Below are positions 1-64,000 of a stretch of 64,000 nucleotides of DNA, one piece after another. Positions within the stretch are counted from its first letter, which is position 1; each line of letters starts with the position of its first letter. The notes under the pieces were generated by a model that was not told the origin of the DNA, did not search any database, and saw only the letters and a list, made by a program, of their open reading frames with translations. A program made the translations under genes and the position numbers. The stretch comes from Rhodobacteraceae bacterium Alg231-30 (GTDB lineage Bacteria; Pseudomonadota; Alphaproteobacteria; Rhodobacterales; Rhodobacteraceae): assembly GCA_900143615.1 (NCBI GenBank), contig FREU01000002.1, forward strand, positions 352,663 to 416,662, given 5' to 3'.

Positions 1-722
1 GTCAAAACGGCGGCCATCAGACCGGCAGAAAGGGAAAATAGCATCGCCGTTGTGAATGTGTTCCGCGACCGCAGATCTTCCGGAACTATAAGGGGCACAG
101 GCCACTCGAATTCGACCGAGACATGGTTGTCCAGTCCTTCGCCCATGCGCAGCCACTCATTTGCCAACACCAGTTTGAGTTTAGTACCCTCGGTAAGGTC
201 GATGGGTCTGCCAGTATCGTCAAATTTGGAAAAACTGACGGTGGTCATGCGGTGGTGCTCCACCAAATCCGGCCCATCTGTTTCTTCGGGGAAGAAATAC
301 TTCCCGTCGATTTCCAGATAGGCGTTGGGAACACGTCCGGGTAAATTGCCGGTGTGAACATCCTCCCACAAGAAAAACACAAAATTTCGGTCTGGCCTGT
401 AATCGTCAACCGCAGACCCGCGACTGGCAAATTCAAAATACTCATCCGTCGCGTAAAGCGCCTTGATCGTCGTACCCCCGGGAACAAAAACCAGACGGGA
501 CAGAAAGTTCGTCAGATTGTTTTGGACACCCAAACGCTCTGATTGCACATCCACGCCTGTTTCATAGAGCATGTCCTTGCCGCTCATATAGTACGGAAAA
601 ACAAGCCACGAAAACGCGATCACAAGCACAGCGATCATACCCAGTACCGGCGTCATGGCCTTGCCAAGTGAATGGAACCGGCTTTTGAACGGCAGAGAAT
701 GACTGGTAATATCTGAGGGCAT
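1..722 (-). CDS. Membrane protein with periplasmic domain, possibly CcdA/DsbD-like (partial)
   Basis: An open frame runs from an ATG at 722 leftward off the window, giving about 240 N-terminal residues. A GGAG six bases before that ATG supports it; an in-frame ATG at 734 is the alternative. Residues about 25-45 form one transmembrane helix (GMIAVLVIAFSWLVFPYY). A roughly 170-residue soluble, presumably periplasmic, part follows. A second hydrophobic segment (AMLFSLSAGLMAAVL) begins just before the cut. The last motif reminds me of the first helix of CcdA/DsbD-type thiol-redox membrane proteins, and a cytochrome c gene lies nearby. That family name is a guess; the visible sequence supports only a membrane protein with an extracytoplasmic domain. 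The gene is divergent from the AraC regulator. Confidence 0.6.
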   Translation of the reverse strand, partial: MPSDITSHSLPFKSRFHSLGKAMTPVLGMIAVLVIAFSWLVFPYYMSGKDMLYETGVDVQSERLGVQNNLTNFLSRLVFVPGGTTIKALYATDEYFEFASRGSAVDDYRPDRNFVFFLWEDVHTGNLPGRVPNAYLEIDGKYFFPEETDGPDLVEHHRMTTVSFSKFDDTGRPIDLTEGTKLKLVLANEWLRMGEGLDNHVSVEFEWPVPLIVPEDLRSRNTFTTAMLFSLSAGLMAAVL

Positions 723-746
723 AAGGCGCTCCATCGCATCAGTTGG

Positions 747-771
747 GCTAGGGCAGTGCTCGCACCCTAGC
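747..771. promoter_or_regulatory. Inverted repeat upstream of the partial membrane gene
   Basis: GCTAGGG at 747-753 and CCCTAGC at 765-771 are perfect 7-base arms around an 11-base spacer. It lies in the divergent gap between the membrane protein gene and the AraC-type regulator, about 25 bases upstream of the former's start. It could be an operator for the adjacent regulator or a leader hairpin of the minus-strand transcript. No direct evidence separates these. Confidence 0.35.
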
Positions 772-980
772 GCTCAAGTGATGTGCAAATTTTACCACCA
801 CGCTCATCATTCTTGCCCGGGACTGCCCATCACACGCCTAAGCGAAATTTTGCTCAAGGACGACTATGCGACCAATTCCCCAGTGGAGTTCAAATCGATC
901 AGCGTCAAAATGACGTATCACTCGGGTTGCACCCCCGAAACTACATGGCTGCCCTGATGTCAGGCATAAGGAAATATTTG

Positions 981-1985
981 ATGCCTCCAAGCGAGTCCGT
1001 CGCGCCGAGCAAAGACCCAAAGTGTCGATACGACGCCCAAAGCTATTCGCGAGATTTTCGCATGCCCAGCTGGCAAAAATATTTCTCGTATTTTTGGGGG
1101 CCCGCTAACGTTACTGCGCAATCCAATTCCCACTTTGACGCAAGCGTACAAAGTCAAAAAATCGGTGACCTGCGTCTCAACAACGTACGCTTTCAAGGAC
1201 AACGGATCAAACGTAAGCCTGGTCACTCCGAGCTGCTAGATGGAACGTTTCACGCCCTTAATATTGTGCGCCACGGCGCGGGAACACTCACACGACCAGA
1301 TACGACGACAACCGTTCGAGCGGGCGAAATCATGTTTTCCTCCAGCCGTTGCGGCAACGTTTTTACCGTACCAAAAAACTATGTTTCGACCCAATTGATG
1401 GTCCCCACCAAGCTTTTGACAGACTACATCCCCAATACGCCGGAAGTCATTGTGTTTCACAAAGCAGCGTCTTCAATGAAGATGTCATTACTCAGTTGCA
1501 TGTTGGATCAGTTGGCCCAGACCAGTCACGGTCAAAACGTAGACGGTAGCACCGGGGGGCTGATCGAACGCCAATTGCTAGAGTTACTGGCCTTAGCGAT
1601 CGAGACCGACGAATGCAGTCCGATATCTGATGAAAGCAGCGTACGCTTTGCGCACCGTTTACGCGTACAGCGCTTTATTCACGAACATTTGAGCAACCCC
1701 GATCTGAACCCCAACATTATTGCCGAAATGAACGGTCTATCAGAGAGCTATCTGCACAGAATTTTTGTGTCATCTGGGCATTCTCTCATGCAAACCGTCA
1801 AGCATCTTAGACTGGACAAAGCCAAAAGCTTGCTCCTTTCAGAAGCGCAGCCAAAGCTTTCGATGGGCGAAATTGCACATCAATGCGGCTTCGCCTCACA
1901 CTCTTCCTTCACGCGCGCTTTCCAACAACATTTTGGGCTTTCCCCTAAAGACATGCGCCATCTGAAAGCTGAAGCGGCCAACTGA
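981..1985 (+). CDS. AraC family transcriptional regulator
   Basis: A 334-residue regulator. The N-terminal half resembles the AraC-binding-like cupin domain (about residues 30-200). The C-terminal ~100 residues contain the two helix-turn-helix motifs of the family, ending in the usual signature (GEIAHQCGFASHSSFTRAFQ followed by HFGLSPKDMR). The open frame extends upstream to 783, but I place the start at ATG 981. It has AAGGA at the right spacing, and 334 residues is normal for this type. It probably senses a small ligand and controls the neighbouring exported propeller/cytochrome genes or the divergent membrane gene. The ligand cannot be read from the sequence. Confidence 0.85.
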   Translation: MPPSESVAPSKDPKCRYDAQSYSRDFRMPSWQKYFSYFWGPANVTAQSNSHFDASVQSQKIGDLRLNNVRFQGQRIKRKPGHSELLDGTFHALNIVRHGAGTLTRPDTTTTVRAGEIMFSSSRCGNVFTVPKNYVSTQLMVPTKLLTDYIPNTPEVIVFHKAASSMKMSLLSCMLDQLAQTSHGQNVDGSTGGLIERQLLELLALAIETDECSPISDESSVRFAHRLRVQRFIHEHLSNPDLNPNIIAEMNGLSESYLHRIFVSSGHSLMQTVKHLRLDKAKSLLLSEAQPKLSMGEIAHQCGFASHSSFTRAFQQHFGLSPKDMRHLKAEAAN

Positions 1986-2189
1986 AACTTACGCTTTCGG
2001 CAACTGTGGGAAAAAACTCAGTGTTCCGACGGTCAAAAACACCGGGTTGAGACTCACTAGCCTATCGGTAGGAAACTGCGGCGATTTTTCGATCACTCTC
2101 GAGTCTATCGTCGTCACGAGCGGTCAGAATTGGGTCTAGCGTCCAATCAGAAGTCGCAGGTTTCCACGAAGCAAATGGAGAACCAATTC

Positions 2190-4064
2190 ATGCCGTTAAG
2201 CCTAAAAGGAAGAGCGCTCCTTGTAACAGCCATCATCTCTTTGGGAGGAGTGCCAGCAATGGCCGCCACCTCCGAAGATGAAATGGCGGGCGTCGACGAT
2301 CCGATCGAACAACTCATCGAACGTGGTCGCGAGATTTATTTTGAAGATGGGATGTGTGTGTCCTGTCACGGTTTCGAAGGTGAAGGCGCCATCGGGCCGT
2401 CACTTAGTAACATGCCCCGCAATCCACTTGATGTCAGCATTGCATTCAAATCGGTGCCGCGCATGGCGCCCTTCGTCAATGAACTTAATCCGGAAAAACG
2501 CGACTATCTCGCGATCTCCACCTTCCTCACTCAGGAGTTTGCCCAACACGACATCAATGAAGAGATGCTTGCCGGCTACAAAGAAGACCTGCATAAATTC
2601 TCATCCAAATCGACAATGTCGGGCTTTAAGCTCACGGAACGTGACAAGGCCATTATGGAGATCGAACCTTATGATCTCGTTCCCGAAACATGGGAGCGCC
2701 GTGCACATGAAGGGCCTTTGAAGAAAGAATTCGAATCGCGCGTTCTTGCAACGTGGGAATGGCCAGAGAGCGATATCATCTTCACCCCAGAGGCCGGTCG
2801 AACCTATTTCTATGAGAACACAGGGATCGACAAGCACCCCGGCTCAGCTGATTTCGTTGACTTCGCCGCGGAAAACTCACGCGTGACAATCGGTGATGCG
2901 GTAACGCACGAAATCTTGGCGAGCCGTGAGCTGCCTTTGGAAATGAAAGGGACAGTCCACTCCACCTTTGCCTCGCCAGATGGAAAATACATCTACATTT
3001 CGGGCGGCAAGTTCGGGCAATCGACGTCTTATACAACCGACCCGGATGCAGGGAACTTTGAAAACCTTGCCGAAGGCCCCGCCGCGGCCTCGTCGATGAT
3101 GGCGGTTCTGGAGCTGATGTCCGCTCCGGCCACTATGATCAAGGTTGAAGCCGCGACCCTGCGCCCGGTCGCCCAGATTGACATTGGTGGACGTATTCAC
3201 CACGGGCAAATCTTTCAGGACAGATATCTGCTAATCGACACGTTCTCGACCTCCGCAGGCGGTTTGGACGTGTTTATGTACGATCCTGAAACCGACACAG
3301 TTCTTGGCGGTGTGCAGGCCCTCGAACTTGGCGGATCACCCTACACCGCCTTCACAGATAACGAGTTCATCTATCTGCTTATGGAACCTGCCGGCTATGA
3401 TCCGATGTCTTTGACACACACCGGATATATGGGCGCCTCGCTGACCAAAGTGGGCAAACTGACCACCATGCGGGATTTCTGGGTTGCCAAAATCGATCCT
3501 GAAACATGGGAAGTTGTTCAAGAGTATCCATATCCGGGCCACCGAGGTGACTGGGTCGTCGTGGATGCCGAGAAAGAACATATGTACATTCCTGCCGGCG
3601 GCACAGGCAACGTCTCTAAAATCAATCTGGAGACCGGTAAAAAAGTCTGGGCAAACCCTGTTGGAACTGGCCCATACGGCGCAACATTAAACGCTGATCA
3701 AACCGACTTGTGGGTCGCAAACAAAGGCGAAACCACCGGTCTGTTCGGTCGCACACTCACCGTATTGGACGCCGCAAGTGGTTGGCCCAAACACACGCTG
3801 GTGACCGGCTACATGACCGATCACGTCCTGCTTGCGCCAAACGGCAAAGAAATCTGGGCAACGTCAAATGGCGAAGGTCGGATCTATGTCTACGATGCCG
3901 CAACTTACGAGCTGAAAACCACAATGGACATGCCCGGTCACGGCGATGCTCATGGTCTGGTTTGGGTGCATGCGGATGAAAACGGAGAAACACAGGTCGT
4001 GCGCGATCAGGGGAACTTCCACAACGGCATTCATCCCGCCAAAGGTGTCGCGCTCAACTACTAA
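2190..4064 (+). CDS. Exported cytochrome c / beta-propeller fusion protein
   Basis: A 624-residue periplasmic protein. Residues 1-25 are a signal peptide ending VPAMA. A mono-heme cytochrome c domain follows with C56-V-S-C59-H60. From about residue 220 the chain is a YVTN/cytochrome-d1-like beta-propeller with repeated DAASGW, IDPETW and NLETGK-type turns. Such fusions pass electrons from a substrate oxidised in or near the propeller to the heme. The substrate is not recognisable, and I see no second heme motif. The open frame starts at 2130, but ATG 2190 follows GGAG and gives a clean signal peptide. It is followed by a second propeller gene, so the two probably act together. Cytochrome cd1-like nitrite reductase is unlikely because the d1-heme ligand pattern is not apparent. 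Confidence 0.75.
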   Translation: MPLSLKGRALLVTAIISLGGVPAMAATSEDEMAGVDDPIEQLIERGREIYFEDGMCVSCHGFEGEGAIGPSLSNMPRNPLDVSIAFKSVPRMAPFVNELNPEKRDYLAISTFLTQEFAQHDINEEMLAGYKEDLHKFSSKSTMSGFKLTERDKAIMEIEPYDLVPETWERRAHEGPLKKEFESRVLATWEWPESDIIFTPEAGRTYFYENTGIDKHPGSADFVDFAAENSRVTIGDAVTHEILASRELPLEMKGTVHSTFASPDGKYIYISGGKFGQSTSYTTDPDAGNFENLAEGPAAASSMMAVLELMSAPATMIKVEAATLRPVAQIDIGGRIHHGQIFQDRYLLIDTFSTSAGGLDVFMYDPETDTVLGGVQALELGGSPYTAFTDNEFIYLLMEPAGYDPMSLTHTGYMGASLTKVGKLTTMRDFWVAKIDPETWEVVQEYPYPGHRGDWVVVDAEKEHMYIPAGGTGNVSKINLETGKKVWANPVGTGPYGATLNADQTDLWVANKGETTGLFGRTLTVLDAASGWPKHTLVTGYMTDHVLLAPNGKEIWATSNGEGRIYVYDAATYELKTTMDMPGHGDAHGLVWVHADENGETQVVRDQGNFHNGIHPAKGVALNY

Positions 4065-4083
4065 GGTACGTTAGCAAAATTCT

Positions 4084-4107
4084 GAGGGGCGTCTTTGTGC
4101 GCCCCTC
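4084..4107. terminator. GC-rich hairpin between the two propeller genes
   Basis: GAGGGGCG and CGCCCCTC form a perfect 8-base-pair stem around TCTTTGTG. No run of T follows on the plus strand, so it may act as a partial terminator or mRNA-stabilising hairpin that lowers expression of the second gene rather than a full stop. Confidence 0.45.
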
Positions 4108-4147
4108 ATCCTACGTCTTCCACGCTTTAGCCCGCAGAAAGGCCGAT

Positions 4148-5287
4148 ATGGTTCGCCCCTTTTTGGTTCTCTTCCTTGCGACGATCCTGACCGCCAATTC
4201 GGCTCTGGCCGCGCAAGACAGCCGCTCAACTGATCTACGAGATGCGGAACGCTTTGCCTTTGCGCCAAGCTCGGAAGCCGCAAAAATTGTGGCGATTGAT
4301 CTCTATCTTGGCGAAATGGCTGCAATCATTGATTTACCCAAGGCCCCTGGCGACATCCTGGTCTCAAAATTCATGGGCATGTTGTTCGCGACAGATCCTG
4401 ATGCACAAGCGATTTACCCCGTGCTGCTGAGCACACAAGAGGTTGGCCCAGCCTTTGATATTGGCCTGCGCCCACAGAATGCCGTGCTCGAAACCCAAGG
4501 CCAGTTCGCCGCATTTTGGGACAACACCGGAAGCATTGCAGTTTGGGATCTCAAGAACATTCGAGCGATCTACAGATCAGACGGATATCTGCCAGACGCC
4601 CAGATTTCCTTTTCGCCAGACGGCCTAAGCCTCTACATCGTCGAAGGCCTGAAAAACAGAATGATTGTCGTCGACCTACAGTCCGCTGAAATTGTGGCTA
4701 GCGTTCCCTTGACGTTAGACCAACCCTCGCAACAAATCAGCGCCGTCAGTCGATCGATGGATGGTCGCGCCGGATACATTGCAGTCACGGATCATAACAA
4801 ACTACTTGTCTTGGACCTGATCAATTTGGCTATCGTTGAGGAAATCGAGACGCCCAAAGGCCCACTACGTCCCTACAATACGACCTACGGGCGCTACGTT
4901 CTTGTTCCTAATCGGGACGCAAGATCAGTTTTAATCCTCGATGCAACCAACCATAATGTGCTGAAAACCATCCCGACAAAGGTCACGCCTTCCAACATCA
5001 ATTCCGGCTGGTTTGAAAGCCGCGCCTATGTAATGTCCAAGCACCAAGACACCATTGACGTTATTGACCTTGACGCATTGACGCGGCTCCCAAGTATTTC
5101 ACTGCCCACGTTAAGCGATCAGGGCGTCGTCAGCGCAGACATGCGCACTCTGGCAACGGCGCTGCCGGACACAGGTGAAGTGATCTTCATAAACGCCGCA
5201 GCCGGAGAAATCGGCGCTACGATCGCCACCGGTGTATTCGGTATCAGCGGAGTTCAAATTGGGGCGTCCAACAACATTTGCCACTAG
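4148..5287 (+). CDS. Exported YVTN-type beta-propeller protein
   Basis: A 379-residue protein with a signal peptide (FLVLFLATILTANSALAAQ). The rest is an all-beta propeller with repeating blades such as SIAVWDLKN, MIVVDLQSAE, LLVLDLINLA, SVLILDATNH and TIDVIDLDAL. No heme motif or catalytic residues are visible. The ATG at 4148 has an AAAGG Shine-Dalgarno and gives the signal peptide; the open frame itself begins at 4097. It lies 83 bases behind the cytochrome/propeller fusion and presumably is its partner, either a scaffold or substrate-binding protein. Its exact role is unknown. Confidence 0.7.
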   Translation: MVRPFLVLFLATILTANSALAAQDSRSTDLRDAERFAFAPSSEAAKIVAIDLYLGEMAAIIDLPKAPGDILVSKFMGMLFATDPDAQAIYPVLLSTQEVGPAFDIGLRPQNAVLETQGQFAAFWDNTGSIAVWDLKNIRAIYRSDGYLPDAQISFSPDGLSLYIVEGLKNRMIVVDLQSAEIVASVPLTLDQPSQQISAVSRSMDGRAGYIAVTDHNKLLVLDLINLAIVEEIETPKGPLRPYNTTYGRYVLVPNRDARSVLILDATNHNVLKTIPTKVTPSNINSGWFESRAYVMSKHQDTIDVIDLDALTRLPSISLPTLSDQGVVSADMRTLATALPDTGEVIFINAAAGEIGATIATGVFGISGVQIGASNNICH

Positions 5288-5335
5288 GCACAAATGGTGT
5301 GACACGCCAATTCGCCGCATATTCACACTAGCGGG

Positions 5336-6487
5336 TCAACTGCGGTTTGGGTCCATCGCATCGCGCAGACCGTCGCCAAAGAAGTTGAATGCCAGCACCA
5401 CAATCACAATGGGCAACATCGGGATCGCCGTCCACGGGTAGATCTCAATTGACGCCAAGTTCTGCGCGTCATTGAGCATCACACCCCAACTCACCGCCGG
5501 AGCCCTGAGCCCCAAGCCTAAAAACGACAGCGCAGTTTCCCCAAGGATCATGGCGGGTATCGATAAGGTCGCCGAGGCGATCAAATGGCTCAGAAAATTG
5601 GGCAACAAGTGTTTGCGGATCACCCGTGAGGGTTTTGCCCCCATCATTTCGGCGGCTTTCACAAACTCTTCTTCCCTCAAGCTTAGAAATTTGGATCGCA
5701 CGGCCCTCGCCAATCCGGGCCAATCCAGTATCCCCAGAATTATCGAGATGATGAAAAACACCGCCACCGGACTCCAATGGGACGGCACCGCAGCAGACAG
5801 CGCCAGCCAAAGCGGCAATTCAGGCAAAGAGCGTAGGATTTCGATCACGCGATTGATGACCCAGTCCAAAAAACCGCCAAAATATCCGGCGATCGAGCCC
5901 AAAACGATGCCAATGACAAACGACACTGTGATCCCGACAAGCCCCACGGTTAGAGACAACTGCGCTCCGTAGAGGATGCGTGAAAACACATCGCGCCCTA
6001 ACCGGTCCGCACCAAACAGAAAGATCGTGGCACCCTCTGGCGCGCAAAACATGTGTTTGTCGGTCACATACACGCCAGCCAGACGGTAAGAGCCGCCCTC
6101 GCAAAAATACTCAAGCGGTAGCGGCGTGTCCTTGTCGGGGACATATTTCCAACTGAAGGTTTCCAAATCCATCTCAGCCACGGTCGGGTAGACATGTGGC
6201 CCAATGAATTGCCCGTCATGAAACAGGCTAATCATCTGTGGCGGCGCGTAGATATAGTCTTCCAGCCGCTCATTTGGGGTGTAGGGCGCAATAAATCCTG
6301 CAAACGGCAGCGAAAAATACGCCAACAGCAGAAAGATCGCGGAAATTAGACCCAGTTTGTGTTGTTTGAATCGCAACCACAGCAGACGCGAGTTAGACAT
6401 ATCCAACTCGGCATTGCGCGCCTCAGCCCCCAGATCGCGTTCATAGGGGGTGTCATCAACAAAGCGGCCATCAGGACGTATGCTCAT
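5336..6487 (-). CDS. ABC transporter permease (OppC/DppC type)
   Basis: A 383-residue inner-membrane permease of the oligopeptide/dipeptide import family. After a cytoplasmic N-terminus there is one helix (around residues 35-60) and a long periplasmic insert. Five helices follow, with the permease loop SILGEtalSFLGLGL-type sequence (here ILGETALSFLGLGLRAPAVS) near the C-terminus. The EAA loop is seen as VKAAEMMGAKPSRVIRKHLLPN. The start codon overlaps the stop of the upstream permease (ATGA), so translation is coupled. It is the last gene of the four-gene importer operon. Confidence 0.92.
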   Translation of the reverse strand: MSIRPDGRFVDDTPYERDLGAEARNAELDMSNSRLLWLRFKQHKLGLISAIFLLLAYFSLPFAGFIAPYTPNERLEDYIYAPPQMISLFHDGQFIGPHVYPTVAEMDLETFSWKYVPDKDTPLPLEYFCEGGSYRLAGVYVTDKHMFCAPEGATIFLFGADRLGRDVFSRILYGAQLSLTVGLVGITVSFVIGIVLGSIAGYFGGFLDWVINRVIEILRSLPELPLWLALSAAVPSHWSPVAVFFIISIILGILDWPGLARAVRSKFLSLREEEFVKAAEMMGAKPSRVIRKHLLPNFLSHLIASATLSIPAMILGETALSFLGLGLRAPAVSWGVMLNDAQNLASIEIYPWTAIPMLPIVIVVLAFNFFGDGLRDAMDPNRS

Positions 6488-7512
6488 TTGTTACGTCCTC
6501 CAAAACGAATACGCGGATCGAGCAGCGCCAACAGAAGGTCAGACACCAAAGTTCCGATCAATGTTAAAAGCGCCACAAACATCAGCACAAAGGCTGACAG
6601 GAACAAATCCTGCGATTTGAGAGCCGTCAACAACAGCGGCCCGATGGTTTGCAATCCCAAGACCACCGACACCAGAACCGAGCCCGACACCAGCGAGGGG
6701 ATCAAGGTGCCAATATCGGCCACGAAGGGGTTAAACGCGACGCGCAACGGATATTTCACCAACATCGAGCTTTCCCGCATCCCTTTGGCGCGTGCGGTTT
6801 CCACATAGGGCTTACCAAGTTCGTCCAACAGGTTTGCCCGCAATCGCTGCATCATTGCCGCCGCACCGGACGTGCCGATCACAAAGGTTGGAATGATCAA
6901 GTGAATGAGAACAGACTTCATCTTGTCAAAGGACATCGGTTGCCCTTCGTACTGCGGATCCATCAGCCCCCCGATCGGCAGGTTCAAATACCGGTTGCCG
7001 TAATAAAACAGAATCAAAGCCAACAGAAAGTTCGGCGTTGCCAATCCCAGATACCCGACAAGAGCCGAAGTATAATCAATCCATGTTTTGGATCGTGCCG
7101 CCGCGATCACACCTAATGGCAACGCCACCGCATAAATAAACACCACGGCGGCAAGATTGACCAAAATGGTCATCCATAGCGCCCCGCCAACCAGATCGGC
7201 CACCGGTTTATCAAACTCAAACGACCAGCCAAATTCACCTTGCAGCATCCCGGCCAAGCCATGCGGTCCGGGCATAAAGCCCATCCAGATCATGTATTGC
7301 CGCCACATCGGTTGATCCAGAGAATACTCTTGGCGCAGGAACTCCGCCTTGGCGATGCCGTTGGATTGCCCCGTCGCACGTAGCTCGTTGATCTGGTTGG
7401 ACAGATAATCGCCCGGTGGCAGATTGATAATCAGGAAAATAAACACCGAGACCACCACAAGGGTGGCCAGCATTGTCAGAAACCGAAAGACTGCAAATCG
7501 CAGCAGGCCCAT
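6484..7512 (-). CDS. ABC transporter permease (OppB/DppB type)
   Basis: A 342-residue inner-membrane permease. Family marks are the N-terminal helix with FLIINLPPGDYL, six predicted helices and the EAA-type loop YVETARAKGMRESSMLVKYP. The partner of the OppC-type permease, it forms the heterodimeric pore for a peptide-like solute. It starts ten bases after the substrate-binding protein gene and overlaps the next permease by four bases. Confidence 0.92.
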   Translation of the reverse strand: MGLLRFAVFRFLTMLATLVVVSVFIFLIINLPPGDYLSNQINELRATGQSNGIAKAEFLRQEYSLDQPMWRQYMIWMGFMPGPHGLAGMLQGEFGWSFEFDKPVADLVGGALWMTILVNLAAVVFIYAVALPLGVIAAARSKTWIDYTSALVGYLGLATPNFLLALILFYYGNRYLNLPIGGLMDPQYEGQPMSFDKMKSVLIHLIIPTFVIGTSGAAAMMQRLRANLLDELGKPYVETARAKGMRESSMLVKYPLRVAFNPFVADIGTLIPSLVSGSVLVSVVLGLQTIGPLLLTALKSQDLFLSAFVLMFVALLTLIGTLVSDLLLALLDPRIRFGGRNK

Positions 7513-7521
7513 GGGATGCTC

Positions 7522-9426
7522 CTACTCGGTGAAGAAAAATTCATCTACGCGATGCATGCCAAAATGCGCACCGGGCGACCAAGCCCAGATTGCCTTTTCC
7601 GGCACATTCTGAAGTCGGTTGGAGACCACAACAGGCTGCGGCGCTTCGTTTAATAAGCCAATCGCAAAGATATTGTCGGCATGAATCTGAACCATTTTAG
7701 ACCAGATGATACCGCGGTCTGCTGCCGAATAGGCCCGGTTCCACTCATGTGCTAAATCGTTGAGCGCGACAGCCGCCGGCATATCTGGCGCCTCGCCTGC
7801 CTCTCCGTGGGTCTGGTGATACTGTCCCCACTTGGGCCAAGCCAGAAATGCCTGATCCCAAGGTGCGAGATAGCTGGGGGACGTGTAAATCTGTGGCAGA
7901 CCGTTGTCCCAACCAAACCAGGTCGACGCCATGGTTTCTCCCGCATAAACCCGATTTCGCAGAATATCGCGCTCCAGCGGACGCATAATCAATTTGATGC
8001 CGACGTCTTTCCAGTTATCGGTAATAATCTGGAGCGCATTTTCGACTTCCTGCCGCTCACCCGCGGTTTCGATAACCAACCACGCTGGTCGCCCGTCCTC
8101 CAGCATGCGATAGCCATCTTTGTCTCGTTCGGTCAGCCCCATCTCATCCAGCAGCGCATTGGCCTGATCTGGATCATAACTTGCCCAAGCGGCGCGATGC
8201 TCTTCCTTAAAGAAAGGGCTAATCGGCAACACTGACATGGCACCTTCTTTGGCCAGCCCGAAATACATACCCTTGTTGATGACCTTACGATTGATCGCCA
8301 AGGACAGCGCCCGCCGGAACCGCACATCACGCAAAACTTCACGCCAGCCGTCATCGTTGTAATTTAGGTTGGGATAGATCGCGATCTGCGAGGCGGTCCC
8401 ATTCCCCCAAAGCAATGTTTTATAATTGCCCGCGTTTTCACCCTTCTTAAGGATCGCCGTATCTTTGAAATCCAGCCCACGCGCCTGAAGGTCAACTTCG
8501 CCCGCGTTTGCCTTGGCCGCCACCAATCCCGGTGCCACGACCTGCATTTCCACAACATCGACATAGGGCAATTGCACGCCCTTGGCGTCCATACGATGGT
8601 AATAAGGATTGCGCACAAACAGGAACCGGCTTTTCCCGTCTTTCGTGGCCAACATCCAAGGCTGCAATGTCGGCAGATCAGGATTGTCGAATTTATACAT
8701 GTTGTCGCTGCGATTGTGCAGCGCTGGCCAACTGCGCACCCGCGCTTCGCGCAATTTTTCACGCAACTCTTCCTCGCCCACATAATCAGCATGCAGGTCC
8801 TTTAGGAAATGTGCCGGGCGAAAAATGAAGGGAGGGCGCGCCTCTGCCAACACCTGCAAGAACTGCGGATTGGGTTTAGACCACTCGTAAACAACTGTGT
8901 GGGCATCCGGATAGGTAACCTCTGGCAACTCTCCCTCAACCCGTAGAACGTCCAGCGGACCAGAAGGGGTCAACAATTCATTGTTGGCCACATCTTCCCA
9001 CCAATAGCGAAAGTCCTCCGAGGTAAAGGGGTGCCCGTCCGACCAACGATGACCGGGGCGCAAATGCATCACAAACCGCGAGTCGTTTTCATTTTCTAAC
9101 GACGCAAGCAAATCTGGTACGATCTCGTAACGCTCGTTGTAAACCATCAGACGGGCGTAACCGTAGACCACCATCTGGCGCACATCTTTGGAGCGCGCGA
9201 CCATCGTGCGCAGTGTGCCGCCCTGCGTGCCATATTTCCGGCCGCGCACCTCAAGATCGACAACAAGTGGTTGAGACGGCATGCGGTCTGCGGCAACCGG
9301 TAAATCTCCGGCATCAACTTCGGCCTGCCAGAACGCGCTTTCTTGGACGTCCTGTGCGGACGCCCAATTGATTGGCAGAGCACAGGCAACGGCGAGCAAA
9401 GCGCCAAATAGTTTCTCTTTAAACAT
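7522..9426 (-). CDS. ABC transporter substrate-binding protein, family 5
   Basis: A 634-residue periplasmic binding protein with a signal peptide ending NWASAQ. The SBP family 5 body shows FVMHLRPGHRWSDGHPFTSEDF, DVRFRRALSLAINRKVIN and a C-terminal lobe typical of large peptide-binding proteins. Its length and the paired fused ATPase resemble the Yej (microcin C/oligopeptide) group more than small dipeptide binders. The ligand is not predictable from sequence. It overlaps the ATPase gene by eight bases. Confidence 0.9.
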   Translation of the reverse strand: MFKEKLFGALLAVACALPINWASAQDVQESAFWQAEVDAGDLPVAADRMPSQPLVVDLEVRGRKYGTQGGTLRTMVARSKDVRQMVVYGYARLMVYNERYEIVPDLLASLENENDSRFVMHLRPGHRWSDGHPFTSEDFRYWWEDVANNELLTPSGPLDVLRVEGELPEVTYPDAHTVVYEWSKPNPQFLQVLAEARPPFIFRPAHFLKDLHADYVGEEELREKLREARVRSWPALHNRSDNMYKFDNPDLPTLQPWMLATKDGKSRFLFVRNPYYHRMDAKGVQLPYVDVVEMQVVAPGLVAAKANAGEVDLQARGLDFKDTAILKKGENAGNYKTLLWGNGTASQIAIYPNLNYNDDGWREVLRDVRFRRALSLAINRKVINKGMYFGLAKEGAMSVLPISPFFKEEHRAAWASYDPDQANALLDEMGLTERDKDGYRMLEDGRPAWLVIETAGERQEVENALQIITDNWKDVGIKLIMRPLERDILRNRVYAGETMASTWFGWDNGLPQIYTSPSYLAPWDQAFLAWPKWGQYHQTHGEAGEAPDMPAAVALNDLAHEWNRAYSAADRGIIWSKMVQIHADNIFAIGLLNEAPQPVVVSNRLQNVPEKAIWAWSPGAHFGMHRVDEFFFTE

Positions 9427-11197
9427 GACAACGCACCTTATGTCCGGGTCCTGTTTGGGTCAGCGGCGGCACCGCAAGACCGTCAAACCGGAATGCTTCG
9501 GGCCAACTGGAAGGCTCACCCGCCCCCTGAGCCACGATTTTTAGATTTATCGGTCGATTAATGTCGGGTTCTGGCTGCGCTGCAATCAACGCCTTGGTGT
9601 AGGGATGCTGCGGATTATAAAATAGCTGATCCGGCGGTCCTTGTTCCACCACCAGCCCCGAGCGCATCACCGCAACCTCATCCGCAATCCGCGCCACAAC
9701 GGCCAGATCGTGGGAAATAAACAAATAACTTAGCTTCAGACGGTCGCGAATTTCTTCCAAAAGCTGCAAAACCTGCTCTTGCACAGAAACATCCAACGCT
9801 GACGTCGGCTCATCACAGACCAAAAACGTTGGCCCCAACATCAAAGCCCGGGCAATCGACAATCGCTGGCGTTGACCGCCGGAAAACGCATGCGGATACC
9901 GCGTCAGCATGTTTTCAGACAATCCCACCCAGCGCAGCATCTCTATCGCGCGGTCGACACGATCTGACGCCGAACCCACCCCGTGAATTTCCATAGGTTC
10001 GCACAGCGCGTCTTTGACCCGCATTCGGGGGTTCAATGTGGAATAGGGATCCTGAAACACCATCTGCGCCTTGCGTTGAAACGCCAATCGCTCGGCACGA
10101 CCAAGGTCTTGCAGATTGATCGGATCAGCTCCGGTTTCTGCCCGAAACAGGATCGAAGCCCCCGGATCAGCGCGTTCCGCCCCCAAGGCCATGCGTGCAC
10201 AGGTTGTCTTACCCGACCCGCTTTCGCCAACCACGGCCAGAGTTTTGCCGCGTTCAACCCCAAACTCGATCCCACGCACCGCATGCACCACCGTCTTGGG
10301 CTTCCAAGCCGAACTCCCCTTAAGCACAAAGGTTTTGGAAACCTCTTTCATCTCAAGAATAAGATCGCGCTCGCTGTCTTTGCTTTTGTCCATTGGCGTT
10401 GCCGGAATTTCGGGCGCGGCGGCCATCAAATCACGCGTGTAGCCGTGCTGCGGATCGCTCAAAATCAACGGCGCGGGGCCGGATTCCATCACCCGCCCGC
10501 GGTTCATCACCACAACGCTATCCGCCATGTTGGCCACAACGCCCAAGTCGTGGGTCACCAAAACAACAGCCATGCCGTATTCTTTTTGCAGGTCTTTGAT
10601 GAGCCCCAAGACCTGCGCTTGCGTTGTCACATCCAACGCAGTCGTCGGCTCATCCGCAATCAACAACTCAGGGCGTCCAACCATAGCCATCGCAATCATG
10701 GCACGCTGGCGCATTCCCCCTGATAATTCAAAAGGATAGCTTTCGTAAATCCGCTCTGGATCCTTGAACCCCACTCGGTCAAACATCGCTAAAACACGCT
10801 TGAGTTGCTCCGCTCGACCCATCGCCTTATGCAGCCGCAAGACCTCAGTCACCTGATTGCCAATCCGATGCAGCGGCGACAGCGACCTCATAGGCTCTTG
10901 AAAGATCATCGAAACCCGCTCACCGCGAATTTTGCACATCTGACGCTCACTGGTCGCCATCAGATCCTGCTCTGGGTCACCGTTGCTTCCCGCCAACAAA
11001 ACTTTACCCGACCGCAGCTGCGCCGCCGCTGGAAGGATACGTAGTGCGGCGCGACAACTCAAAGTCTTACCCGATCCGCTTTCCCCCACAAGAGCGAGCG
11101 TTTCGCCGGGTTCAACCGCAAAACTCACATCATCGACAACAGGTTCGGCACCGCCAAAGCCAATCGTTAAATTTTCAACCTTCAAGAGTGCCGTCAC
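9419..11197 (-). CDS. Fused dual-domain ABC ATPase for peptide-type import
   Basis: About 592 residues containing two complete nucleotide-binding domains, as in YejF or a DppD-DppF fusion. Domain 1 has GESGSGKT, ELSGGMRQRAMIAMAMV and LLIADEPTTALDV. Domain 2 has GESGSGKTTCARM, FSGGQRQRLSIARALM and LVCDEPTSALDV. Both carry the oligopeptide C-terminal extension with a proline-rich QHPYTKAL/HGYTRDL segment. The open frame reaches a TTG at 11236. I prefer the GTG at 11197 because AGGGA precedes it and the domain begins at once. It is the first gene of the importer operon. Confidence 0.9.
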   Translation of the reverse strand: MTALLKVENLTIGFGGAEPVVDDVSFAVEPGETLALVGESGSGKTLSCRAALRILPAAAQLRSGKVLLAGSNGDPEQDLMATSERQMCKIRGERVSMIFQEPMRSLSPLHRIGNQVTEVLRLHKAMGRAEQLKRVLAMFDRVGFKDPERIYESYPFELSGGMRQRAMIAMAMVGRPELLIADEPTTALDVTTQAQVLGLIKDLQKEYGMAVVLVTHDLGVVANMADSVVVMNRGRVMESGPAPLILSDPQHGYTRDLMAAAPEIPATPMDKSKDSERDLILEMKEVSKTFVLKGSSAWKPKTVVHAVRGIEFGVERGKTLAVVGESGSGKTTCARMALGAERADPGASILFRAETGADPINLQDLGRAERLAFQRKAQMVFQDPYSTLNPRMRVKDALCEPMEIHGVGSASDRVDRAIEMLRWVGLSENMLTRYPHAFSGGQRQRLSIARALMLGPTFLVCDEPTSALDVSVQEQVLQLLEEIRDRLKLSYLFISHDLAVVARIADEVAVMRSGLVVEQGPPDQLFYNPQHPYTKALIAAQPEPDINRPINLKIVAQGAGEPSSWPEAFRFDGLAVPPLTQTGPGHKVRCHV

Positions 11198-11694
11198 GCC
11201 AGATTCCCTCGTCACGCCCTCCAAAGTGCTCCCCAAGATGGTAAGACGCAGAAATTAGTGAACATGATTTGCTCCGTTGCCGCAAGCGTCTCGGGCACTC
11301 CACATTCAGTTAGGCCGATAAATTCGGATTTCTTTTCAAAGTAAGATGGTGGTTTTAGCGCAACACCAAAAACCTGTTCCTTGTCGCCTTCACCGATACC
11401 GTCACTTTTACTCACGCAGCCTAAGCGGCGGATCGGAAAGCGCGAAAAATGCACCAAAGCACTCTAAAGTTGTATTTCTGGAATTCTTGGCAGGAAATCT
11501 TGGCGCCAGCCCAGAAAATATGCGTCACAAGTGCACCAAATTTCCGCAAGATCGGTAATTCGCTAGACCACAGGCTGCAGAATCGTCATATTGCGTGAAA
11601 ACAGGGACGGCGACAGTACATCTTTTAGGGATGATATGTTGGCACTTAAGATATTGAACATACCAAGGACTGCTCCGGTGCCGGAGACACAAAA
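11198..11694. other. Intergenic region between ABC importer and lipid locus
   Basis: About 500 bases without a convincing gene. A short minus frame (11212-11457) has no Shine-Dalgarno, overlaps the 5' region of the ATPase gene and reads like noise. The stretch should carry the divergent promoters of the importer operon and of the serine-palmitoyltransferase operon. A weak candidate for the latter is TTGGCA at about 11639 with an AT-rich stretch (AAGATATTGAACATA) behind it. I see no clear operator. Confidence 0.4.
11673..11686 (+). promoter_or_regulatory. Hairpin covering the SPT ribosome binding site
   Basis: CTCCG-GTGC-CGGAG forms a 5-base-pair stem with a 4-base loop. Its 3' arm contains the GGAG Shine-Dalgarno of the serine-palmitoyltransferase-like gene, eight bases before its ATG. 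It may tune translation of the committed step. The stem is short, so this is tentative. Confidence 0.3.
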
Positions 11695-12921
11695 ATGAAA
11701 AAGACCGAATCCAGCTTCCTTTCTTATGCCGACAGACGGTTCCGCTTAAGCGGCAAAGCTCTGATTGAAAATGGGCATCCGTATTTTGTTCCCACAGACA
11801 TGCTTGAGGATCAAAGCGACCAGTGGCCTAAAGGCTATCTATCGATGTCGCATTATGACTACCTCGGGTTAATGCATCACGAAGAGACAACTGGTGCTGC
11901 CAAAGTTGCTATCGACCGTCACGGCACAGGGGCCGGAGCGTCACGTCTGGTTGGCGGCGAAAGATGCGCGCATCGCATCTTTGAAAAAGATCTCGCTGAC
12001 TTTCTGGGCGTTGGTGGTGTTCTGTCGATCATCTCGGGCTACCTGACCAATGTCTCTGTCATTGGCCTGCTGCTTGGCCCAAAGGATCTGGTGATCGTAG
12101 ACGAGCTGGCGCACAACTCCATTATGGTTGGCGCACGCGGTGTCAAAGCTGAATTTGCGACCTACGCTCACAACAACCTTGAAGACCTGAACCGCATCCT
12201 GAACGAGCGCCGCGGAGAATTCTCACGCGTTTTGATCTGCACCGAAGGTCTGTTCTCGATGGACGGAGATATCACCGATCTTCCGCGCCTTCTGGAAATC
12301 AAGGATCAACACGATGCTTGGCTGTTGCTGGACGAAGCTCATTCTTATGGCGTTTTGGGACCAACTGGCCGCGGTTTGTGTGAACATTTTGGCGAAGACC
12401 CAAGCCGCGTGGAAATCGCCATTGGTACACTTTCCAAGAGCTTTGCGTCCTCCGGTGGCTTCATTGCCGCCAATGAGGAAGTGATCGAGTGGCTACGTTT
12501 CTGCTTGCCTGGATTTGTCTATTCAGTTGGCCTCTCGCCCTCAACCGTCGCCAGTGCCCACGCGGCCTTGGGCGTTTTGCGCCGCGAGCCCGACCGTGTC
12601 ACCCGCCTGCGAGGCAACTCGGTGCGCTTCCTTCAAAAAGCACGTGATTTGGGGCTGAACACCGGAACCGCCATCGGCGAAGCCGTTGTGCCAATCCTGT
12701 TTGATACCCCCGAAGAATGCGTCTTTGTTGCCGAAGCCCTGATGGAGCAAGGCATCTATGCCCCACCGGTTGTCCATATTGGTGTGCCCAAGGATTTGCC
12801 GCGCATTCGCTTCTTCATTTCCGCCACACACACCGAGGCTGAAATCGATCGCGTTCTGCAAGCTGTGCTTGAGGCCTCTGGAGCAGCACAGGCCCTCTCT
12901 AACAGGCTGAGTGCGGAATAA
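11695..12921 (+). CDS. Serine palmitoyltransferase-like alpha-oxoamine synthase
   Basis: A 408-residue PLP enzyme of the alpha-oxoamine synthase family (SPT, KBL, BioF, ALAS). Condensing an amino acid with an acyl-CoA/ACP is the committed step of sphingoid base synthesis. Visible catalytic features are the PLP lysine K248 in GTLSKSFASSGGF, the ring-nitrogen aspartate D213 with H216 in LLLDEAHSYGVLG, and the stacking histidine in DELAHNS. Family membership is certain. The SPT call rests on length, on the distinctive N-terminus and above all on the 3-ketodihydrosphingosine reductase three genes downstream. BioF or KBL is unlikely because no biotin or threonine genes accompany it; a cysteate-using variant cannot be excluded. 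It is the first gene of a tightly packed seven-gene operon. Confidence 0.8.
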   Translation: MKKTESSFLSYADRRFRLSGKALIENGHPYFVPTDMLEDQSDQWPKGYLSMSHYDYLGLMHHEETTGAAKVAIDRHGTGAGASRLVGGERCAHRIFEKDLADFLGVGGVLSIISGYLTNVSVIGLLLGPKDLVIVDELAHNSIMVGARGVKAEFATYAHNNLEDLNRILNERRGEFSRVLICTEGLFSMDGDITDLPRLLEIKDQHDAWLLLDEAHSYGVLGPTGRGLCEHFGEDPSRVEIAIGTLSKSFASSGGFIAANEEVIEWLRFCLPGFVYSVGLSPSTVASAHAALGVLRREPDRVTRLRGNSVRFLQKARDLGLNTGTAIGEAVVPILFDTPEECVFVAEALMEQGIYAPPVVHIGVPKDLPRIRFFISATHTEAEIDRVLQAVLEASGAAQALSNRLSAE

Positions 12922-12925
12922 AGTC

Positions 12926-13558
12926 ATGAGTGCGCTGCGGTTGATGAAGTTGCTGACCTCCGGTGCGCTTGCGCTGGTGCTGGCGCTTTTGTTCCCATCC
13001 CAGCACATGGCCAATGCCAAACCTATCTTGGACGTTGTGTCGACCCAAACATCCAAAACACTACCCAAGGCCAATCTGGATTTCCCACACCCCAGAGAAC
13101 AGCACCAAGTGTTTTTTGTGCAACGCACGACAAACGCGAATACCATTGTCTACGTGGCCCGGTTTGACGACAATGGAGACCTCAATCCCCAAAATCCAAT
13201 CGATGTCTATTGGCGTCGCTTTGCCGGTACGGGGAAAATCAAAGACTTACGCTGGTATGAGCGTACATTTGGCTTTGGCGTGCGCACCCGCCCCTTGCCC
13301 GATTCAGATGGGTATCGGGTCGCGATGAACGCGGTCAAGGACCACCCTTTGGAGCTGCGGCAAAGCGCTCCTTTTGAGGCTGCTTTGTGGACAACACAAA
13401 ACAACCGTGATTTTCGTCTCGTTTACGGGTATCTGGACATCGATGCATCCGGAATGATTCCAAAAGTCACCAGCATGCGCCTCTTTTCGACCGACCCGGA
13501 GACGGGCCTATACATAACACATAATATTGCCGTTTCCGGTGGAGCTTTCCGCGAATGA
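12926..13558 (+). CDS. DUF4833-type exported or anchored protein
   Basis: A 210-residue protein with an N-terminal signal/anchor (LTSGALALVLALLFPSQ). The compact domain contains ANTIVYVARFDDNGDLN, NPIDVYWRRFAGTGK and a late beta-rich part. I associate this pattern with DUF4833, but that is from memory and not certain. No catalytic motif is obvious. ATG 12926 lies five bases after the SPT stop; an in-frame GTG at 12911 would overlap the SPT gene. Its end overlaps the inositol-phosphate synthase start by four bases, so it is co-translated between the sphingoid and inositol steps. This position suggests a role in assembling or handling an inositol sphingolipid on the periplasmic side of the membrane. 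Confidence 0.6.
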   Translation: MSALRLMKLLTSGALALVLALLFPSQHMANAKPILDVVSTQTSKTLPKANLDFPHPREQHQVFFVQRTTNANTIVYVARFDDNGDLNPQNPIDVYWRRFAGTGKIKDLRWYERTFGFGVRTRPLPDSDGYRVAMNAVKDHPLELRQSAPFEAALWTTQNNRDFRLVYGYLDIDASGMIPKVTSMRLFSTDPETGLYITHNIAVSGGAFRE

Positions 13559-14676
13559 CCTTGAAGACAACTGAGACAAAGATCCGCACCGTTATTGTAG
13601 GTGTGGGCAACTGCGCTAGCTCGCTTATTCAAGGGGTGTCCTATTGCAGGGCGCTGGGAGAGGCAGCCGTAGGTGTGAGTTTTCCCGAACTGGCCGGTTA
13701 CACACCCGCAGATGTAGAACTTGTCGGCGGGTTTGATGTAGATGTGCGCAAGGTCGGCAAGACGCTGGGCGAAGCGGCCTTTGCCGCGCCCAACTGCACC
13801 GAACGCTTCCACACCGATCTGGCGGAACAAACCGGTCTGGTGTATCGCGGCCCCGATCTGGATGGCGTTGCTGCCCATATGCTGATCAAACCCGAAGACC
13901 GCAGCTTCCGCCTCTCGCCCGAAACGGCCATGACCAAAGCCGAGATCGTCGCCACACTCAAAGAACTCGACGCAGAGGTGATGATTATCTTCCTGCCCGT
14001 CGGGTCTCAGGATGCGGTTGAATTCTATGTTGAATGTGCGCTTGAGGCAGGCGTGGCCGTGGTCAACGGCATCCCCGTCTTTATTGCCTCCCACCCCGTT
14101 TGGGCAGAAAAATTCCGCGCGGCTGGCGTGCCAATTTTGGGCGACGACTTCAAAGCACAGCTTGGAGCTACGATTGTGCACCGCACCTTGGCAAATCTGG
14201 CCGAAATGCGCGGCGTCGAAGTGGACCGCACCTATCAGTTGAATGTGGGCGGCAACACCGACTTTCTCAACATGTCCGAAAACGAACGCCTCGCCAACAA
14301 ACGCGAAAGCAAAACCGAAGCCGTGCAGGCGGTGATGGAAGAACGTTTGGCCGAAAACGACATTCGCATTGGGCCATCAGACTACGTGCCGTGGCTCAAC
14401 GACCGCAAAGTCGCCTATGTCCGCCTCGAAGGGCGTCTCTTTGGCGGTGCGCGCACCAACATCGAAGTGCGTCTGGACGTTGAGGACAGCCCCAACGCCG
14501 CCGCCGAAGCGCTGGTCGCCATTCGACTGGCGCGCATTGCGCGTGACCGCGGCCTCTCTGGTCCGGTAGCAGAGGCCAGCGCCTTCCTGTTCAAACATCC
14601 GCCCGAACAGATTGAAGACACCGACGCCCATAACGTTGTGATGGACTTCGTCGCCGGAGACGGGACCCAAAGCTGA
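13555..14676 (+). CDS. ino1: myo-Inositol-1-phosphate synthase
   Basis: A 373-residue cytosolic NAD-dependent enzyme turning glucose 6-phosphate into 1D-myo-inositol 3-phosphate. It matches the short actinobacterial/bacterial Ino1 type. Key segments are VGVGNCASSLIQGVSY (Rossmann start), GDDFKAQLGATIVHRTLA, LNVGGNTDFLNM and GPSDYVPWLNDRKVAYVRLE, which line the NAD and substrate sites in characterised Ino1 proteins. Inositol synthesis is uncommon in proteobacteria, so a gene embedded in a sphingolipid operon points to an inositol-containing head group. Start and stop overlap both neighbours by one to four bases. Confidence 0.95.
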   Translation: MTLKTTETKIRTVIVGVGNCASSLIQGVSYCRALGEAAVGVSFPELAGYTPADVELVGGFDVDVRKVGKTLGEAAFAAPNCTERFHTDLAEQTGLVYRGPDLDGVAAHMLIKPEDRSFRLSPETAMTKAEIVATLKELDAEVMIIFLPVGSQDAVEFYVECALEAGVAVVNGIPVFIASHPVWAEKFRAAGVPILGDDFKAQLGATIVHRTLANLAEMRGVEVDRTYQLNVGGNTDFLNMSENERLANKRESKTEAVQAVMEERLAENDIRIGPSDYVPWLNDRKVAYVRLEGRLFGGARTNIEVRLDVEDSPNAAAEALVAIRLARIARDRGLSGPVAEASAFLFKHPPEQIEDTDAHNVVMDFVAGDGTQS

Positions 14677-15470
14677 TGCGTCCGGCCTTTGTCACTGGCG
14701 GCTCCAGCGGCATAGGACTGGCCGCGGCTCTCCAGTTGGCAAAACGAGGCCATGACATTGCGCTTTTTGCGCGCGACCCTCAGCGTCTGGCGCAAGCCCG
14801 CAAAGCCATCACCACCGCAGCGCCCGACGTGCGGGTGGCCGAATATGCCGTTGATGTCAGCGATCGCAAAGCCATCTATACGGCCGTGGATGAAGCCATT
14901 GCCGTTTTGGGCGCACCCGAAATGGCAATTGCCAGCGCGGGCATCGCCACACCCGGATTGTTCACCGATCAAGATATCGATCTGCACGAGCGCCACATGG
15001 CGATCAACTACTTTGGCACACTCTATTTCACCCACGCCGTAACGCCGCATATGCACCATGCAGGCGGCGGTCGACTTGGCCTCATCGCCTCAGGCGCCGC
15101 CTTTTTTGGCATCTATGGCTATGGCGCTTATGCGCCTTCCAAATTCGCCCTGCGCGCCCTTGCCGAAATTCTGAACCTCGAGCTGGCGGCGCAAGACATT
15201 TCCGTCACTCTAATCTATCCCCCCGACACACAGACTCCTCAACTGGAAGAAGAAAAGCGCACCAAACCCCAAGCCACCCAAGTGATCACCGAAGGCGGCG
15301 GCCTGTGGCAGGCCGAAGATATCGCCACACGTTTGCTTGATGGAATGGATCGTCAAAAACACGTTGTGACTCCCGGCTTCCAAATGTGGGCACTAAACAA
15401 CTTGACCAGCCTGCTGTCTCCGCTACTTCGGTGGCATCAAAAACGTATCATCCGCAAGTATCGCTCATGA
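14676..15470 (+). CDS. 3-Ketodihydrosphingosine reductase (KDSR/TSC10-like SDR)
   Basis: A 264-residue short-chain dehydrogenase. The cofactor loop TGGSSGIG is at residues 7-14, the NAG-equivalent ASAG at 86-89, and the catalytic residues are S139, Y152 and K156. The segment GIYGYGAYAPSKFALRALAE and above all YPPDTQTP (181-188) followed by EEEKRTKPQAT are hallmarks of eukaryotic 3-ketodihydrosphingosine reductases (human KDSR/FVT1, yeast Tsc10). It would reduce the product of the SPT-like enzyme to dihydrosphingosine. A C-terminal hydrophobic/basic tail (LLSPLLRWHQKRIIRK) fits membrane association. The ceramide reductase described from Caulobacter belongs to a different family, so this is a notable alternative. 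The start overlaps the ino1 stop (TGATG). Confidence 0.85.
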   Translation: MRPAFVTGGSSGIGLAAALQLAKRGHDIALFARDPQRLAQARKAITTAAPDVRVAEYAVDVSDRKAIYTAVDEAIAVLGAPEMAIASAGIATPGLFTDQDIDLHERHMAINYFGTLYFTHAVTPHMHHAGGGRLGLIASGAAFFGIYGYGAYAPSKFALRALAEILNLELAAQDISVTLIYPPDTQTPQLEEEKRTKPQATQVITEGGGLWQAEDIATRLLDGMDRQKHVVTPGFQMWALNNLTSLLSPLLRWHQKRIIRKYRS

Positions 15471-16354
15471 CCGTCCTCAACCTGTCGCACATGGCTGCCG
15501 CCGCCGCCGCGCTCATCGCTGCGGGCTACCTCCTCTTAGGCACGGTCGCGCTCATGCCTGCGCGCCGCGCGATTGGCCTAGAGCTGATCCGCACATTTTT
15601 CAGCGCAACTCTGATCATCGCCATTTTGGTTGTGCTCTTTCTTGCCGGACCTCTGGCAATGATCCCCGCCATGGCGTTACTGGGACTGCGCATTGGCTAT
15701 GAAGCTGCACATGTCCGAGTGGGAGCTGGTAGCACAACAAACGCCGTGGCCGTTCTAACCTCCGCGCTCGCTTTGGCCGCGATGCTTGTCCCGATGCTGG
15801 CCTTGGCAATGATTGGCTTTTGGCTGTTGTGCCTCTCGCGCATGGTTGCGGTGCCCCAAGGGGAACCATCGACGCCAATGAGCCTGCTTGATCTGCTGAT
15901 TTATCCGGTTCTGCCATTTGCCGTACTCGCCTATGGCGCAAGCAATCCTGAATTGGCCGCTATGATGCTAGCCGCCTACATTCTGGTTGAAGTCTTTGAC
16001 AGCTGTGCGCTGCTCTGCGGCAAACTCTTTGGCCGCACACCTGCCTTTCCCAACCTCAGCCCCCGCAAAACAATCGAAGGTCTGGCCGGCGGTGGTGCGT
16101 TTTTATGTCTCGCCGCCCTTCTGGCAGCCATGGGCCTATCGCTTCCTTTTGCAGGAACCGTTCTCACCGCGATTGCTGTTGGTGTTTTGGCAATCTGCGG
16201 CGACCTTGCCGCCTCGCGCCTTAAACGCAAAGGCGGCGTCAAAGATTTCCCCGTGGTGATGGCGCGCCAAGGTGGTGTTCTGGACAGTCTGGACAGCTGG
16301 ATCGCAGCTGGTGCGGGATTAACCGCCTATCATATTTTGACAGGCCTGCTTTGA
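15467..16354 (+). CDS. CDP-diacylglycerol synthase-like membrane protein
   Basis: A 295-residue protein of about eight helices in the CdsA family, which makes CDP-lipids from CTP and a lipid phosphate. The C-terminal signature is present but altered: S250-R-L-K253-R254, K259-D260, then RQGGVLDSLD where the usual form is HGG..DR..D. DSCALLCGKLFGR and NLSPRKTIEG match the family's upstream motif. I take the start at ATG 15467 (ATGA overlap with the SDR gene), not the longer frame. In this operon it could activate phosphatidic acid or a sphingolipid phosphate for head-group transfer. The changed active-site residues mean that activity and substrate are open. Confidence 0.7.
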   Translation: MTVLNLSHMAAAAAALIAAGYLLLGTVALMPARRAIGLELIRTFFSATLIIAILVVLFLAGPLAMIPAMALLGLRIGYEAAHVRVGAGSTTNAVAVLTSALALAAMLVPMLALAMIGFWLLCLSRMVAVPQGEPSTPMSLLDLLIYPVLPFAVLAYGASNPELAAMMLAAYILVEVFDSCALLCGKLFGRTPAFPNLSPRKTIEGLAGGGAFLCLAALLAAMGLSLPFAGTVLTAIAVGVLAICGDLAASRLKRKGGVKDFPVVMARQGGVLDSLDSWIAAGAGLTAYHILTGLL

Positions 16355-16394
16355 GTGGCTTGCGCAACACTCTGGGGCAAAGGACACTCCGCTC

Positions 16395-17525
16395 ATGAGT
16401 GTTCTGCCGATGTTCCTGCGTTTGCCTGTCGTGCGTGTATTGATCCGCCCCATCGTGGCGCGGCTGCTGTTGTTGCTCGCCGTGGTCGAGGCAATCTTTC
16501 TGGCGGAAAGCTTTACCACACTGATGGAAAACGCCTTGCGGTATGGCGGACGTGCCGCCGATGTGGCGATCCTGCTGCTCTACAAAACGCCCGAAATTTT
16601 TGACCTTGCGCTGGCGATGAGCCTGTTGATTGCGGTCTATTTTGCAGTTTCAGATGCCCGAAATCGCGGCGAGCTGGTCATTCTCGCCACTGCGGGCATT
16701 CGCTGGACACGCGTGATCGCCTTTGTATTGGTCTGCGGTCTGACCGGCGGTCTGCTCAGCATGCTCAATGCGGGCTACCTTCTGCCAATGGCCAATTATG
16801 CGGAACGTGTGAAACTTACCCAATTGAGCAGCGACCACATTGTGTCACGCATTCAGGAACCCGGACCGCAAAGCGCGGTTCAGCAAATACGCGACACCAC
16901 ATTTATCGCAACGCCCCCCACCGATGTCATGGATCGTCGTGGACAGATTTTTGTGTTTCAGCCCGATGTCGGCGGCAATTGGCGGGCTGGTCAATCTCAC
17001 AACTGGCGTATCGCGGCGCCTGAAAATGACGAAGATCACAAATTCATTTTGGAACAGCTTTCCGCCTACGAAGGCGCCTACCCCAAGCCCGACGGCAACC
17101 CGGTTTTTGTCAATCGCTTCACAGTCAATCTGGGAGAATTTGACTTCAAAATGGCCGACGTCATCCCAGACACCGAACAGGAACGCACTCAGGCCGAAAG
17201 ACTTCTGGAACTCTCGGTTGATGAAACGCCACGCATCGCGCGGCTGGCGACCCGCGCGTTGATGGTGCCTATGGCGGGGCTGTTGGCGCTGGCTGCGGTG
17301 GTCGCGGCAGGCGCGGGCATGGGGCGATTCTTGGCTCTGCCCTTCGCCGCTCTTCTAATGATGACGGGCGATGTTCTGGGACGCGCTTTTGTCTCGGGTT
17401 CCATTGGCAATATGGGGCCAAGCGCCCTAATTGCGCTGGCCTTTCTGGTCTATCTTGGCCCACCGCTGGCCTATCTTTTGTGGCGCGGCGAAGCTTTGAT
17501 GAAGCCGGACGGGCGGCGCACATGA
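16395..17525 (+). CDS. LptF/LptG (YjgP/YjgQ) family permease, first copy
   Basis: A 376-residue inner-membrane protein. It has three N-terminal helices, a periplasmic beta-jellyroll-like domain (about residues 125-270) and three C-terminal helices. This is the layout of LptF/LptG, which extract lipopolysaccharide from the inner membrane with the LptB ATPase. The cytoplasmic coupling helix region (SDARNRGELVILATAGIRWTRV) fits. It is translationally linked to a second family member. Being inside a sphingolipid operon, the pair is likely a dedicated extractor for the locus product rather than the housekeeping LPS system; that is inference from context. Confidence 0.85.
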   Translation: MSVLPMFLRLPVVRVLIRPIVARLLLLLAVVEAIFLAESFTTLMENALRYGGRAADVAILLLYKTPEIFDLALAMSLLIAVYFAVSDARNRGELVILATAGIRWTRVIAFVLVCGLTGGLLSMLNAGYLLPMANYAERVKLTQLSSDHIVSRIQEPGPQSAVQQIRDTTFIATPPTDVMDRRGQIFVFQPDVGGNWRAGQSHNWRIAAPENDEDHKFILEQLSAYEGAYPKPDGNPVFVNRFTVNLGEFDFKMADVIPDTEQERTQAERLLELSVDETPRIARLATRALMVPMAGLLALAAVVAAGAGMGRFLALPFAALLMMTGDVLGRAFVSGSIGNMGPSALIALAFLVYLGPPLAYLLWRGEALMKPDGRRT

Positions 17526-18655
17526 ATTTGCGGCGTCATACCGGCGTGGCTGTGCGCAGTATGGTGCGGGCCTATATATCCGCCATTGCATTTGTGATGT
17601 TCACACTGCTTGTCATCGCGCTCACCATTGATCTCGGCAATATGCTGGAAAACGTGCGTGCACGCGCCGCAGCGGAGAACGAACCCCTCTGGCGTGTGCT
17701 AATCCCCTATATGTCGTTTCGCGCGGTGGACATTATCACCCGCCTCTTGGGCATGGCCTGTCTGGCTGGCGCATTGGTGGCGACACTGCTGCGCCATCAA
17801 CGACTGGAAGACGTCGTGCTCTCAGCAGCAGGCGCCCCACCAACCCTGACGCTGAGCGCGCTTTTAATCGTCGGCGTGATCATAGGCGCGGTGCAATTCA
17901 GCTTTCAGAACTGGCTGCGCCCACTCGCGGTGGCAACGCAGACCGAAATGCAACTGGGGCGCTATGGCAAACGCTTTGGGCAGACCGAATTGGGAGAGCG
18001 CTGGTTTGTGTCTGACACCACAGCGCTGCGTGCCGCCGTGACACGCGGCCACTCTGCCGCGCTGACTGACATTCAACTCTTTGAGGGCATCAACACGGGA
18101 CAACTGGACCGTATCATTCTGGCCCATCGCGCAGAAGAGACCGAAACGCGCGGCGTTTGGCGACTAACCAATGCCACCATTTGGGGCGGCACAGGCGGCA
18201 ATCTCACCCGCACCGAAGACGAAATAGACGTTGCGCTTCCTTTGAACCGTGACCGGGTGCAATGGTATGGAGTGCAGGGGCATTACCTGCCCAACTCTGC
18301 GGCCAGACAGATTGCACAACTGGATGGAATTCATGCTGCACGCGACGCCGCCACTGTGCTGGCAGCGCGCAAAATGTCGTTCTTCCTCCCGGGAATATTT
18401 GCCCTCTTAGGCGTGAGCCTCGCGCGCACCGGCACTCGAGGTCGACGCCTCGCCCCGTTTCGCCTCTTGGCGTTTGGGGCAATGGGCTATGTGGTGCTGG
18501 TCTCAGTCAAAGTCTTCTGGGCCTTGGGTATGCACGGCAGCCTGCCCCCCACGTTGGCCGCAACCATCCCCATTGCAGCAGCATTGATCTTTGCTGTTCT
18601 GTTGCAACTCAGACAGGCAGGCTATCTGCGTCGTGCGCACCGATCAGCCAGATGA
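17522..18655 (+). CDS. LptF/LptG (YjgP/YjgQ) family permease, second copy
   Basis: A 377-residue partner of the preceding permease. The N-terminal helices are near residues 20-40, 60-85 and 105-130, followed by a periplasmic beta domain and three C-terminal helices (MSFFLPGIFALLGVSLA onward). The coupling segment is LLRHQRLEDVVLSAAGAPPT. The start ATG 17522 overlaps the previous stop (ATGA). A longer frame from 17480 lies inside the upstream gene and is not needed. No LptB, LptC or LptA copy is nearby, so the pair would have to borrow the cell's common components. The stop overlaps the convergent nucleotidyltransferase gene by 12 bases. Confidence 0.85.
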   Translation: MNLRRHTGVAVRSMVRAYISAIAFVMFTLLVIALTIDLGNMLENVRARAAAENEPLWRVLIPYMSFRAVDIITRLLGMACLAGALVATLLRHQRLEDVVLSAAGAPPTLTLSALLIVGVIIGAVQFSFQNWLRPLAVATQTEMQLGRYGKRFGQTELGERWFVSDTTALRAAVTRGHSAALTDIQLFEGINTGQLDRIILAHRAEETETRGVWRLTNATIWGGTGGNLTRTEDEIDVALPLNRDRVQWYGVQGHYLPNSAARQIAQLDGIHAARDAATVLAARKMSFFLPGIFALLGVSLARTGTRGRRLAPFRLLAFGAMGYVVLVSVKVFWALGMHGSLPPTLAATIPIAAALIFAVLLQLRQAGYLRRAHRSAR

Positions 18656-19396
18656 TCCTTCCCGTGCTTCAATCGCAGGCCAAACAACGCTCAGTGCACG
18701 CGCAAACATCGTCTCATCATCAATTTCCGTCCACGCCAAATCCTGCAGCAGAACCGCCTCGATGTCGGTACCTTCGGACAGCGCAATCACCGCGTCCTCA
18801 TAATCTGCCTTAGGATTTTGCGCTGCCACGCCCTGCCCTGCCGCCTTGAGAGCCCGCGTGTTTTCAGCGGAAAAGCAGGTGATCCCCACCAATTCTCCAA
18901 AATGAGTTTCTGGGCGCGCCCCAATTTTCTTGGACATGAAATCAAACGCAGGCACATCAGCGGCCCCATCGCGCACCCACACATACACTTCGTCGGTCGC
19001 GTTGGTCTCACCTGACAACACAATCCGCGTCGCGCCCGATTGCACCGGCGACAAAGCCCGCGCTTCGTAGATCACATCGGACTCCAACACCACAAGGTTG
19101 CCGTCCACCCCGTTCAGGCCTGTCAAAAGCGATTTTAAACTGCCTGTATGATCATAGTCGGGGTTGTGGATCAGCTCGACATCGGCGTCATCTGCGAATT
19201 CGGCTTCATACTGCTCATTCAAATGTCCGGTCACAATCCGAATGTGTTTCAAGCCATGTTTGCGTAGCAATTCAACAGACCGACGTACCAAGGGGACACC
19301 CTCAATCTTTAGCAATCCCTTGGGTGTCAACTCACCGCGTGGCCCCATTCGAACCCCCAGACCAGCGGCTAAAATAAGTGCACTCAAATCAGTCAT
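18644..19396 (-). CDS. NTP transferase, phosphocholine/inositol-phosphate cytidylyltransferase-like
   Basis: A 250-residue nucleotidyltransferase of the LicC/PntC/IPCT type. It has LILAAGLGVRM (residues 7-17) with P25-K26, then IVTGHLNEQYE, LIHNPDYDHTGSLKSL and LVVLESDVIYEARAL, which match cytidylyltransferases for small alcohol phosphates. The likely product is a CDP-alcohol. In this locus inositol-1-phosphate from Ino1 or the product of the FGGY kinase are candidate substrates; choline or aminoethylphosphonate are what closer-named relatives use. ATG 19396 is chosen over an upstream TTG at 19411. It is the only minus-strand gene between two plus-strand blocks and is divergent from a CDP-alcohol phosphatidyltransferase, its natural partner. 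Confidence 0.78.
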   Translation of the reverse strand: MTDLSALILAAGLGVRMGPRGELTPKGLLKIEGVPLVRRSVELLRKHGLKHIRIVTGHLNEQYEAEFADDADVELIHNPDYDHTGSLKSLLTGLNGVDGNLVVLESDVIYEARALSPVQSGATRIVLSGETNATDEVYVWVRDGAADVPAFDFMSKKIGARPETHFGELVGITCFSAENTRALKAAGQGVAAQNPKADYEDAVIALSEGTDIEAVLLQDLAWTEIDDETMFARALSVVWPAIEAREGSSG

Positions 19397-19484
19397 GTTT
19401 TCCGCATCCAAATTGTGTTTAAACGTGACGCGGACCCTAGGAGAGGCCTAAGGGAACCGCAACATACGAGACAGCGGATAGGGC

Positions 19485-20162
19485 ATGAATTTCAGTTTTA
19501 AACAGGTTGTAGACGCCAACCGCGACGCCGGTCAGGCCGAGTATCTGGACAATTGGGCAATCTACCTTCTTTACCGCTGGCCCGGAAATGTTTTGGCATG
19601 GCTGCTGCTCAAGACCCCCCTAACCCCAACGCAAGTCACCCTAAGCGGCCTTGGTGTTGTGGGGCTTATGCTGTTGTGCGCGCTGCTGCTACCTTTGACC
19701 CTCGCACCATGGGTTACGCTAGCTTTGGCCATGCTATTTCAGGTTCTGGATTGCACCGACGGCGCCATGGCGCGCACCAGCGGGCGGACTTCAGCAGTCG
19801 GCGGTCGGCTCGATTTCATGGTGGATATGGTCCAATGGGGTATCCTCTATGCCTGCATTGGCATTCTGGCGGATCGAACACTTGAGACCGGCACTCTGTG
19901 GACCATGTTTGGGTTTGCCGCCGCATGGCTGCGTATGCTGGCCCGCATTGCCAATATGATGGCCAATCGGATGCGCGACCGCCAAGATAAACCTCCTACT
20001 TCCGCTGCCGCACCACAGCAGAAGAAAGTTCAATTGTTGGCAGGCCTTGGCGGCCTGCTGCCTTTTCTGGTCCTCACCGGCCCTTTTCTTTACATTTCCG
20101 TCGCCATCGTCCTGCTATACAGCTTGGGCGACCTATGGGACGCTGTTAGACGAATTTTATAA
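19485..20162 (+). CDS. CDP-alcohol phosphatidyltransferase, first copy
   Basis: A 225-residue integral membrane enzyme of about six helices. The full signature D-G-x2-A-R-x8-G-x3-D-x3-D is present (D92, G93, A96, R97, G106, D110, D114, with D89 completing the metal site). Such enzymes move a phosphoalcohol or phosphatidyl group from a CDP donor to an alcohol. A rather long N-terminus precedes the first helix (QVVDANRDAGQAEYLDNWAI). Whether it uses a CDP-lipid plus inositol phosphate or a CDP-inositol plus a lipid alcohol cannot be told from sequence. It starts the second plus-strand block and shares its stop with the next start (TAATG). Confidence 0.88.
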   Translation: MNFSFKQVVDANRDAGQAEYLDNWAIYLLYRWPGNVLAWLLLKTPLTPTQVTLSGLGVVGLMLLCALLLPLTLAPWVTLALAMLFQVLDCTDGAMARTSGRTSAVGGRLDFMVDMVQWGILYACIGILADRTLETGTLWTMFGFAAAWLRMLARIANMMANRMRDRQDKPPTSAAAPQQKKVQLLAGLGGLLPFLVLTGPFLYISVAIVLLYSLGDLWDAVRRIL

Positions 20163-21271
20163 TGAAGATATTGCAACTCAGTCCCTATTCCATGTCCCGA
20201 CCCGGTGGCGTGCAGACCCATATTCGCTCTCTGAGCACTTGGTTGGAAAACCACGGGCACGAGGTCCGCATTATCGCTCCTCCCGGGGACACCGACCTTT
20301 CCAACCTCAAAACGATGGGACAATGCCGCAGCATCACCATGCACGGCACAGGCTTTGAGATAACCCGCGCCAAAAGAACCGAGCTGCGCCACTGCGTGGA
20401 AGAACTGCGCCATTGGGGTGCAGACATCGCCCATTTACACACACCTTGGACGCCGATGCTGCCATGGCAAATTTGGCGCAAACTGGGTGTTCCGGGGGTC
20501 GCCACGTTTCATGCCACTCTGCCCAAATCTCACCGTTTTGACCCGATGACATGGGCATTGCAGCGCAGCGCGCATTATTACAATCGCCGCCTCAAAGGCG
20601 TCGTGGTGCCCTCAGACAGCGCTTTGGCTCAGTGGAAAGCGATTTCTGCCGCGCCTTTACCCCGCGTTTTACCACCGGCCATCGATCTGTCCGCGTGGCG
20701 CGCCGCAAAAGAAATCACACCAAAATCAGACGGCTTTGATGTGGTCTATTTGGGCCGCCTTGAAGAACGCAAAGGCGTGGCGGTCCTGCTGCAAGCCTGG
20801 TCAGAGATCCAAGCCGCGCGCCCCGATGCCAAGCTGACAATCGCAGGCAGCGGCACAGAAGAGCCGCACCTGCGCCAAATGGTCCAAGACCTCGCCCTTT
20901 CTGGTGTGGCCTTCCGCCCGGCGCCCACCGATGCAGAGGCCCCCGCGCTGGTTGCGCAGGCCGACATTTTGGCAGCTCCGGCGTTGCACGGCGAAAGCTT
21001 TGGCTTGATCCTCATCGAAGCCATGGCCGCAGGCACCCTTCCTGTTGCTGCCGCCAATAGCGGATTTTCTACCGTGATGACCGGACCGGGGACTGAATTA
21101 TTGGTGCCACCTGGTGACACCGCCGCCCTCGCGCGCAAACTTTTGGATCTGGCAACACATCCCGCAAAAATGACCCGCCTCCGCCGATGGGCCAAGGGGC
21201 ACGCCGAAGTCTACGACGTGCGCACGCTCGGCGCGGTTTACGAAAGATGGTTTAAAAAAGCCCTTCAATAA
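20162..21271 (+). CDS. GT4 glycosyltransferase, PimA-like
   Basis: A 369-residue GT-B fold enzyme. The N-terminal PYSMSRPGGVQTHI with HGHEVRIIAPPGD matches phosphatidylinositol mannosyltransferase PimA and related GT4 enzymes. The C-terminal half has VVYLGRLEERKGV, LTIAGSGTEE and the donor-site motif HGESFGLILIEAMAAG. PimA adds mannose to phosphatidylinositol on the cytoplasmic leaflet. Given the neighbouring phosphatidyltransferase and ino1, this enzyme probably adds the first sugar to an inositol lipid. The sugar donor is unknown. Translation is coupled to the preceding gene. Confidence 0.88.
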   Translation: MKILQLSPYSMSRPGGVQTHIRSLSTWLENHGHEVRIIAPPGDTDLSNLKTMGQCRSITMHGTGFEITRAKRTELRHCVEELRHWGADIAHLHTPWTPMLPWQIWRKLGVPGVATFHATLPKSHRFDPMTWALQRSAHYYNRRLKGVVVPSDSALAQWKAISAAPLPRVLPPAIDLSAWRAAKEITPKSDGFDVVYLGRLEERKGVAVLLQAWSEIQAARPDAKLTIAGSGTEEPHLRQMVQDLALSGVAFRPAPTDAEAPALVAQADILAAPALHGESFGLILIEAMAAGTLPVAAANSGFSTVMTGPGTELLVPPGDTAALARKLLDLATHPAKMTRLRRWAKGHAEVYDVRTLGAVYERWFKKALQ

Positions 21272-21365
21272 AAGGGACTTGCCAAAGGTTACTCCAGATT
21301 GCCATTGCACTTCGGCAAACATTGTAATTCATTGCTTTCGAATATTTTTCCTTAAGGAACGACCC

Positions 21366-22922
21366 GTGTTAAAAGGCGATCTGGTCATTTCAGCCGACTT
21401 CGGCACCTCAGCTGTCAAAGTTGGTGTGGTGGACGGTGATCTCAACATTCTGGCGCGCGTCACACAAAGCTATCCAATCGCCTTGGGACCAGGCGGCTTT
21501 GCCGAACAAAACCCCGAGGACTGGTGGGGCGCACTGGCGCATGCGCTGGCAGATTTGCGGCGCGACGTCCCGGACCTGCGTCACCGCGCCGGCGCTATGA
21601 CCTTTAGCAGCCAGATCTGCGGCCTGATTTGCACCGATGACAAGGGCATCCCACTGCGTCCCTGTATGACATGGTTGGACAAACGCAGCGCAGATCTCAG
21701 CCGTGAACTGATTGGCGGCAAACCCAATGTCCACGGCTACCAAATTGTTAAACTGATGCGCTGGCTGCGACTGGCCAATGGCGCTCCTGCCAAAAACGGA
21801 ATGGATCCGACCGCGAAAATTCTTTGGGTGAAAGAAAACGAACCGGACATTTTTCGCCAAACCCGCTGGCTTTGTGATGTGCGCGACTGGCTTGTACACC
21901 GCGCCACCAACAAGATGACCTCTTGTCCTGAGAGTGCCAATGTCACTTGGGTCATGGACACCCGTCCGGGTCGCGAGGGCTGGTCTGAACCTTTGGCCGC
22001 CATGACAGGCATTCCTATCAACAAACTCCCCCCCATCGTGCAAGGTGAAGACGTGGTTGGCACGCTCACGCCTCAGGCCGCCGCCGAACTGGGTTTGGAT
22101 GATTCCCTCTATGTCTTGGGCGGAACCTCTGATGTCACCGCCGCCGCATTGGGTTCAGGCGAAGTCGAAGACGGCGCACTTCATATTAGTGTTGCCACCA
22201 GCGCGTGGATTGCAGGTTTCTTTCCCGACCGCCGCCTCAGCGTGCCCAGCTCTTACGCGACCATTACCTCGGGGCTGAATTTTCGCCCCATGTTGGTGGC
22301 CAGTCAGGAAAACGCGGGCTCTGCTATGGAATGGGCCGTCAAGATTTCTGGTGGTCCGACGCAGGGCGAAGCGGTTGCAGCCGCCTATGGCGACATGGGT
22401 GATCCACAAAAGGACGACCCGTTTTTTCTTCCGTGGTTGGCGGGCGAGCGGGTTCCGGTTGACAACGACAGCCTGCGCGGCACCTTTCATGGGCTCAGCC
22501 TGCACCACGATCCCAAGGCGCTGCGACGCGCGGCAGTCGAAGGCGTCGCCCTCAACCTACGCTGGGCGATGTCCAAAGTCAGCCGCGAGCGGGGCGCGCG
22601 CACCGAGGGACCTCTGTCCATTGTTGGCGGCGCGGCAGCAAATGCAACGTTTTCGCAAACTTTGGCAAATGCGCTCAATCGCGAAGTCCGCGTGGGCGAG
22701 GCCCGCCATGCAGGCATGTTGGGTACAGCAACGCTTGCGGCGCCAATTATGGGCTGGGCGGACAGCGCAGCCGCCGCCGCTGCACGTCTAAAAACCCGCA
22801 CCACCGCCAGCTATGCGCCCCAACCTGCACAGGTGGAAGCGCTTGCCATACGCGCCGCCAAACTGGATCGCATTCGCAAAATCGTACTGAAAAGTTACAA
22901 AGACGAAACCGCCACCACCTAA
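21366..22922 (+). CDS. FGGY family carbohydrate kinase
   Basis: A 518-residue cytosolic sugar/polyol kinase of the xylulokinase-like FGGY family. ISADFGTSAVKVGVVD starts the ATPase fold, EDWWGAL and MTWLDKRSADLSREL follow, and GGAAANATFSQTLANAL forms the second nucleotide-binding segment. Length is normal. I take the GTG at 21366 (AAGGA eight bases upstream); an ORF from 21279 adds an unlikely tail. The substrate cannot be inferred. Within this lipid block it might phosphorylate inositol or another polyol for the cytidylyltransferase. It is unusual to find such a kinase between a lipid glycosyltransferase and a phosphatidyltransferase. Confidence 0.85.
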   Translation: MLKGDLVISADFGTSAVKVGVVDGDLNILARVTQSYPIALGPGGFAEQNPEDWWGALAHALADLRRDVPDLRHRAGAMTFSSQICGLICTDDKGIPLRPCMTWLDKRSADLSRELIGGKPNVHGYQIVKLMRWLRLANGAPAKNGMDPTAKILWVKENEPDIFRQTRWLCDVRDWLVHRATNKMTSCPESANVTWVMDTRPGREGWSEPLAAMTGIPINKLPPIVQGEDVVGTLTPQAAAELGLDDSLYVLGGTSDVTAAALGSGEVEDGALHISVATSAWIAGFFPDRRLSVPSSYATITSGLNFRPMLVASQENAGSAMEWAVKISGGPTQGEAVAAAYGDMGDPQKDDPFFLPWLAGERVPVDNDSLRGTFHGLSLHHDPKALRRAAVEGVALNLRWAMSKVSRERGARTEGPLSIVGGAAANATFSQTLANALNREVRVGEARHAGMLGTATLAAPIMGWADSAAAAAARLKTRTTASYAPQPAQVEALAIRAAKLDRIRKIVLKSYKDETATT

Positions 22923-22943
22923 TGGCCGACTAGGGGACCACCA

Positions 22944-23555
22944 ATGATTGATGGCTTGATCAAAGATAAAATCGACCCGCTTTGGGAGGCCATGTCGACC
23001 CCTTTGGTGCGTGCCAAACTGTCGCCAAATCAGGTGACCATCGCGGGGCTGGTTTTGGTAGTTCTGGTTTCGCTTGCCTATCTTTGGCACGAATCGCCCG
23101 TTGTATATGGCCTGACACTGGCGCTGGCCTTTGCCTTTGATGCCCTTGACGGAGCCGTAGCGCGTCGGCGCAATATGCGCAGCAAGTCAGGCGGCTATCT
23201 CGACGCCATGGTGGATCGCTACCAAGAGCTCGCCGTGTTGGCCACATTGGCCTATGTACATGATCTCTGGGCGCTCGCGATGGCCTGTTTTGCGGGCAGC
23301 GTGATCACCTCTTACGCCAAAGCACGCACCGCGCTGGAAATCCCCACCGATAACGAAAACTGGCCCGATTTTTTTGAACGTATGGAACGTGTGATCTATA
23401 TCTGCGTCATGTTGATCTTGGCCGGAATTCTGGGCGCGTGGATGGTCACTCTGGGCCTTGCAGGATTTGCTCTGCTGTCGCATTTCACAGCTCTCCAACG
23501 CGCGCATCGTGCATGGGGTATGCTAAAAGCGGTTGATGATCAGGACCGCCAATAG
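22944..23555 (+). CDS. CDP-alcohol phosphatidyltransferase, second copy
   Basis: A 203-residue membrane enzyme with the complete signature DALDGAVAR...G..D...D (D66, D69, G70, A73, R74, G83, D87, D91). The N-terminal LSPNQVTIAGL and the KSGGYLDAMVDRYQE segment resemble archaeal/actinobacterial phosphatidylinositol-phosphate synthases, which join inositol-1-phosphate to a CDP-lipid. It is therefore the better candidate of the two copies for using the ino1 product. It ends the second plus-strand block, and its stop overlaps the convergent membrane-protein gene by 16 bases. Confidence 0.88.
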   Translation: MIDGLIKDKIDPLWEAMSTPLVRAKLSPNQVTIAGLVLVVLVSLAYLWHESPVVYGLTLALAFAFDALDGAVARRRNMRSKSGGYLDAMVDRYQELAVLATLAYVHDLWALAMACFAGSVITSYAKARTALEIPTDNENWPDFFERMERVIYICVMLILAGILGAWMVTLGLAGFALLSHFTALQRAHRAWGMLKAVDDQDRQ

Positions 23556-24328
23556 CTCCGCATAGCTGTCAGGCAATCCGGCGCATAGGCCAGCACGTAA
23601 AACAGAAACGATGACAACAGCAGCGGTTCCACCGATACATAGCCTGTGTAAAGCGGCTTGCTTAGTGCACCCAAATCAAAGTGCTTGATGACAAACAGCC
23701 CCAGATAGGCCACCCCAAGCGAAATAGGCACCCACACATAGCGTTTGCGAAACTGTGCAAACTTCGGTGAAAACACCAAGCCTTCCGGCGGCATCTTGGC
23801 ATAAGACCGCGACAGGATTTCGCCAAAAACCACAACAAAGGCCTGACTGAAGAAGAACAAATAGCTTCCCGTCATATGCATGTCGTTGTGATCGGGGAAC
23901 CGGTAATGGCTTAGCATAACCATTCCAACGCAGGCCAAGCCCTGCAAACCGCAGACCAAGCCTGTCAAAACCGTGATGCGCATTGCATCCCGTTTCGGCG
24001 GACGCCCCACCAATAGGAATTCTTTCAGCGCCATTCCGGCCAATAGCAAAACCCCCACAAAAAGCACCGGCGCGCAAATCGCCATCCACTCGGCAAATGG
24101 CTCGCCGACACGCGGATCAGACAGCGCCCGACTGATCGTAGGGGGGCGTTTGGCCATATACTCGGGGTGCCATTTGATGAAATCCCAACGCGCCGTGTAG
24201 ATGAGATAGTTGACCACTACGACCACAAATGTGGTGCATGCCAGCGACACCGCCAAGGCCCGAGCAACTGTGCGCGACGGCGCATGCGTCGTCTGCTGGT
24301 CAGATAGGTTCTCCGTTACCGCACTCAT
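23540..24328 (-). CDS. Frag1/DRAM/Sfk1-like six-helix membrane protein
   Basis: A 262-residue integral membrane protein with about six helices. RPPTISRALSDPRVGEPFAE (residues 61-80) and HNDMHMTGSYLFFFSQ (147-162) fit the pattern I know from the Frag1/DRAM/Sfk1 family, including eukaryotic PGAP2 (GPI-anchor lipid remodelling) and Sfk1 (phosphoinositide homeostasis). The family call is moderately sure; a bacterial function is not established. Its start overlaps the ABC exporter stop (ATGA), so it is co-translated with a lipid-type transporter. The link of a PGAP2/Sfk1-type fold with inositol-lipid genes is suggestive but unproven. Confidence 0.6.
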   Translation of the reverse strand: MSAVTENLSDQQTTHAPSRTVARALAVSLACTTFVVVVVNYLIYTARWDFIKWHPEYMAKRPPTISRALSDPRVGEPFAEWMAICAPVLFVGVLLLAGMALKEFLLVGRPPKRDAMRITVLTGLVCGLQGLACVGMVMLSHYRFPDHNDMHMTGSYLFFFSQAFVVVFGEILSRSYAKMPPEGLVFSPKFAQFRKRYVWVPISLGVAYLGLFVIKHFDLGALSKPLYTGYVSVEPLLLSSFLFYVLAYAPDCLTAMRSYWRS

Positions 24329-26055
24329 GTCAGACTAGCCCGCGTTTTTTGGTCAAACTGTTCGTCCGAAACAATACGTCCACCTTCCATTTTGACCAAG
24401 CGATCGCATTTATGGAATTGATGATCATCATGTGTAACCGCCAGAACCAGACGCCCAGAGGCCGAAAGCTCAGGCACCAGAACATCATAGAAGAACGCCC
24501 GATTGGCGGGGTCTTGATCGGCGGCAAATTCATCCAGCACAATGATCGGACGTTGCTCTGCCAGAGCAACTGCCAGGGCCAGACGCCGACTTTGTCCGGC
24601 TGACAAAGAGGTGGTTGAGAACCGTCCATCCAGCATGCTGACCCGCTGGGATAGCCCAAGCTGCTCAATTCGGCGTTCCAGCTCGACCAACTCGTCCTGC
24701 GGCATCCCAAAGGCGCGGTCAAACAAGTGATATCCTGAAAAAACCCCCGAGAATAGCTCACGATACGGGCCGGTGGATTCGTCATCAAGCGAGACACCAT
24801 CCAGCAGGATTTCACCCGCGCCCGGATGTCGAAGACCAGTGATCAGCGACAGTAACGTGGTCTTTCCTGACCCGTTGCCACCGCAAATAAAGACGGTTTC
24901 GCCGGGCTGAAACGTCAAATCAATTGGCCCCAAATGAAACGCCTCTGCGTCCGGCCGATCCAGTTCCCTAACATCCGCTTCCACCGCGGCCAGCTTGATC
25001 TCTTTAAAGCCCTGCAGCGGCGCACGATCAGCCAAAAGCACCTGACTTTGTGCATTTGCCAGCGATTTCTCGACACTTTGGATCTTATAGTACGCGTTTT
25101 CCGCACGGCTAAATCGCGGCATCAGACCAAACAGCGTTTCCACCGGCCCGTTCACCAAAAAGATCACTGTCAGCACCTGAAACATCGTTGTGGTGTCACC
25201 GCCCTGTAAAACAGGAACGGCGATCACAACAAAGCACAGCAACAGGATAACCGCAGACTGCCCGACACCTGTGCTGGCCGAGAACAATCGCTCTGCGGCC
25301 ATCTTGCTCTCGACTTGGTCCCTGATCACGCGAATGGTCTCGCCTTCCAAGGCTTCGCGACGCGATCCGCGCAGTCGCAACTCTTTCCAGCCCCCCAGCA
25401 TGTCGCCAACACGGTCGCAATATTCGTCAAACAACTGCGAAGATCTAAAACCAAAGCGCCGTGCGGGCCGGTCCAACAACACATAGCCAAGCATCCCAAC
25501 CACAATAGCAATCAAGGCGACAACTCCGGTCCACCACGACACATAAAACAGATAGGGAATGGCAAACATCAAAACGATCACCGCGCCCGCGGCATCCACG
25601 ATATTCATCACCGATCCCGACAGCACAGAGACCTCATTGGTCATCGCCGAATAGACCTGCCCGTGTTTGTTGGAAATCAGAAAATCGATATTGGCCCGCA
25701 ACAGCAGGCGCGACATGCGTTCGCGCAAAGCGCGGTTGATGGTTGTAATCATCCGAAACGCCCGCAGACGTTGAAAATACCCTGTAATCAACAAGGTTCC
25801 GGCACAGGCCAGCAACAAAGCGACCGACCAACCGATCCCCTGATCTGCCGTCCGCGCAGTTTCATTGATCGCAAAAATCATCCCCGAGCGGCTAAAGCTG
25901 GTCATCAGCGTCAAGATCAGGATCGGATCACGCGCCACACCACCGGTGGCCATCAGGAATTGCAAAACCGTCTTGCGCCGTTGCACAAGCGCGCTGAACC
26001 GGCCGTCGTCCGGCTCGGGAATATCTTTAAATTCAATCGTCACTGTCTGTCTCAT
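24325..26055 (-). CDS. ABC exporter half-transporter (SyrD/PvdE-like)
   Basis: A 576-residue fusion of a six-helix membrane domain (residues about 40-320) and an ATPase domain. It has Walker A GGNGSGKTT (392-400), signature LSAGQ, Walker B PIIVLDEFAAD and the switch histidine in AVTHDD. The signature and layout match the SyrD/PvdE cyclic-peptide exporter group, but no nonribosomal peptide genes are nearby. In this locus a flippase moving a glycosylated lipid or lipid-linked sugar across the inner membrane is more plausible; that is inference. It would function as a homodimer. GAGGG sits directly before the ATG. It is the second gene of a three-gene minus operon. Confidence 0.85.
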   Translation of the reverse strand: MRQTVTIEFKDIPEPDDGRFSALVQRRKTVLQFLMATGGVARDPILILTLMTSFSRSGMIFAINETARTADQGIGWSVALLLACAGTLLITGYFQRLRAFRMITTINRALRERMSRLLLRANIDFLISNKHGQVYSAMTNEVSVLSGSVMNIVDAAGAVIVLMFAIPYLFYVSWWTGVVALIAIVVGMLGYVLLDRPARRFGFRSSQLFDEYCDRVGDMLGGWKELRLRGSRREALEGETIRVIRDQVESKMAAERLFSASTGVGQSAVILLLCFVVIAVPVLQGGDTTTMFQVLTVIFLVNGPVETLFGLMPRFSRAENAYYKIQSVEKSLANAQSQVLLADRAPLQGFKEIKLAAVEADVRELDRPDAEAFHLGPIDLTFQPGETVFICGGNGSGKTTLLSLITGLRHPGAGEILLDGVSLDDESTGPYRELFSGVFSGYHLFDRAFGMPQDELVELERRIEQLGLSQRVSMLDGRFSTTSLSAGQSRRLALAVALAEQRPIIVLDEFAADQDPANRAFFYDVLVPELSASGRLVLAVTHDDHQFHKCDRLVKMEGGRIVSDEQFDQKTRASLT

Positions 26056-26088
26056 CCCTCACGCGCGGGACGCTAGCGAGTTTGGTTG

Positions 26089-27066
26089 TCATATGCCAGC
26101 AGCCTTTGCATCTGTGCGCCCCGCTTTTGGCCCGCCCACGCGCCAAAGATGCGCGTAATACCGTATCGATTTGGAGTTATTGCGATCCTCGGGCCGACCA
26201 TCACCCTTATTCAACCGCGCCAGCGCAGTCGTGCGGAAATGCTGTTTATCCGCCTTGGGCAGACAGCTCAGCCCGCGACAGGGGATCGAGTGTTTTGCCA
26301 CCTGACACAGAGCGCTTGTGCGCACATCATCAGTTAAAAACGCAAACTTCGGCGTGTCTGAAAAATCCGCCAATGCTTCCAAATCGTAGAATCGGGGACG
26401 CACAGCATATCCAAAAACGCCCAAAACGACGTCAATTTCACGCGGTTTGCGCAGACGTGTTCCCCGCAACGGCGCGGGCGGTTGCTTAAAGAAATTCGAG
26501 CGAATGGTTGTGCGCCGATCGATGAGATCCTGCGGCACAATCCAACCCGCCATCGTCAACGCCACATCAGGTGTCTTTTCAGCGCGACGCTCAAAGGTCT
26601 GAATAAAATCATGTGGATAGATGCGATCATCGTCCACCACGACAACCAGCTGATCCGCCTCGGCCGCCAATAACGTCGGGATCACCTTAGTTGCTGGCCC
26701 CCAATCGCGCCCGCGCCGCACCTCTACACTCGTCAACTTGAGCAGCCGCGCAGGCACCTCATATGCGACGTCCTCGCGCAATGAAAAATCCGGAACGTTC
26801 AACACAATCTTGCGCGGCGGCCGGGCCTGATCCATCAGGCTTTTCAGAGCCGTATCAACAAACTCGATCCGACTTGGAATTGTGGTCAGCGAGACCACGA
26901 CATCTGCCTTCTCGGCCAGCTGCCAGCGTGCATCCTGCTGTGCCAATGTCCGGCGCGACAGCTTCCATTCTCGACACACGTCGCGCACATACCGCTCGCC
27001 CTCAAAAATGAAATGCACCCAATACGCCAGCGCCAGAACGACGCCAATTGCTGCAATGACTCCCAC
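26089..27066 (-). CDS. Membrane-anchored GT-A glycosyltransferase
   Basis: A 325-residue protein with an N-terminal membrane helix (VIAAIGVVLALAYWVHFIF). A GT-A fold follows: VVVSLTTIPSRIEFVDTALK, IVLNVP, DWGPATKVIP and the metal/nucleotide motif VVVVDDDRIYP (DDD 145-147). Its overall pattern resembles a bacterial family of putative glycosyltransferases with SLTTIPxR. The GTG start has AAGGGG at good spacing. It heads the minus operon with the ABC exporter and Frag1-like gene and faces the GINT1-like gene. It probably adds a sugar to the inositol lipid or an intermediate; donor and acceptor are unknown. Confidence 0.75.
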   Translation of the reverse strand: MGVIAAIGVVLALAYWVHFIFEGERYVRDVCREWKLSRRTLAQQDARWQLAEKADVVVSLTTIPSRIEFVDTALKSLMDQARPPRKIVLNVPDFSLREDVAYEVPARLLKLTSVEVRRGRDWGPATKVIPTLLAAEADQLVVVVDDDRIYPHDFIQTFERRAEKTPDVALTMAGWIVPQDLIDRRTTIRSNFFKQPPAPLRGTRLRKPREIDVVLGVFGYAVRPRFYDLEALADFSDTPKFAFLTDDVRTSALCQVAKHSIPCRGLSCLPKADKQHFRTTALARLNKGDGRPEDRNNSKSIRYYAHLWRVGGPKAGRTDAKAAGI

Positions 27067-27174
27067 GTGTTGCCCCTTGGCTAATTATTCTTTCGCAAGC
27101 TTGGAATCTCTGTGGCCTTTCCAAATCCGCGACGCTTAAATGCGTTTACCTGAAATAGACCGTTGAGACCCTCC

Positions 27175-28824
27175 ATGCCAAGCCGCAATGATGCAATTTA
27201 TGTCACAGGGGCGGACGCTCGGTTTGCCCGCAATCTGCATCAATTACTGCGTGCCGTGTTGCGCCATCGATGGAACGTTGACGCACATTGGGTAATCTTT
27301 GACCTTGGAATGACCGCGGACCAACGCCGTGATCTGATGCAATCATTTCCATGGATCGAAGTGCGCACTCTGGATCTGGAAAAACTGCCGCCCCATTACG
27401 TACCGTCCTATGGGGCCTACGCATGGAAGGCCCATATTGTCTGGGAGGTCGCAGAACACGCCAAAGGACCTGTCATCTGGATGGACAGTGCCAATCTGCC
27501 ACGTGGTTCCGCCCAGCCTATGCTCGACTGGATTCACACTCACGGATTTTACATGCTGCATGGCCGCTCGCCCCTTTTGGCGCGATGTGATCGCCGAATG
27601 CTAGAGCGTTTAGGTGTGCCGCGCTGGCTTTGGGGCTCACGTGAGTTGGCCTCAGGTCTTGTTGGGGCAGATATGGCGCGCCCCGAGATGCGCAAGCTCT
27701 TGCAGGATTGGGCAACGCTGTCTGATGACGAAGACATCATCCGCCCCAAACCCGATACCTTTCGCGGGCATCGCAACGATCAATCTGTGCTGAATGCTTT
27801 GGTGCAACCATTGGCCGCGCTCGGCCACATCAAGCTGCCCAATCTAGACATCGACATTTCCGCCCCCGATCCGGTTAAATTCCTCTCTACAAGAAACAAA
27901 CTTAAACCAACGACGCCGCTGTGGGCCGATCCCCTCATGCGGGCCCGCTATGGCCTGATCAAAGCGGTTGATCAACTGGCCATTCGTACCAACAAGCTGA
28001 TCAACCGCCGCTGGTTTCCCAGCCGATGGCGAGGTGAGTATTTCGAGCTGCGCACCACCAAGCGTGGGCAGCCCGATCAAACAGTCATTCCCTGCCCCGC
28101 CGGCCATTACTACGCTGACCCGTTCTTGTGGGACCACGATGGCCAGCCTTGGGTTTTCTTTGCGGATTTTCACTACTTTTCGATGCGCGGCACAATCGCC
28201 GCAATGCCGCTGGACGGGAAGCAAAAGGCCGTTCGGGTTCTCGATCCCGGCGTACACGCTTCTTTTCCATTTCTGTTTCGCCACGCGGGTAAACTCTGGA
28301 TGATGCCGGAGACCTGCAAAAACGGACGGCTCGATCTCTACGAATGCACCCGCTTTCCCGACCAATGGCACCGCCATCGCACCGTCTTTGAAGACGTCAA
28401 TACAGTGGACACCGTGGTATTTAAACATAACGGGCTTTGGTGGTTGATGACTTCAATGAAATCCCCTCAGGCGGGCGGGCCTCAACGTTATCTGGCAATC
28501 TATTACAGCGATGATCCAGTAGACGGCATCTGGCATCCCCATCCTGTCAATGTAGAGGGGCGCGAGATCACGTCCGCACATGGCACCGGCCGCAATGCGG
28601 GCGCCGTATTCGAGCATGACGGCCAGCTGATCCGCTGCGTACAATCCAGCCGCGACTATTACAGTCAGGGGATGGAATTGCGGGCTATGACCCTGACGCG
28701 CGAAAGCTTTACAGAGCGAAAGATCGCAACGCCCGATGATTTAACAATGATAGATGCCGAGGGCGTGCATCATGTCTCGCAACTGGGCGACAGGATCGTT
28801 TGGGACCGTCGAACACGCCACTAA
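27175..28824 (+). CDS. Two-domain glycosyltransferase with GINT1-N-like propeller
   Basis: A 549-residue protein. Residues 1-250 look like a GT-A/GT8-type catalytic domain (GAYAWKAHIVWEVAEHAKGP and VIWMDSANLPRG with a DxAN metal-like motif, later FRGHRNDQSVLNAL). Residues about 275-549 form a five-bladed propeller-like domain with YYADPFLWDHDGQPWVFFAD, SFPFLFRHAGKLWMMPETC, LYECTRFPDQW and VDTVVFKHNGLWWLMTS. This second part matches what I know of the N-terminal domain of plant glucosamine inositolphosphorylceramide transferase GINT1. The inferred job is glycosylation of an inositol phosphoceramide. The open frame starts at TTG 27163; ATG 27175 is taken, though without a strong Shine-Dalgarno. 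It is divergent from the GT-A gene. Confidence 0.75.
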   Translation: MPSRNDAIYVTGADARFARNLHQLLRAVLRHRWNVDAHWVIFDLGMTADQRRDLMQSFPWIEVRTLDLEKLPPHYVPSYGAYAWKAHIVWEVAEHAKGPVIWMDSANLPRGSAQPMLDWIHTHGFYMLHGRSPLLARCDRRMLERLGVPRWLWGSRELASGLVGADMARPEMRKLLQDWATLSDDEDIIRPKPDTFRGHRNDQSVLNALVQPLAALGHIKLPNLDIDISAPDPVKFLSTRNKLKPTTPLWADPLMRARYGLIKAVDQLAIRTNKLINRRWFPSRWRGEYFELRTTKRGQPDQTVIPCPAGHYYADPFLWDHDGQPWVFFADFHYFSMRGTIAAMPLDGKQKAVRVLDPGVHASFPFLFRHAGKLWMMPETCKNGRLDLYECTRFPDQWHRHRTVFEDVNTVDTVVFKHNGLWWLMTSMKSPQAGGPQRYLAIYYSDDPVDGIWHPHPVNVEGREITSAHGTGRNAGAVFEHDGQLIRCVQSSRDYYSQGMELRAMTLTRESFTERKIATPDDLTMIDAEGVHHVSQLGDRIVWDRRTRH

Positions 28825-28859
28825 AACCACAAAAATGACCGCAAAATCGCACCGTCGCG

Positions 28860-28892
28860 ATACCGACGTAATACCGACGCAATACAGACAGC
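28860..28892. repeat. Short 11-base tandem repeat
   Basis: Three adjoining units read ATACCGACGTA, ATACCGACGCA and ATACAGACAGC. The array lies in the convergent gap between the GINT1-like gene and the FAD oxidase. It may be replication slippage or a small binding array. No function can be assigned. Confidence 0.4.
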
Positions 28893-28902
28893 CGTTTTGG
28901 GG

Positions 28903-30240
28903 TTATTCCGCCCCCGCGCGCCACTCTTTGAAGCGAAGGTAAGCATTGGCACCCAGACTGGCCAAAGGCGTGGGTGGGAGCCGAATTGGTTCCTCTTCGG
29001 CGAGAAAATGACGCGTGATTTCACTAGAGTGACCACAGGCCATTTCCGCCGCCGCTATCCCCGTCAAAGTCCCCCGTGTTGTGCCCAATCCGTTCTGGAC
29101 ACAGGCCGCAAAAACACCGTCATCGACCTCTTTGGTAACGGCCACACCATTGCGGGACAGGCACAAATGACCGGCCCAGCTAAACTCCATATCAACTGAC
29201 CTAAGCTGCGGAAACCTATCATCAAATTTTTTGCGATGCACTTTGCTTGCGCGCGCCATATCCGCCGACGATGTCTGCATGTTCGGACAGAACTTGGCGC
29301 AGGTGCGTGTAATGATGCGATGCCCGCCTTGCCCCGCATCGATCCGCCGCATCGTGGTGCCCATCGGATCACTTGGGGTAATCCCCCAACGCGGTGCTCC
29401 GCCCAAGACCTGCTGTTCTTGCTCTGTCAGTTCCCGCGTCATCGAAGCAAACAGAAAAATCTGCATCAACCGCCCTTGGGCGTACCCGAAACTCTCCAAA
29501 TGTCCGTTGTTTGCCAATAGGATACGCGGCGTTGCAACAGACCCGTTATGCGTCTGAACCCGCCAACTACCCCCCTGTTTTTCAAAGCCTAGAACAGGTG
29601 AGTTTTCATGCAGAGCCACGCTATGTCGCAACCCATCCGCAAACTCGCGCACATAGCCCGCAGGCTGTAACATCACGGTGCCCGGCGTATACAAACCGGA
29701 CCGATAATAGCGGCTTCCAGTCAGCTCCAGCATTTCCTTCTCATCGAGAATTTCGCAGGATTCACCTAATGCTTTTAGATGCTTGGCATAACTGATGTTA
29801 TGCTCATGCCCCGCATCACCAACCGCGCCGTTCACCTTGCCGACCGGATCAAAATAGTCGACCTTGATCCCGTATTCACCAACCGCCTCACGCCCAAATG
29901 CAATGGCACGGCGGTTCAATTCGATCAGCGCCACGTCATCCCCCGCACCCGCATAGTCATCTGACGTCAGCTCATGTGGCAGATCGATCATGAACCCCGA
30001 ATTACGCCCCGCCGCCCCTTGTGCGATCAGCCCGGCTTCCAGCAACACGACGCGAGTGTCGGGCTCCAGTTGCAGCACCCTGCGCGCCGCTGAAAGCCCT
30101 GCAAATCCGCCGCCTACAATTACTAAATCTGCAGTGATATCAGTACCTAAGGGATTGGCCGAGGTTTGATCTCCGAGAATGGATGACCATGCCGCCGGAC
30201 CCGAGTGACACGGCAAAAACCGCGCTGTACGAAGTGTCAC
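28903..30240 (-). CDS. FAD-dependent amine/amino-acid oxidase (DAO family)
   Basis: A 445-residue flavoenzyme. LVIVGGGFAGLSAARRVLQL is the FAD-binding start; AGRNSGFMIDLPHEL and the C-terminal NGLGTTRGTLTGIAAAE are typical of PuuB/gamma-glutamylputrescine-oxidase-like enzymes. It oxidises a primary or secondary amine to an imine/aldehyde with peroxide or a quinone as acceptor. The GTG start overlaps the aldehyde dehydrogenase stop (GTGA). As last gene of a four-gene operon it would feed an aldehyde to the upstream-encoded dehydrogenase. The exact substrate is unknown; a polyamine, amino acid or betaine are options. Confidence 0.85.
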   Translation of the reverse strand: MTLRTARFLPCHSGPAAWSSILGDQTSANPLGTDITADLVIVGGGFAGLSAARRVLQLEPDTRVVLLEAGLIAQGAAGRNSGFMIDLPHELTSDDYAGAGDDVALIELNRRAIAFGREAVGEYGIKVDYFDPVGKVNGAVGDAGHEHNISYAKHLKALGESCEILDEKEMLELTGSRYYRSGLYTPGTVMLQPAGYVREFADGLRHSVALHENSPVLGFEKQGGSWRVQTHNGSVATPRILLANNGHLESFGYAQGRLMQIFLFASMTRELTEQEQQVLGGAPRWGITPSDPMGTTMRRIDAGQGGHRIITRTCAKFCPNMQTSSADMARASKVHRKKFDDRFPQLRSVDMEFSWAGHLCLSRNGVAVTKEVDDGVFAACVQNGLGTTRGTLTGIAAAEMACGHSSEITRHFLAEEEPIRLPPTPLASLGANAYLRFKEWRAGAE

Positions 30241-31733
30241 GACACGGCCTCATCATCGTCATCGGCTAGATCGATCCAAATGGTTTTCAGTTGCGTGTAT
30301 TGGTCATGCGCATGCACGCCATTATCGCGACCACCAAAGCCGGATTGACCATACCCCCCAAAGGGAGTCGAGATGTCACCTTCTCCATAGGAATTTACCG
30401 TGACCGTGCCAGCCCGCAACATTCGAGCTCCGCGAATAGCCCGTTTTGTATTGGCGGTGAAAAGTGATGCAGCAAGGCCATAGTCAGTGTCATTGGCAAC
30501 AGAAATCGCCTCGTCAAAGCTATCAACTGTAATCACCGACAGCACTGGTCCAAAAATCTCGTCGCGCGCCAATGTGTGTTTGTTATCAGATAGTTCAACA
30601 ACAGTCGCCTCAACAAACCCGTCCTTTGCTATGCCTCCGAACACAACGTTTTCAGCGTGTTCGAGGTATCCACAAACCTTGTTGAAATGATTGACCGATA
30701 CCAAGGCGCCTAGCCGTGTTTCAGGATCCAAGGGATCACCTACAGTCCACTGCTGTGCGTGATGCTCCACGCGCGCCAAAAGCTCGGTTTTTACGTCCGC
30801 ATGAACGATCAAACGCGACGTAGCAGAGCAGTTTTCACCCATATTCCAGAACGCGCCATTGACGATGTGCTGCGCGACCCGATCAAGATTTTCTGCATCG
30901 TCCAAAACCACCGCTGGATTCTTACCGCCCATTTCCAACACCACTTCCTTAGCGTTGCTTTCGGCGGAATAAGTCAAAAACCGTTTCCCCGTCTCCGTCG
31001 ATCCGGTGAACGATACCATGTCTATGTCCATGTGCCGCCCGATCGGTTCGCCCACCTGCGCACCACCGCCTGGCACGACGTTCAACACGCCGCGCGGCAA
31101 GCCTGCTTCGCTGGCCAGTTCCGCCACACGCAACGCAGTCAGCGAGGTTTCCTCTGCTGGCTTCACCACAACAGAGCAACCCGCCGCCAAGGCAGGGGCA
31201 ATCTTCCAAGCCATCATAAGCAAAGGGAAATTCCATGGCAGAACCAGCCCGACCACACCAACTGGCTCACGGATAACCATTGCGATGTGATCATCTGAGG
31301 CTGGCGCAACCTGATCGTAAATTTTATCGATCGCTTCAGCATGCCACTTGATGCAGTGGATCGTTTCGGGGATGTCGACTGTCTCACAGTCATAAATGGT
31401 TTTACCGCTGTCTAAACTCTCCATCACAGCCAACTCACGCGCATTGCGAGTCAAGAGTTTGGCAAAGCGGATCAAAACATCCTTGCGCGCGCTGGGGTGC
31501 AATTTAGCCCAACGGCCATCGTCAAAAGATTCTCGGGCCTTAGCGACAGCAAAATCCACATCTTGCGCACTGCAGGATGCCACCTGCGCAATTTCTGCAC
31601 CTGTGGCCGGATTTGTTGTGGTAAATGTTTCGCCTGACATTGCAGGCCGATACCCACCATCGACAAAGGCAGCTGTTGAAAAATCCAAGCTCGCTGCAAT
31701 GGCGCGGTATTCTTCTTTGGTCAGCAAATCCAT
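30237..31733 (-). CDS. NAD(P)-dependent aldehyde dehydrogenase (PuuC-like)
   Basis: A 498-residue aldehyde dehydrogenase. It contains LPWNFPLLMMAWKIAPALAA, the NAD loop FTGSTETGKRF, the general base in VLEMGGKNP and the catalytic cysteine in GENCSATSRL. Closest in feel to gamma-glutamyl-gamma-aminobutyraldehyde dehydrogenase PuuC and other amino-aldehyde dehydrogenases. Together with the overlapping FAD oxidase it forms an amine to aldehyde to acid sequence. It begins three bases after the DapA-family gene. Confidence 0.92.
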   Translation of the reverse strand: MDLLTKEEYRAIAASLDFSTAAFVDGGYRPAMSGETFTTTNPATGAEIAQVASCSAQDVDFAVAKARESFDDGRWAKLHPSARKDVLIRFAKLLTRNARELAVMESLDSGKTIYDCETVDIPETIHCIKWHAEAIDKIYDQVAPASDDHIAMVIREPVGVVGLVLPWNFPLLMMAWKIAPALAAGCSVVVKPAEETSLTALRVAELASEAGLPRGVLNVVPGGGAQVGEPIGRHMDIDMVSFTGSTETGKRFLTYSAESNAKEVVLEMGGKNPAVVLDDAENLDRVAQHIVNGAFWNMGENCSATSRLIVHADVKTELLARVEHHAQQWTVGDPLDPETRLGALVSVNHFNKVCGYLEHAENVVFGGIAKDGFVEATVVELSDNKHTLARDEIFGPVLSVITVDSFDEAISVANDTDYGLAASLFTANTKRAIRGARMLRAGTVTVNSYGEGDISTPFGGYGQSGFGGRDNGVHAHDQYTQLKTIWIDLADDDDEAVS

Positions 31734-31736
31734 GTC

Positions 31737-32654
31737 TCAGCCCTCCGCCTCAATTTGTGCAATTGTTGTCTTGAGTACGCGCACCACTTGTTCCAACGCG
31801 CGTTTGTCTTCTTTATTCAAACCTTTCAACGGCGCACGCACCGGCCCTGCGCCCAACCCATTGAGCGTGACACCGTATTTGATGGTTTGAATGAATTTTC
31901 CGCCCTGTTCGAGCACTCGCATCAGCGGCATCATCGCCGACATGATCCGCCGCCCTTTGGCAAAATCGCCCTCAATGACGCAAGCGTTGTAGAGCGCAAC
32001 ATGTTCCTCTGGCAGGAAGTTAGATCCACCACATACCCAAAACGGCGCGCCCCAAGCAAAAAACTCCAGCGCCTGATCATCCATACCGCAGCCCAGTTGA
32101 ATATGCGGATAATCCCGTGCCAACAAATGCACGCGATTGATATCGCCCGAGCTTTCCTTGATCCCACAAAAGTTGCGACTACGCCCCACACGATCCAGAA
32201 ACTCTTCGCCCATCGTCGTACCCGTGCGTCCCGGATAATTGTAGAGCATCACAGGCAGGTTCGCGGCCTTATCGATCGCCAAAGCATTTAGCGCATTTTC
32301 ACGATCCGTTGGCACCGCATAAGGTGGGCTTGCCAGTAAAATCGCGTCCGCATCAATTTCACGAGCCGCAGTTGCCAAAGCAACAGAATCGTCGGTGAGC
32401 ATCGCACCAGTCCCGACAACCAACGGGACCCGTCCTTTGATTCGATCTTGGGTAAACCGAGCAAGATCTACGCGCTCAGCCACGGTTTGCGCATAATTCT
32501 CGCCGGTAGAACCACCAGTGATCAAGCCATGCACACCACTTGAGATAAGATGGTCTATCACGTCGGCGAGCGTGTCATAGTTCACACTCCCGTTGTCAAA
32601 GTGGGGAGTCACGAGAGGTGTATAGATACCTTCAAACTCAAAAATTGGTGTCAT
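31737..32654 (-). CDS. DapA/NanA family lyase or synthase
   Basis: A 305-residue TIM-barrel class I aldolase family protein. It shows GSTGENYAQTVAERV, VMLYNYPGRTG (the family tyrosine) and the Schiff-base lysine in GIKESSGDI. True lysine-pathway DapA is less likely given the catabolic operon. Relatives here cleave or dehydrate oxo acids, for example in hydroxyproline or sugar-acid breakdown. ATG 32654 with GAGGA is preferred to the longer frame at 32678. Its start is adjacent to the GntR regulator stop. Confidence 0.85.
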   Translation of the reverse strand: MTPIFEFEGIYTPLVTPHFDNGSVNYDTLADVIDHLISSGVHGLITGGSTGENYAQTVAERVDLARFTQDRIKGRVPLVVGTGAMLTDDSVALATAAREIDADAILLASPPYAVPTDRENALNALAIDKAANLPVMLYNYPGRTGTTMGEEFLDRVGRSRNFCGIKESSGDINRVHLLARDYPHIQLGCGMDDQALEFFAWGAPFWVCGGSNFLPEEHVALYNACVIEGDFAKGRRIMSAMMPLMRVLEQGGKFIQTIKYGVTLNGLGAGPVRAPLKGLNKEDKRALEQVVRVLKTTIAQIEAEG

Positions 32655-32661
32655 AATTTCC

Positions 32662-33372
32662 TCATGTAGAAAGCCCAATGGGCACCTGCCCCAGCGGCAT
32701 GTCCAGCCCAGCTGGCATTACAAACATTTCGATTTTGCCACGTGACAAATTCCAGTGATCAATGGCCAATTGCGCACAGCCGACCTCGTCTCTTGCTTGG
32801 ATCGCCGCGATGATTGCATCGTGTTGTGAGGCCGCTTCAGAAACGTCCTGCGCCATAACCTCGTGCTGCGGACGATAAAAAGTCATCGATATTCTTGCAT
32901 GGTCAATCAACAGCCGATGAAAGCTGGGCAACAAATAGATGTTGTCCGCCATCTCTCCGGTGATTTCATGAAAGCGGTTGTTGGCCAGCGCGCGCTGTGC
33001 CCCTGTTCCGCCATCCAGAGCCGCGCGAAACGCATCCTGCGCCTTCACAAGCATGTCGACCTGATCCGGTCGCGCGTTCAATGCCGCCAAACGCATTACT
33101 GCCCCGTAAATCATTGGAGCAGCAAGAAAGAAGTCACGCAAGGTCTTGTGGCTCATCTCGGCCACTCTCGCTCCGCGGTTTTCACGCAGGTCCAAAAACC
33201 CCTCGCCTGCGAGATTTCGAAACACTTCCCGCAAAGGCGTACGCGACAGGGCGAACTGTTCGGACAGAGCGGTTTCATCCAAGTCCGACCCTGGCGGCAA
33301 TTCCAACGTCAAGACTTGTGCCTTGAGCGTATCGTATAGCGCGGCCTTTCGCGATTTTGGATCACCTTGCAC
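32662..33372 (-). CDS. GntR family transcriptional regulator (FCD type)
   Basis: A 236-residue repressor. The N-terminal winged helix-turn-helix has LPPGSDLDETALSEQFALSR and TPLREVFRNLAGEGFLDL. An all-helical FCD effector domain follows with NNRFHEI and histidines (SQHDAIIAAI) suited to metal/ligand binding. The GTG start has AAGGAGAG. As first gene of the operon it probably autoregulates and senses the operon's substrate or product. A palindrome TGTATACA lies 60 bases upstream. Confidence 0.9.
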   Translation of the reverse strand: MQGDPKSRKAALYDTLKAQVLTLELPPGSDLDETALSEQFALSRTPLREVFRNLAGEGFLDLRENRGARVAEMSHKTLRDFFLAAPMIYGAVMRLAALNARPDQVDMLVKAQDAFRAALDGGTGAQRALANNRFHEITGEMADNIYLLPSFHRLLIDHARISMTFYRPQHEVMAQDVSEAASQHDAIIAAIQARDEVGCAQLAIDHWNLSRGKIEMFVMPAGLDMPLGQVPIGLST

Positions 33373-33431
33373 CGACGCTCTCCTTGTTGTGAATCATCGA
33401 TTTCCACTCAAGATAGCGCAAAAATACAATA

Positions 33432-33439
33432 TGTATACA
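33432..33439. promoter_or_regulatory. Candidate GntR operator
   Basis: TGTATACA is a perfect palindrome embedded in an AT-rich stretch, extended by ATTGTA-like flanks on one side. FCD-type GntR regulators often bind GTATAC-centred sites. It sits in the divergent gap between the GntR and GlxA-type regulators, so it could control both. Confidence 0.45.
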
Positions 33440-33505
33440 AAAAGAATTTCACGAAGTCCGGCAGCCTATCTATGGTAGACTGAACGCCCAACAACAGTGA
33501 CCCCA

Positions 33506-34456
33506 ATGACAAAGACAGAACGTTTCGCCTTCCTATTGGTTCCAAACTTCACCCACATCGCGTTTTCCTGCGCGATTGAGCCGCTTCGGATTGCCAACCT
33601 TCTGAGCGGTGAAACGCTTTATGAATGGGTTTTGGCGAGCGCAAATGGAACACAAGAGACGTGCTCAAATGGAACGGTATCATTGGTAGATTGTTCGTTT
33701 CGTGACCTACCCTCGAGTGATCGGCTGTTTGTGTTATCCGGCATTCATGTTCAAAATCATATTGATCCCGACCTGCTCGCGGTGGTCAGGCGCGAACGGG
33801 CGCTTGGCGTAAACATCGGTGCGCTTTGTTCGGGCGCATATATATTGGCCAGAGGCGGGCTTTTGGATGGGAGTCGCGCAGCCATTCATTGGGATTTTCA
33901 CGACGGCTTTATGGAAGAGTTTCCGGAAGTGAACCTCGTGAGCAATGTTTTTGTGGCAGATGAACCAATCATTACGGCCTCTGGCGGCACCGCCACCGCC
34001 GACTTAATGCTCCACATTATTAGTGAAAAACACGGTACTGATCTTGCAACCGAAGTGGCGGATCAGATGGTCTACAACGCTGTGCGAGAGGGATCAGCAG
34101 AGCAACGCGTCTCTTTGCAAAGCCGCCACGGCATGCGCAATCCCCACCTAGTACGCGCCATCCAGATAATGGGCGACTGTATAGAGACCCCTCGGTCCCC
34201 CTCAATCATCGCCGACGAAATCGGCATCTCAACCCGGCAGCTTGAGCGACTGTTCGGCCGTTATTTGAACTGTTCACCAAAAAAATATCTCATGGATTTA
34301 CGGCTTCAGCGTGCCCGCAATCTGTTGGTTCAGACAGAGCAATCCGTGACCGAAGTTGCCTTGGCGTGTGGATTTGAAAGTCCGGGGCATTTTGCGCGGG
34401 TGTATCGTGGGAAATTTGGCATAACTCCGACGGCCCAACAATCTCGGATCAGCTAG
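33506..34456 (+). CDS. GlxA family AraC-type transcriptional regulator
   Basis: About 316 residues: an N-terminal DJ-1/PfpI-like domain (FAFLLVPNFTHIAFSCAIEP, GALCSGAYILARGGLLDGSRA with the nucleophile-elbow-like cysteine) and a C-terminal AraC double HTH ending CGFESPGHFARVYRGKFGITP. This architecture includes GbdR/CdhR/ArgR-type activators of quaternary amine and amino acid catabolism, which fits an amine oxidase operon next door. The open frame begins at GTG 33497; ATG 33506 is taken. The stop overlaps the convergent kinase gene by eight bases. Confidence 0.88.
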   Translation: MTKTERFAFLLVPNFTHIAFSCAIEPLRIANLLSGETLYEWVLASANGTQETCSNGTVSLVDCSFRDLPSSDRLFVLSGIHVQNHIDPDLLAVVRRERALGVNIGALCSGAYILARGGLLDGSRAAIHWDFHDGFMEEFPEVNLVSNVFVADEPIITASGGTATADLMLHIISEKHGTDLATEVADQMVYNAVREGSAEQRVSLQSRHGMRNPHLVRAIQIMGDCIETPRSPSIIADEIGISTRQLERLFGRYLNCSPKKYLMDLRLQRARNLLVQTEQSVTEVALACGFESPGHFARVYRGKFGITPTAQQSRIS

Positions 34457-36455
34457 AACAAGACTGCCGCGCCTGCGGAAACGTCATTTGAAAGGTCGTG
34501 CCAATACCCAAAGTGCTTTCGACAAAAATCTCACCATCAAAACGTTCAACAAGGCGTCGGGAAATCGACAATCCCAGACCGGTTCCTTCTCCCTGCTTGG
34601 TTGTAAAAAACGGATCAAACGCGCGTGCAACGACGTCTTCGCTCATCCCTGAACCGTTGTCACGCACCATGATTTGCACGCATGGTCCAGCCTCCTTAAG
34701 CGCCTCAGATACAGAGACCCACAATTGGCCACCGTGAGGCATCGCATGAATTGCATTTACGATTAGGTTCACCAGGACCTGCTGAAGCTCACTGCGATTG
34801 ACCGCAATTGCGCAGTCCGTTTCCAACGAAAGGTGCAAGGATATATCAGAAGAGTTCAGCAAATGCTGCACAAGCGGGATTGTGTCACGCACAACATCAA
34901 CAGGACGATGGACCTCCATACCATCCGCGAACTCGTCGGGACGCGTAAACTGGGAAAGCTTGCTGACAATTAGGAAAATAGAGTGCAGCTGTTCGTCTAT
35001 CAGACGAAGTTCTGTTTTTACCCGCTCAGCATCGTCTCCCAATTCGATCTGCAAAACATCCAGATTGCCCTGAATAACCTGCACCGGATTGTTGACCTCA
35101 TGTGCGACACCCGCCGCGATCTCTCCAATGGCTGCAAGTTTCTCTGACAAGACAAGCTGTTTGGTTGTTGCTTCCAGTCGCCGGTTCGCCTCTTCCAGAT
35201 CACGAGTGCGTTCCAACACGCGGCGCGTTAATTCCTGATCACGCTCTTCGATCTGACCTAAAAGATCATCCATTTGCGCCGCAACCCGTCCAATTTCGTC
35301 ACCGCTATTTTCAACACCTGTCCGCGCCGCAAGGTTGCCTTGTTCGACCTTTGCAATGGTGCCTGTCATACGCTCTAGCGGATCAAAAATTTGTCGGGCC
35401 CAGCGCAGAAAAACAGGCACCGAAATCAGCACAATGACGGCAAACGCAATTGCGAACCGCATAATCGTAGACACTTTTGCCTCTCGGAAAGGCGCCTCAA
35501 GAAACCCGACATACAACATGCCGACCCGGTTCCCAAAACTGTCGAGGATTGGCTCGTAAGCCGAGATATACCAATCATTCACAACAAAGGCCCGATCCAG
35601 CCACACCTCCCCACGTTCTAACACCGCTGTGCGTACGGCTGAAGAAACCCGCGTGCCCAAAGCTCGCTCGTTTTCAAAAAGACGGACATTTGTCGAAACG
35701 CGCACATCTTCCAGAAACAACGTCGCAGTTCCCTGGCTACCTTCTGTGAGACTGCCAACCGGAAAAACCAAATCGTTGATTGTATCGATAAACTCCAGGT
35801 TTCGGTTCAACAACAACCCGCCAACCAATGCTCCACCACGAGTTTCGCTGGGAACAGGCGTGGCCGCATGCACCATCATTCCCCGAGTTTCCGCGATCCG
35901 ATCTGTGGGAACAGCGGCTTGCGTCTCCACCAAAGAAAACCGCGCACGCTCACTTAGCTCTAGTGACACTCCCTGCAGGTCTTCAACGTCAAAAATATCA
36001 ATGTTGCTTGAGGCAGCCCCCGCGAGGGCCTGACTGACGACTGGCCATTTGACCAAATTATTGGTTTGCGCGAACTCCGGAGACGACAAAACCTCGCCAT
36101 CGGGTGACATGTAATATAGAAAATCGAGCCCTAACTGCTCTCGTTGGGCTTGCAGAAATTTTCGCATCAAAGCCGCATCGCCGGTCTTTATGTGCGCCGC
36201 AAACTCTGCAGAGTCCGCAACTGCCCGCATTTGCAGGTCGCTGCTTTCCATCAAGCGCGACAAATACTGATGCGCTATCGTTAGCTCGTCGCTGACTTTG
36301 GCGATAAGAAGATTGTCAAACCGAGAGGACCAATTGTAAGCCGTACTCAAAAAAAACAACGGCATAATTGCCAAGGTCGGCAATAGCGCAATCGACAGCA
36401 ACCGTATTCGGACCGACCGCGCCTTTTGCCAAAAACGTCTACGCCGATCAATCAT
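34449..36455 (-). CDS. Membrane sensor histidine kinase with Cache domain
   Basis: About 668 residues. A first helix (RLLSIALLPTLAIMPLFFLS) is followed by a ~300-residue periplasmic Cache-type sensor and a second helix (FAIAFAVIVLISVPVFLRW). Then come HAMP, a coiled coil, HisKA with H452 in GVAHEVNNPVQVIQ and a HATPase domain (NLIVNAIHAMP, DNGSGM, GEGTGLGLSIS). It resembles kinases that feed NtrC-type regulators. ATG 36455 overlaps the regulator stop by eight bases. A longer frame from 36596 lies mostly inside the regulator gene. With its partner it ends the formate dehydrogenase operon, so it likely senses formate, an electron-transport state or a related signal. Confidence 0.88.
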   Translation of the reverse strand: MIDRRRRFWQKARSVRIRLLSIALLPTLAIMPLFFLSTAYNWSSRFDNLLIAKVSDELTIAHQYLSRLMESSDLQMRAVADSAEFAAHIKTGDAALMRKFLQAQREQLGLDFLYYMSPDGEVLSSPEFAQTNNLVKWPVVSQALAGAASSNIDIFDVEDLQGVSLELSERARFSLVETQAAVPTDRIAETRGMMVHAATPVPSETRGGALVGGLLLNRNLEFIDTINDLVFPVGSLTEGSQGTATLFLEDVRVSTNVRLFENERALGTRVSSAVRTAVLERGEVWLDRAFVVNDWYISAYEPILDSFGNRVGMLYVGFLEAPFREAKVSTIMRFAIAFAVIVLISVPVFLRWARQIFDPLERMTGTIAKVEQGNLAARTGVENSGDEIGRVAAQMDDLLGQIEERDQELTRRVLERTRDLEEANRRLEATTKQLVLSEKLAAIGEIAAGVAHEVNNPVQVIQGNLDVLQIELGDDAERVKTELRLIDEQLHSIFLIVSKLSQFTRPDEFADGMEVHRPVDVVRDTIPLVQHLLNSSDISLHLSLETDCAIAVNRSELQQVLVNLIVNAIHAMPHGGQLWVSVSEALKEAGPCVQIMVRDNGSGMSEDVVARAFDPFFTTKQGEGTGLGLSISRRLVERFDGEIFVESTLGIGTTFQMTFPQARQSCSS

Positions 36456-37827
36456 TCCACATGGCACATTTTCGGTCGATCGTTTTGCGAGATATTCCCA
36501 ATCTCCGGCCTGCTTCGGCCCGATTGCCGCCACAGGCATCCAAAACAGTGAGGATATGCCGGCGCTCGACCGCAGCGAGACTATCAACCGCCTCAACTTC
36601 TAGACCATTACGATCAGATGCAAACTCGGCAGGCCACTCTCCCACAATCAGCGAGCGCTCGATAAGGTTGCGTAATTCTCGTACATTGCCCGGCCAGTCA
36701 TACCGCGAGAGGTTTAACAATACACCTTCACTCAATGTCAGAGGGGGAACACCCAAAGATTTGGCAATTTGCTGAATAAACATCAAAGCCAATTCTTTGA
36801 TGTCTCCGATGCGATCTCTCAATACTGGCATACAAATATTCAGAACGTTAATGCGATGAAACAGATCCTCGCGAAATTTCCCCTGGTGGACAGCGTCTTC
36901 CAAGTTGCCGTTTGTTGCAAAGATGAAGCGCAGATCCAATGGCACTTCGCGCGCTGATCCAACCGGGCGCAGCTTGCGATGTTCTATGACGCGCAGCAAA
37001 GAGGCTTGAACATCAAGCGGCAACTCGATCACTTCGTCCAGATATAGCGTTCCGCCGTTTGCATTCATAAACACCCCGTCACGACGGACGGTGCGCCCTG
37101 CCGCATCCTGCCGGATTTGACCGAACAGTTCGCTCTCGATCAAATCCCCCGATATCGTTGCACAGTTAATTGGAACAAATGCCTTATCAGCGCGATCGGA
37201 CATCACGTGTAACGCGCGTGCTGCAACTTCTTTTCCGGTACCTGTGTCGCCAGTCAACAACACAGGTGTTGGCAGAGGTGCCGCCCGCTCCAACGTTGTG
37301 CGAATGTTCTGTATCACCGCCGACGAGCCCAAAAGGCGGGACCGGGCAAGATCGTTGCCAGACGCAAGCTCATATTTGAGAAGGTAATTTTCCCGCCGCA
37401 AGTTCACCCGATCCACACAGCGCGCTACCGCGTTGAGAATTTGATTAGATCGGAACGGTTTCAAAACAAAATCAACGGCACCCGCACGCATCGCTTCAAT
37501 CGCGGTGTCCATATCCGCAAAGGCTGTGATTAATATGGTATCAGCGAAAAAACCAAGCTTGCGCTGCTCAACCAACCACGACAAGCCGGTCGTTCCCGGC
37601 ATAACATTGTCAAGAATGACAATATCGAAATGTGTAGTATCCAACAGGCGAGAGGCAATCTCTGCATTGGCCGCTTGTTCTACACGCCCGACCACCGGAT
37701 GTAACAGTTTACCGATGAAGTTACGTATTCCCGGTTCGTCATCAACGACCAAGACCGACGCCGTGGATAGACCGTTCCCAAATTCTGACGGCGCTTTGTG
37801 CGTCGGCACCTTCTGCACATTATTCAT
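36448..37827 (-). CDS. NtrC-family response regulator lacking GAFTGA
   Basis: A 459-residue three-domain regulator. The receiver has D29-D30 and phospho-acceptor D73 in ILDNVMPG and K123. The AAA+ domain has Walker A GDTGTGKE (193-200), Walker B-like TLYLDE and FREDLFHRINVL. A Fis-type HTH follows (GGNRAEAGRRLGISRKTID). After SELFGQ the normal GAFTGA loop is absent, replaced by IRQDAAGRTVRR. GAFTGA contacts sigma-54, so this regulator probably works with a sigma-70-type polymerase, like Rhodobacter NtrC and HupR. It is coupled to the kinase gene and four bases downstream of a 41-residue membrane peptide. Confidence 0.9.
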   Translation of the reverse strand: MNNVQKVPTHKAPSEFGNGLSTASVLVVDDEPGIRNFIGKLLHPVVGRVEQAANAEIASRLLDTTHFDIVILDNVMPGTTGLSWLVEQRKLGFFADTILITAFADMDTAIEAMRAGAVDFVLKPFRSNQILNAVARCVDRVNLRRENYLLKYELASGNDLARSRLLGSSAVIQNIRTTLERAAPLPTPVLLTGDTGTGKEVAARALHVMSDRADKAFVPINCATISGDLIESELFGQIRQDAAGRTVRRDGVFMNANGGTLYLDEVIELPLDVQASLLRVIEHRKLRPVGSAREVPLDLRFIFATNGNLEDAVHQGKFREDLFHRINVLNICMPVLRDRIGDIKELALMFIQQIAKSLGVPPLTLSEGVLLNLSRYDWPGNVRELRNLIERSLIVGEWPAEFASDRNGLEVEAVDSLAAVERRHILTVLDACGGNRAEAGRRLGISRKTIDRKCAMWND

Positions 37828-37831
37828 GTGT

Positions 37832-37957
37832 TTAGTCGAGCCTCACAGAACTACCGGAATTCACATCCTGCGAAGAGAATCCCGCATTATGCAAACCATA
37901 GTAGGCGGCAATTGAAATCGCGACAGTTGCCACACAGGCCAAAAGGAATGTTCTCAT
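37832..37957 (-). CDS. 41-residue single-helix membrane peptide
   Basis: ATG at 37957 overlaps the stop of the WD40/cytochrome gene (TAATG) and the TAA at 37832 is four bases before the regulator start. This packing argues for a real gene. The product begins MRTFLLACVATVAISIAAYY, one helix or signal anchor, and ends SGSSVRLD. No known family is recognised with confidence. I have the impression that similar small proteins with an RLD end accompany alphaproteobacterial formate dehydrogenases, but this is not verified. It could stabilise the membrane-bound dehydrogenase or cytochrome. Confidence 0.65.
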   Translation of the reverse strand: MRTFLLACVATVAISIAAYYGLHNAGFSSQDVNSGSSVRLD

Positions 37958-39261
37958 TATTGATTTTCCTCAGTTTCACCAAACAATCGTAAATAATCGA
38001 TCAGATCGGCACGGTCCTCAGGACGTGCGATGCGTTGAACTGGCATCTTTGTCCCTCGAATATACACGTCAGGCCCCATTTCAAAAAGGGCGTCGATTGT
38101 TTGTGCGTTCCAGATAATATCAGACCCGGTCAGCGTTTCCGAATAAACGTAGTCTTCCACTGTGCCAGCGGGACGGCCCATAACCCGGTTCAGAGTAGGC
38201 CCTGCCCGACGTTGGCTGTCGGCAGTAAGGCTATGACAGATCGAACATTTCCTTTGAAACTGTCGCTCTCCATTGGATGCGCTATCTGCCCCATTGAGGA
38301 ACCCCCGCTGCTCTTCGACCATTTTGGGAGAGCTTTTTGCATCAGCCAAAGGCCAACTGAACATTTCATCGTCTAGTCCTCCGGCATGAATGTTTTCGCC
38401 ATCCGGTGAAAACGCCAATGCCCAAATCGGACCACGGTGTGTCGCCCGAAAGTCCGCCTTAATCGTCCAGTCCGTAGCATCCAGCAGCATGATGTAGCCT
38501 TCACCGTCTCCAATCGCCAATGTCTGGGCATCACGACTAACAGCCATTGCCAAAATCGGCCGCCGCTCTAGCGTAACATCTTTTATAAGTTCTGCGGTTT
38601 GAGCATCTACGATGCGCGCCACCCCATCAACCGCTCCAAAGGCCAGCCAGCCTCTTTGGGTATCCAGAACCAAGGTATTCACACCAAAACCATTGCGCAG
38701 AAACAACCGGTTCAACTGCCCATTGGCAACGTCCCAGATCTGAATCTTCCCGTCAGAGGACGCCGAATAGAGCAGATTTCCTTCAGCACTAAAGGCAATG
38801 TCATTCACATTGGACCCGACATTGATTGTCTTTGATGCCTGACCAGCCAGCGACCATAATCTTATTGTCCCGTCCCAACTTGCGCTGGCCACCCAAGCCC
38901 CCCTCTTGGTGCTGGCCAGAGACATCACTTTTCCATGATGTTCTCCTAGTTTCTGGGATCGCCCTGTTTCCAGATCCCATACGAAAACACCAAAGTCGTC
39001 ACCTGCGGAAACCGCAATGTCTTCACTCACAAACGCAACTACATTGACCGCTGCAGCATGCCCCTCCAGCCACTGCGGAGATCGGTCGCGCCAAAGACCA
39101 ACCGAGTTGTCAAAACTTGCGGTTAAAATACTCTCTCCGTCAGGCGACACAGCGATACCTTTGATGGGGCCGCCGTGACCCTCAAGCGTAAAAAACTCGC
39201 CACCAACCGCCGGGGCTGACCACCCAAAAATCAATCCCAAAATCCAGATCAAACGGCGCAT
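37957..39261 (-). CDS. WD40 repeat protein fused to cytochrome c
   Basis: A 434-residue exported protein with a signal peptide (LIWILGLIFGWSAPAVGG). About six or seven WD40-type blades (GHGGPIKGIAVSPDGESILTA, ASASWDGTIRLWSLAG, YSASSDGKIQIWDVANG) are followed by a class I cytochrome c domain: C339-S-I-C342-H343, GPTLNRVMGRPAG and the likely methionine ligand in GTKMPV. It sits between FDH gamma and the regulators with TAATG overlaps on both sides. It may accept electrons from the FDH cytochrome b or scaffold the complex in the periplasm. This is not a standard FDH subunit. Confidence 0.85.
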   Translation of the reverse strand: MRRLIWILGLIFGWSAPAVGGEFFTLEGHGGPIKGIAVSPDGESILTASFDNSVGLWRDRSPQWLEGHAAAVNVVAFVSEDIAVSAGDDFGVFVWDLETGRSQKLGEHHGKVMSLASTKRGAWVASASWDGTIRLWSLAGQASKTINVGSNVNDIAFSAEGNLLYSASSDGKIQIWDVANGQLNRLFLRNGFGVNTLVLDTQRGWLAFGAVDGVARIVDAQTAELIKDVTLERRPILAMAVSRDAQTLAIGDGEGYIMLLDATDWTIKADFRATHRGPIWALAFSPDGENIHAGGLDDEMFSWPLADAKSSPKMVEEQRGFLNGADSASNGERQFQRKCSICHSLTADSQRRAGPTLNRVMGRPAGTVEDYVYSETLTGSDIIWNAQTIDALFEMGPDVYIRGTKMPVQRIARPEDRADLIDYLRLFGETEENQ

Positions 39262-40448
39262 TACTCGGCAGGGTTGGCCTGCTCAGGCGCAGCATTTTTC
39301 TTGGCCATCTCTTTTTCATACCAAATTGAATGATGCTCTTTGGCCCATTGCTCATCCACTTCGCCAGACCCCATCGTTTCAATCGCACCTTCCATGCCGA
39401 AACTACCCAGATAAATGTGGGCAATGATGATGCCGATAAAGACAAAGGCAATGCCTGCGTGCCAAATCTGCGCCAGCTGCATTTCCTGATATGGCGACAA
39501 AACATCTTGCAAGGGCGCGCCGGAAATGAGCTTTGGCAAACCTGTAACATTCGCCACACTGAACAGCGGCTCAAAAATCGCAATCTCAAACGGAAACAAC
39601 AGCGCCAGTCCAGTTGCAGAAATCGCCACCCCTAGAACGATGACTGACCAGAAAATAACCTTTTGGCCAGCGTTAAATTTCTTCGCGGGAGGGTGCACAC
39701 CTTCGGAAAACAACCCTCCGGCTTGAGCCATCCATTTAATATCCGTGCGATTTGGAATGTTGTGATGCACCCACAAGAAAAACACTGGAACCAAACTCAA
39801 CATAAAGGCCCATGAAACGTTGTTGTGGACCCACTTTCCGGCCGATGCGATGCTGGCAAAAGCCTCATGACCAAGCCAAGGGATGATAAAAGCACGCCCT
39901 GCGACCAAGAACAATCCTGTCAAACCCAAGACAATAAACGACACGCCCATGACCCAATGGCAAAACCTCTCAAACGAGGCAAACCGAACGATCTTGCGCC
40001 CAGTCTTCGGGCCCGCGATCATAATCTTACCGCGATAGGCATAAAAGATTGCGATCACCAAGATCATGCCCCCCAGATACAAGAAGCCGTATTTGGTCAG
40101 AGGCCCCTCGCGAAAGGACAGCCAAGTCATGCCGCTGTCTTGAATTAGCAAGTTGGTTGTTGGACCGCGCGCTGTTGTTGTTGTGTCCGCGCTGCCATAG
40201 CGTAGAGCGCGGAAGACTTCGGCATCTGACGCCACACCCCGAGTGCCCAACTGGCCAATAAGAGCTTCGACATTTCCTTGCCCAGTTGCGTCACGCCGGT
40301 CTGCATCATCAACGGTCTCCCCGCGCTGGCGGGCCATGATGTCTTCGAGAGTCTGCGCACCACCTGTGGCAGAACGATCAGGTGTCTGTTGAGCCACCGC
40401 AGGCAAAGCCAGTGCAACACACATTACAAGCCATAGAATTGCGCGCAT
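39261..40448 (-). CDS. Formate dehydrogenase subunit gamma (cytochrome b556)
   Basis: A 395-residue membrane subunit. A signal sequence (ILWLVMCVALALPAVAQ) and a periplasmic N-terminal extension with a helix come first. The di-heme cytochrome b core follows with RFASFERFCHWVMGVSF, HNNVSWAFMLSLVPVFFLWV, GQKVIFWSVIVLG and WHAGIAFVFIGIIIAHIYLG, whose histidines are heme ligands. It anchors the enzyme and passes electrons to quinone. ATG 40448 with GAGGA is preferred to the frame start at 40478. It begins about 120 bases after the beta subunit. Confidence 0.92.
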   Translation of the reverse strand: MRAILWLVMCVALALPAVAQQTPDRSATGGAQTLEDIMARQRGETVDDADRRDATGQGNVEALIGQLGTRGVASDAEVFRALRYGSADTTTTARGPTTNLLIQDSGMTWLSFREGPLTKYGFLYLGGMILVIAIFYAYRGKIMIAGPKTGRKIVRFASFERFCHWVMGVSFIVLGLTGLFLVAGRAFIIPWLGHEAFASIASAGKWVHNNVSWAFMLSLVPVFFLWVHHNIPNRTDIKWMAQAGGLFSEGVHPPAKKFNAGQKVIFWSVIVLGVAISATGLALLFPFEIAIFEPLFSVANVTGLPKLISGAPLQDVLSPYQEMQLAQIWHAGIAFVFIGIIIAHIYLGSFGMEGAIETMGSGEVDEQWAKEHHSIWYEKEMAKKNAAPEQANPAE

Positions 40449-40529
40449 CAAATCCTCGATTATCAAATTAGTCTTCAAAGCGCGCCGTATGCGGACGCGC
40501 TCTGAAATCTTAGTTTTGCGGTATCAAGA

Positions 40530-40553
40530 GCCGCCGATTCGAAGATCGCCGGC
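40530..40553. repeat. Intercistronic hairpin between FDH beta and gamma
   Basis: GCCGCCGAT and ATCGCCGGC arms around TCGAAG pair with a single mismatch. In an otherwise tightly packed operon this 120-base gap with a stable hairpin may mark mRNA processing or differential expression of the gamma subunit. Confidence 0.4.
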
Positions 40554-40568
40554 CTCAACAGCCGGTGC

Positions 40569-41162
40569 TTAACCGCCCTTTTGCTCATAGGCTGTGCCCC
40601 AGCCCCAAGCGCCGGTGCCAAAACCACGCGCCACGACACGTTCACGGTAGATGGCCGAGACAACGTCACCATCGCCGGCCAAGAGCGCCTTGGTAGAACA
40701 CATTTCCGCGCAGAGCGGCAGCTTGCCTTCAGCAATCCGGTTGCGTCCGTACTTAGAGAATTCTGCATTAGAGTGGTTCTCCTCGGGACCACCCGCACAA
40801 AACGTACATTTGTCCATTTTGCCTCGGCTGCCAAAGTTGCCAGCCTGCGGATATTGCGGCGCACCAAACGGGCACGCATAGAAGCAATAGCCGCAGCCAA
40901 TGCACAGATCCTTGGAATGCAACACCACACCTTCTTCATTCTGGTAAAAGCAATCCACCGGACAGACCGCCATACAGGGCGCGTCCGAACAATGCATACA
41001 GGCCACCGAGATCGAACGCTCGCCAGGGTTCCCATCATTGATGGTCACAACCCGACGGCGATTGATGCCCCAAGGGACCTCATGCTCGTTTTTGCAGGCC
41101 GTCACACAGGCGTTGCATTCAATGCAGCGTTCGCTGTCGCAGAGAAACTTACTTCGTGCCAT
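40569..41162 (-). CDS. fdh3B: Formate dehydrogenase iron-sulfur beta subunit
   Basis: A 197-residue electron-transfer subunit with cysteine sets for four [4Fe-4S] clusters: CIECNACVTACKNEHEVP, CMHCSDAPCMAVCPVDC, CIGCGYCFYACPFG and KCTFC with a later CAEMC. It lacks the C-terminal membrane helix of E. coli FdnH, as usual in the FDH3-like cytochrome-linked type. It links the molybdopterin subunit to cytochrome b. The start is 12 bases after the alpha subunit stop. Confidence 0.92.
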   Translation of the reverse strand: MARSKFLCDSERCIECNACVTACKNEHEVPWGINRRRVVTINDGNPGERSISVACMHCSDAPCMAVCPVDCFYQNEEGVVLHSKDLCIGCGYCFYACPFGAPQYPQAGNFGSRGKMDKCTFCAGGPEENHSNAEFSKYGRNRIAEGKLPLCAEMCSTKALLAGDGDVVSAIYRERVVARGFGTGAWGWGTAYEQKGG

Positions 41163-41174
41163 TTCTCTTCCTCC

Positions 41175-44069
41175 TTATGCTGCCCAGACTTTGCAGAGAG
41201 TACACTTGGTCTCCTGCATCTGGGTCACGCTGTCATAGCCATAGGTTTGTGCCGTGTTTGTGCTCTCGCCCAACACATAGGGGTCCGCTCCGGAGGGGTA
41301 TTTATCCCGCAGATCTTTCCCTTCGAAATGCCCACCAAAGTGGAACGGCATGAAGACCACACCTTCGCCAACCCGATTTGTCACCATAGCCATCACTTTG
41401 ACTTTGGCGCCTTCGGCGCCTTCGACCCAGACCTGCGCCCGATCACGCACACCTAGATTATTCGCATCCCGTGGATTGATCTCGACAAACATGTCCTGTT
41501 GCAACTCGGCCAACCAAGGGTTGGAGCGGGTTTCGTCGCCACCACCTTCGTACTCAACCAATCGGCCTGACGTCAGGATCATGGGGTAATCCTTACTGAA
41601 GTCCTGCTTCTGGATCGAGGCATACATGGTTGGGAGGCGATAGAACTTGCGGTCCTCATAAGTTGGATAATCCGCAACCAGATCGCGCCGTGGCGTATAA
41701 AGCGGCTCACGGTGGGCTGGAATTGGATCAGGGAAGGTCCACACAACAGCGCGGGCCTTGGCATTGCCAAAGGGCGCACACTCATGTTTGATTGCCACCC
41801 GTTGGATGCCGCCGGACAGGTCGGTTTTCCAGTTGGTTTTCGGACCCGCCACCGCATCGATCGCAGCACGTTCCTCATCCGTCAAATCGCCGTCCCATCC
41901 AAGGTCCATCAGCATCTGCATGGTGAACTCGGGATAGCCATCCTGAATTTCGGAATCCAAACTTGCGACACCTTCTGCCAACAGGTTGGCACCATCCCTT
42001 TCGACACCAAAACGCGCGCGGAAGGTCAGACCGCCCTCCGAGACACGTTTTGACATGTCATAAAGGTTAGGCGTTCCGGGATGCCCCATCTCTGCGGTTC
42101 CCCAACATGGCCATGGCAAACCGTAATAGTCGCCATCAGCCGGCCCACCATTGGCGCGCAACGTGGTGCGGTCAAAGGTGTGCTGGTTCTCCATATGCAT
42201 CTTGATGCGCTCTGGAGACTGTCCAGTGTACCCGATTGTCCACAGGCCTTTGTTGAACTCCCGCGTGATGCTCTCGACATTGGGTGTTTCTTCGTCTTCC
42301 ATCTCGATATTGCGGAACAGACGATCCCCAAACCCAAGCTTATTCGCCAATTTAGCGATGATCACATGGTCAGGTTTGCTCTCAAACAGTGGATCAACAA
42401 CCTTATCGCGCCACTGCAGGCTGCGGTTTGATGCCGTGACCGAACCACGGGTTTCAAACTGCGTTGCGGCGGGCAGCAAATAAACGCCATCAGTGCGGTC
42501 ATTCATAACAGCAGAAACTGTAGGATACGGGTCAATCACGACCATCATATCCAGATTTTCCATCGCCGTTTTCATTTCCTTACCGCGTGTTTGCGAGTTA
42601 GGTGCATGTCCCCACAGAACCATGGCACGCACCTTGTCAGGGTTGTCCATATTCTCAGGATCTTCCAGCACGCCGTCGATCCAGCGCGAAACCGGAATAC
42701 CGGTGAGGTTCTGCAATGACTTCTCTTTGCCATCCGCCCCTGTGGTTTTCGCAAACTGATTGCCGAGCCATTCTGGATCTTCTTCCCAGACCCGAGCCCA
42801 ATGCGCCCACGCGCCTTTGGACAGGCCGTAATACCCCGGCAATGTGTGGCTTAGAACACCAAGGTCGGTTGCGCCTTGAACGTTGTCGTGGCCGCGGAAA
42901 ATGTTTGTTCCACCACCCGAAGTGCCCATATTGCCCAGCGCCAGTTGCAGGATACAATACGCCCGCGTATTGTTATTCCCTGTGGTGTGCTGCGTACCAC
43001 CCATGCACCAAATCACAGTGCCAGGACGGTTGTTAACCAAGGTCCGCGCTACACGGCGCAATTGCTCCGCCGGAGCACCTGTCACGCGTTCGACTTCTTC
43101 AGGGTTCCACTTACGCACTTCGTCGCGAATTTGATCCATGCCCCATACGCGGGTACGGATGAATTCTTTGTCTTCCCAGCCATTTTCAAAAATGTGCCAC
43201 AGAATGCCCCAGACCAGTGCAACATCGGTACCCGGACGGAACCGGACATATTCATCCGCATGCGCAGCGGTGCGGGTAAAGCGCGGATCACAGACGATCA
43301 CTGGCGCGTTGTTGCGTTCCTTGGCGCGCAACACATGGAGTAGTGAAACAGGGTGTGCCTCGGCAGGGTTTCCACCAATAATAAAGATGGCCTTGGAGTT
43401 GTGCATGTCGTTGAACGAGTTCGTCATCGCGCCATAGCCCCAAGTGTTTGCAACACCGGAAACTGTGGTCGAGTGACAAATCCGCGCCTGATGATCCACG
43501 TTGTTTGTGCCCCAATAGGCGGCAAACTTGCGGAACAGATAGGCCTGTTCGTTATTGTGTTTGGCCGAACCCAGCCAATAGACGCTGTCAGGTCCGCTTT
43601 CTTCACGGATCTGCATCATCTGGTCGCCGATCTCTTCGATCGCCTGCTCCCAGCTGATGCGCTTCCATTCCCCGCCTTCTTTCTTCATTGGGTACTTCAG
43701 CCGGCGCTCGCCATGGGCGTGCTCACGAACCGATGCCCCCTTCGCGCAATGCGCACCAAGATTGAAAGGGCTGTCCCATCCGGGTTCTTGCCCGATCCAG
43801 ACGCCACCTTGCACTTCGGCCACAACAGAGCAGCCAACCGAACAATGCGTACAGACGGATTTCACCGTATTCACGGCCGTCGCAGCCGCATCTTGCGCCT
43901 GAGCCTGAGTTACTGTGCCGCCGGTGGCACCAATTGCTGCCAGCCCGCCAATGGCGAGTCCGGAGCCGCGCAAAAATGTGCGCCGATCCACAGCGGTGTT
44001 CGCTGCAACAGACAGGATACTGGTCCGCTGGGGGCGTCGCGCAACCCCGTTGGTCTTTTTCCTAAGCAT
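41175..44069 (-). CDS. Formate dehydrogenase catalytic alpha subunit (Mo/W)
   Basis: A 964-residue molybdopterin oxidoreductase that oxidises formate to CO2. It has a Tat signal (R29-R30-TFLRG), a [4Fe-4S] site CTHCSVGC...CAKGASV, and the metal ligand C198 in QARICHSTTVSG, a cysteine (TGT) rather than selenocysteine. The C-terminal molybdopterin-dinucleotide domain is present (EINPRDANNLGVRDRAQVWVE). The protein is periplasmic after Tat export with the beta subunit. The nearby tungstate importer raises the possibility of a tungsten cofactor. It lies in order alpha-beta-gamma behind its chaperone genes. Confidence 0.95.
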   Translation of the reverse strand: MLRKKTNGVARRPQRTSILSVAANTAVDRRTFLRGSGLAIGGLAAIGATGGTVTQAQAQDAAATAVNTVKSVCTHCSVGCSVVAEVQGGVWIGQEPGWDSPFNLGAHCAKGASVREHAHGERRLKYPMKKEGGEWKRISWEQAIEEIGDQMMQIREESGPDSVYWLGSAKHNNEQAYLFRKFAAYWGTNNVDHQARICHSTTVSGVANTWGYGAMTNSFNDMHNSKAIFIIGGNPAEAHPVSLLHVLRAKERNNAPVIVCDPRFTRTAAHADEYVRFRPGTDVALVWGILWHIFENGWEDKEFIRTRVWGMDQIRDEVRKWNPEEVERVTGAPAEQLRRVARTLVNNRPGTVIWCMGGTQHTTGNNNTRAYCILQLALGNMGTSGGGTNIFRGHDNVQGATDLGVLSHTLPGYYGLSKGAWAHWARVWEEDPEWLGNQFAKTTGADGKEKSLQNLTGIPVSRWIDGVLEDPENMDNPDKVRAMVLWGHAPNSQTRGKEMKTAMENLDMMVVIDPYPTVSAVMNDRTDGVYLLPAATQFETRGSVTASNRSLQWRDKVVDPLFESKPDHVIIAKLANKLGFGDRLFRNIEMEDEETPNVESITREFNKGLWTIGYTGQSPERIKMHMENQHTFDRTTLRANGGPADGDYYGLPWPCWGTAEMGHPGTPNLYDMSKRVSEGGLTFRARFGVERDGANLLAEGVASLDSEIQDGYPEFTMQMLMDLGWDGDLTDEERAAIDAVAGPKTNWKTDLSGGIQRVAIKHECAPFGNAKARAVVWTFPDPIPAHREPLYTPRRDLVADYPTYEDRKFYRLPTMYASIQKQDFSKDYPMILTSGRLVEYEGGGDETRSNPWLAELQQDMFVEINPRDANNLGVRDRAQVWVEGAEGAKVKVMAMVTNRVGEGVVFMPFHFGGHFEGKDLRDKYPSGADPYVLGESTNTAQTYGYDSVTQMQETKCTLCKVWAA

Positions 44070-44174
44070 AATTACCTCCCTTGCTATTCCGTAGAATTGG
44101 CTGGGTCACTTGTTAATCCCGGCCGGTGGGCGTCACGCAACCGGTGGCCGGGGATGAATTTGACCGAGCCCGCG

Positions 44175-44369
44175 CTAAAAGCGGGCGCTGTCCAGATATG
44201 AGCGTGTGTGCTCAGTGTCCTGCATCTTGGTGCTGGACAGATCAGCTGGCTGTGCTTCGCCGCTGTCCGGTGCAAGCACTGCCGCAGCAGCCGCCGCCGG
44301 AGCCGCAGTTGTCGCCATTTTCAGAAAATCCCGCCGCGATGTGCCGGTCTCTTCGACTGGTTTACTCAT
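44175..44369 (-). CDS. Formate dehydrogenase region Tat-target small protein
   Basis: A 64-residue protein with a twin-arginine signal (TSRRDFLKMATTAAPAAAAA). This matches the short Tat-target proteins regularly found next to formate dehydrogenase genes. It may assist export or maturation of the beta/alpha pair. About 105 bases separate it from the alpha subunit and 50 from the TorD-like gene. Confidence 0.85.
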   Translation of the reverse strand: MSKPVEETGTSRRDFLKMATTAAPAAAAAAVLAPDSGEAQPADLSSTKMQDTEHTRSYLDSARF

Positions 44370-44419
44370 GACTTCCTCCCAGTTGTGTCGGCGGGGAGCC
44401 GACTGTTAGTTTCCAGCGC

Positions 44420-45028
44420 TTAGCCCGCCCCCATGCGGAACGCCTGCGTTTCAATTTCTAAAAAAGCTTTGCCGACAGTGCCGACCGGTGCGTAAAAGAC
44501 CGAGTTTTCCGCCGCTTCTAGGTCCGAGAAAAAATGCTCGGCCCATGGTGCGATGTGGCGAAAGAAAAAGTCCTTCTGCTTTTGCAACGCCACTGGCGCG
44601 CCAAACCGTCCACGGATCATGCCCGCCATCATTTCCAAAAGGCTGGCAATGTTATCTTCGGGCTCATACACATTTGGCGCCCGTGTAATTCGTAAGGCCG
44701 CCATATCACCACGCAGCGTTGCGAGCGGCTTTTCGTTCAGAAAACCCGTCAGATAATAACTGGCATACGGCATCAACTCGCCGCGCGAGAGGCCGATGAA
44801 CAACGCGTTGAACTCTCGCTCGGCGGCGCGTTCATCCAACACACGTGCCACACGGGACAAAGTTGAAACCGCTTGACCAAGCGAACTTTCGTCACCGCTC
44901 AGACTACTGGCTTTCGCCAAAAGAGCCCCACTTGGCGGCCCCGCCAAAAGCGCCGCCAAAAAGTCATACAAATCGGCACGCAGAGAGTCTTCTTCGGCGA
45001 TACCGATTTGGGGGGCTACGTCGGTCAT
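44420..45028 (-). CDS. TorD-family molecular chaperone for formate dehydrogenase
   Basis: A 202-residue all-helical protein of the TorD/DmsD family. It has LRADLYDFLAALLAGPP, EFNALFIGLSRGELMPYASY, YEPEDNIASLLEMMAGMI and FFRHIAPWAEHFFSDL. Such chaperones bind the Tat signal peptide and guide cofactor insertion into a molybdoenzyme. The start overlaps the DUF3306 stop (ATGA). The client is almost certainly the adjacent FDH alpha subunit. Confidence 0.9.
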   Translation of the reverse strand: MTDVAPQIGIAEEDSLRADLYDFLAALLAGPPSGALLAKASSLSGDESSLGQAVSTLSRVARVLDERAAEREFNALFIGLSRGELMPYASYYLTGFLNEKPLATLRGDMAALRITRAPNVYEPEDNIASLLEMMAGMIRGRFGAPVALQKQKDFFFRHIAPWAEHFFSDLEAAENSVFYAPVGTVGKAFLEIETQAFRMGAG

Positions 45029-45684
45029 ATTGTCTCCGTCAATGTCTGGTCATCTACGCCAACATACTCAAACCGCAGGCGGCGACGCGGAAAATGTAAA
45101 AGGTCTTCAGTCACCAAGGTTGAGGAAACCTCTTCATCCTCATAGCCCTGTGAATCCTCATCGTTTTTGTGCAGCGTCAATGCGGCCTCGGGCTGATCAA
45201 TCGGCTCCGCAGCAGCTATCGGCGTATCCTGCGCCTCCTCGCCGATCGCCTCTTGGCTCTCTTCTTCCGTTTCCAAAGCAGCCTGACGCGCCATTTCCTC
45301 GACATGTTTCAGCATGCCCTTGCCCACTTGATACGCGGTCTGCATGCCTTCAATCACCATCGCCTTGTCGGTGTAGTCTTCGCCATAATCGACCAGCTGA
45401 TCTAAATTGGCCAACACAGGGTTGGACAGCCAAAGCTTGCGCAATGCGCGTCGACGAATACGTTCCGGAACCGCCTTCGCCAGAAATACGGAAAAGTCGT
45501 CGCCCTGCTCCAAGCTGTCGGGATCAGGCAACTCAAGCTTTTCAAGAATTTCAGTGTCCGACTTTTCTTCAAGAACAGCCTGAGCGTCTTGATGTTCCAC
45601 AAGCACTTGTTCTTGCTTTGCTTGCTCAGCCTCCTCCGCAACAAACGCCTTGCGCCGCGCCCAGAAGTCCGCAGTTCCAGTCAT
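45025..45684 (-). CDS. DUF3306 domain protein
   Basis: A 219-residue acidic protein. An N-terminal helical start (DFWARRKAFVAEEAEQAKQE) and a core (LEQGDDFSVFLAKAVPERI, RRRALRKLWLSNPVLANLD, GLVDYGEDYTDKA-like) define the family; the C-terminal half is low-complexity and rich in E. The family is typical of FDH loci with DUF3305 and TorD. The function is not known; a cytosolic maturation role is plausible. It overlaps both neighbours by four bases. Confidence 0.85.
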   Translation of the reverse strand: MTGTADFWARRKAFVAEEAEQAKQEQVLVEHQDAQAVLEEKSDTEILEKLELPDPDSLEQGDDFSVFLAKAVPERIRRRALRKLWLSNPVLANLDQLVDYGEDYTDKAMVIEGMQTAYQVGKGMLKHVEEMARQAALETEEESQEAIGEEAQDTPIAAAEPIDQPEAALTLHKNDEDSQGYEDEEVSSTLVTEDLLHFPRRRLRFEYVGVDDQTLTETI

Positions 45685-46241
45685 GCGGGCCTCCTTTGTT
45701 TGGGCGCACGATAAACATCGGACATCTGTGACACCCGCACATCGCCACGGCCGTCTTCAAACAGGTCTACCCGCTTTTTATCACGTTTACGTTTCTTGAA
45801 AGGCTCATCTTCGACGTGATGCTCATTAATAAAATCGCGGATCAGCGCGACCAAGCCTTCCGGCATCGGCACCAACTCAAGAATTTCTTCTCCGCTGTCA
45901 GCATAATCCTGCACTTCGTATGGCGAAGCCGTTACCAGAAGCACTTCCAACGGAGGCGCGTCGGACCCACCATCAATTTCACGCATCACTACACCAATCG
46001 AGGGAACTTCGGCGGCCAGTCCGGTCAGGTACGCTTCAGTATCAGTACGCCAGAGTTCTAGTGGAACGGTTGCCGCATGATATTCGACGCAATCACCCTC
46101 TTGCCGCATTGCTTGCCAATTTGCATCGGCGGCACCAGGAAGGACGCTCACGGGCTTCCATGTCCATTGAACCCAGCGGCTTGCCGAAGGGCTTTTACGA
46201 ATCACTATACCAAGTGGCACTGACACCTGCGCTTGCCGCAT
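45681..46241 (-). CDS. DUF3305 domain protein
   Basis: A 186-residue cytosolic protein. The family start QVSVPLGIVIRKSPSASRWV with WTWKPVSVLPGA is clear; EYHAATVPLELWRTDTEAYL and LLVTASPYEVQDYADSGEEI follow. A longer frame from 46367 is not credible; ATG 46241 has GGAGGAG about a dozen bases upstream. It is the first gene of the FDH operon and is seen together with DUF3306 in such loci. The function is unknown. Confidence 0.88.
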   Translation of the reverse strand: MRQAQVSVPLGIVIRKSPSASRWVQWTWKPVSVLPGAADANWQAMRQEGDCVEYHAATVPLELWRTDTEAYLTGLAAEVPSIGVVMREIDGGSDAPPLEVLLVTASPYEVQDYADSGEEILELVPMPEGLVALIRDFINEHHVEDEPFKKRKRDKKRVDLFEDGRGDVRVSQMSDVYRAPKQRRPA

Positions 46242-46413
46242 AACCGAGTCGTCTCCTCCCGAAGCTACAAATTTCGCGAAAAGCAAAAAAGTAACGTTCA
46301 CATACATGTTGAGCCGAATTGCCAGTTTTGCCAAAGAAATTCGCGAGATTGCTGCATTACCATACAATACTTGGACATTTTGGGGTTAAGGCACACAGGC
46401 CTACGAAACGGTG

Positions 46414-46426
46414 GGACAGATTGTCC
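46414..46426. promoter_or_regulatory. Candidate operator upstream of the FDH operon
   Basis: GGACA-GAT-TGTCC is a perfect inverted repeat, and TTGGACA at 46371-46377 repeats one half-site. It lies in the 336-base divergent gap between the FDH operon and the Fe-S protein gene. The locus-encoded NtrC-type regulator is a candidate binder. I found no -24/-12 (sigma-54) promoter in the gap, which agrees with the missing GAFTGA loop. Confidence 0.4.
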
Positions 46427-46577
46427 AAAATCGACATTAACCAAGTAAAACGCTTAGGCATACAGGACGGCGTGAACTCGAATCGCGCGCAATCCTGAGG
46501 GGTTTACGTGCTGCGGAAATCATGCATCCTCAACATTCAAAGTATGATCGATTTTGGTTGTCTGTACGGGAGAAGTT

Positions 46578-48539
46578 ATGCCTAAACCCCTGATTTTGTG
46601 CAATTGTGCCGACAGTCAGCCTATAAATGTCGATACTCTGGAAAGCGTTGACGGCGTCGTTTGTTCCAAAGTCCATTCCGGACTCTGTACGCATCAAGCT
46701 GATATGGCCGCGAGCCTAATAAAAACCGGCGACGCGATAATTGCCTGTGCTCAAGAGCGCGTATTTTTTGAAGAGTTGGCCGGCGACTTGGGTGTTTCGG
46801 CACCCGATTTCCTCGATCTGCGTGACCGCGCGGGATGGTCCGACGAAGCCAAGGACGCCGGTCCCAAAATGGCTGCACTGCTGACAGATTCGCTTTCTCC
46901 TGCGCCAGCCACCAAAACATTCGATGTGAGTTCGGACGGTCTTTGTCTCATTCTCGGAGCAGCTTCGGTTGTTGAAAAAGCTGCCCAAAACCTCAGACCG
47001 CACCTCAACGTCTCAACCTTACTTGAACCAGGTGATACGCCGTTTCAGGCGCGCGGTTTTGATGTGATTGCCGGAACTCTGAAACATGCATCTGGATCAC
47101 TAGGCAACTTTGATGTGAAAATCGATGCCCTGCAACAGCTCGAACCAGGTGGCCGCGGAGCATTGGAATTTGGTGCGCCACGCGATGGTGCGCAAACCCA
47201 ATGCGACATCATTCTTGATCTTCGCGGCGGCACGTCTTTGTTTCCCGCACCAGAAAAACGCGATGGGTATCTGCGCGCTGATCCCAACCACCCCGATGCC
47301 GTTGCCGCCGCCATCTTAGAAGCGTCCCACCTCATCGGAACGTTTGAAAAACCACTTTATCTCTCATTAAATCCCAGCCTTTGCGCACACTCCCGTGCCG
47401 AACAAACCGGATGCAGTAAATGTCTGGATATCTGCCCCACATCCGCGATCCTTCCGGCAGGGGACCATGTGGACATTAACCCTTCGGTTTGTGCCGGTTG
47501 CGGAGCCTGCGCCGCGCTGTGCCCGTCCGGAGCAATCTCCTATGATGACCCGACGCCGGATTTTCTGTTCCAACGCATGTCACGCTTGGCCGAAGCCTAT
47601 ATAAAAGCCGGTGGAACGAGCCCCAAACTCTTGGTGCATGACAAGGATTTTGGCAGTGAACTTATCGGGCTTGCGGCCCGATTTGAGCGCGGCCTGCCTG
47701 CTGATGTCATTCCGATGGACCTTGAGCGCGTATCAGGCTTTGGTCATGCTGAAATGCTGGCAGCATTGGCATGCGGTTTTAGTCGCGTGGATGTCCTGAA
47801 ATCCCCGCATACTGAAAGCGATGCGCTTCAGAGCGAACTTGCCTTGGCGCAAGCAATGACAGCACATGTGTTTGAACTGCGTATCCTGGATCCAAATGAA
47901 CCTAGCGCACTCTGCGAAGCTCTTTACGACGCGCCTTTGACGCAGGTACCTCACGATCAGATCTTACCTCTAGGAACACGTCGCCAAGTCTCACGCCTTG
48001 CAGTTAAAACGCTGCGTCCGAACCTTGAGGAGCCAGTACCGCTCCCAGCAGGCGCCCCATACGGCGCCGTATTGATAGACACAGATGCTTGTACACTCTG
48101 TCTAAGCTGCGCCTCCCTTTGCCCGTCTGGCGCTTTGGGTGACAACCCCGAAATGCCACAACTTCGCTTTCAGGAAGACGCCTGTTTACAATGTGGACTA
48201 TGCACCAAAGTCTGCCCCGAAAATGCGATCACCCTTGTACCGCAACTAGACACATCTGACGGCGCTTTCACACAACGCGTATTGCATGAAGAAGAGCCTT
48301 TCCCCTGTGTCGAATGCGGAAAACTTTTTGGCGTCAAATCCACCATTGAAAAAGTCGCAGAAAAACTCGAAGGCAAACACGAATTGTTTGCCACATCTGA
48401 TGCGGCTCGGATGATCCGCATGTGCGATGACTGCCGTGTGAATGCCCAATTCCATCAGACGGACAACCCCTTTGCGCAGGGTGAGCGCCCCCGGGTGCGC
48501 ACGTCCGATGACTACTTTTCCAAACGTCGGGATCACTGA
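46578..48539 (+). CDS. Large 4Fe-4S ferredoxin-type protein of the FDH locus
   Basis: A 653-residue soluble protein. The N-terminal part (PLILCNCADSQPINVDTLE, then ALLTDSL) resembles proteins with a CNCA start. Two ferredoxin-type regions follow, CSKCLDICPTSAI with CAGCGACAALCPSGAI and CTLCLSCASLCPSGAL with CLQCGLCTKVCPENAI, binding probably four clusters. A C-terminal zinc-ribbon-like pair (CVECGKLFG and CDDCR) ends it. ATG 46578 with GGGAG is preferred to a GTG-like start at 46554. It is divergent from the FDH operon and presumably handles electrons or cluster/cofactor delivery for it. No exact function is known to me. Confidence 0.85.
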   Translation: MPKPLILCNCADSQPINVDTLESVDGVVCSKVHSGLCTHQADMAASLIKTGDAIIACAQERVFFEELAGDLGVSAPDFLDLRDRAGWSDEAKDAGPKMAALLTDSLSPAPATKTFDVSSDGLCLILGAASVVEKAAQNLRPHLNVSTLLEPGDTPFQARGFDVIAGTLKHASGSLGNFDVKIDALQQLEPGGRGALEFGAPRDGAQTQCDIILDLRGGTSLFPAPEKRDGYLRADPNHPDAVAAAILEASHLIGTFEKPLYLSLNPSLCAHSRAEQTGCSKCLDICPTSAILPAGDHVDINPSVCAGCGACAALCPSGAISYDDPTPDFLFQRMSRLAEAYIKAGGTSPKLLVHDKDFGSELIGLAARFERGLPADVIPMDLERVSGFGHAEMLAALACGFSRVDVLKSPHTESDALQSELALAQAMTAHVFELRILDPNEPSALCEALYDAPLTQVPHDQILPLGTRRQVSRLAVKTLRPNLEEPVPLPAGAPYGAVLIDTDACTLCLSCASLCPSGALGDNPEMPQLRFQEDACLQCGLCTKVCPENAITLVPQLDTSDGAFTQRVLHEEEPFPCVECGKLFGVKSTIEKVAEKLEGKHELFATSDAARMIRMCDDCRVNAQFHQTDNPFAQGERPRVRTSDDYFSKRRDH

Positions 48540-49285
48540 TCTTGAATGGGCCCGCCCAAATCCGCTGGTGCAAGCGAGGCCACATAGGCCAAGATGTCCT
48601 CCAAATCCTCCAAACTCACTTGGATCGGAGCAATTGGCGGCGGCCGCGTTTCGTCAAACGCCTCGGTCACGTCGGGAATGATGGTAAAGGCAGGATGAGG
48701 ATTGAGGACATAAAACGCCTCAAATCGGTTTTGCCAGTTTTCCAATGTGCGCAACACCGCAAAGGAGGGTGTCGATCCGATCCCTTGCATGCGATTAATG
48801 TCCCCGACAACATGACACCTGCCACAGGCGCTCAAAGAGACCTTAAGCCCCTTTGCCGCGTCTCCGTCCCAGACCACTGGCGCAGCTACTTTTTCAACAG
48901 GAGCGGGTTTGAAATAGATTTGGGCGTCTTCAACCTTGAACGCCAGAACAGTGCGGATACCGACCTCCGATCTAAGCCATGTCGCAAACCGATCCGCATC
49001 ATCTCCACCGCTGGAAACTGTTATTCCAAGGTTTCGCGTCCCGTCAGAAAACAGCGGCGTAGCACTGCCAACTGTCAACGAAGCATCCGCCGGCACGCCT
49101 GCTCCGACCACGGCAACTCGAATACCATTTTTGAGCGAAAACCGTGGCAGCAAGTACTGCAAAAAACCGTTTTCAACCATTTCCGCGGGCGCAGACAAGG
49201 AAATCTCTTTTGTTTGTGCCAAGGCCCTATTGGGCACCCACAGAAAAGAGGCGACGACAACCGCCACCCAAGACAAAACCCGCAT
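48533..49285 (-). CDS. Exported c-type cytochrome-like protein
   Basis: About 250 residues with a signal peptide (VLSWVAVVVASFLWVPNRALAQ). A beta-rich middle part (KEISLSAPAEMVENGFLQYL, GITVSSGG) resembles a small binding domain. A single heme motif C-G-R-C-H lies in the C-terminal third (LSACGRCHVVGDIN), with candidate distal methionine nearby. The start could also be ATG 49306. It overlaps the convergent Fe-S protein gene by seven bases. It may take electrons from or to the periplasmic FDH. Confidence 0.75.
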   Translation of the reverse strand: MRVLSWVAVVVASFLWVPNRALAQTKEISLSAPAEMVENGFLQYLLPRFSLKNGIRVAVVGAGVPADASLTVGSATPLFSDGTRNLGITVSSGGDDADRFATWLRSEVGIRTVLAFKVEDAQIYFKPAPVEKVAAPVVWDGDAAKGLKVSLSACGRCHVVGDINRMQGIGSTPSFAVLRTLENWQNRFEAFYVLNPHPAFTIIPDVTEAFDETRPPPIAPIQVSLEDLEDILAYVASLAPADLGGPIQDQ

Positions 49286-49378
49286 AAAGCCGCTATAAGA
49301 AACCATTCACTTAGCCTAAGCGGGCTCGGCTGCGTTGGTCAACTGGCACACGAAACATCAATTTTGTAAGGAAAAATA

Positions 49379-49579
49379 ATGAGCGACGACTTTAATATGA
49401 GCATGCGCAAATTTTTGAAACAGGTCGGCGTGACATCACAGCAGGCCATCGAAGAGGCCATGCGCAATGCGGGCTCAGACGCCACAGCAGGCCGTGAATT
49501 TGACGCCAAAGTTGTGCTCACCATTGATGGAATTGAGATCGAACACGTCGTAACCGGCAAAATCGCGGGGCGCGGCTGA
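49379..49579 (+). CDS. DUF6494 family small protein
   Basis: A 66-residue protein, MSDDFNMSMRKFLKQVGVTS followed by QQAIEEAMRNA and a beta part VVLTIDGIEIEHVVTGKI. It fits the DUF6494 family found beside Mrp genes in alphaproteobacteria. The function is unknown. AAGGA precedes the ATG, and the stop is directly followed by the Mrp start. Confidence 0.85.
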   Translation: MSDDFNMSMRKFLKQVGVTSQQAIEEAMRNAGSDATAGREFDAKVVLTIDGIEIEHVVTGKIAGRG

Positions 49580-50644
49580 ATGGCTGACCGCGAAGACGTA
49601 TTAGCCGTTCTCAAGTCGATAAAAGACCCAGTGTCCGGCACGGATTTGGTGGCCTCAGGCATGGTGCGCGCCCTCAACGTCGATGGTGACACCGTGCGGT
49701 TTATCCTCGAGATCAATCCGGCGCATTCACAGGCCATGCAGCCCGTTAAGTCCCAAGCAGAAGAGGCCATTTCCAAGTTGGCGGGCATTACCACGGTATC
49801 GATCGTCATGACGGCACATGCCGCGCCTCAAGCGCCGCCTGATTTAAAACCCTCGCGACCAGCCGAACCTCAGGGGCCACAAAAGATCCCCGGAATTGAT
49901 CGTATTCTCGCGGTTGCATCTGGCAAAGGCGGCGTCGGAAAATCCACCGTTTCCGCTAACCTTGCGGCTGCTCTTGCCGCCGAAGGCCGCCGTGTCGGCC
50001 TGCTTGATGCCGACGTTTACGGCCCCTCCCAACCGCGCATGCTTGGCGTCTCCGGCCGCCCTTCAAGCCCGGATGGCAAAACCATCCTACCGATGCGCAA
50101 CCATGGCGTCACAATGATGTCGATTGGCTTGATGACCCGCGAAGAAGAGGCCGTTGTCTGGCGTGGCCCGATGTTGATGGGAGCGTTGCAACAGATGTTG
50201 AATCAGGTGCAATGGGGCGCGTTGGATGTGCTGATTGTCGACCTGCCCCCTGGCACTGGCGACGTTCAGATGACCTTGGCTCAAAAAGCCGAATTGACGG
50301 GGGCAATCGTTGTCTCAACCCCTCAGGACATCGCCCTTCTGGACGCCCGCAAAGGTATCAATATGTTTGAAAAACTCGGCACACCCATCATCGGGATGAT
50401 CGAGAACATGAGTACGCACATTTGTTCCAAGTGCGGGCACGAAGAACATGTCTTTGGGCACGGCGGCGTCGCAGAAGAAGCCGCAAAAATGAATGTTCCC
50501 CTCTTGGCCGAAATCCCATTAGCGATGGACATACGCATCGCATCTGACGGTGGCGCACCCATTGTGGTCTCAAAACCGAATAGCCCACAAGCGCAAGCTT
50601 TTCGCACACTCGCCAAAACACTAGTCGAAAGTAATAACGCGTGA
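49580..50644 (+). CDS. apbC: Mrp/NBP35-type iron-sulfur cluster carrier ATPase
   Basis: A 354-residue P-loop protein. An N-terminal MIP18-like domain covers about residues 1-85. The ATPase follows with deviant Walker A GKGGVGKS, LLDADVYGPSQPRML, DVLIVDLPPGTGDVQMTL and the cluster-binding CSKCGHEEHVFG (CxxC). Dimers bind and transfer [4Fe-4S] clusters. Its place in the FDH locus suggests a dedicated supply for the many clusters of FDH and the large Fe-S protein. The stop overlaps the next gene by four bases. Confidence 0.95.
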   Translation: MADREDVLAVLKSIKDPVSGTDLVASGMVRALNVDGDTVRFILEINPAHSQAMQPVKSQAEEAISKLAGITTVSIVMTAHAAPQAPPDLKPSRPAEPQGPQKIPGIDRILAVASGKGGVGKSTVSANLAAALAAEGRRVGLLDADVYGPSQPRMLGVSGRPSSPDGKTILPMRNHGVTMMSIGLMTREEEAVVWRGPMLMGALQQMLNQVQWGALDVLIVDLPPGTGDVQMTLAQKAELTGAIVVSTPQDIALLDARKGINMFEKLGTPIIGMIENMSTHICSKCGHEEHVFGHGGVAEEAAKMNVPLLAEIPLAMDIRIASDGGAPIVVSKPNSPQAQAFRTLAKTLVESNNA

Positions 50645-51366
50645 GCGACGCCCCGCAATTTCCACCCCTCTTCTCGGGCATGCCTCTTTCTGGGCATGCC
50701 GACCCGTTTGCCAAAGCACAGATGCAGGCCACTTTGGGCTGTGATGCGGGGCTTGTGGTCTACAACATCTCAGACACGTTGCTTCGGGCAGCAATGGTCT
50801 TTGCGCCCGATGTCACCTTGCAGAATGCGCTGCCCGTTACAATCGCCTGTGGCCTCGGCTTTCAAAACGCGCTTGGAGCATTGGCGCCGCCCGAAGTGAG
50901 CATTCACCTTGAATGGCACGGCGGCATTCGCATCAATGGTGCCAGCTGTGGTCAATTCCGCATTGCGGGATCGACCCAACATGCAGATGCACATCCCGAC
51001 TGGATCGTTGTTGGACTAGAGCTGCCGCTTAGACCTCGCGATGCCGACACCCCCGGACAACGACCGGACCAGACATGGCTCTACGAGGAGGGCTGTGTTG
51101 AGGTCGCCCCCCCCAATTTAATTGGCGCTTGGGCGCGCCACACATTGGTTTGGATCAATCGTATGGAGTCCGACGGCTTAGCACCTCTGCATGCGGAATG
51201 GCGAGGCTTGGCGCAGGATTTGGGTGAAGAAGTCTCGTGGAACGTAGGAGGCAAAGAAGAGATCGGCACCTTTGTCGGAGTCGACGAAGAATTCGGTGCC
51301 CTTTTGCGCCGGGGAAATGCCACCCGTCTCATTCCGCTGATCACTCTATTGGAAGGGAAAACATGA
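50641..51366 (+). CDS. Biotin/lipoate-protein ligase-like protein (DUF4444 type)
   Basis: A 241-residue protein of the BPL/LplA fold. FPPLFSGMPLSGHADPFAKA, IHLEWHGGIRINGASCGQFR and WIVVGLELPLRP with the late SWNVGGKEEIGTFVGVDE match the group annotated as biotin/lipoate ligase family with DUF4444. The normal ligase catalytic lysine context (GGKxxG) is not clearly kept; IRINGASCGQ replaces it, so a non-ligase role in the FDH locus is possible. Overlaps with both neighbours show operon membership. Confidence 0.75.
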   Translation: MSDAPQFPPLFSGMPLSGHADPFAKAQMQATLGCDAGLVVYNISDTLLRAAMVFAPDVTLQNALPVTIACGLGFQNALGALAPPEVSIHLEWHGGIRINGASCGQFRIAGSTQHADAHPDWIVVGLELPLRPRDADTPGQRPDQTWLYEEGCVEVAPPNLIGAWARHTLVWINRMESDGLAPLHAEWRGLAQDLGEEVSWNVGGKEEIGTFVGVDEEFGALLRRGNATRLIPLITLLEGKT

Positions 51367-51845
51367 TATTTCTGGCACGAGCGATCCACTTTGACGAAAG
51401 CGACCAACGTGTGTTCTTCAATCCGGCCCGCACCGGAGAATGGGCCATCAGTGGCGGTTTTGAATTCTCAAACTGGACCCAAGCAGACCTGAGCGGCAAA
51501 GCGCGACAAGCTTTTTCAAATGGCTGGCTGGGAATCGAAACCTTTGGCCGCGTGACGTTTGTGGCCGTCACTCAAATCGAAGAATCAGAGCTCGAAATCC
51601 TAGCCAAAACTCTAGCCCAGCATTTTGTCGACATCTATGGCGCGCCTTCGTTTGAGGATGCGCTACCAGTTGCACGTGATGAACTCCGCCATATGAGTGA
51701 TTTATGCAACGACCACGCAGCCAATACATTGTTAACAGTGTCACGAGAATTGACAGAAGCTGGCGTTCGCGAGCAATTTAGGTCAATAGAACCTGCAGAA
51801 GCTGACCTTGACCAATTTGCCATTCATTCAACCCCCGACACCTAA
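51363..51845 (+). CDS. DUF6505 family protein
   Basis: A 160-residue soluble protein beginning MIFLARAIHFDESDQRVF, with AISGGFEFSNWTQADLSGKA and a helical C-terminal half. It fits DUF6505, which accompanies Mrp and FDH genes. No catalytic motif is visible. ATG 51363 overlaps the ligase-like stop (ATGA); a longer frame lies within the upstream gene. Confidence 0.82.
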   Translation: MIFLARAIHFDESDQRVFFNPARTGEWAISGGFEFSNWTQADLSGKARQAFSNGWLGIETFGRVTFVAVTQIEESELEILAKTLAQHFVDIYGAPSFEDALPVARDELRHMSDLCNDHAANTLLTVSRELTEAGVREQFRSIEPAEADLDQFAIHSTPDT

Positions 51846-51907
51846 AGCGCCACATCTTAGCGCCGCTGAATCGGGGAATGTTGCCAATTTTACACGTTTT
51901 GGCAGAT

Positions 51908-52020
51908 TTGCGCCATTTCTTGGCGATGGTTCCCATGCAGGAACGGTTCCGAACTCCTATATCTATTCTGGGCGGCAAAAAATGATCTCAGCCCGGAAAA
52001 GCTGCCCAGCAAGGCCGGGC
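51908..52020 (+). promoter_or_regulatory. Structured leader with possible pseudoknot
   Basis: A hairpin (CGCCA/TGGCG around 51911-51925) and GGTTCC/GGAAC repeats come first. Then CTGGGC (51968), GCCCGG (51991), GCCCAG (52004) and CCGGGC (52015) alternate so that arm 1 pairs with 3 and arm 2 with 4, an H-type pseudoknot layout. The element is 40 bases before a very strong Shine-Dalgarno (AGGAAAGGAGG). It may be a regulatory leader for the 71-residue protein gene. A molybdenum/tungsten cofactor riboswitch is a thought, but I do not see its consensus. Confidence 0.4.
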
Positions 52021-52061
52021 CTGGAGAGTGTTAATATTCCAGGAAAGGAGGCCAGTTCGCC

Positions 52062-52277
52062 ATGACCAAGTTTGACCAATTTGCGACATGTGGCACTGCG
52101 CAAAACACCCCACGCAAGACGTGTTCCGAACTCTTCCAACCGGGCGTCTGCGAAGCTCGGGTGAATGATTTCATTGACGATCTTCTCGACTTTGGCCCGA
52201 CACCAATCGAGCCTTTAGAGGTGATGCCAGAGGCCGAAGAACCGCCCCTGACAGGTGTGTTTACTGTTCTGCGTTGA
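52062..52277 (+). CDS. Hypothetical 71-residue protein of the FDH locus
   Basis: A 71-residue acidic protein with three cysteines (FATCGTAQNTPRKTCSELF and GVCEARVNDFIDDLLDFG). It has one of the strongest Shine-Dalgarno sequences in the window (AGGAAAGGAGG). No family is recognised. The cysteines could bind a metal or cluster. It lies between DUF6505 and the convergent tungstate-binding protein gene, which it overlaps by 17 bases. Confidence 0.65.
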   Translation: MTKFDQFATCGTAQNTPRKTCSELFQPGVCEARVNDFIDDLLDFGPTPIEPLEVMPEAEEPPLTGVFTVLR

Positions 52278-53070
52278 ACACAAAAAGCTGTTCACCTTCA
52301 AGCATGTAGCCATCGATCAACGCTTTGGCGCGATCACTTACCAACCATGCTTCTAGCTTTGCGGAAAACGTGCTTTTCACATGCCCGTGCTTCTGCGGAT
52401 TGACCGGCAAATAAGCGTATTGATTGAACAACACCGGATCACCTTGGAACAACAATCCAAGCTCGCGTTTGTTGCCAAAGTTCAGCCAACTTGCCCGATC
52501 TGACAAGATATACGCATTCATGCCCGACGCTGTGTTTAGCGCAGCGCCCATACCCGCTCCGGCTTCATTGTACCAAGACACGTCAAGCGCCTCTTGCGCA
52601 TAGCCCGCACCGATCCACAAAGCTTTTTCCATCTTGTCAGTGCCGCTGTCATCCCCGCGGCTCACAAACGGCGTTTGTGCTTTGGCAATGCGCGTCAAAG
52701 CCTCAATTGCATTTGGCGCACCCGAAATGTCTGCCGGATCCTCACTGGGGCCAACAATGACAAAATCATTATACATAATTTCTGTGCGGTGGGTCCCATA
52801 TCCCGCCGCAACAAACTCTTCCTCCGCGGCCTTTGAGTGCACCAAAATGGCGTCAACGTCGCCGGCTTCTCCCAATCGAAGAGCCTGGCCAGTGCCGACG
52901 ACCAGCAACTGAACTTCCAACCCAAGATCTTTTTGGATCTCTGGCAACAGCACTTCGGCCAATCCAGAATTATGAAACGATGTGGTGACGGACATTTTCA
53001 TGTCGTCAGCTTGGGCAAGGGTACCTGCTAGGGCATATGTTGCCGCTGTCAGCAGACCTGAAATTCTCAT
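52261..53070 (-). CDS. tupA: Tungstate ABC transporter substrate-binding protein
   Basis: A 269-residue periplasmic protein with a signal peptide (LTAATYALAGTLAQA). It keeps the TupA oxyanion site: TTSFHNSGLAEVLLPE, VGTGQALRLGEAGDVDA, MYNDFVIVGPSEDPA and SRGDDSGTDKMEKALW. TupA is highly selective for tungstate over molybdate in studied cases. It is the last gene of tupBCA. Its presence beside a formate dehydrogenase suggests a tungsten-using or W/Mo-flexible enzyme. Confidence 0.88.
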   Translation of the reverse strand: MRISGLLTAATYALAGTLAQADDMKMSVTTSFHNSGLAEVLLPEIQKDLGLEVQLLVVGTGQALRLGEAGDVDAILVHSKAAEEEFVAAGYGTHRTEIMYNDFVIVGPSEDPADISGAPNAIEALTRIAKAQTPFVSRGDDSGTDKMEKALWIGAGYAQEALDVSWYNEAGAGMGAALNTASGMNAYILSDRASWLNFGNKRELGLLFQGDPVLFNQYAYLPVNPQKHGHVKSTFSAKLEAWLVSDRAKALIDGYMLEGEQLFVFNAEQ

Positions 53071-53786
53071 TCTACAATATCTCCATTAATAAATGCACGC
53101 GCTTCGGGGGTTTGGGGCGAGGCAAAAAACGCCTCGGCCGGACCTGCTTCATGCAGGTGGCCATGATTAATAAACCAGATGTCTTTGGCCAATCGTCGGG
53201 CTTGCCCTAGGTCATGTGTCGACATCACAATCCGTGTTCCGCGGGCAAAAGCATCGCAGACCAGTTCCTCAAATTCCCGCGTAGCGCGCCCATCCAGGCT
53301 AGCGCAAGGCTCATCCAGAAACAGGATTTCAGGCTTGCGGATCAACGCCCGCGCCATCGCCAGCTTTTGGCGCTCTCCACCGGATAAAACCGTCGCTTGT
53401 TTTGCGGCGCTTTCTTTTAACCCGACGCGCTCCAGCCAGTCAGCCGCGGCCGCGCGCGCCTCTGTTCTGGGCGTTCCATGCACCATCAACGGGTAGGCCA
53501 CATTGTCGAGCACGGAACGACGCATCATAATCGGTGACTGAAATACAAACGCCTGTCGCTTGCGCGCTTGCTCCGGCGGTTGCTGCCAAGCCAAATGCCC
53601 TTCCGCGAGGCGCTCCATACCATGGAGCATGCGCAGCAACGTGGTTTTCCCGGCCCCGTTGGGGCCCATGACCACCGTCAAGCCATGTCGATGCACCGTT
53701 GTGGAAATCGGCCCGATGAGCCGTTTACCACGCCGCGTGACGCACGCTTTTTTCACCGTTAATGGAAGAATGGATCGGGTCACCAT
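53067..53786 (-). CDS. tupC: Tungstate ABC transporter ATP-binding protein
   Basis: A 239-residue ATPase with Walker A GPNGAGKTT, signature LSGGERQKLAMARAL, Walker B ILFLDEPCASLD and the switch STHDLGQARRL. It overlaps tupA by four bases and tupB by seven. It energises tungstate uptake with the TupB permease. Confidence 0.9.
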   Translation of the reverse strand: MVTRSILPLTVKKACVTRRGKRLIGPISTTVHRHGLTVVMGPNGAGKTTLLRMLHGMERLAEGHLAWQQPPEQARKRQAFVFQSPIMMRRSVLDNVAYPLMVHGTPRTEARAAAADWLERVGLKESAAKQATVLSGGERQKLAMARALIRKPEILFLDEPCASLDGRATREFEELVCDAFARGTRIVMSTHDLGQARRLAKDIWFINHGHLHEAGPAEAFFASPQTPEARAFINGDIVE

Positions 53787-54484
53787 CGGCCACTTGTCTC
53801 CGTTTTTGACAGGCTATGGATGATCAGGTTCACAATGATCGCCAGCGCGATTAAAACAAAGCCCAAAGCCAACGCCAGCGCAAAGTTCCCTTTTCCGGTT
53901 TCCAACGAAATCGCGGTCGTCAGAACGCGCGTCACATGATCAATATTGCCGCCCACAATCATAATTGCACCAACCTCGCCAATACCGCGTCCAAAGCCGG
54001 CGAGCGATGCCGTCAACAGCGCGCGACGCCCATCCCAAATCAGCGCCGTTATTCTTTGGCGTCGGCTAGTGTTCATCGAGATCAAGAGATCGTGGTATTC
54101 CGCCCATAGCTCGCGGATCGCTTGGTGTGCGATCGAGGCAATCAGCGGCGTCAATATAATCACCTGCGCAATGACCATCGCTGTTGGGGTAAACAACAAC
54201 CCAAAGACCCCGAACGGGCCCGACCGCGACAACAAAACGTAAACGATCAATCCAACCACCACCGGCGGCAGCCCCATCAAGGCATTCATCGTGGCAATCG
54301 CCAATCGGCGGTGTCGAAACCGCCGCACAGCCAACCAGCATCCCAGAGGCAAGCCAATCGCCGAGGCAATCGCGACGGCGGTCAAGGTCACGCGCAGAGA
54401 CAACAGTGAAATCTCAATGAGATCACGGTCCAAAGAAATAATGAGGCGAAACGCCTCTAGCAGACCTTGGGTAATGTCATTCAT
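53780..54484 (-). CDS. tupB: Tungstate ABC transporter permease
   Basis: A 234-residue permease of about five helices: ISLLSLRVTLTAVAIASAIG, MGLPPVVVGLIVYVLLSRSG and the EAA loop SRRQRITALIWDGRRALLTA with GFGRGIGEVGAIMIVGGNID. The last is typical of TupB/WtpB-like permeases. It is the first gene of the tup operon. Confidence 0.9.
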   Translation of the reverse strand: MNDITQGLLEAFRLIISLDRDLIEISLLSLRVTLTAVAIASAIGLPLGCWLAVRRFRHRRLAIATMNALMGLPPVVVGLIVYVLLSRSGPFGVFGLLFTPTAMVIAQVIILTPLIASIAHQAIRELWAEYHDLLISMNTSRRQRITALIWDGRRALLTASLAGFGRGIGEVGAIMIVGGNIDHVTRVLTTAISLETGKGNFALALALGFVLIALAIIVNLIIHSLSKTETSGRW

Positions 54485-54826
54485 GGGCGATGTTCAGTCC
54501 TGTCCCTGCCCCCATTCGGGGTTCCACTGGTCCGAATACACCCTGCTTAATTGCACAACTCAGACACTAAAGACTTGATTGTGTCATTTTACGGCACTGA
54601 CAAATAGAGATTATTTTTGTTCGGCCAAAATGTGCCTGATGCCGCAACTTTGGCGCAAAATGTCCACGCACAAGCAGCCGGACATCGCCAAATTGTCCAC
54701 TTGCCTGATGTTTCACTCACCGCCGAGCTAAAACGCAACATCTTACAGATTCGCCAAAGCCTGATCGATTTATCCGATCAGGCCGCGCGGTGGGCCCTTC
54801 GATGGGGCCTGTCGCGCGCCTCGCCA
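54485..54826. other. Intergenic region between tupB and thiQ
   Basis: About 340 bases. Near tupB are two small inverted repeats: CCCC-ATTC-GGGG at about 54511-54522 and GACAC/GTGTC arms at 54563-54585, possible promoter-region operators. A 77-codon plus-strand frame (54617-54850, TTG start, no Shine-Dalgarno) reads like a helical protein but overlaps the end of thiQ. I do not accept it as a gene without homology. Confidence 0.35.
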
Positions 54827-55519
54827 CTATCCAAGATAGGCTTTCAATGAGGGCGGCGGATTTCGCAGCAACTCCACCGTTGGCATGGGCGCACTCGCAC
54901 AGCCATCAGCCACCAGCACGGTTTGGTCCGCCACATGCAGCGCGTCTTGTGGGTCATGACTGACCATCATCAATGAAGCTCCGGTTTCTTGCAAAAGCTC
55001 GCCCACCAAATCCAGCATTTCTGCCTTGAGCGCAGGCCCCAAAGCCGCGAATGGCTCATCAAGTAACACCAACGGGCGATTCTGCACCATAACCCGCGCT
55101 AATGCAGCCCTGCTTTGCTGCCCACCCGACAGTTGAGCAGGCTTGCGCGAGCCAAATCCACCTAATCCAACGCGGTCCAACGCCGTCGCTACGCGCTGTT
55201 TTTCGTCGCTGCTGAGACGCAAGTTCGACCGCAAGCCCAACCCTACGTTTTGGGAAATGCTCAAGTGCGGAAACAGGTTGTTGTCCTGAAACAGCATCGC
55301 AATCGGCCGCGCGTCAGGGGCCGCCATTGAAATTTCCGTATCATTCCACATCAACTTTCCGGATGTCAGTGGCAAGAACCCGGCCAGCGCCGCCAGCAGC
55401 GTTGATTTACCCGCCCCCGATGGCCCGATCACAGCAACGCGCGCGCCGTCCTTGATCTCAAAATCCGCAGTCAGCTCAAACCAGTCTTGCATTAAAGTGA
55501 TCGCCTCAAGCTTCAACAC
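54827..55519 (-). CDS. thiQ: Thiamine ABC transporter ATP-binding protein
   Basis: A 230-residue ATPase with GPSGAGKST, QLSGGQQSRAALARVMV and LVLLDEPFAALGP. It is next to thiP and thiB in the standard order thiB-thiP-thiQ. The GTG at 55519 preceded by AAGGAGG is preferred to the TTG at 55540. The first gene bears a TPP riboswitch, which confirms the thiamine assignment. It overlaps thiP by 14 bases. Confidence 0.92.
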   Translation of the reverse strand: MLKLEAITLMQDWFELTADFEIKDGARVAVIGPSGAGKSTLLAALAGFLPLTSGKLMWNDTEISMAAPDARPIAMLFQDNNLFPHLSISQNVGLGLRSNLRLSSDEKQRVATALDRVGLGGFGSRKPAQLSGGQQSRAALARVMVQNRPLVLLDEPFAALGPALKAEMLDLVGELLQETGASLMMVSHDPQDALHVADQTVLVADGCASAPMPTVELLRNPPPSLKAYLG

Positions 55520-57059
55520 GTCCGCGCCCTCCTTTGTCAAACACCCAGAACAGACCGAAACTCAGGCACAGCAGCAACACCGCCGCACCAGCCGCTGCCT
55601 CCATTTTATAGGCCCCCATTAGACGGTACATCTGCAACGGTAATGTTGCGCTTTGTGGATCCGCAAACAAGGCCACCACGCCCAAATCGCCCATCGACAT
55701 TGCTGCGGTTAGCCCACAGGCAAACCCCAGCCCCGCCCGACTGCGCGGGATCAAAACTAGGCGCACCCAGCTCCAGCCAGTCACGCCCAACGAGGCACTC
55801 AGGCGACCGTAGCCTTGTACCGCATCGCGCACCGGCGGCACCAATACACGCAGCGCAAATGGCAGCGCCATGATCGCGTTCACCACAGCCGTCACAGGAA
55901 AGGCCAAAAGAAACGGGTCAATGATGGGAAACACCACGATAAACAGCCCAGTACCGATCACCAAGGGGGATGCGGCAATTCCTAAAAGCCCCACAGCCTC
56001 TAACCAACCGCGCCCCGAGGCTGCGGCAACCGCGATCGGCAAGGCCAGACACAACATCAACACGGTAGAGCCTATCGCCACACACAACGACACACCCGCC
56101 GCGCGCCAGACAGACGCCGGCAAATCAAAGACAGCGGGCAAGCCGTCGATTAAGACAAGCCCGATTGGTACGACAAGAAACACTGTGGCGCAGAAAATCC
56201 AAGCCGCGTCGAGCCCGCGCATCAACGGCCGCGCGCCATCCCAACGCTGCACAGCCCGATCAAGCCCGGCACCAAAGCTGTCGCGTCCCGAAAAGGCGAG
56301 CGCTACCAAGGCGGCACTGCCAACCAGCACAATCTGGAAACAAGACAACAAGGCCGCACGCCCCAGATCAAAATCAAAGCGAAACGCCTGATAGATTGCC
56401 AGTTCCACAGTCGTCGCCCTAGGACCACCGCCAAGCGTCAGCGCCACGGCAAAGCTTGAGAGGCAGATCGCAAAAATCACCGCCGCCGCCCCGGGCACCA
56501 CGCGCTTGAGCATTGGCCATTCCAGAACCCGCCAAATATCGCGCGGAGCAAAGCCTAACTGGGCCGCCAGCCGAAACCGTTCCGCCGGAATATCCTGCCA
56601 ACCTTGCAAAATCAGGCGCGTCGCCAGCGGCAGATTAAAAAACACATGCGCCAGAACAACGCCGTGTAGCCCATAGATTTGAACCTCGGGCAGGCCAAGC
56701 CAACGCAGAAACACATTTAACACGCCGCTGCGCCCAAACAGCGACAACAACCCCATGACGGCCACAATAACCGGAAGGATAAAGGGGGCTCCTAGCAGAG
56801 TGATCAAGACACGCCGCCCCCAAAACCGCCGCCGCGCCAGCGCGCGCGCCACTGGGATTGCCAAACATACACTAATCAGCGCTGACAATGAGGCTTGCGA
56901 TATCGTAAAGCGAAATGCTGCCCAATCGGCAGCGCTAATCCCGCGGCCCGCTTCCGCCCGCAGGGCCACGGCCGCCAATGTGCCCAGAACAATCACAGCG
57001 ACAACCGCCGCTGCAACTGCTCCGGGCCACTGTCTTATTGCGAGAGTGCGTCCAGCCAT
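55506..57059 (-). CDS. thiP: Thiamine/TPP ABC transporter permease
   Basis: A 517-residue permease of about twelve helices formed by two fused permease domains. Each has its EAA-type loop (ERFRLAAQLGFAPRDIWRVL and YGRLSASLGVTGWSWVRLVL). The duplicated architecture is normal for ThiP. It overlaps thiB by 25 bases. Confidence 0.93.
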   Translation of the reverse strand: MAGRTLAIRQWPGAVAAAVVAVIVLGTLAAVALRAEAGRGISAADWAAFRFTISQASLSALISVCLAIPVARALARRRFWGRRVLITLLGAPFILPVIVAVMGLLSLFGRSGVLNVFLRWLGLPEVQIYGLHGVVLAHVFFNLPLATRLILQGWQDIPAERFRLAAQLGFAPRDIWRVLEWPMLKRVVPGAAAVIFAICLSSFAVALTLGGGPRATTVELAIYQAFRFDFDLGRAALLSCFQIVLVGSAALVALAFSGRDSFGAGLDRAVQRWDGARPLMRGLDAAWIFCATVFLVVPIGLVLIDGLPAVFDLPASVWRAAGVSLCVAIGSTVLMLCLALPIAVAAASGRGWLEAVGLLGIAASPLVIGTGLFIVVFPIIDPFLLAFPVTAVVNAIMALPFALRVLVPPVRDAVQGYGRLSASLGVTGWSWVRLVLIPRSRAGLGFACGLTAAMSMGDLGVVALFADPQSATLPLQMYRLMGAYKMEAAAGAAVLLLCLSFGLFWVFDKGGRGRVEA

Positions 57060-58033
57060 TCGGCCAACGCCTCATCCCGTAGTGCCGGAACATCAGCCGG
57101 CGCAATCAAACGCGCCTGCTCTTGGCCAATCGGCTGGTCAAATGCTTCGGGTAGACCGCCGGACGGCATCATCGCAGGGTACATCCAGTTGGTCGTCGGG
57201 ATGATGGACTGGAACGCGTCACTCAGCATGAAGTCCAAAAACTGATCCGCCAATTCTGGCTGCGGTGCGCTGGCCAATTTGCCTGCCACTTCGATTTGCA
57301 TGTAGTGGCTGTCAAACAGAGCTGCTGATTTGCTCAGGTCTTCCTCCGCAACGATGTGATAAGCTGGCGAAGTTGTATAGCTCAGCACCATATCTGCTTC
57401 ACCATCAGTGAACATTCCATAAGCTTCCGACCAGCCTTTGGTCACAGTCAGGATATTGTCGGACAGATCAGCCCAGATACCAGAAGCTTCGTCGCCATAC
57501 TGTTCCTTGACCCACAACAGCAGCCCCAAACCAGGGGTCGAACTGCGCGGGTCTTGAATGACAATTTTCAGATCCGATGCCGCAAGCTCTTCAAAACTGC
57601 GGGGAGGTTCCGGCAATTTGACGTTGTCGTAAACAAAAGCAAAATAGCCCCAGTCAAACGGCAGGAAATGTGCATCATCCCAGCGACCAGGTGCGCCAAA
57701 CGGATTGGGAACATCCACCATCGCGTCCGATCCATGCGGCGCAAATAGGCCTGTTTCCACGGCTGCGGCAGTCAAGTTGGTATCAAGGCCCAGAACAATG
57801 TCCGCCTTGGAACGCGCGCCTTCAAGCTTAACGCGGGCCAAAAGAGCTGCACCATCGCCTGCGCCGACAAAATTCAACTCACAGCCACAGACCTCTTCAA
57901 AAGCTTCTTTCACAGCCGGGCCTGGGCCCCACTCAGAAACAAAGCTGTCATATGTATAAACATTAAGTACGGGTGTTTCAGCTACGGCGGACGTAGCTGC
58001 AAACAATCCCGCTGCAAGACTCAGATACTTCAT
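57035..58033 (-). CDS. thiB: Thiamine-binding periplasmic protein
   Basis: A 332-residue binding protein with a signal peptide (YLSLAAGLFAATSAVAET). The ThiB pattern is VLNVYTYDSFVSEWGPGPAV, FLPFDWGYFAFVYD, LVIQDPRSSTPGLG-like and PTTNWMYPAM. The start is ATG 58033 with GGAGG; the longer frame to 58138 runs through the riboswitch and is wrong. Transcript control is by the TPP element upstream. Confidence 0.94.
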   Translation of the reverse strand: MKYLSLAAGLFAATSAVAETPVLNVYTYDSFVSEWGPGPAVKEAFEEVCGCELNFVGAGDGAALLARVKLEGARSKADIVLGLDTNLTAAAVETGLFAPHGSDAMVDVPNPFGAPGRWDDAHFLPFDWGYFAFVYDNVKLPEPPRSFEELAASDLKIVIQDPRSSTPGLGLLLWVKEQYGDEASGIWADLSDNILTVTKGWSEAYGMFTDGEADMVLSYTTSPAYHIVAEEDLSKSAALFDSHYMQIEVAGKLASAPQPELADQFLDFMLSDAFQSIIPTTNWMYPAMMPSGGLPEAFDQPIGQEQARLIAPADVPALRDEALAEWLDALSQ

Positions 58034-58077
58034 AGCATCCTCCAAATTGCGACGGGCGGAGCAAGTCTGGATGTATT

Positions 58078-58175
58078 CCATCGACCTTCCCTCCGCCGGT
58101 CTTAACCGGTTCAGGTTCAACGGGTTCGCACCATGCATCTCAGCCTAATTCTTAGGCACCCCGAGGTGTGGCGGA
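58078..58175 (-). promoter_or_regulatory. TPP riboswitch (THI element)
   Basis: Read on the minus strand the region contains the conserved aptamer parts: GGGGTGCC, the T-loop GGCTGAGAT, and ACCCGTTGAACCTGAACCGG followed by a closing GGTTAAGACCGGCGGAGGGA. It ends about 45 bases before the thiB start, whose GGAGG may be masked on ligand binding. This would shut off thiBPQ when thiamine pyrophosphate is plentiful. Confidence 0.95.
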
Positions 58176-58464
58176 CACTAGGGCCGCCAAGGTTCACTGA
58201 CAAGCGAAAATCATAAGCCACCGAATTCTGCGGAGATCGCTCGCAATTTCCAAAAGGCCTGCCAACTTTCGATTTTTCAACACTCCGCGAGGCGATTTCA
58301 GACAGAGCAACACCACCAATAAGAGAGCATCCGTCTTAACCTTGATGTCCAGCACAGTTGAAAGCCCCGAACTCTGTGAACAAACGCATTGAGACCGCAA
58401 AGCCACTTGAGCCTGTCGGTCACTCCCGCTAGACCGTTGCGGCAGCTTGAGGAGCCCGCGCACC

Positions 58465-59568
58465 ATGTCGATGAACAGCTTTGGCCATCTTTTCCGCGTC
58501 ACCACTTGGGGTGAAAGCCACGGACCAGCGCTTGGCGCGACTGTTGATGGCTGTCCTCCAAACGTCGAAATCGACGCCGAAATGCTGCAACAATGGCTAG
58601 ACAAGCGACGCCCCGGTCAAAACAAAAACACCACTCAACGCAACGAGCCAGATGCCGTGAAAATTCTGTCTGGTGTATTTGAAGGGCGCAGTACCGGCAC
58701 GCCAATCCAGCTGATGATCGAAAACACAGATCAACGCTCGCGTGACTATGGCGAAATTTCCCAGACATTCCGCCCTGGGCACGCCGACATCACCTACCAC
58801 CAAAAATACGGCAATCGCGATTATCGCGGCGGCGGGCGCAGTTCCGCCCGCGAAACCGCCGCCCGCGTGGCCGCCGGTGGCGTTGCACGCGAAGCGATTA
58901 AAGCGCTTGTACCCGGACTTGAGATCAAAGGCTATATGACCCGCATGGGCGATCTGGAAATTGATCGTGACCGTTTTGACTGGGATGCCATTGCGCAAAA
59001 CGACTTTTGGATTCCACAAGGTTCGGATGTAGCGCAAGAATGGGAAGACTATCTCCAAGCGCTGCGCAAACAACATGACTCGGTGGGCGCTGTGATCGAA
59101 GTGGTCGCGCGCGGCGTGCCTGCCGGCATCGGTGCGCCTATATATGGCAAACTCGACACCGATCTGGCAGCGGCGATGATGTCAATCAATGCTGTGAAAG
59201 CCGTTGAAATTGGCGAAGGCATGGCCGCGGCAATGCTCAAAGGATCGCAAAACGCCGATGAAATCTACATGGGTGAAAACGGCCCTGAGTTCAGCTCAAA
59301 CCACGCAGGCGGTATTCTAGGTGGTATTTCCACTGGGCAGGATGTTGTGGTGCGCTTTGCAGTGAAACCGACGTCTTCCATCCTGACCCCCCGCCAATCG
59401 ATCCGCAAAGATGGCTCCTCCATCGAAGTTGTCACCAAAGGCCGCCATGACCCATGCGTCGGCATTCGTGCCGTGCCTGTGGCCGAGGCAATGATGGCTT
59501 GCGTGATTTTGGACCATCTTCTGCTGCACCGCGGCCAAATCGGCGAAAACCAAGGCACAATCGGCTAA
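58465..59568 (+). CDS. aroC: Chorismate synthase
   Basis: A 367-residue FMN-dependent enzyme making chorismate from EPSP, the last step of the shikimate pathway. Clear signatures are [55 protein letters not shown] and [15 protein letters not shown]. It starts at ATG 58465 (GAGGAG upstream), not the TTG at 58447. It stands alone and is followed by a strong hairpin. Confidence 0.97.
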
Positions 59569-59629
59569 TCCGCGCAGCAAGCGCTCCCGCCCATTGTCAC
59601 GGCCTGCGGCCCCTCCCTTGGTTGGGCCC

Positions 59630-59648
59630 GGCTCACCTTTGGTGAGCC
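59630..59648. terminator. Hairpin terminator between aroC and matB
   Basis: GGCTCACC-TTT-GGTGAGCC is a perfect 8-base-pair hairpin in the convergent gap. It would serve both transcripts. There is no long T-run on either side, so it may be an inefficient or Rho-assisted terminator. Confidence 0.6.
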
Positions 59649-59658
59649 TATTGCCGCT

Positions 59659-61173
59659 TTAGTGCCCCCCAGCGCCAAACACATCTGCATAGCTTTCCCG
59701 CAAAGCTTTTTTCTGCACTTTACCCATCGTATTACGCGGCAGTTCAGCAACCAGCGCAATGTGCTTGGGTTGCTTAAATTTTGCCAGATTTTCAGCCAGC
59801 ACCACCAAAATAGCCGCCCTTGGGTCCGCATCTCCTTCTGCAACAACCACGGCAACAACAGCCTCGCCAAAGTCGTGGTGCGCTATCCCAATGACCGCGC
59901 TTTCTTTGACCCCCGCGACCTCGTCAATCAACGACTCAACCTCTTTGGGATAGACGTTAAACCCGCCCGTAATGATCAAATCCTTATCCCGTCCGACAAT
60001 CGTGACGTAGCCGTCGCTATCGACAGAGGCCAAATCTCCGGTGATAAACCATCCATCCGGCAGCAATTCTTCCGCCGTTTTCTCAGGCATTTGCCAATAG
60101 CCTTGAAAAACATTGCGCCCGCGCACTTCCAGTACGCCAATTTCGCCCGCCGCAACCTCTTCGCCCTTAAGCCGTATGCGCGCCTCAACACCGGGCAAAG
60201 GAAACCCAACCGTGCCCGCGCGGCGCGCGCCATCATATGGGTTTGAACAGCTCATATTGGTTTCTGTCATGCCGTAACGCTCTAAGATGCGATGCCCCGT
60301 GCGCGCGTGCCACGCCACATGGGTATCTACCAGCAAAGGCGCCGACCCAGAGATAAACAGTCGCATATTTTGAGCCCGCGCGCGATCCAATCGAGAATCC
60401 TCCAGCAAGCGAGTGTAGAACGTTGGAACGCCCATAAGGCTCGTGGCGCGCGGCATTGCATCCAAAATGGCATCGGCGTCAAACTTGGCAAGAAACACCA
60501 CCTGCGCGCCTGCCAAGAGGGCCACATTTGTGGCCACAAATAGCCCGTGTGTATGAAAGATCGGCAACGCATGGATCAGAACGTCCTGCACGCCAAAGTC
60601 CCAGTAATCTTTCAAAACTTCCGAATTTGACGCGAGATTGTCGTGGCTCAGCATCGCACCTTTGGAACGTCCGGTGGTGCCAGAGGTATACAGAATGGCC
60701 GCAAGATCATCTTGCCCGCGCACCACAGGCTCAAACCCGCTCTGCTGCGCGGCTGCGTCCACTAAGCTGCCCTCACCAGCCGCATCCAAAGTCGCAATAA
60801 CCGCGTCTTGCGCAATTGAACGAATGTCGTCCAACCGCACTGGGTCGCACACCACAACGCGCGGCGTTGCATCCTCGACAAAATACGCAACCTCGGCCGT
60901 TGTATAAGCGGTGTTGAGCGGCAAAAACACACCACCTGCCATAACTGTGCCCAGATAAAGCTCGATGGCCTCAATCGTTTTCTCAACTTGCACTGCAACG
61001 CGGTCTCCCGGTTGCACGCCCATCCCAACAAGCGCCGCCGCCATATCTTCAGCTTTAGAAAAAAGCGCGCCAAATGACACCGGATTCTCATTTGGACGGT
61101 GTGCAAAAACGTGTTGATCACGCCCAAGCGACGCTGCCCGCAGCCGTGCTATAAGATAATTACCATCATACAT
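59659..61173 (-). CDS. matB: Malonyl-CoA synthetase (AMP-binding ligase)
   Basis: A 504-residue acyl-CoA synthetase. The AMP-binding loop is LYTSGTTGRSKGAMLSHDNL, YGMTETNMSCSNPYDGARRA follows, GWFITGDLASVDSDGYV is the hinge region and the catalytic lysine lies in PRNTMGKVQKKALRE. The sequence RAGTVGFPLPGVEARI and overall length match MatB (malonate plus CoA plus ATP). ATG 61173 is preferred to an upstream start at 61194. Another small dicarboxylate as substrate is possible. Confidence 0.85.
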   Translation of the reverse strand: MYDGNYLIARLRAASLGRDQHVFAHRPNENPVSFGALFSKAEDMAAALVGMGVQPGDRVAVQVEKTIEAIELYLGTVMAGGVFLPLNTAYTTAEVAYFVEDATPRVVVCDPVRLDDIRSIAQDAVIATLDAAGEGSLVDAAAQQSGFEPVVRGQDDLAAILYTSGTTGRSKGAMLSHDNLASNSEVLKDYWDFGVQDVLIHALPIFHTHGLFVATNVALLAGAQVVFLAKFDADAILDAMPRATSLMGVPTFYTRLLEDSRLDRARAQNMRLFISGSAPLLVDTHVAWHARTGHRILERYGMTETNMSCSNPYDGARRAGTVGFPLPGVEARIRLKGEEVAAGEIGVLEVRGRNVFQGYWQMPEKTAEELLPDGWFITGDLASVDSDGYVTIVGRDKDLIITGGFNVYPKEVESLIDEVAGVKESAVIGIAHHDFGEAVVAVVVAEGDADPRAAILVVLAENLAKFKQPKHIALVAELPRNTMGKVQKKALRESYADVFGAGGH

Positions 61174-61299
61174 CGTCTTGCTTCCCAGCCTCATTCAGGT
61201 TTATCTGCGCGCTTTCGGACTAAAAACCAAGTGCTTCGACTTGCCAAGCACCTCTTGCATCGTCACGTTCGGAAAATCGGTTTTTTAGAAGGTTAGCGC

Positions 61300-62223
61300 A
61301 TGAACCCGGTTCGCGGCATCTCATACAAGATCGCCTCTATTGCGCTCTTTTCCGTAATGGCGGCCCTCATCAAAGCCACGGCCGACACGATTCCAGCGGG
61401 CGAAGCGGTCTTTTTCCGATCTTTCTTTGCGCTGTTTGTCACCATCGGTTGGCTAATGTACCGAGGTGATCTTCAATCTGGCCTGAAGGTCTCTAATTAC
61501 ATGGGGCATCTTTGGCGCGGCTTAATCGGCACAGCAGCCATGGCGATGAACTTCGCCGCTCTTGGTATGCTTCCGCTCCCCGAAGTCACGGCCATCGGTT
61601 TCACCTCCCCCCTTCTTACAGTTATCCTTGCAGCTATTTTTCTCGGCGAAACGGTCCGTGCCTTTCGCCTGACAGCGGTAGGGATCGGCCTCATTGGCGT
61701 CATTATTATCCTGTGGCCGCGCCTGACCATTTTTGGCGATACGCCTGCAGCAACCGTCGCAAGTATTGGTATCATTCTTGTTCTTGGCTCTGCCTTTTTT
61801 CGCGCCTTGGCACAAATCTACATTCGCCAGCTTGTGCAAACCGATCAGACTTCGGCAATTGTGTTTTACTTCTCGCTTAATGCCTCGATTTTGTCATTGC
61901 TCACCTTGCCATTTGGGTGGGTTGTGCCAAACGCATTGGATATGTTCATGCTGATTTGTGCCGGATTGTTAGGTGGCATTGCGCAAATCCTGCTAACAAC
62001 CAGCTTCCGATATGCACAAGCCTCAACAATCGCGCCGTTTGATTATGTGTCGATCCTGTTTGCGTTGGTCATCGGCTATGTATGGTTCAGCGAAGTTCCC
62101 ACACTGTGGATGTTGATTGGGTCTTCTATCGTCATCGCGGCTGGAATTCTGATTATCTGGCGCGAGCGACAACTGGGTCTGAAACGCGGCAAAGCGCGCC
62201 CCAGCCTGTCACCGCAAGGCTAG
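61300..62223 (+). CDS. EamA/DMT family transporter
   Basis: A 307-residue membrane protein with ten helices as two EamA repeats: FSVMAALIKATADTIPAGEA with FFRSFFALF, and later FRYAQASTIAPFDYVSILFA with GYVWFSEVPTLWMLIGSSI. It likely exports or imports a small metabolite or amino acid. AAGG precedes the ATG. The substrate is unknown. Confidence 0.92.
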   Translation: MNPVRGISYKIASIALFSVMAALIKATADTIPAGEAVFFRSFFALFVTIGWLMYRGDLQSGLKVSNYMGHLWRGLIGTAAMAMNFAALGMLPLPEVTAIGFTSPLLTVILAAIFLGETVRAFRLTAVGIGLIGVIIILWPRLTIFGDTPAATVASIGIILVLGSAFFRALAQIYIRQLVQTDQTSAIVFYFSLNASILSLLTLPFGWVVPNALDMFMLICAGLLGGIAQILLTTSFRYAQASTIAPFDYVSILFALVIGYVWFSEVPTLWMLIGSSIVIAAGILIIWRERQLGLKRGKARPSLSPQG

Positions 62224-62273
62224 ACCGTCTATTTGGTTTGAAACCATGACCCACAAACAAAATTCCATCAAAA

Positions 62274-62299
62274 AAGGGGCGCCCTAGCTGACGCCCCTT
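62274..62299. terminator. Rho-independent-type terminator, eamA/ilvE
   Basis: AAGGGGCG-CCCTAGCTGA-CGCCCCTT forms an 8-base-pair stem with A-rich sequence on one side and TTT on the other. It sits in the convergent gap and probably ends both the plus-strand transporter and minus-strand ilvE transcripts. Confidence 0.7.
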
Positions 62300-62330
62300 T
62301 GCAAGATACTAAGTTCCCAAGCCTAACGAT

Positions 62331-63200
62331 TTAGGCGCGCACCAACTTCTCATAAGCCTCGGCGGTTTCGCGGGTCAGCTGACCAACCTCAAACGTATAC
62401 TCGCCGATCTGTCCCACTGGCGTCACCTCAGCCGCAGTCCCCGTCAGCCAGCACTGCTCAAAATCAGCCATTTCCTCGGGCATGATATGACGCTCAATCA
62501 CGGTCACGCCACGTTCTTTGAGCATCTCGATCACGGTCTGACGTGTCAGACCATTCAAGAAACAATCCGGCAGCGGCGTATGCACTTCACCATCTTTTAC
62601 AAAGAAGATGTTGGCACCTGTCGCCTCAGCCACATAGCCGCGATAGTCCATGAACAAAGCGTCCGAACAGCCTTTGGCCTCAGCCTTATGCTTGGAGATC
62701 GTGCAGATCATATAGAGACCCGCTGCCTTAGCATGCACCGGAATCGTCTCTGGGCTTGGGCGCTTCCACTCTGCAATGTCCAGCTTGGCACCCTGCATTT
62801 TGGCATCACCATAATACGCCCCCCAAGGCCACACCGCGATTGCCATGCGCACAGGGTTTTTCGCAGACGCGACACCCATGTCTTCGCCTGACCCGCGCCA
62901 GACAACAGCCCGTACATAGGCATCTTCAAGACCGGACTTGGCCAAGGTCGCCTCTTTGGCGGCTTCGATCTCGTCCACCGACCACGGCATTGGCATATCC
63001 AGCGCCTTGGCACTTTCAATCAACCGTTCGGAATGCTCACGGCTTTTGAAAATCTTGCCGTTATATGCACGCTCGCCCTCAAACACAGAACTCGCATAGT
63101 GCATCGCGTGGGTCAGCACATGCACCTTTGCTTCGCGCCACTCCACAAACTCTCCATCCATCCAGATGTACCCGTCACGATCATCATATGCGCCCGCCAT
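62331..63200 (-). CDS. ilvE: Branched-chain amino acid aminotransferase
   Basis: A 289-residue fold-type IV PLP aminotransferase. It has IWMDGEFVEWREAKVHVLTH, SSVFEGERAYNG, the catalytic lysine in TISKHKAEAKGC, GYVAEATGANIFFVKDG and LPDCFLNGLTRQTVIEML. It makes valine, leucine and isoleucine from their oxo acids. AAGGA precedes the ATG. It is divergent from the MarR regulator gene. Confidence 0.93.
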   Translation of the reverse strand: MAGAYDDRDGYIWMDGEFVEWREAKVHVLTHAMHYASSVFEGERAYNGKIFKSREHSERLIESAKALDMPMPWSVDEIEAAKEATLAKSGLEDAYVRAVVWRGSGEDMGVASAKNPVRMAIAVWPWGAYYGDAKMQGAKLDIAEWKRPSPETIPVHAKAAGLYMICTISKHKAEAKGCSDALFMDYRGYVAEATGANIFFVKDGEVHTPLPDCFLNGLTRQTVIEMLKERGVTVIERHIMPEEMADFEQCWLTGTAAEVTPVGQIGEYTFEVGQLTRETAEAYEKLVRA

Positions 63201-63234
63201 GGCTGCTTCCTTTCCTTGCGTCGCTTTTCATTTG

Positions 63235-63273
63235 TTGCGCAACTATGGCCGAAACGATCATATAATTGCGCAA
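63235..63273. promoter_or_regulatory. Paired palindromes, candidate MarR operator
   Basis: TTGCGCAA occurs twice, at 63235-63242 and 63266-63273, each a perfect palindrome. Centres are 31 bases apart, about three helix turns. They lie between the divergent ilvE and marR genes and match the dyad style of MarR-family sites. Confidence 0.6.
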
Positions 63274-63367
63274 AATCTGAGATTCGCTACCAGTTCCTAC
63301 TTGGAGTGTCAACAAAGCTGACGTATTGTGACGGATAAACAGGCAAATTGTGAATTCCGGAGGGATC

Positions 63368-63865
63368 ATGGTCGACGTCACCCGAAGCGAAAGCCTTCTC
63401 TATCTGACTGATGAGCAGTTAAGGCAGGGAATCGAGGCAATGTATTTCGCCTACCGCGGATTTACAGCGGACCCTGACCGCATTTTGGCGTCCATGGCCT
63501 ATGGCCGCGCCCATCATCGCGCGATACACTTCATCAAACGCGCGCCGGGCACCACTGTGACCAACTTGTTGGACATTCTGGGCGTGACCAAACAATCGCT
63601 CAATCGCGTGTTGCGCACTTTGATTGAAGACGGATTGGTCGAAAGCCGCGTTGGCACAACCGACCGCCGCGAGCGCAACCTGCACCTGACCGAAGCCGGA
63701 GAGGCCCTAGAGAACCGTCTGTCGGACTCCCAACGCGCACGCATGCGCTCAGCTTTTCGTGACGCCGGCCCCGAAGCCGTTGCGGGCTTTCGTCGCGTTT
63801 TGGAATCGATGATGGACGGAGAGCTACACCGCCAGTACCTTTCCTTGCGAGAGGCTCCTAAATGA
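63368..63865 (+). CDS. MarR family transcriptional regulator
   Basis: A 165-residue winged-helix regulator. HHRAIHFIKRAPGTTVTNLL and DILGVTKQSLNRVLRTLIED form the recognition region, followed by the wing RVGTTDRRERNLHLTEAG. It starts at ATG 63368 with GGAGG. It overlaps a response-regulator gene (ATGA). The pair recalls PetP-PetR of Rhodobacter capsulatus, though this name is by context only. Confidence 0.9.
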   Translation: MVDVTRSESLLYLTDEQLRQGIEAMYFAYRGFTADPDRILASMAYGRAHHRAIHFIKRAPGTTVTNLLDILGVTKQSLNRVLRTLIEDGLVESRVGTTDRRERNLHLTEAGEALENRLSDSQRARMRSAFRDAGPEAVAGFRRVLESMMDGELHRQYLSLREAPK

Positions 63866-64000
63866 CTGATGTAGACCCCCACCTGTTGATTGTCGACGAC
63901 GACGAACGCATCCGAGGCTTGCTGCGCAAGTTCCTCATGCGCAACGGCTTTCTGGTCACCGCAGCACGCGATGCGGCTCATGCGCGTCGCATTCTGTCTG
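63862..64000 (+). CDS. Response regulator (partial)
   Basis: The first 46 residues of a receiver domain: MTDVDPHLLIVDDDERIRGL with the acidic triad D12-D13-D14, then FLMRNGFLVTAARDAAHARR. It is cut by the window end before the phospho-acceptor. An OmpR-type PetR-like regulator is likely given the MarR gene with which it shares ATGA. Confidence 0.85.
   Translation, partial: MTDVDPHLLIVDDDERIRGLLRKFLMRNGFLVTAARDAAHARRILS

Follow-up and report, generated by a model that had tools for sequence, protein, structure and literature searches.

Which lipid, if any, is made by the 16 closely packed genes at positions 11695–28824 of the window (the whole 64,000-nucleotide stretch analysed here, from a Shimia genome)? 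The earlier note on this DNA read them as a pathway for a glycosyl-inositol-phosphosphingolipid sent to the outer membrane. Open reading frames and family profile matches (Aminotran_1_2, Inos-1-P_synth, adh_short, CTP_transf_1, NTP_transf_3, Glycos_transf_1, ABC_tran, and GINT1_N; LptF_LptG and CDP-OH_P_transf twice each) confirm all gene families it named; the gene of its GT-A enzyme is present, but the match to a GT2-type model is below the cut-off. The genes are:

11695–12921, + strand: SPT-like alpha-oxoamine synthase (AOS; PDB matches, tree)
12911–13558, + strand: DUF4833 protein, predicted secreted (signal-like N-terminus; likely start 12926)
13555–14676, + strand: Ino1, myo-inositol-1-phosphate synthase (PF01658, 121.9 bits)
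14676–15470, + strand: KDSR-like short-chain dehydrogenase, SDR (TSC10 best PDB match)
15467–16354, + strand: CdsA2, second CTP transferase, with the changed signature ARQGGVLDSLD (PF01148, 115.5 bits)
16395–17525, + strand: LptF2 (PF03739, 59.7 bits)
17522–18655, + strand: LptG2 (PF03739, 91.6 bits; ORF from 17480, ATG at 17522 preferred)
18644–19411, − strand: NTP transferase (NTPt), probable cytidylyltransferase, accessory (match to 6pd1)
19485–20162, + strand: CDPa, CDP-alcohol phosphotransferase, accessory (PF01066, 35.6 bits; motif test)
20162–21271, + strand: GT4 of the PimA type (match to PimA)
21279–22922, + strand: FGGY carbohydrate kinase, start uncertain (PF00370/PF02782)
22944–23555, + strand: CDPb, CDP-alcohol phosphotransferase of the PIP-synthase type (PIP-synthase residues)
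23540–24328, − strand: Frag1-family membrane protein (PF10277, 34.7 bits, cut-off 30.3)
24325–26055, − strand: ABC exporter, cyclic-peptide-export subfamily (TIGR01194, 306.7 bits, cut-off 286.2)
26089–27066, − strand: GT2-like glycosyltransferase, accessory (PF13641, 20.9 bits, cut-off 27)
27163–28824, + strand: GINT1_N protein, accessory (PF24793, 108.1 bits; weak N-terminal DUF1647 match)

Three of these, encoding the DUF4833 protein, the FGGY kinase, and the Frag1-family protein, are additional to the earlier note.

The first seven genes abut or overlap, operon-like; e.g., the CdsA-like gene has its ATG at 15467, overlapping with the stop codon of the SDR gene. The SPT-like gene is found in 24 of 25 genomes of Shimia, the genus of the window as judged from named congeners (own genome included), which agrees with the Rhodobacterales of the earlier note; Ino1 has the identical distribution. 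In the window, as in 23/23 congener loci, SPT, SDR, Ino1, and CdsA2 belong to one string of overlapping genes; divergent versions of the locus are seen in other Rhodobacterales, in Stappia, and in one alphaproteobacterium of another family. Gene order and co-retention across genomes thus argue against chance clustering. Judged from sequence, the product is fairly probably an inositol phospholipid that bears sugar, is built on a sphingoid-type backbone, and is exported to the outer membrane.

The inositol-lipid part is the firmest part of this reading, due to the acceptor residues of CDPb, the PimA-like GT4, and PgpA and, once, ManC in related loci. What marks a prokaryotic PIP synthase is the CDP-alcohol motif together with S132, K135, and the acceptor residues R155 and R195 (PMC4634129). 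Alignment to 6h53 and a motif test show matching residues at all four positions of CDPb, and the acceptor residues are kept in 59–60/64 loci, in agreement with the inositol phospholipid proposed earlier. CDPa has the catalytic motif and lacks SYxKAR, ERxER, and LQR (motif test), and is rejected as a PIP synthase. GT4 matches PimA best, by a wide margin (132 bits vs 55.9 for the next other chain), as the earlier note had it. PgpA is present in 11/44 related loci, one of which also has ManC.

The cytidylyltransferase-like protein of the earlier note is rejected as an inositol-1-phosphate cytidylyltransferase (IPCT): NTPt is closer to 6pd1 (96.6 bits; 1jyk, 46.8) than to the IPCT 2xme (27.9), and is accessory (10/24 Shimia loci). 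It is probably a cytidylyltransferase acting on a phosphonate- or phosphocholine-like group. It is scarcely credible that the inositol ends in a soluble compound, either di-myo-inositol-phosphate or a thiol, and in no lipid: in NCBIfam, Ino1 (the single match in the genome) hits no model except mycothiol_INO1, and that below the cut-off, and the best PDB match of CDPb is the bifunctional IPCT/DIPPS 4mnd; however, the CDPb residues are those of lipid PIP synthases, and CdsA2, LptF/G, and a PimA-type GT4 lie in the same locus.

The signature of CdsA2 departs from the canonical KD...PGHGG..DR.D, kept as PGHGGLLDRFD in the other copy of the genome, hence CdsA2 is rejected as a canonical CdsA. A second CdsA is found in 6/6 SPT-bearing genomes tested, and is absent in G005.

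As for the backbone, the SPT-like enzyme best matches the Sphingobacterium-type SPT among PDB chains (222.9 bits), followed by Kbl (191.4), the Sphingomonas-type SPT (186), and BioF (183.9). Its top NCBIfam model by bits is TIGR00858 (BioF), with 316.9 against a cut-off of 426; together with its tree position outside the BioF clade, this rejects BioF identity. The earlier note would have given up its reading for an enzyme within BioF; the tree places it outside both BioF and Kbl. In this tree, where the Sphingobacterium SPT is the sole bacterial SPT of known function, and ALAS and the Caulobacter/Sphingomonas-type SPT are left out, it also stands apart from the Sphingobacterium SPT and groups with PKS- and capsule-linked synthases. 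The sphingoid backbone claimed earlier is hence upheld by the exclusion from BioF/Kbl and by the KDSR-like SDR, but not by grouping with a known SPT; we consider a sphingoid-type backbone probable.

The SDR fits a 3-ketodihydrosphingosine reductase, since TSC10/KDSR comes first when it is compared with SDRs that have a solved structure: TSC10 is the best PDB match of the protein, narrowly (77 bits vs 75.5 for the next), and of the profile (5.8e-40, 140.6 bits; the only one among the matches listed, up to E<=1e-35), which bears out the proposed reductase.

The clade of the SPT-like enzyme suggests another role for the pair: it could make the lipid that anchors a polysaccharide to the surface, which may also be the case for rhizobial PKS–AOS–SDR capsule loci. 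Three clade-mates inspected adjoin ORFs of ~2,500 aa (PKS-like); the top match in the plasmid collection is from Acidisoma (50%), in a capsule locus; S. meliloti pSymB has a large ORF–AOS–SDR string beside capsule genes, of the rhizobial rkpA-G-H type; and in genome G368 a GINT1_N gene lies ~11 kb from an AOS gene. The Shimia locus resembles these loci in having an AOS of the same clade, then an SDR; however, PKS, capsule-type exporter, and polymerase are all absent among its 16 genes, the SDR is KDSR-like, with a TKP motif not present in the SDR of pSymB, and LptF/LptG is a lipid route. The anchor is hence distinctly improbable. The TKP motif is also absent in G174 and L177, a point against the sphingoid reading.

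More serious, if still rather unlikely, is a mannosylated phosphatidylinositol on ordinary diacylglycerol, with the SPT-like enzyme and the SDR making a separate amino lipid that has only the export route in common. Loci L143 and L150 lack SPT and SDR but retain the genes for head group and export (Ino1, CdsA2, LptF/G, GT4, FGGY, and CDPb), which counts against a sphingoid backbone. The Aestuariivirgaceae locus L177 has SDR, Ino1, CdsA, PgpA, GT4, FGGY, CDPb, ManC, and LptF/G, in a genome with no SPT-like match above 34%. The overlapping string of SPT and SDR with Ino1 and CdsA2, and the CdsA2 signature, differing from the canonical copy, speak against diacylglycerol.

The ceramide part of the earlier claim fares worse. 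No ACP, acyl-ACP synthetase, ceramide synthase, ceramide kinase, or Aur1-type gene is seen among the locus genes, nor is bCerS or CerR evident among the 16. With no N-acyltransferase gene in the locus, 'ceramide' is not established from sequence. According to PMC9386255, SPT genes of proteobacteria are accompanied by ACP and ACS genes; neither is found beside the SPT-like gene or elsewhere in the locus, and a Caulobacter-type SPT system is rejected on this ground for the locus.

LptF2 and LptG2 both belong to the LptF/LptG family, and form a divergent pair, the second in the genome. Such a second pair is present in 8/8 SPT-bearing genomes tested and absent in G005, four relatives from other genera, and G174, the divergent locus of which has a different exporter set near SPT in place of LptF2/G2; among the genomes tested, only SPT-bearing ones have the extra pair. 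That GINT1_N points to glycosylation of inositol phosphoceramide is not supported: of the 22 genomes of the class that carry it, 20 lack Ino1 (two have it), and the gene is accessory in Shimia (7/24 loci).

In the pathway that we propose, the SPT-like enzyme would condense an acyl thioester with an amino acid, presumably serine, and the SDR would reduce the 3-keto base, the step favored by its similarity to KDSR. CdsA2 would form a CDP-activated lipid; Ino1 would supply inositol-1-phosphate, and CDPb would move it onto the CDP-lipid in PIP-synthase fashion, as its residues well support. A PgpA-type phosphatase, encoded within the locus in Stappia-type relatives and presumably unlinked in Shimia, would strip the extra phosphate; the PimA-like GT4 would add a hexose, probably mannose; the ABC exporter may flip the lipid, and LptF2/LptG2 may carry it onward. 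NTPt, CDPa, and GT2-like, GINT1-like, or Stealth proteins may vary the head group between species. In this scheme, N-acylation and lipid phosphorylation are given no gene, and the FGGY kinase and the Frag1-family and DUF4833 proteins no step. More tentatively, and with the chances somewhat against it, CdsA2 could make a CDP-sphingolipid from sphingoid or ceramide phosphate, to which CDPb would add inositol phosphate directly, bypassing Aur1-type exchange, with PimA-type glycosylation and dedicated Lpt export to follow, in marine Roseobacters and relatives. Inositol phosphosphingolipid would then arise with no need for an Aur1-type enzyme to exchange head groups.

Sugar-bearing inositol lipids of this kind are familiar chiefly from plants and fungi, and less so from bacteria. 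If our reading is right, the Shimia lipid would share inositol, sphingoid, and hexose parts with plant glycosyl inositol phosphoceramides (GINT1), and a GINT1_N domain is present; unlike in plants, it is accessory in Shimia, and in the class mostly occurs in genomes without Ino1. The actinobacterial PI/PI-mannoside pathway comprises Ino1, PIP synthase, and PimA. The Shimia locus resembles it in Ino1, PIP-synthase residues, and the PimA-like GT4, with ManC in one related locus, and differs in the Gram-negative host, sphingoid-type backbone genes, and Lpt export.

PMC9246714 describes inositol lipids as relatively rare among bacteria; there, the Bacteroides thetaiotaomicron inositol-lipid cluster BT_1522–1526 includes Aur1-type BT_1522 and PgpA-type BT_1525. 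Common to both systems are Ino1 (MIPS), PIP synthase, the sphingolipid context, and, in Stappia-type relatives, a PgpA-type gene; the 16 genes here contain no counterpart of BT_1522, and add CdsA2, PimA-like GT4, FGGY kinase, and LptF2/G2, with SPT and KDSR-like genes in the same string. A lipid of Novosphingobium acidiphilum fits inositol phosphodihydroceramide by retention time and head-group fragments (PMC9246714). Both are alphaproteobacteria, and the Shimia lipid would likewise be of the inositol-sphingolipid type; unlike Shimia, N. acidiphilum belongs to Sphingomonadales, and the passage on its lipid gives neither genes nor route and mentions no glycosylation.

In the Caulobacter crescentus phosphosphingolipid region CC_1168–CC_1152 (PMC11324152, PMC12275187), a second LptC/F/G is proposed to carry phosphosphingolipids outward. 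Both regions have an SPT or SPT-like gene, a CdsA-like gene (CC_1161 in Caulobacter), a COG1213-type cytidylyltransferase (CpgD in Caulobacter), and a second Lpt set; Caulobacter has ACP, ACS, CerS, CerR, ceramide kinase, and a phosphoglycerate head group, and the Shimia locus has Ino1, PIP synthase, a KDSR-like reductase, and the PimA-like GT4 instead.

Among the open-access literature matches listed, no paper reports a pathway of this kind from Rhodobacterales. With the locus conserved in cultured strains of Shimia (S. haliotis and S. marina among them) and Stappia, several points become open to experiment: bacterial glycosyl-inositol lipids, a CDP-sphingolipid route, if there is one, and the export of phosphosphingolipids via a second LptF/LptG pair. 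The FGGY kinase gene adjoins CDPb in Shimia, in G174, and in the related loci named above.

The 16 open reading frames filling window positions 11695–28824 form a real and conserved locus, of which no description was found in the open-access literature searched. Its best reading is, with good confidence, a glycosyl-inositol-phospholipid pathway; the overall reading that adds a probable sphingoid backbone is favoured more modestly. By Pfam and NCBIfam models, the encoded proteins are an alpha-oxoamine synthase (SPT-like), DUF4833, Ino1, a short-chain dehydrogenase (SDR), a second CTP transferase (CdsA2), LptF and LptG (LptF2, LptG2), an NTP transferase (NTPt), two CDP-alcohol phosphotransferases (CDPa, CDPb), a PimA-type glycosyltransferase (GT4), an FGGY kinase, a Frag1-family protein, an ABC exporter, and a GINT1_N protein (GINT); a GT2-like protein has only a weak Pfam match. 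The N-terminus of DUF4833 is signal-like, and its predicted model, confident and mostly beta, has no clear fold match. Adjacent genes overlap or abut, the SDR stop being overlapped by the ATG of CdsA2. The flanks (oligopeptide-type ABC transporter parts; FAD oxidase and aldehyde dehydrogenase, by Pfam/NCBIfam) look unrelated. Elsewhere in the window (37957–44069), cytochrome b561 and molybdopterin oxidoreductase genes adjoin a WD40-repeat protein gene. The kinase adjoins CDPb in Shimia, in G174 (an alphaproteobacterium of another family), and in the other records inspected that carry the locus:

21279–22922: FGGY kinase gene

Sixty genomes were compared, namely the own one, 24 congeners, 11 family members from other genera, and 24 class genomes. 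At E<=1e-60, the SPT-like protein has a match in the own genome, 23/24 congeners, 0/11 other family members, and 2/24 class genomes (identity 37–38%). Co-occurrence of the families, proposed earlier for a synteny check, is seen within Shimia: Ino1 occurs in exactly the same 24/25 genomes as the SPT-like gene (and in 1/11 other family members), and module A (SPT, DUF4833, Ino1, SDR, CdsA2, LptF2, LptG2) is unbroken in 23/23 congeners, in one of which it runs into a contig end. Module B (GT4, FGGY, CDPb, Frag1, ABC) follows module A in 20/23, in some with accessory genes between, and is inverted, ~13–19 kb off on the same contig, in 3/23. The congener G005, when searched, lacks SPT and Ino1, has a single CdsA and one LptF/LptG pair, and shows no CDP-alcohol match as strong as CDPb; a second LptF/LptG pair is present in 8/8 SPT-bearing Shimia genomes tested, in 0/4 other-genus relatives tested, and not in G174. 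The parts of the locus are gained and lost together. Among 24 Shimia loci (own counted), NTPt is found in ten, full-length CDPa in four, and the GT2-like gene in eight.

A contig scan with CDPb yielded 79 loci among the matches listed, of 100 relatives; 44 pass the filter used here (CDPb >45% identity plus FGGY), namely 22 congeners already counted, G174, and 21 new loci, including, among the matches listed, Salinihabitans, Oceanicola, Pseudooceanicola, Stappia, and further Shimia. Within 10-kb flanks, where many absences reflect only a flank or contig end, the 44 loci contain GT4 (43), LptF, LptG, and CdsA (38 each), SDR and ABC (36 each), Frag1 (32), Ino1 (30), NTPt (24), DUF4833 (21), SPT (18), CDPa (17), GT2-like (9), and GINT (7). 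Because of these flank ends, 30 of the 79 records were searched for SPT: 25 have the locus (four being congeners), and 21 of these have an SPT ortholog (identity 57–74%), 18 inside or within ~3 kb of the fetched stretch by coordinates, assuming the same contig. Four locus-bearing records have no such ortholog. L176, where the contig cuts the locus, has a 45% SPT-like match in the genome; the genome record of L177 (Aestuariivirgaceae) has none above 34%. L143 and L150 are otherwise complete but lack SPT and SDR, which suggests that the head-group part can be self-sufficient. G174 retains SPT (44%), SDR (45%), Ino1 (50%), CDPb (52%), FGGY (41%), and GT4 (36%), and also CdsA, a second CDP-alcohol transferase, Frag1, and a GT2-like protein. 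Ino1 is present in 36/385 class genomes, and lies near an SPT-like match (E<=1e-55) only in the own genome, one congener, and G174, some of the 385 being fragmented.

Phosphatidylinositol-phosphate (PIP) synthases require R155 and R195, absolutely conserved in the group, and S132 and K135 have roles (excerpt of PMC4634129). By alignment, CDPb has counterparts of all four, each kept in 59 or 60 of the 64 loci with a match of at least 150 residues; the seven differing loci are remote (28–34% identity) or truncated matches. CDPa, also considered as PIP synthase, has none of the acceptor motifs. Ino1 would supply the substrate for CDPb. A PgpA-family protein, identified through its resemblance to two copies verified with Pfam, is present in 11/44 loci and adjoins CDPb in 14/14 loci with CDPb but without FGGY; in B. 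thetaiotaomicron, the PIP phosphatase is BT_1525, which carries a PgpA annotation (part of PMC9246714). Those 14 loci, which have CDPb (57–59%) adjoining PgpA but lack the remaining locus genes, are:

L158–L160, L163, L164, L166–L171, L174, L175, L179: Mesorhizobium (13) and Pseudaminobacter (1)

In L158, FGGY-kinase, class II aldolase, and TIM-barrel genes precede the pair.

GT4 matches PimA at 132 bits, the next best other chain reaching 55.9, and a ManC-type protein is present in L177; hence, mannose is the likely added sugar. The earlier note proposed a glycosyl-inositol-phosphosphingolipid; the inositol glycolipid is supported by the CDPb residues and the PimA-like GT4, and the sphingoid backbone is probable, but a ceramide base and glycosylation by GINT1 are not upheld. 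GINT is present in 7/24 Shimia loci (own counted), once as two pieces. The accessory NTPt is closer to 6pd1, presumably a phosphonate-type cytidylyltransferase, than to inositol-phosphate enzymes. A PEP-mutase gene lies ~3.4 kb from GINT in G022 (L054:15-2311), followed by a TPP-enzyme gene in a phosphonate-synthesis-like pair, and ~9 kb from SPT in G174 (C1:26296-27132), adjoining an NTPt-like gene; these positions suggest phosphonate decoration in some relatives. The PEP-mutase gene is on another contig in G006, and none is found at E<=1e-40 in the window genome. Stealth proteins occur in both places tested, G174 and L128.

The best PDB match of the SPT-like protein is SPT; for L083, a BioF-like class protein, BioF scores over SPT. 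The possibility that SPT-like proteins fall in the BioF clade, named in the earlier note, is not borne out: with TIGR00858 the protein scores 316.9 bits, below the 426 cut-off (five BioF-like class proteins, 421–445), and in a 57-row tree, built without Caulobacter- or Sphingomonas-type SPT, a supported split places BioF, Kbl, and Sphingobacterium SPT opposite the locus enzymes, the class genome G368, a further synthase group, G174, and plant LCB2a, the last two being long branches of unsure placement. Three looked-at members of that synthase group adjoin ~2,500-aa ORFs. The KDSR-like nature of SDR has sequence support. The protein search against PDB is by itself ambiguous (TSC10, 3-ketodihydrosphingosine reductase, 77 bits vs 75.5 for the next), whereas TSC10 (5.8e-40) is the sole PDB match of the profile at E<=1e-35, weaker ones falling outside that threshold, and the TKPxxT motif common to SDR and TSC10 is kept in 23/23 congener loci. 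The motif is altered in G174 and L177, and absent from SDR of the S. meliloti string. ACP and ACS genes, which co-occur with proteobacterial SPT genes (part of PMC9386255), are not found among the 16 genes. The CdsA2 signature is changed relative to the canonical CdsA copy, which would fit another lipid substrate; Caulobacter CdsA-like CC_1161 is required for ceramide phosphoglycerate (excerpt of PMC11324152).

A second LptC/F/G set is proposed in Caulobacter as phosphosphingolipid carrier (same excerpt), resembling LptF2/LptG2 here. Co-retention of LptF2/LptG2 with SPT, and the different trans-envelope-type set (OEP, ABC, FtsX, HlyD) adjoining SPT in G174, would fit a product located in the outer membrane.

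The best plasmid-collection match of the SPT-like protein (50%) is from Acidisoma, in a capsule locus (L120) with SDR, AOS (alpha-oxoamine synthase), and a gene annotated sterol desaturase; these possibly make a hydroxylated sphingoid-like capsule anchor. In a Verrucomicrobia MAG (L200:3621-9713), an SPT-like domain lies inside a 1319-aa ORF with a PKS-like start, adjoining a GNAT-family protein and a KDSR-like SDR (46%).
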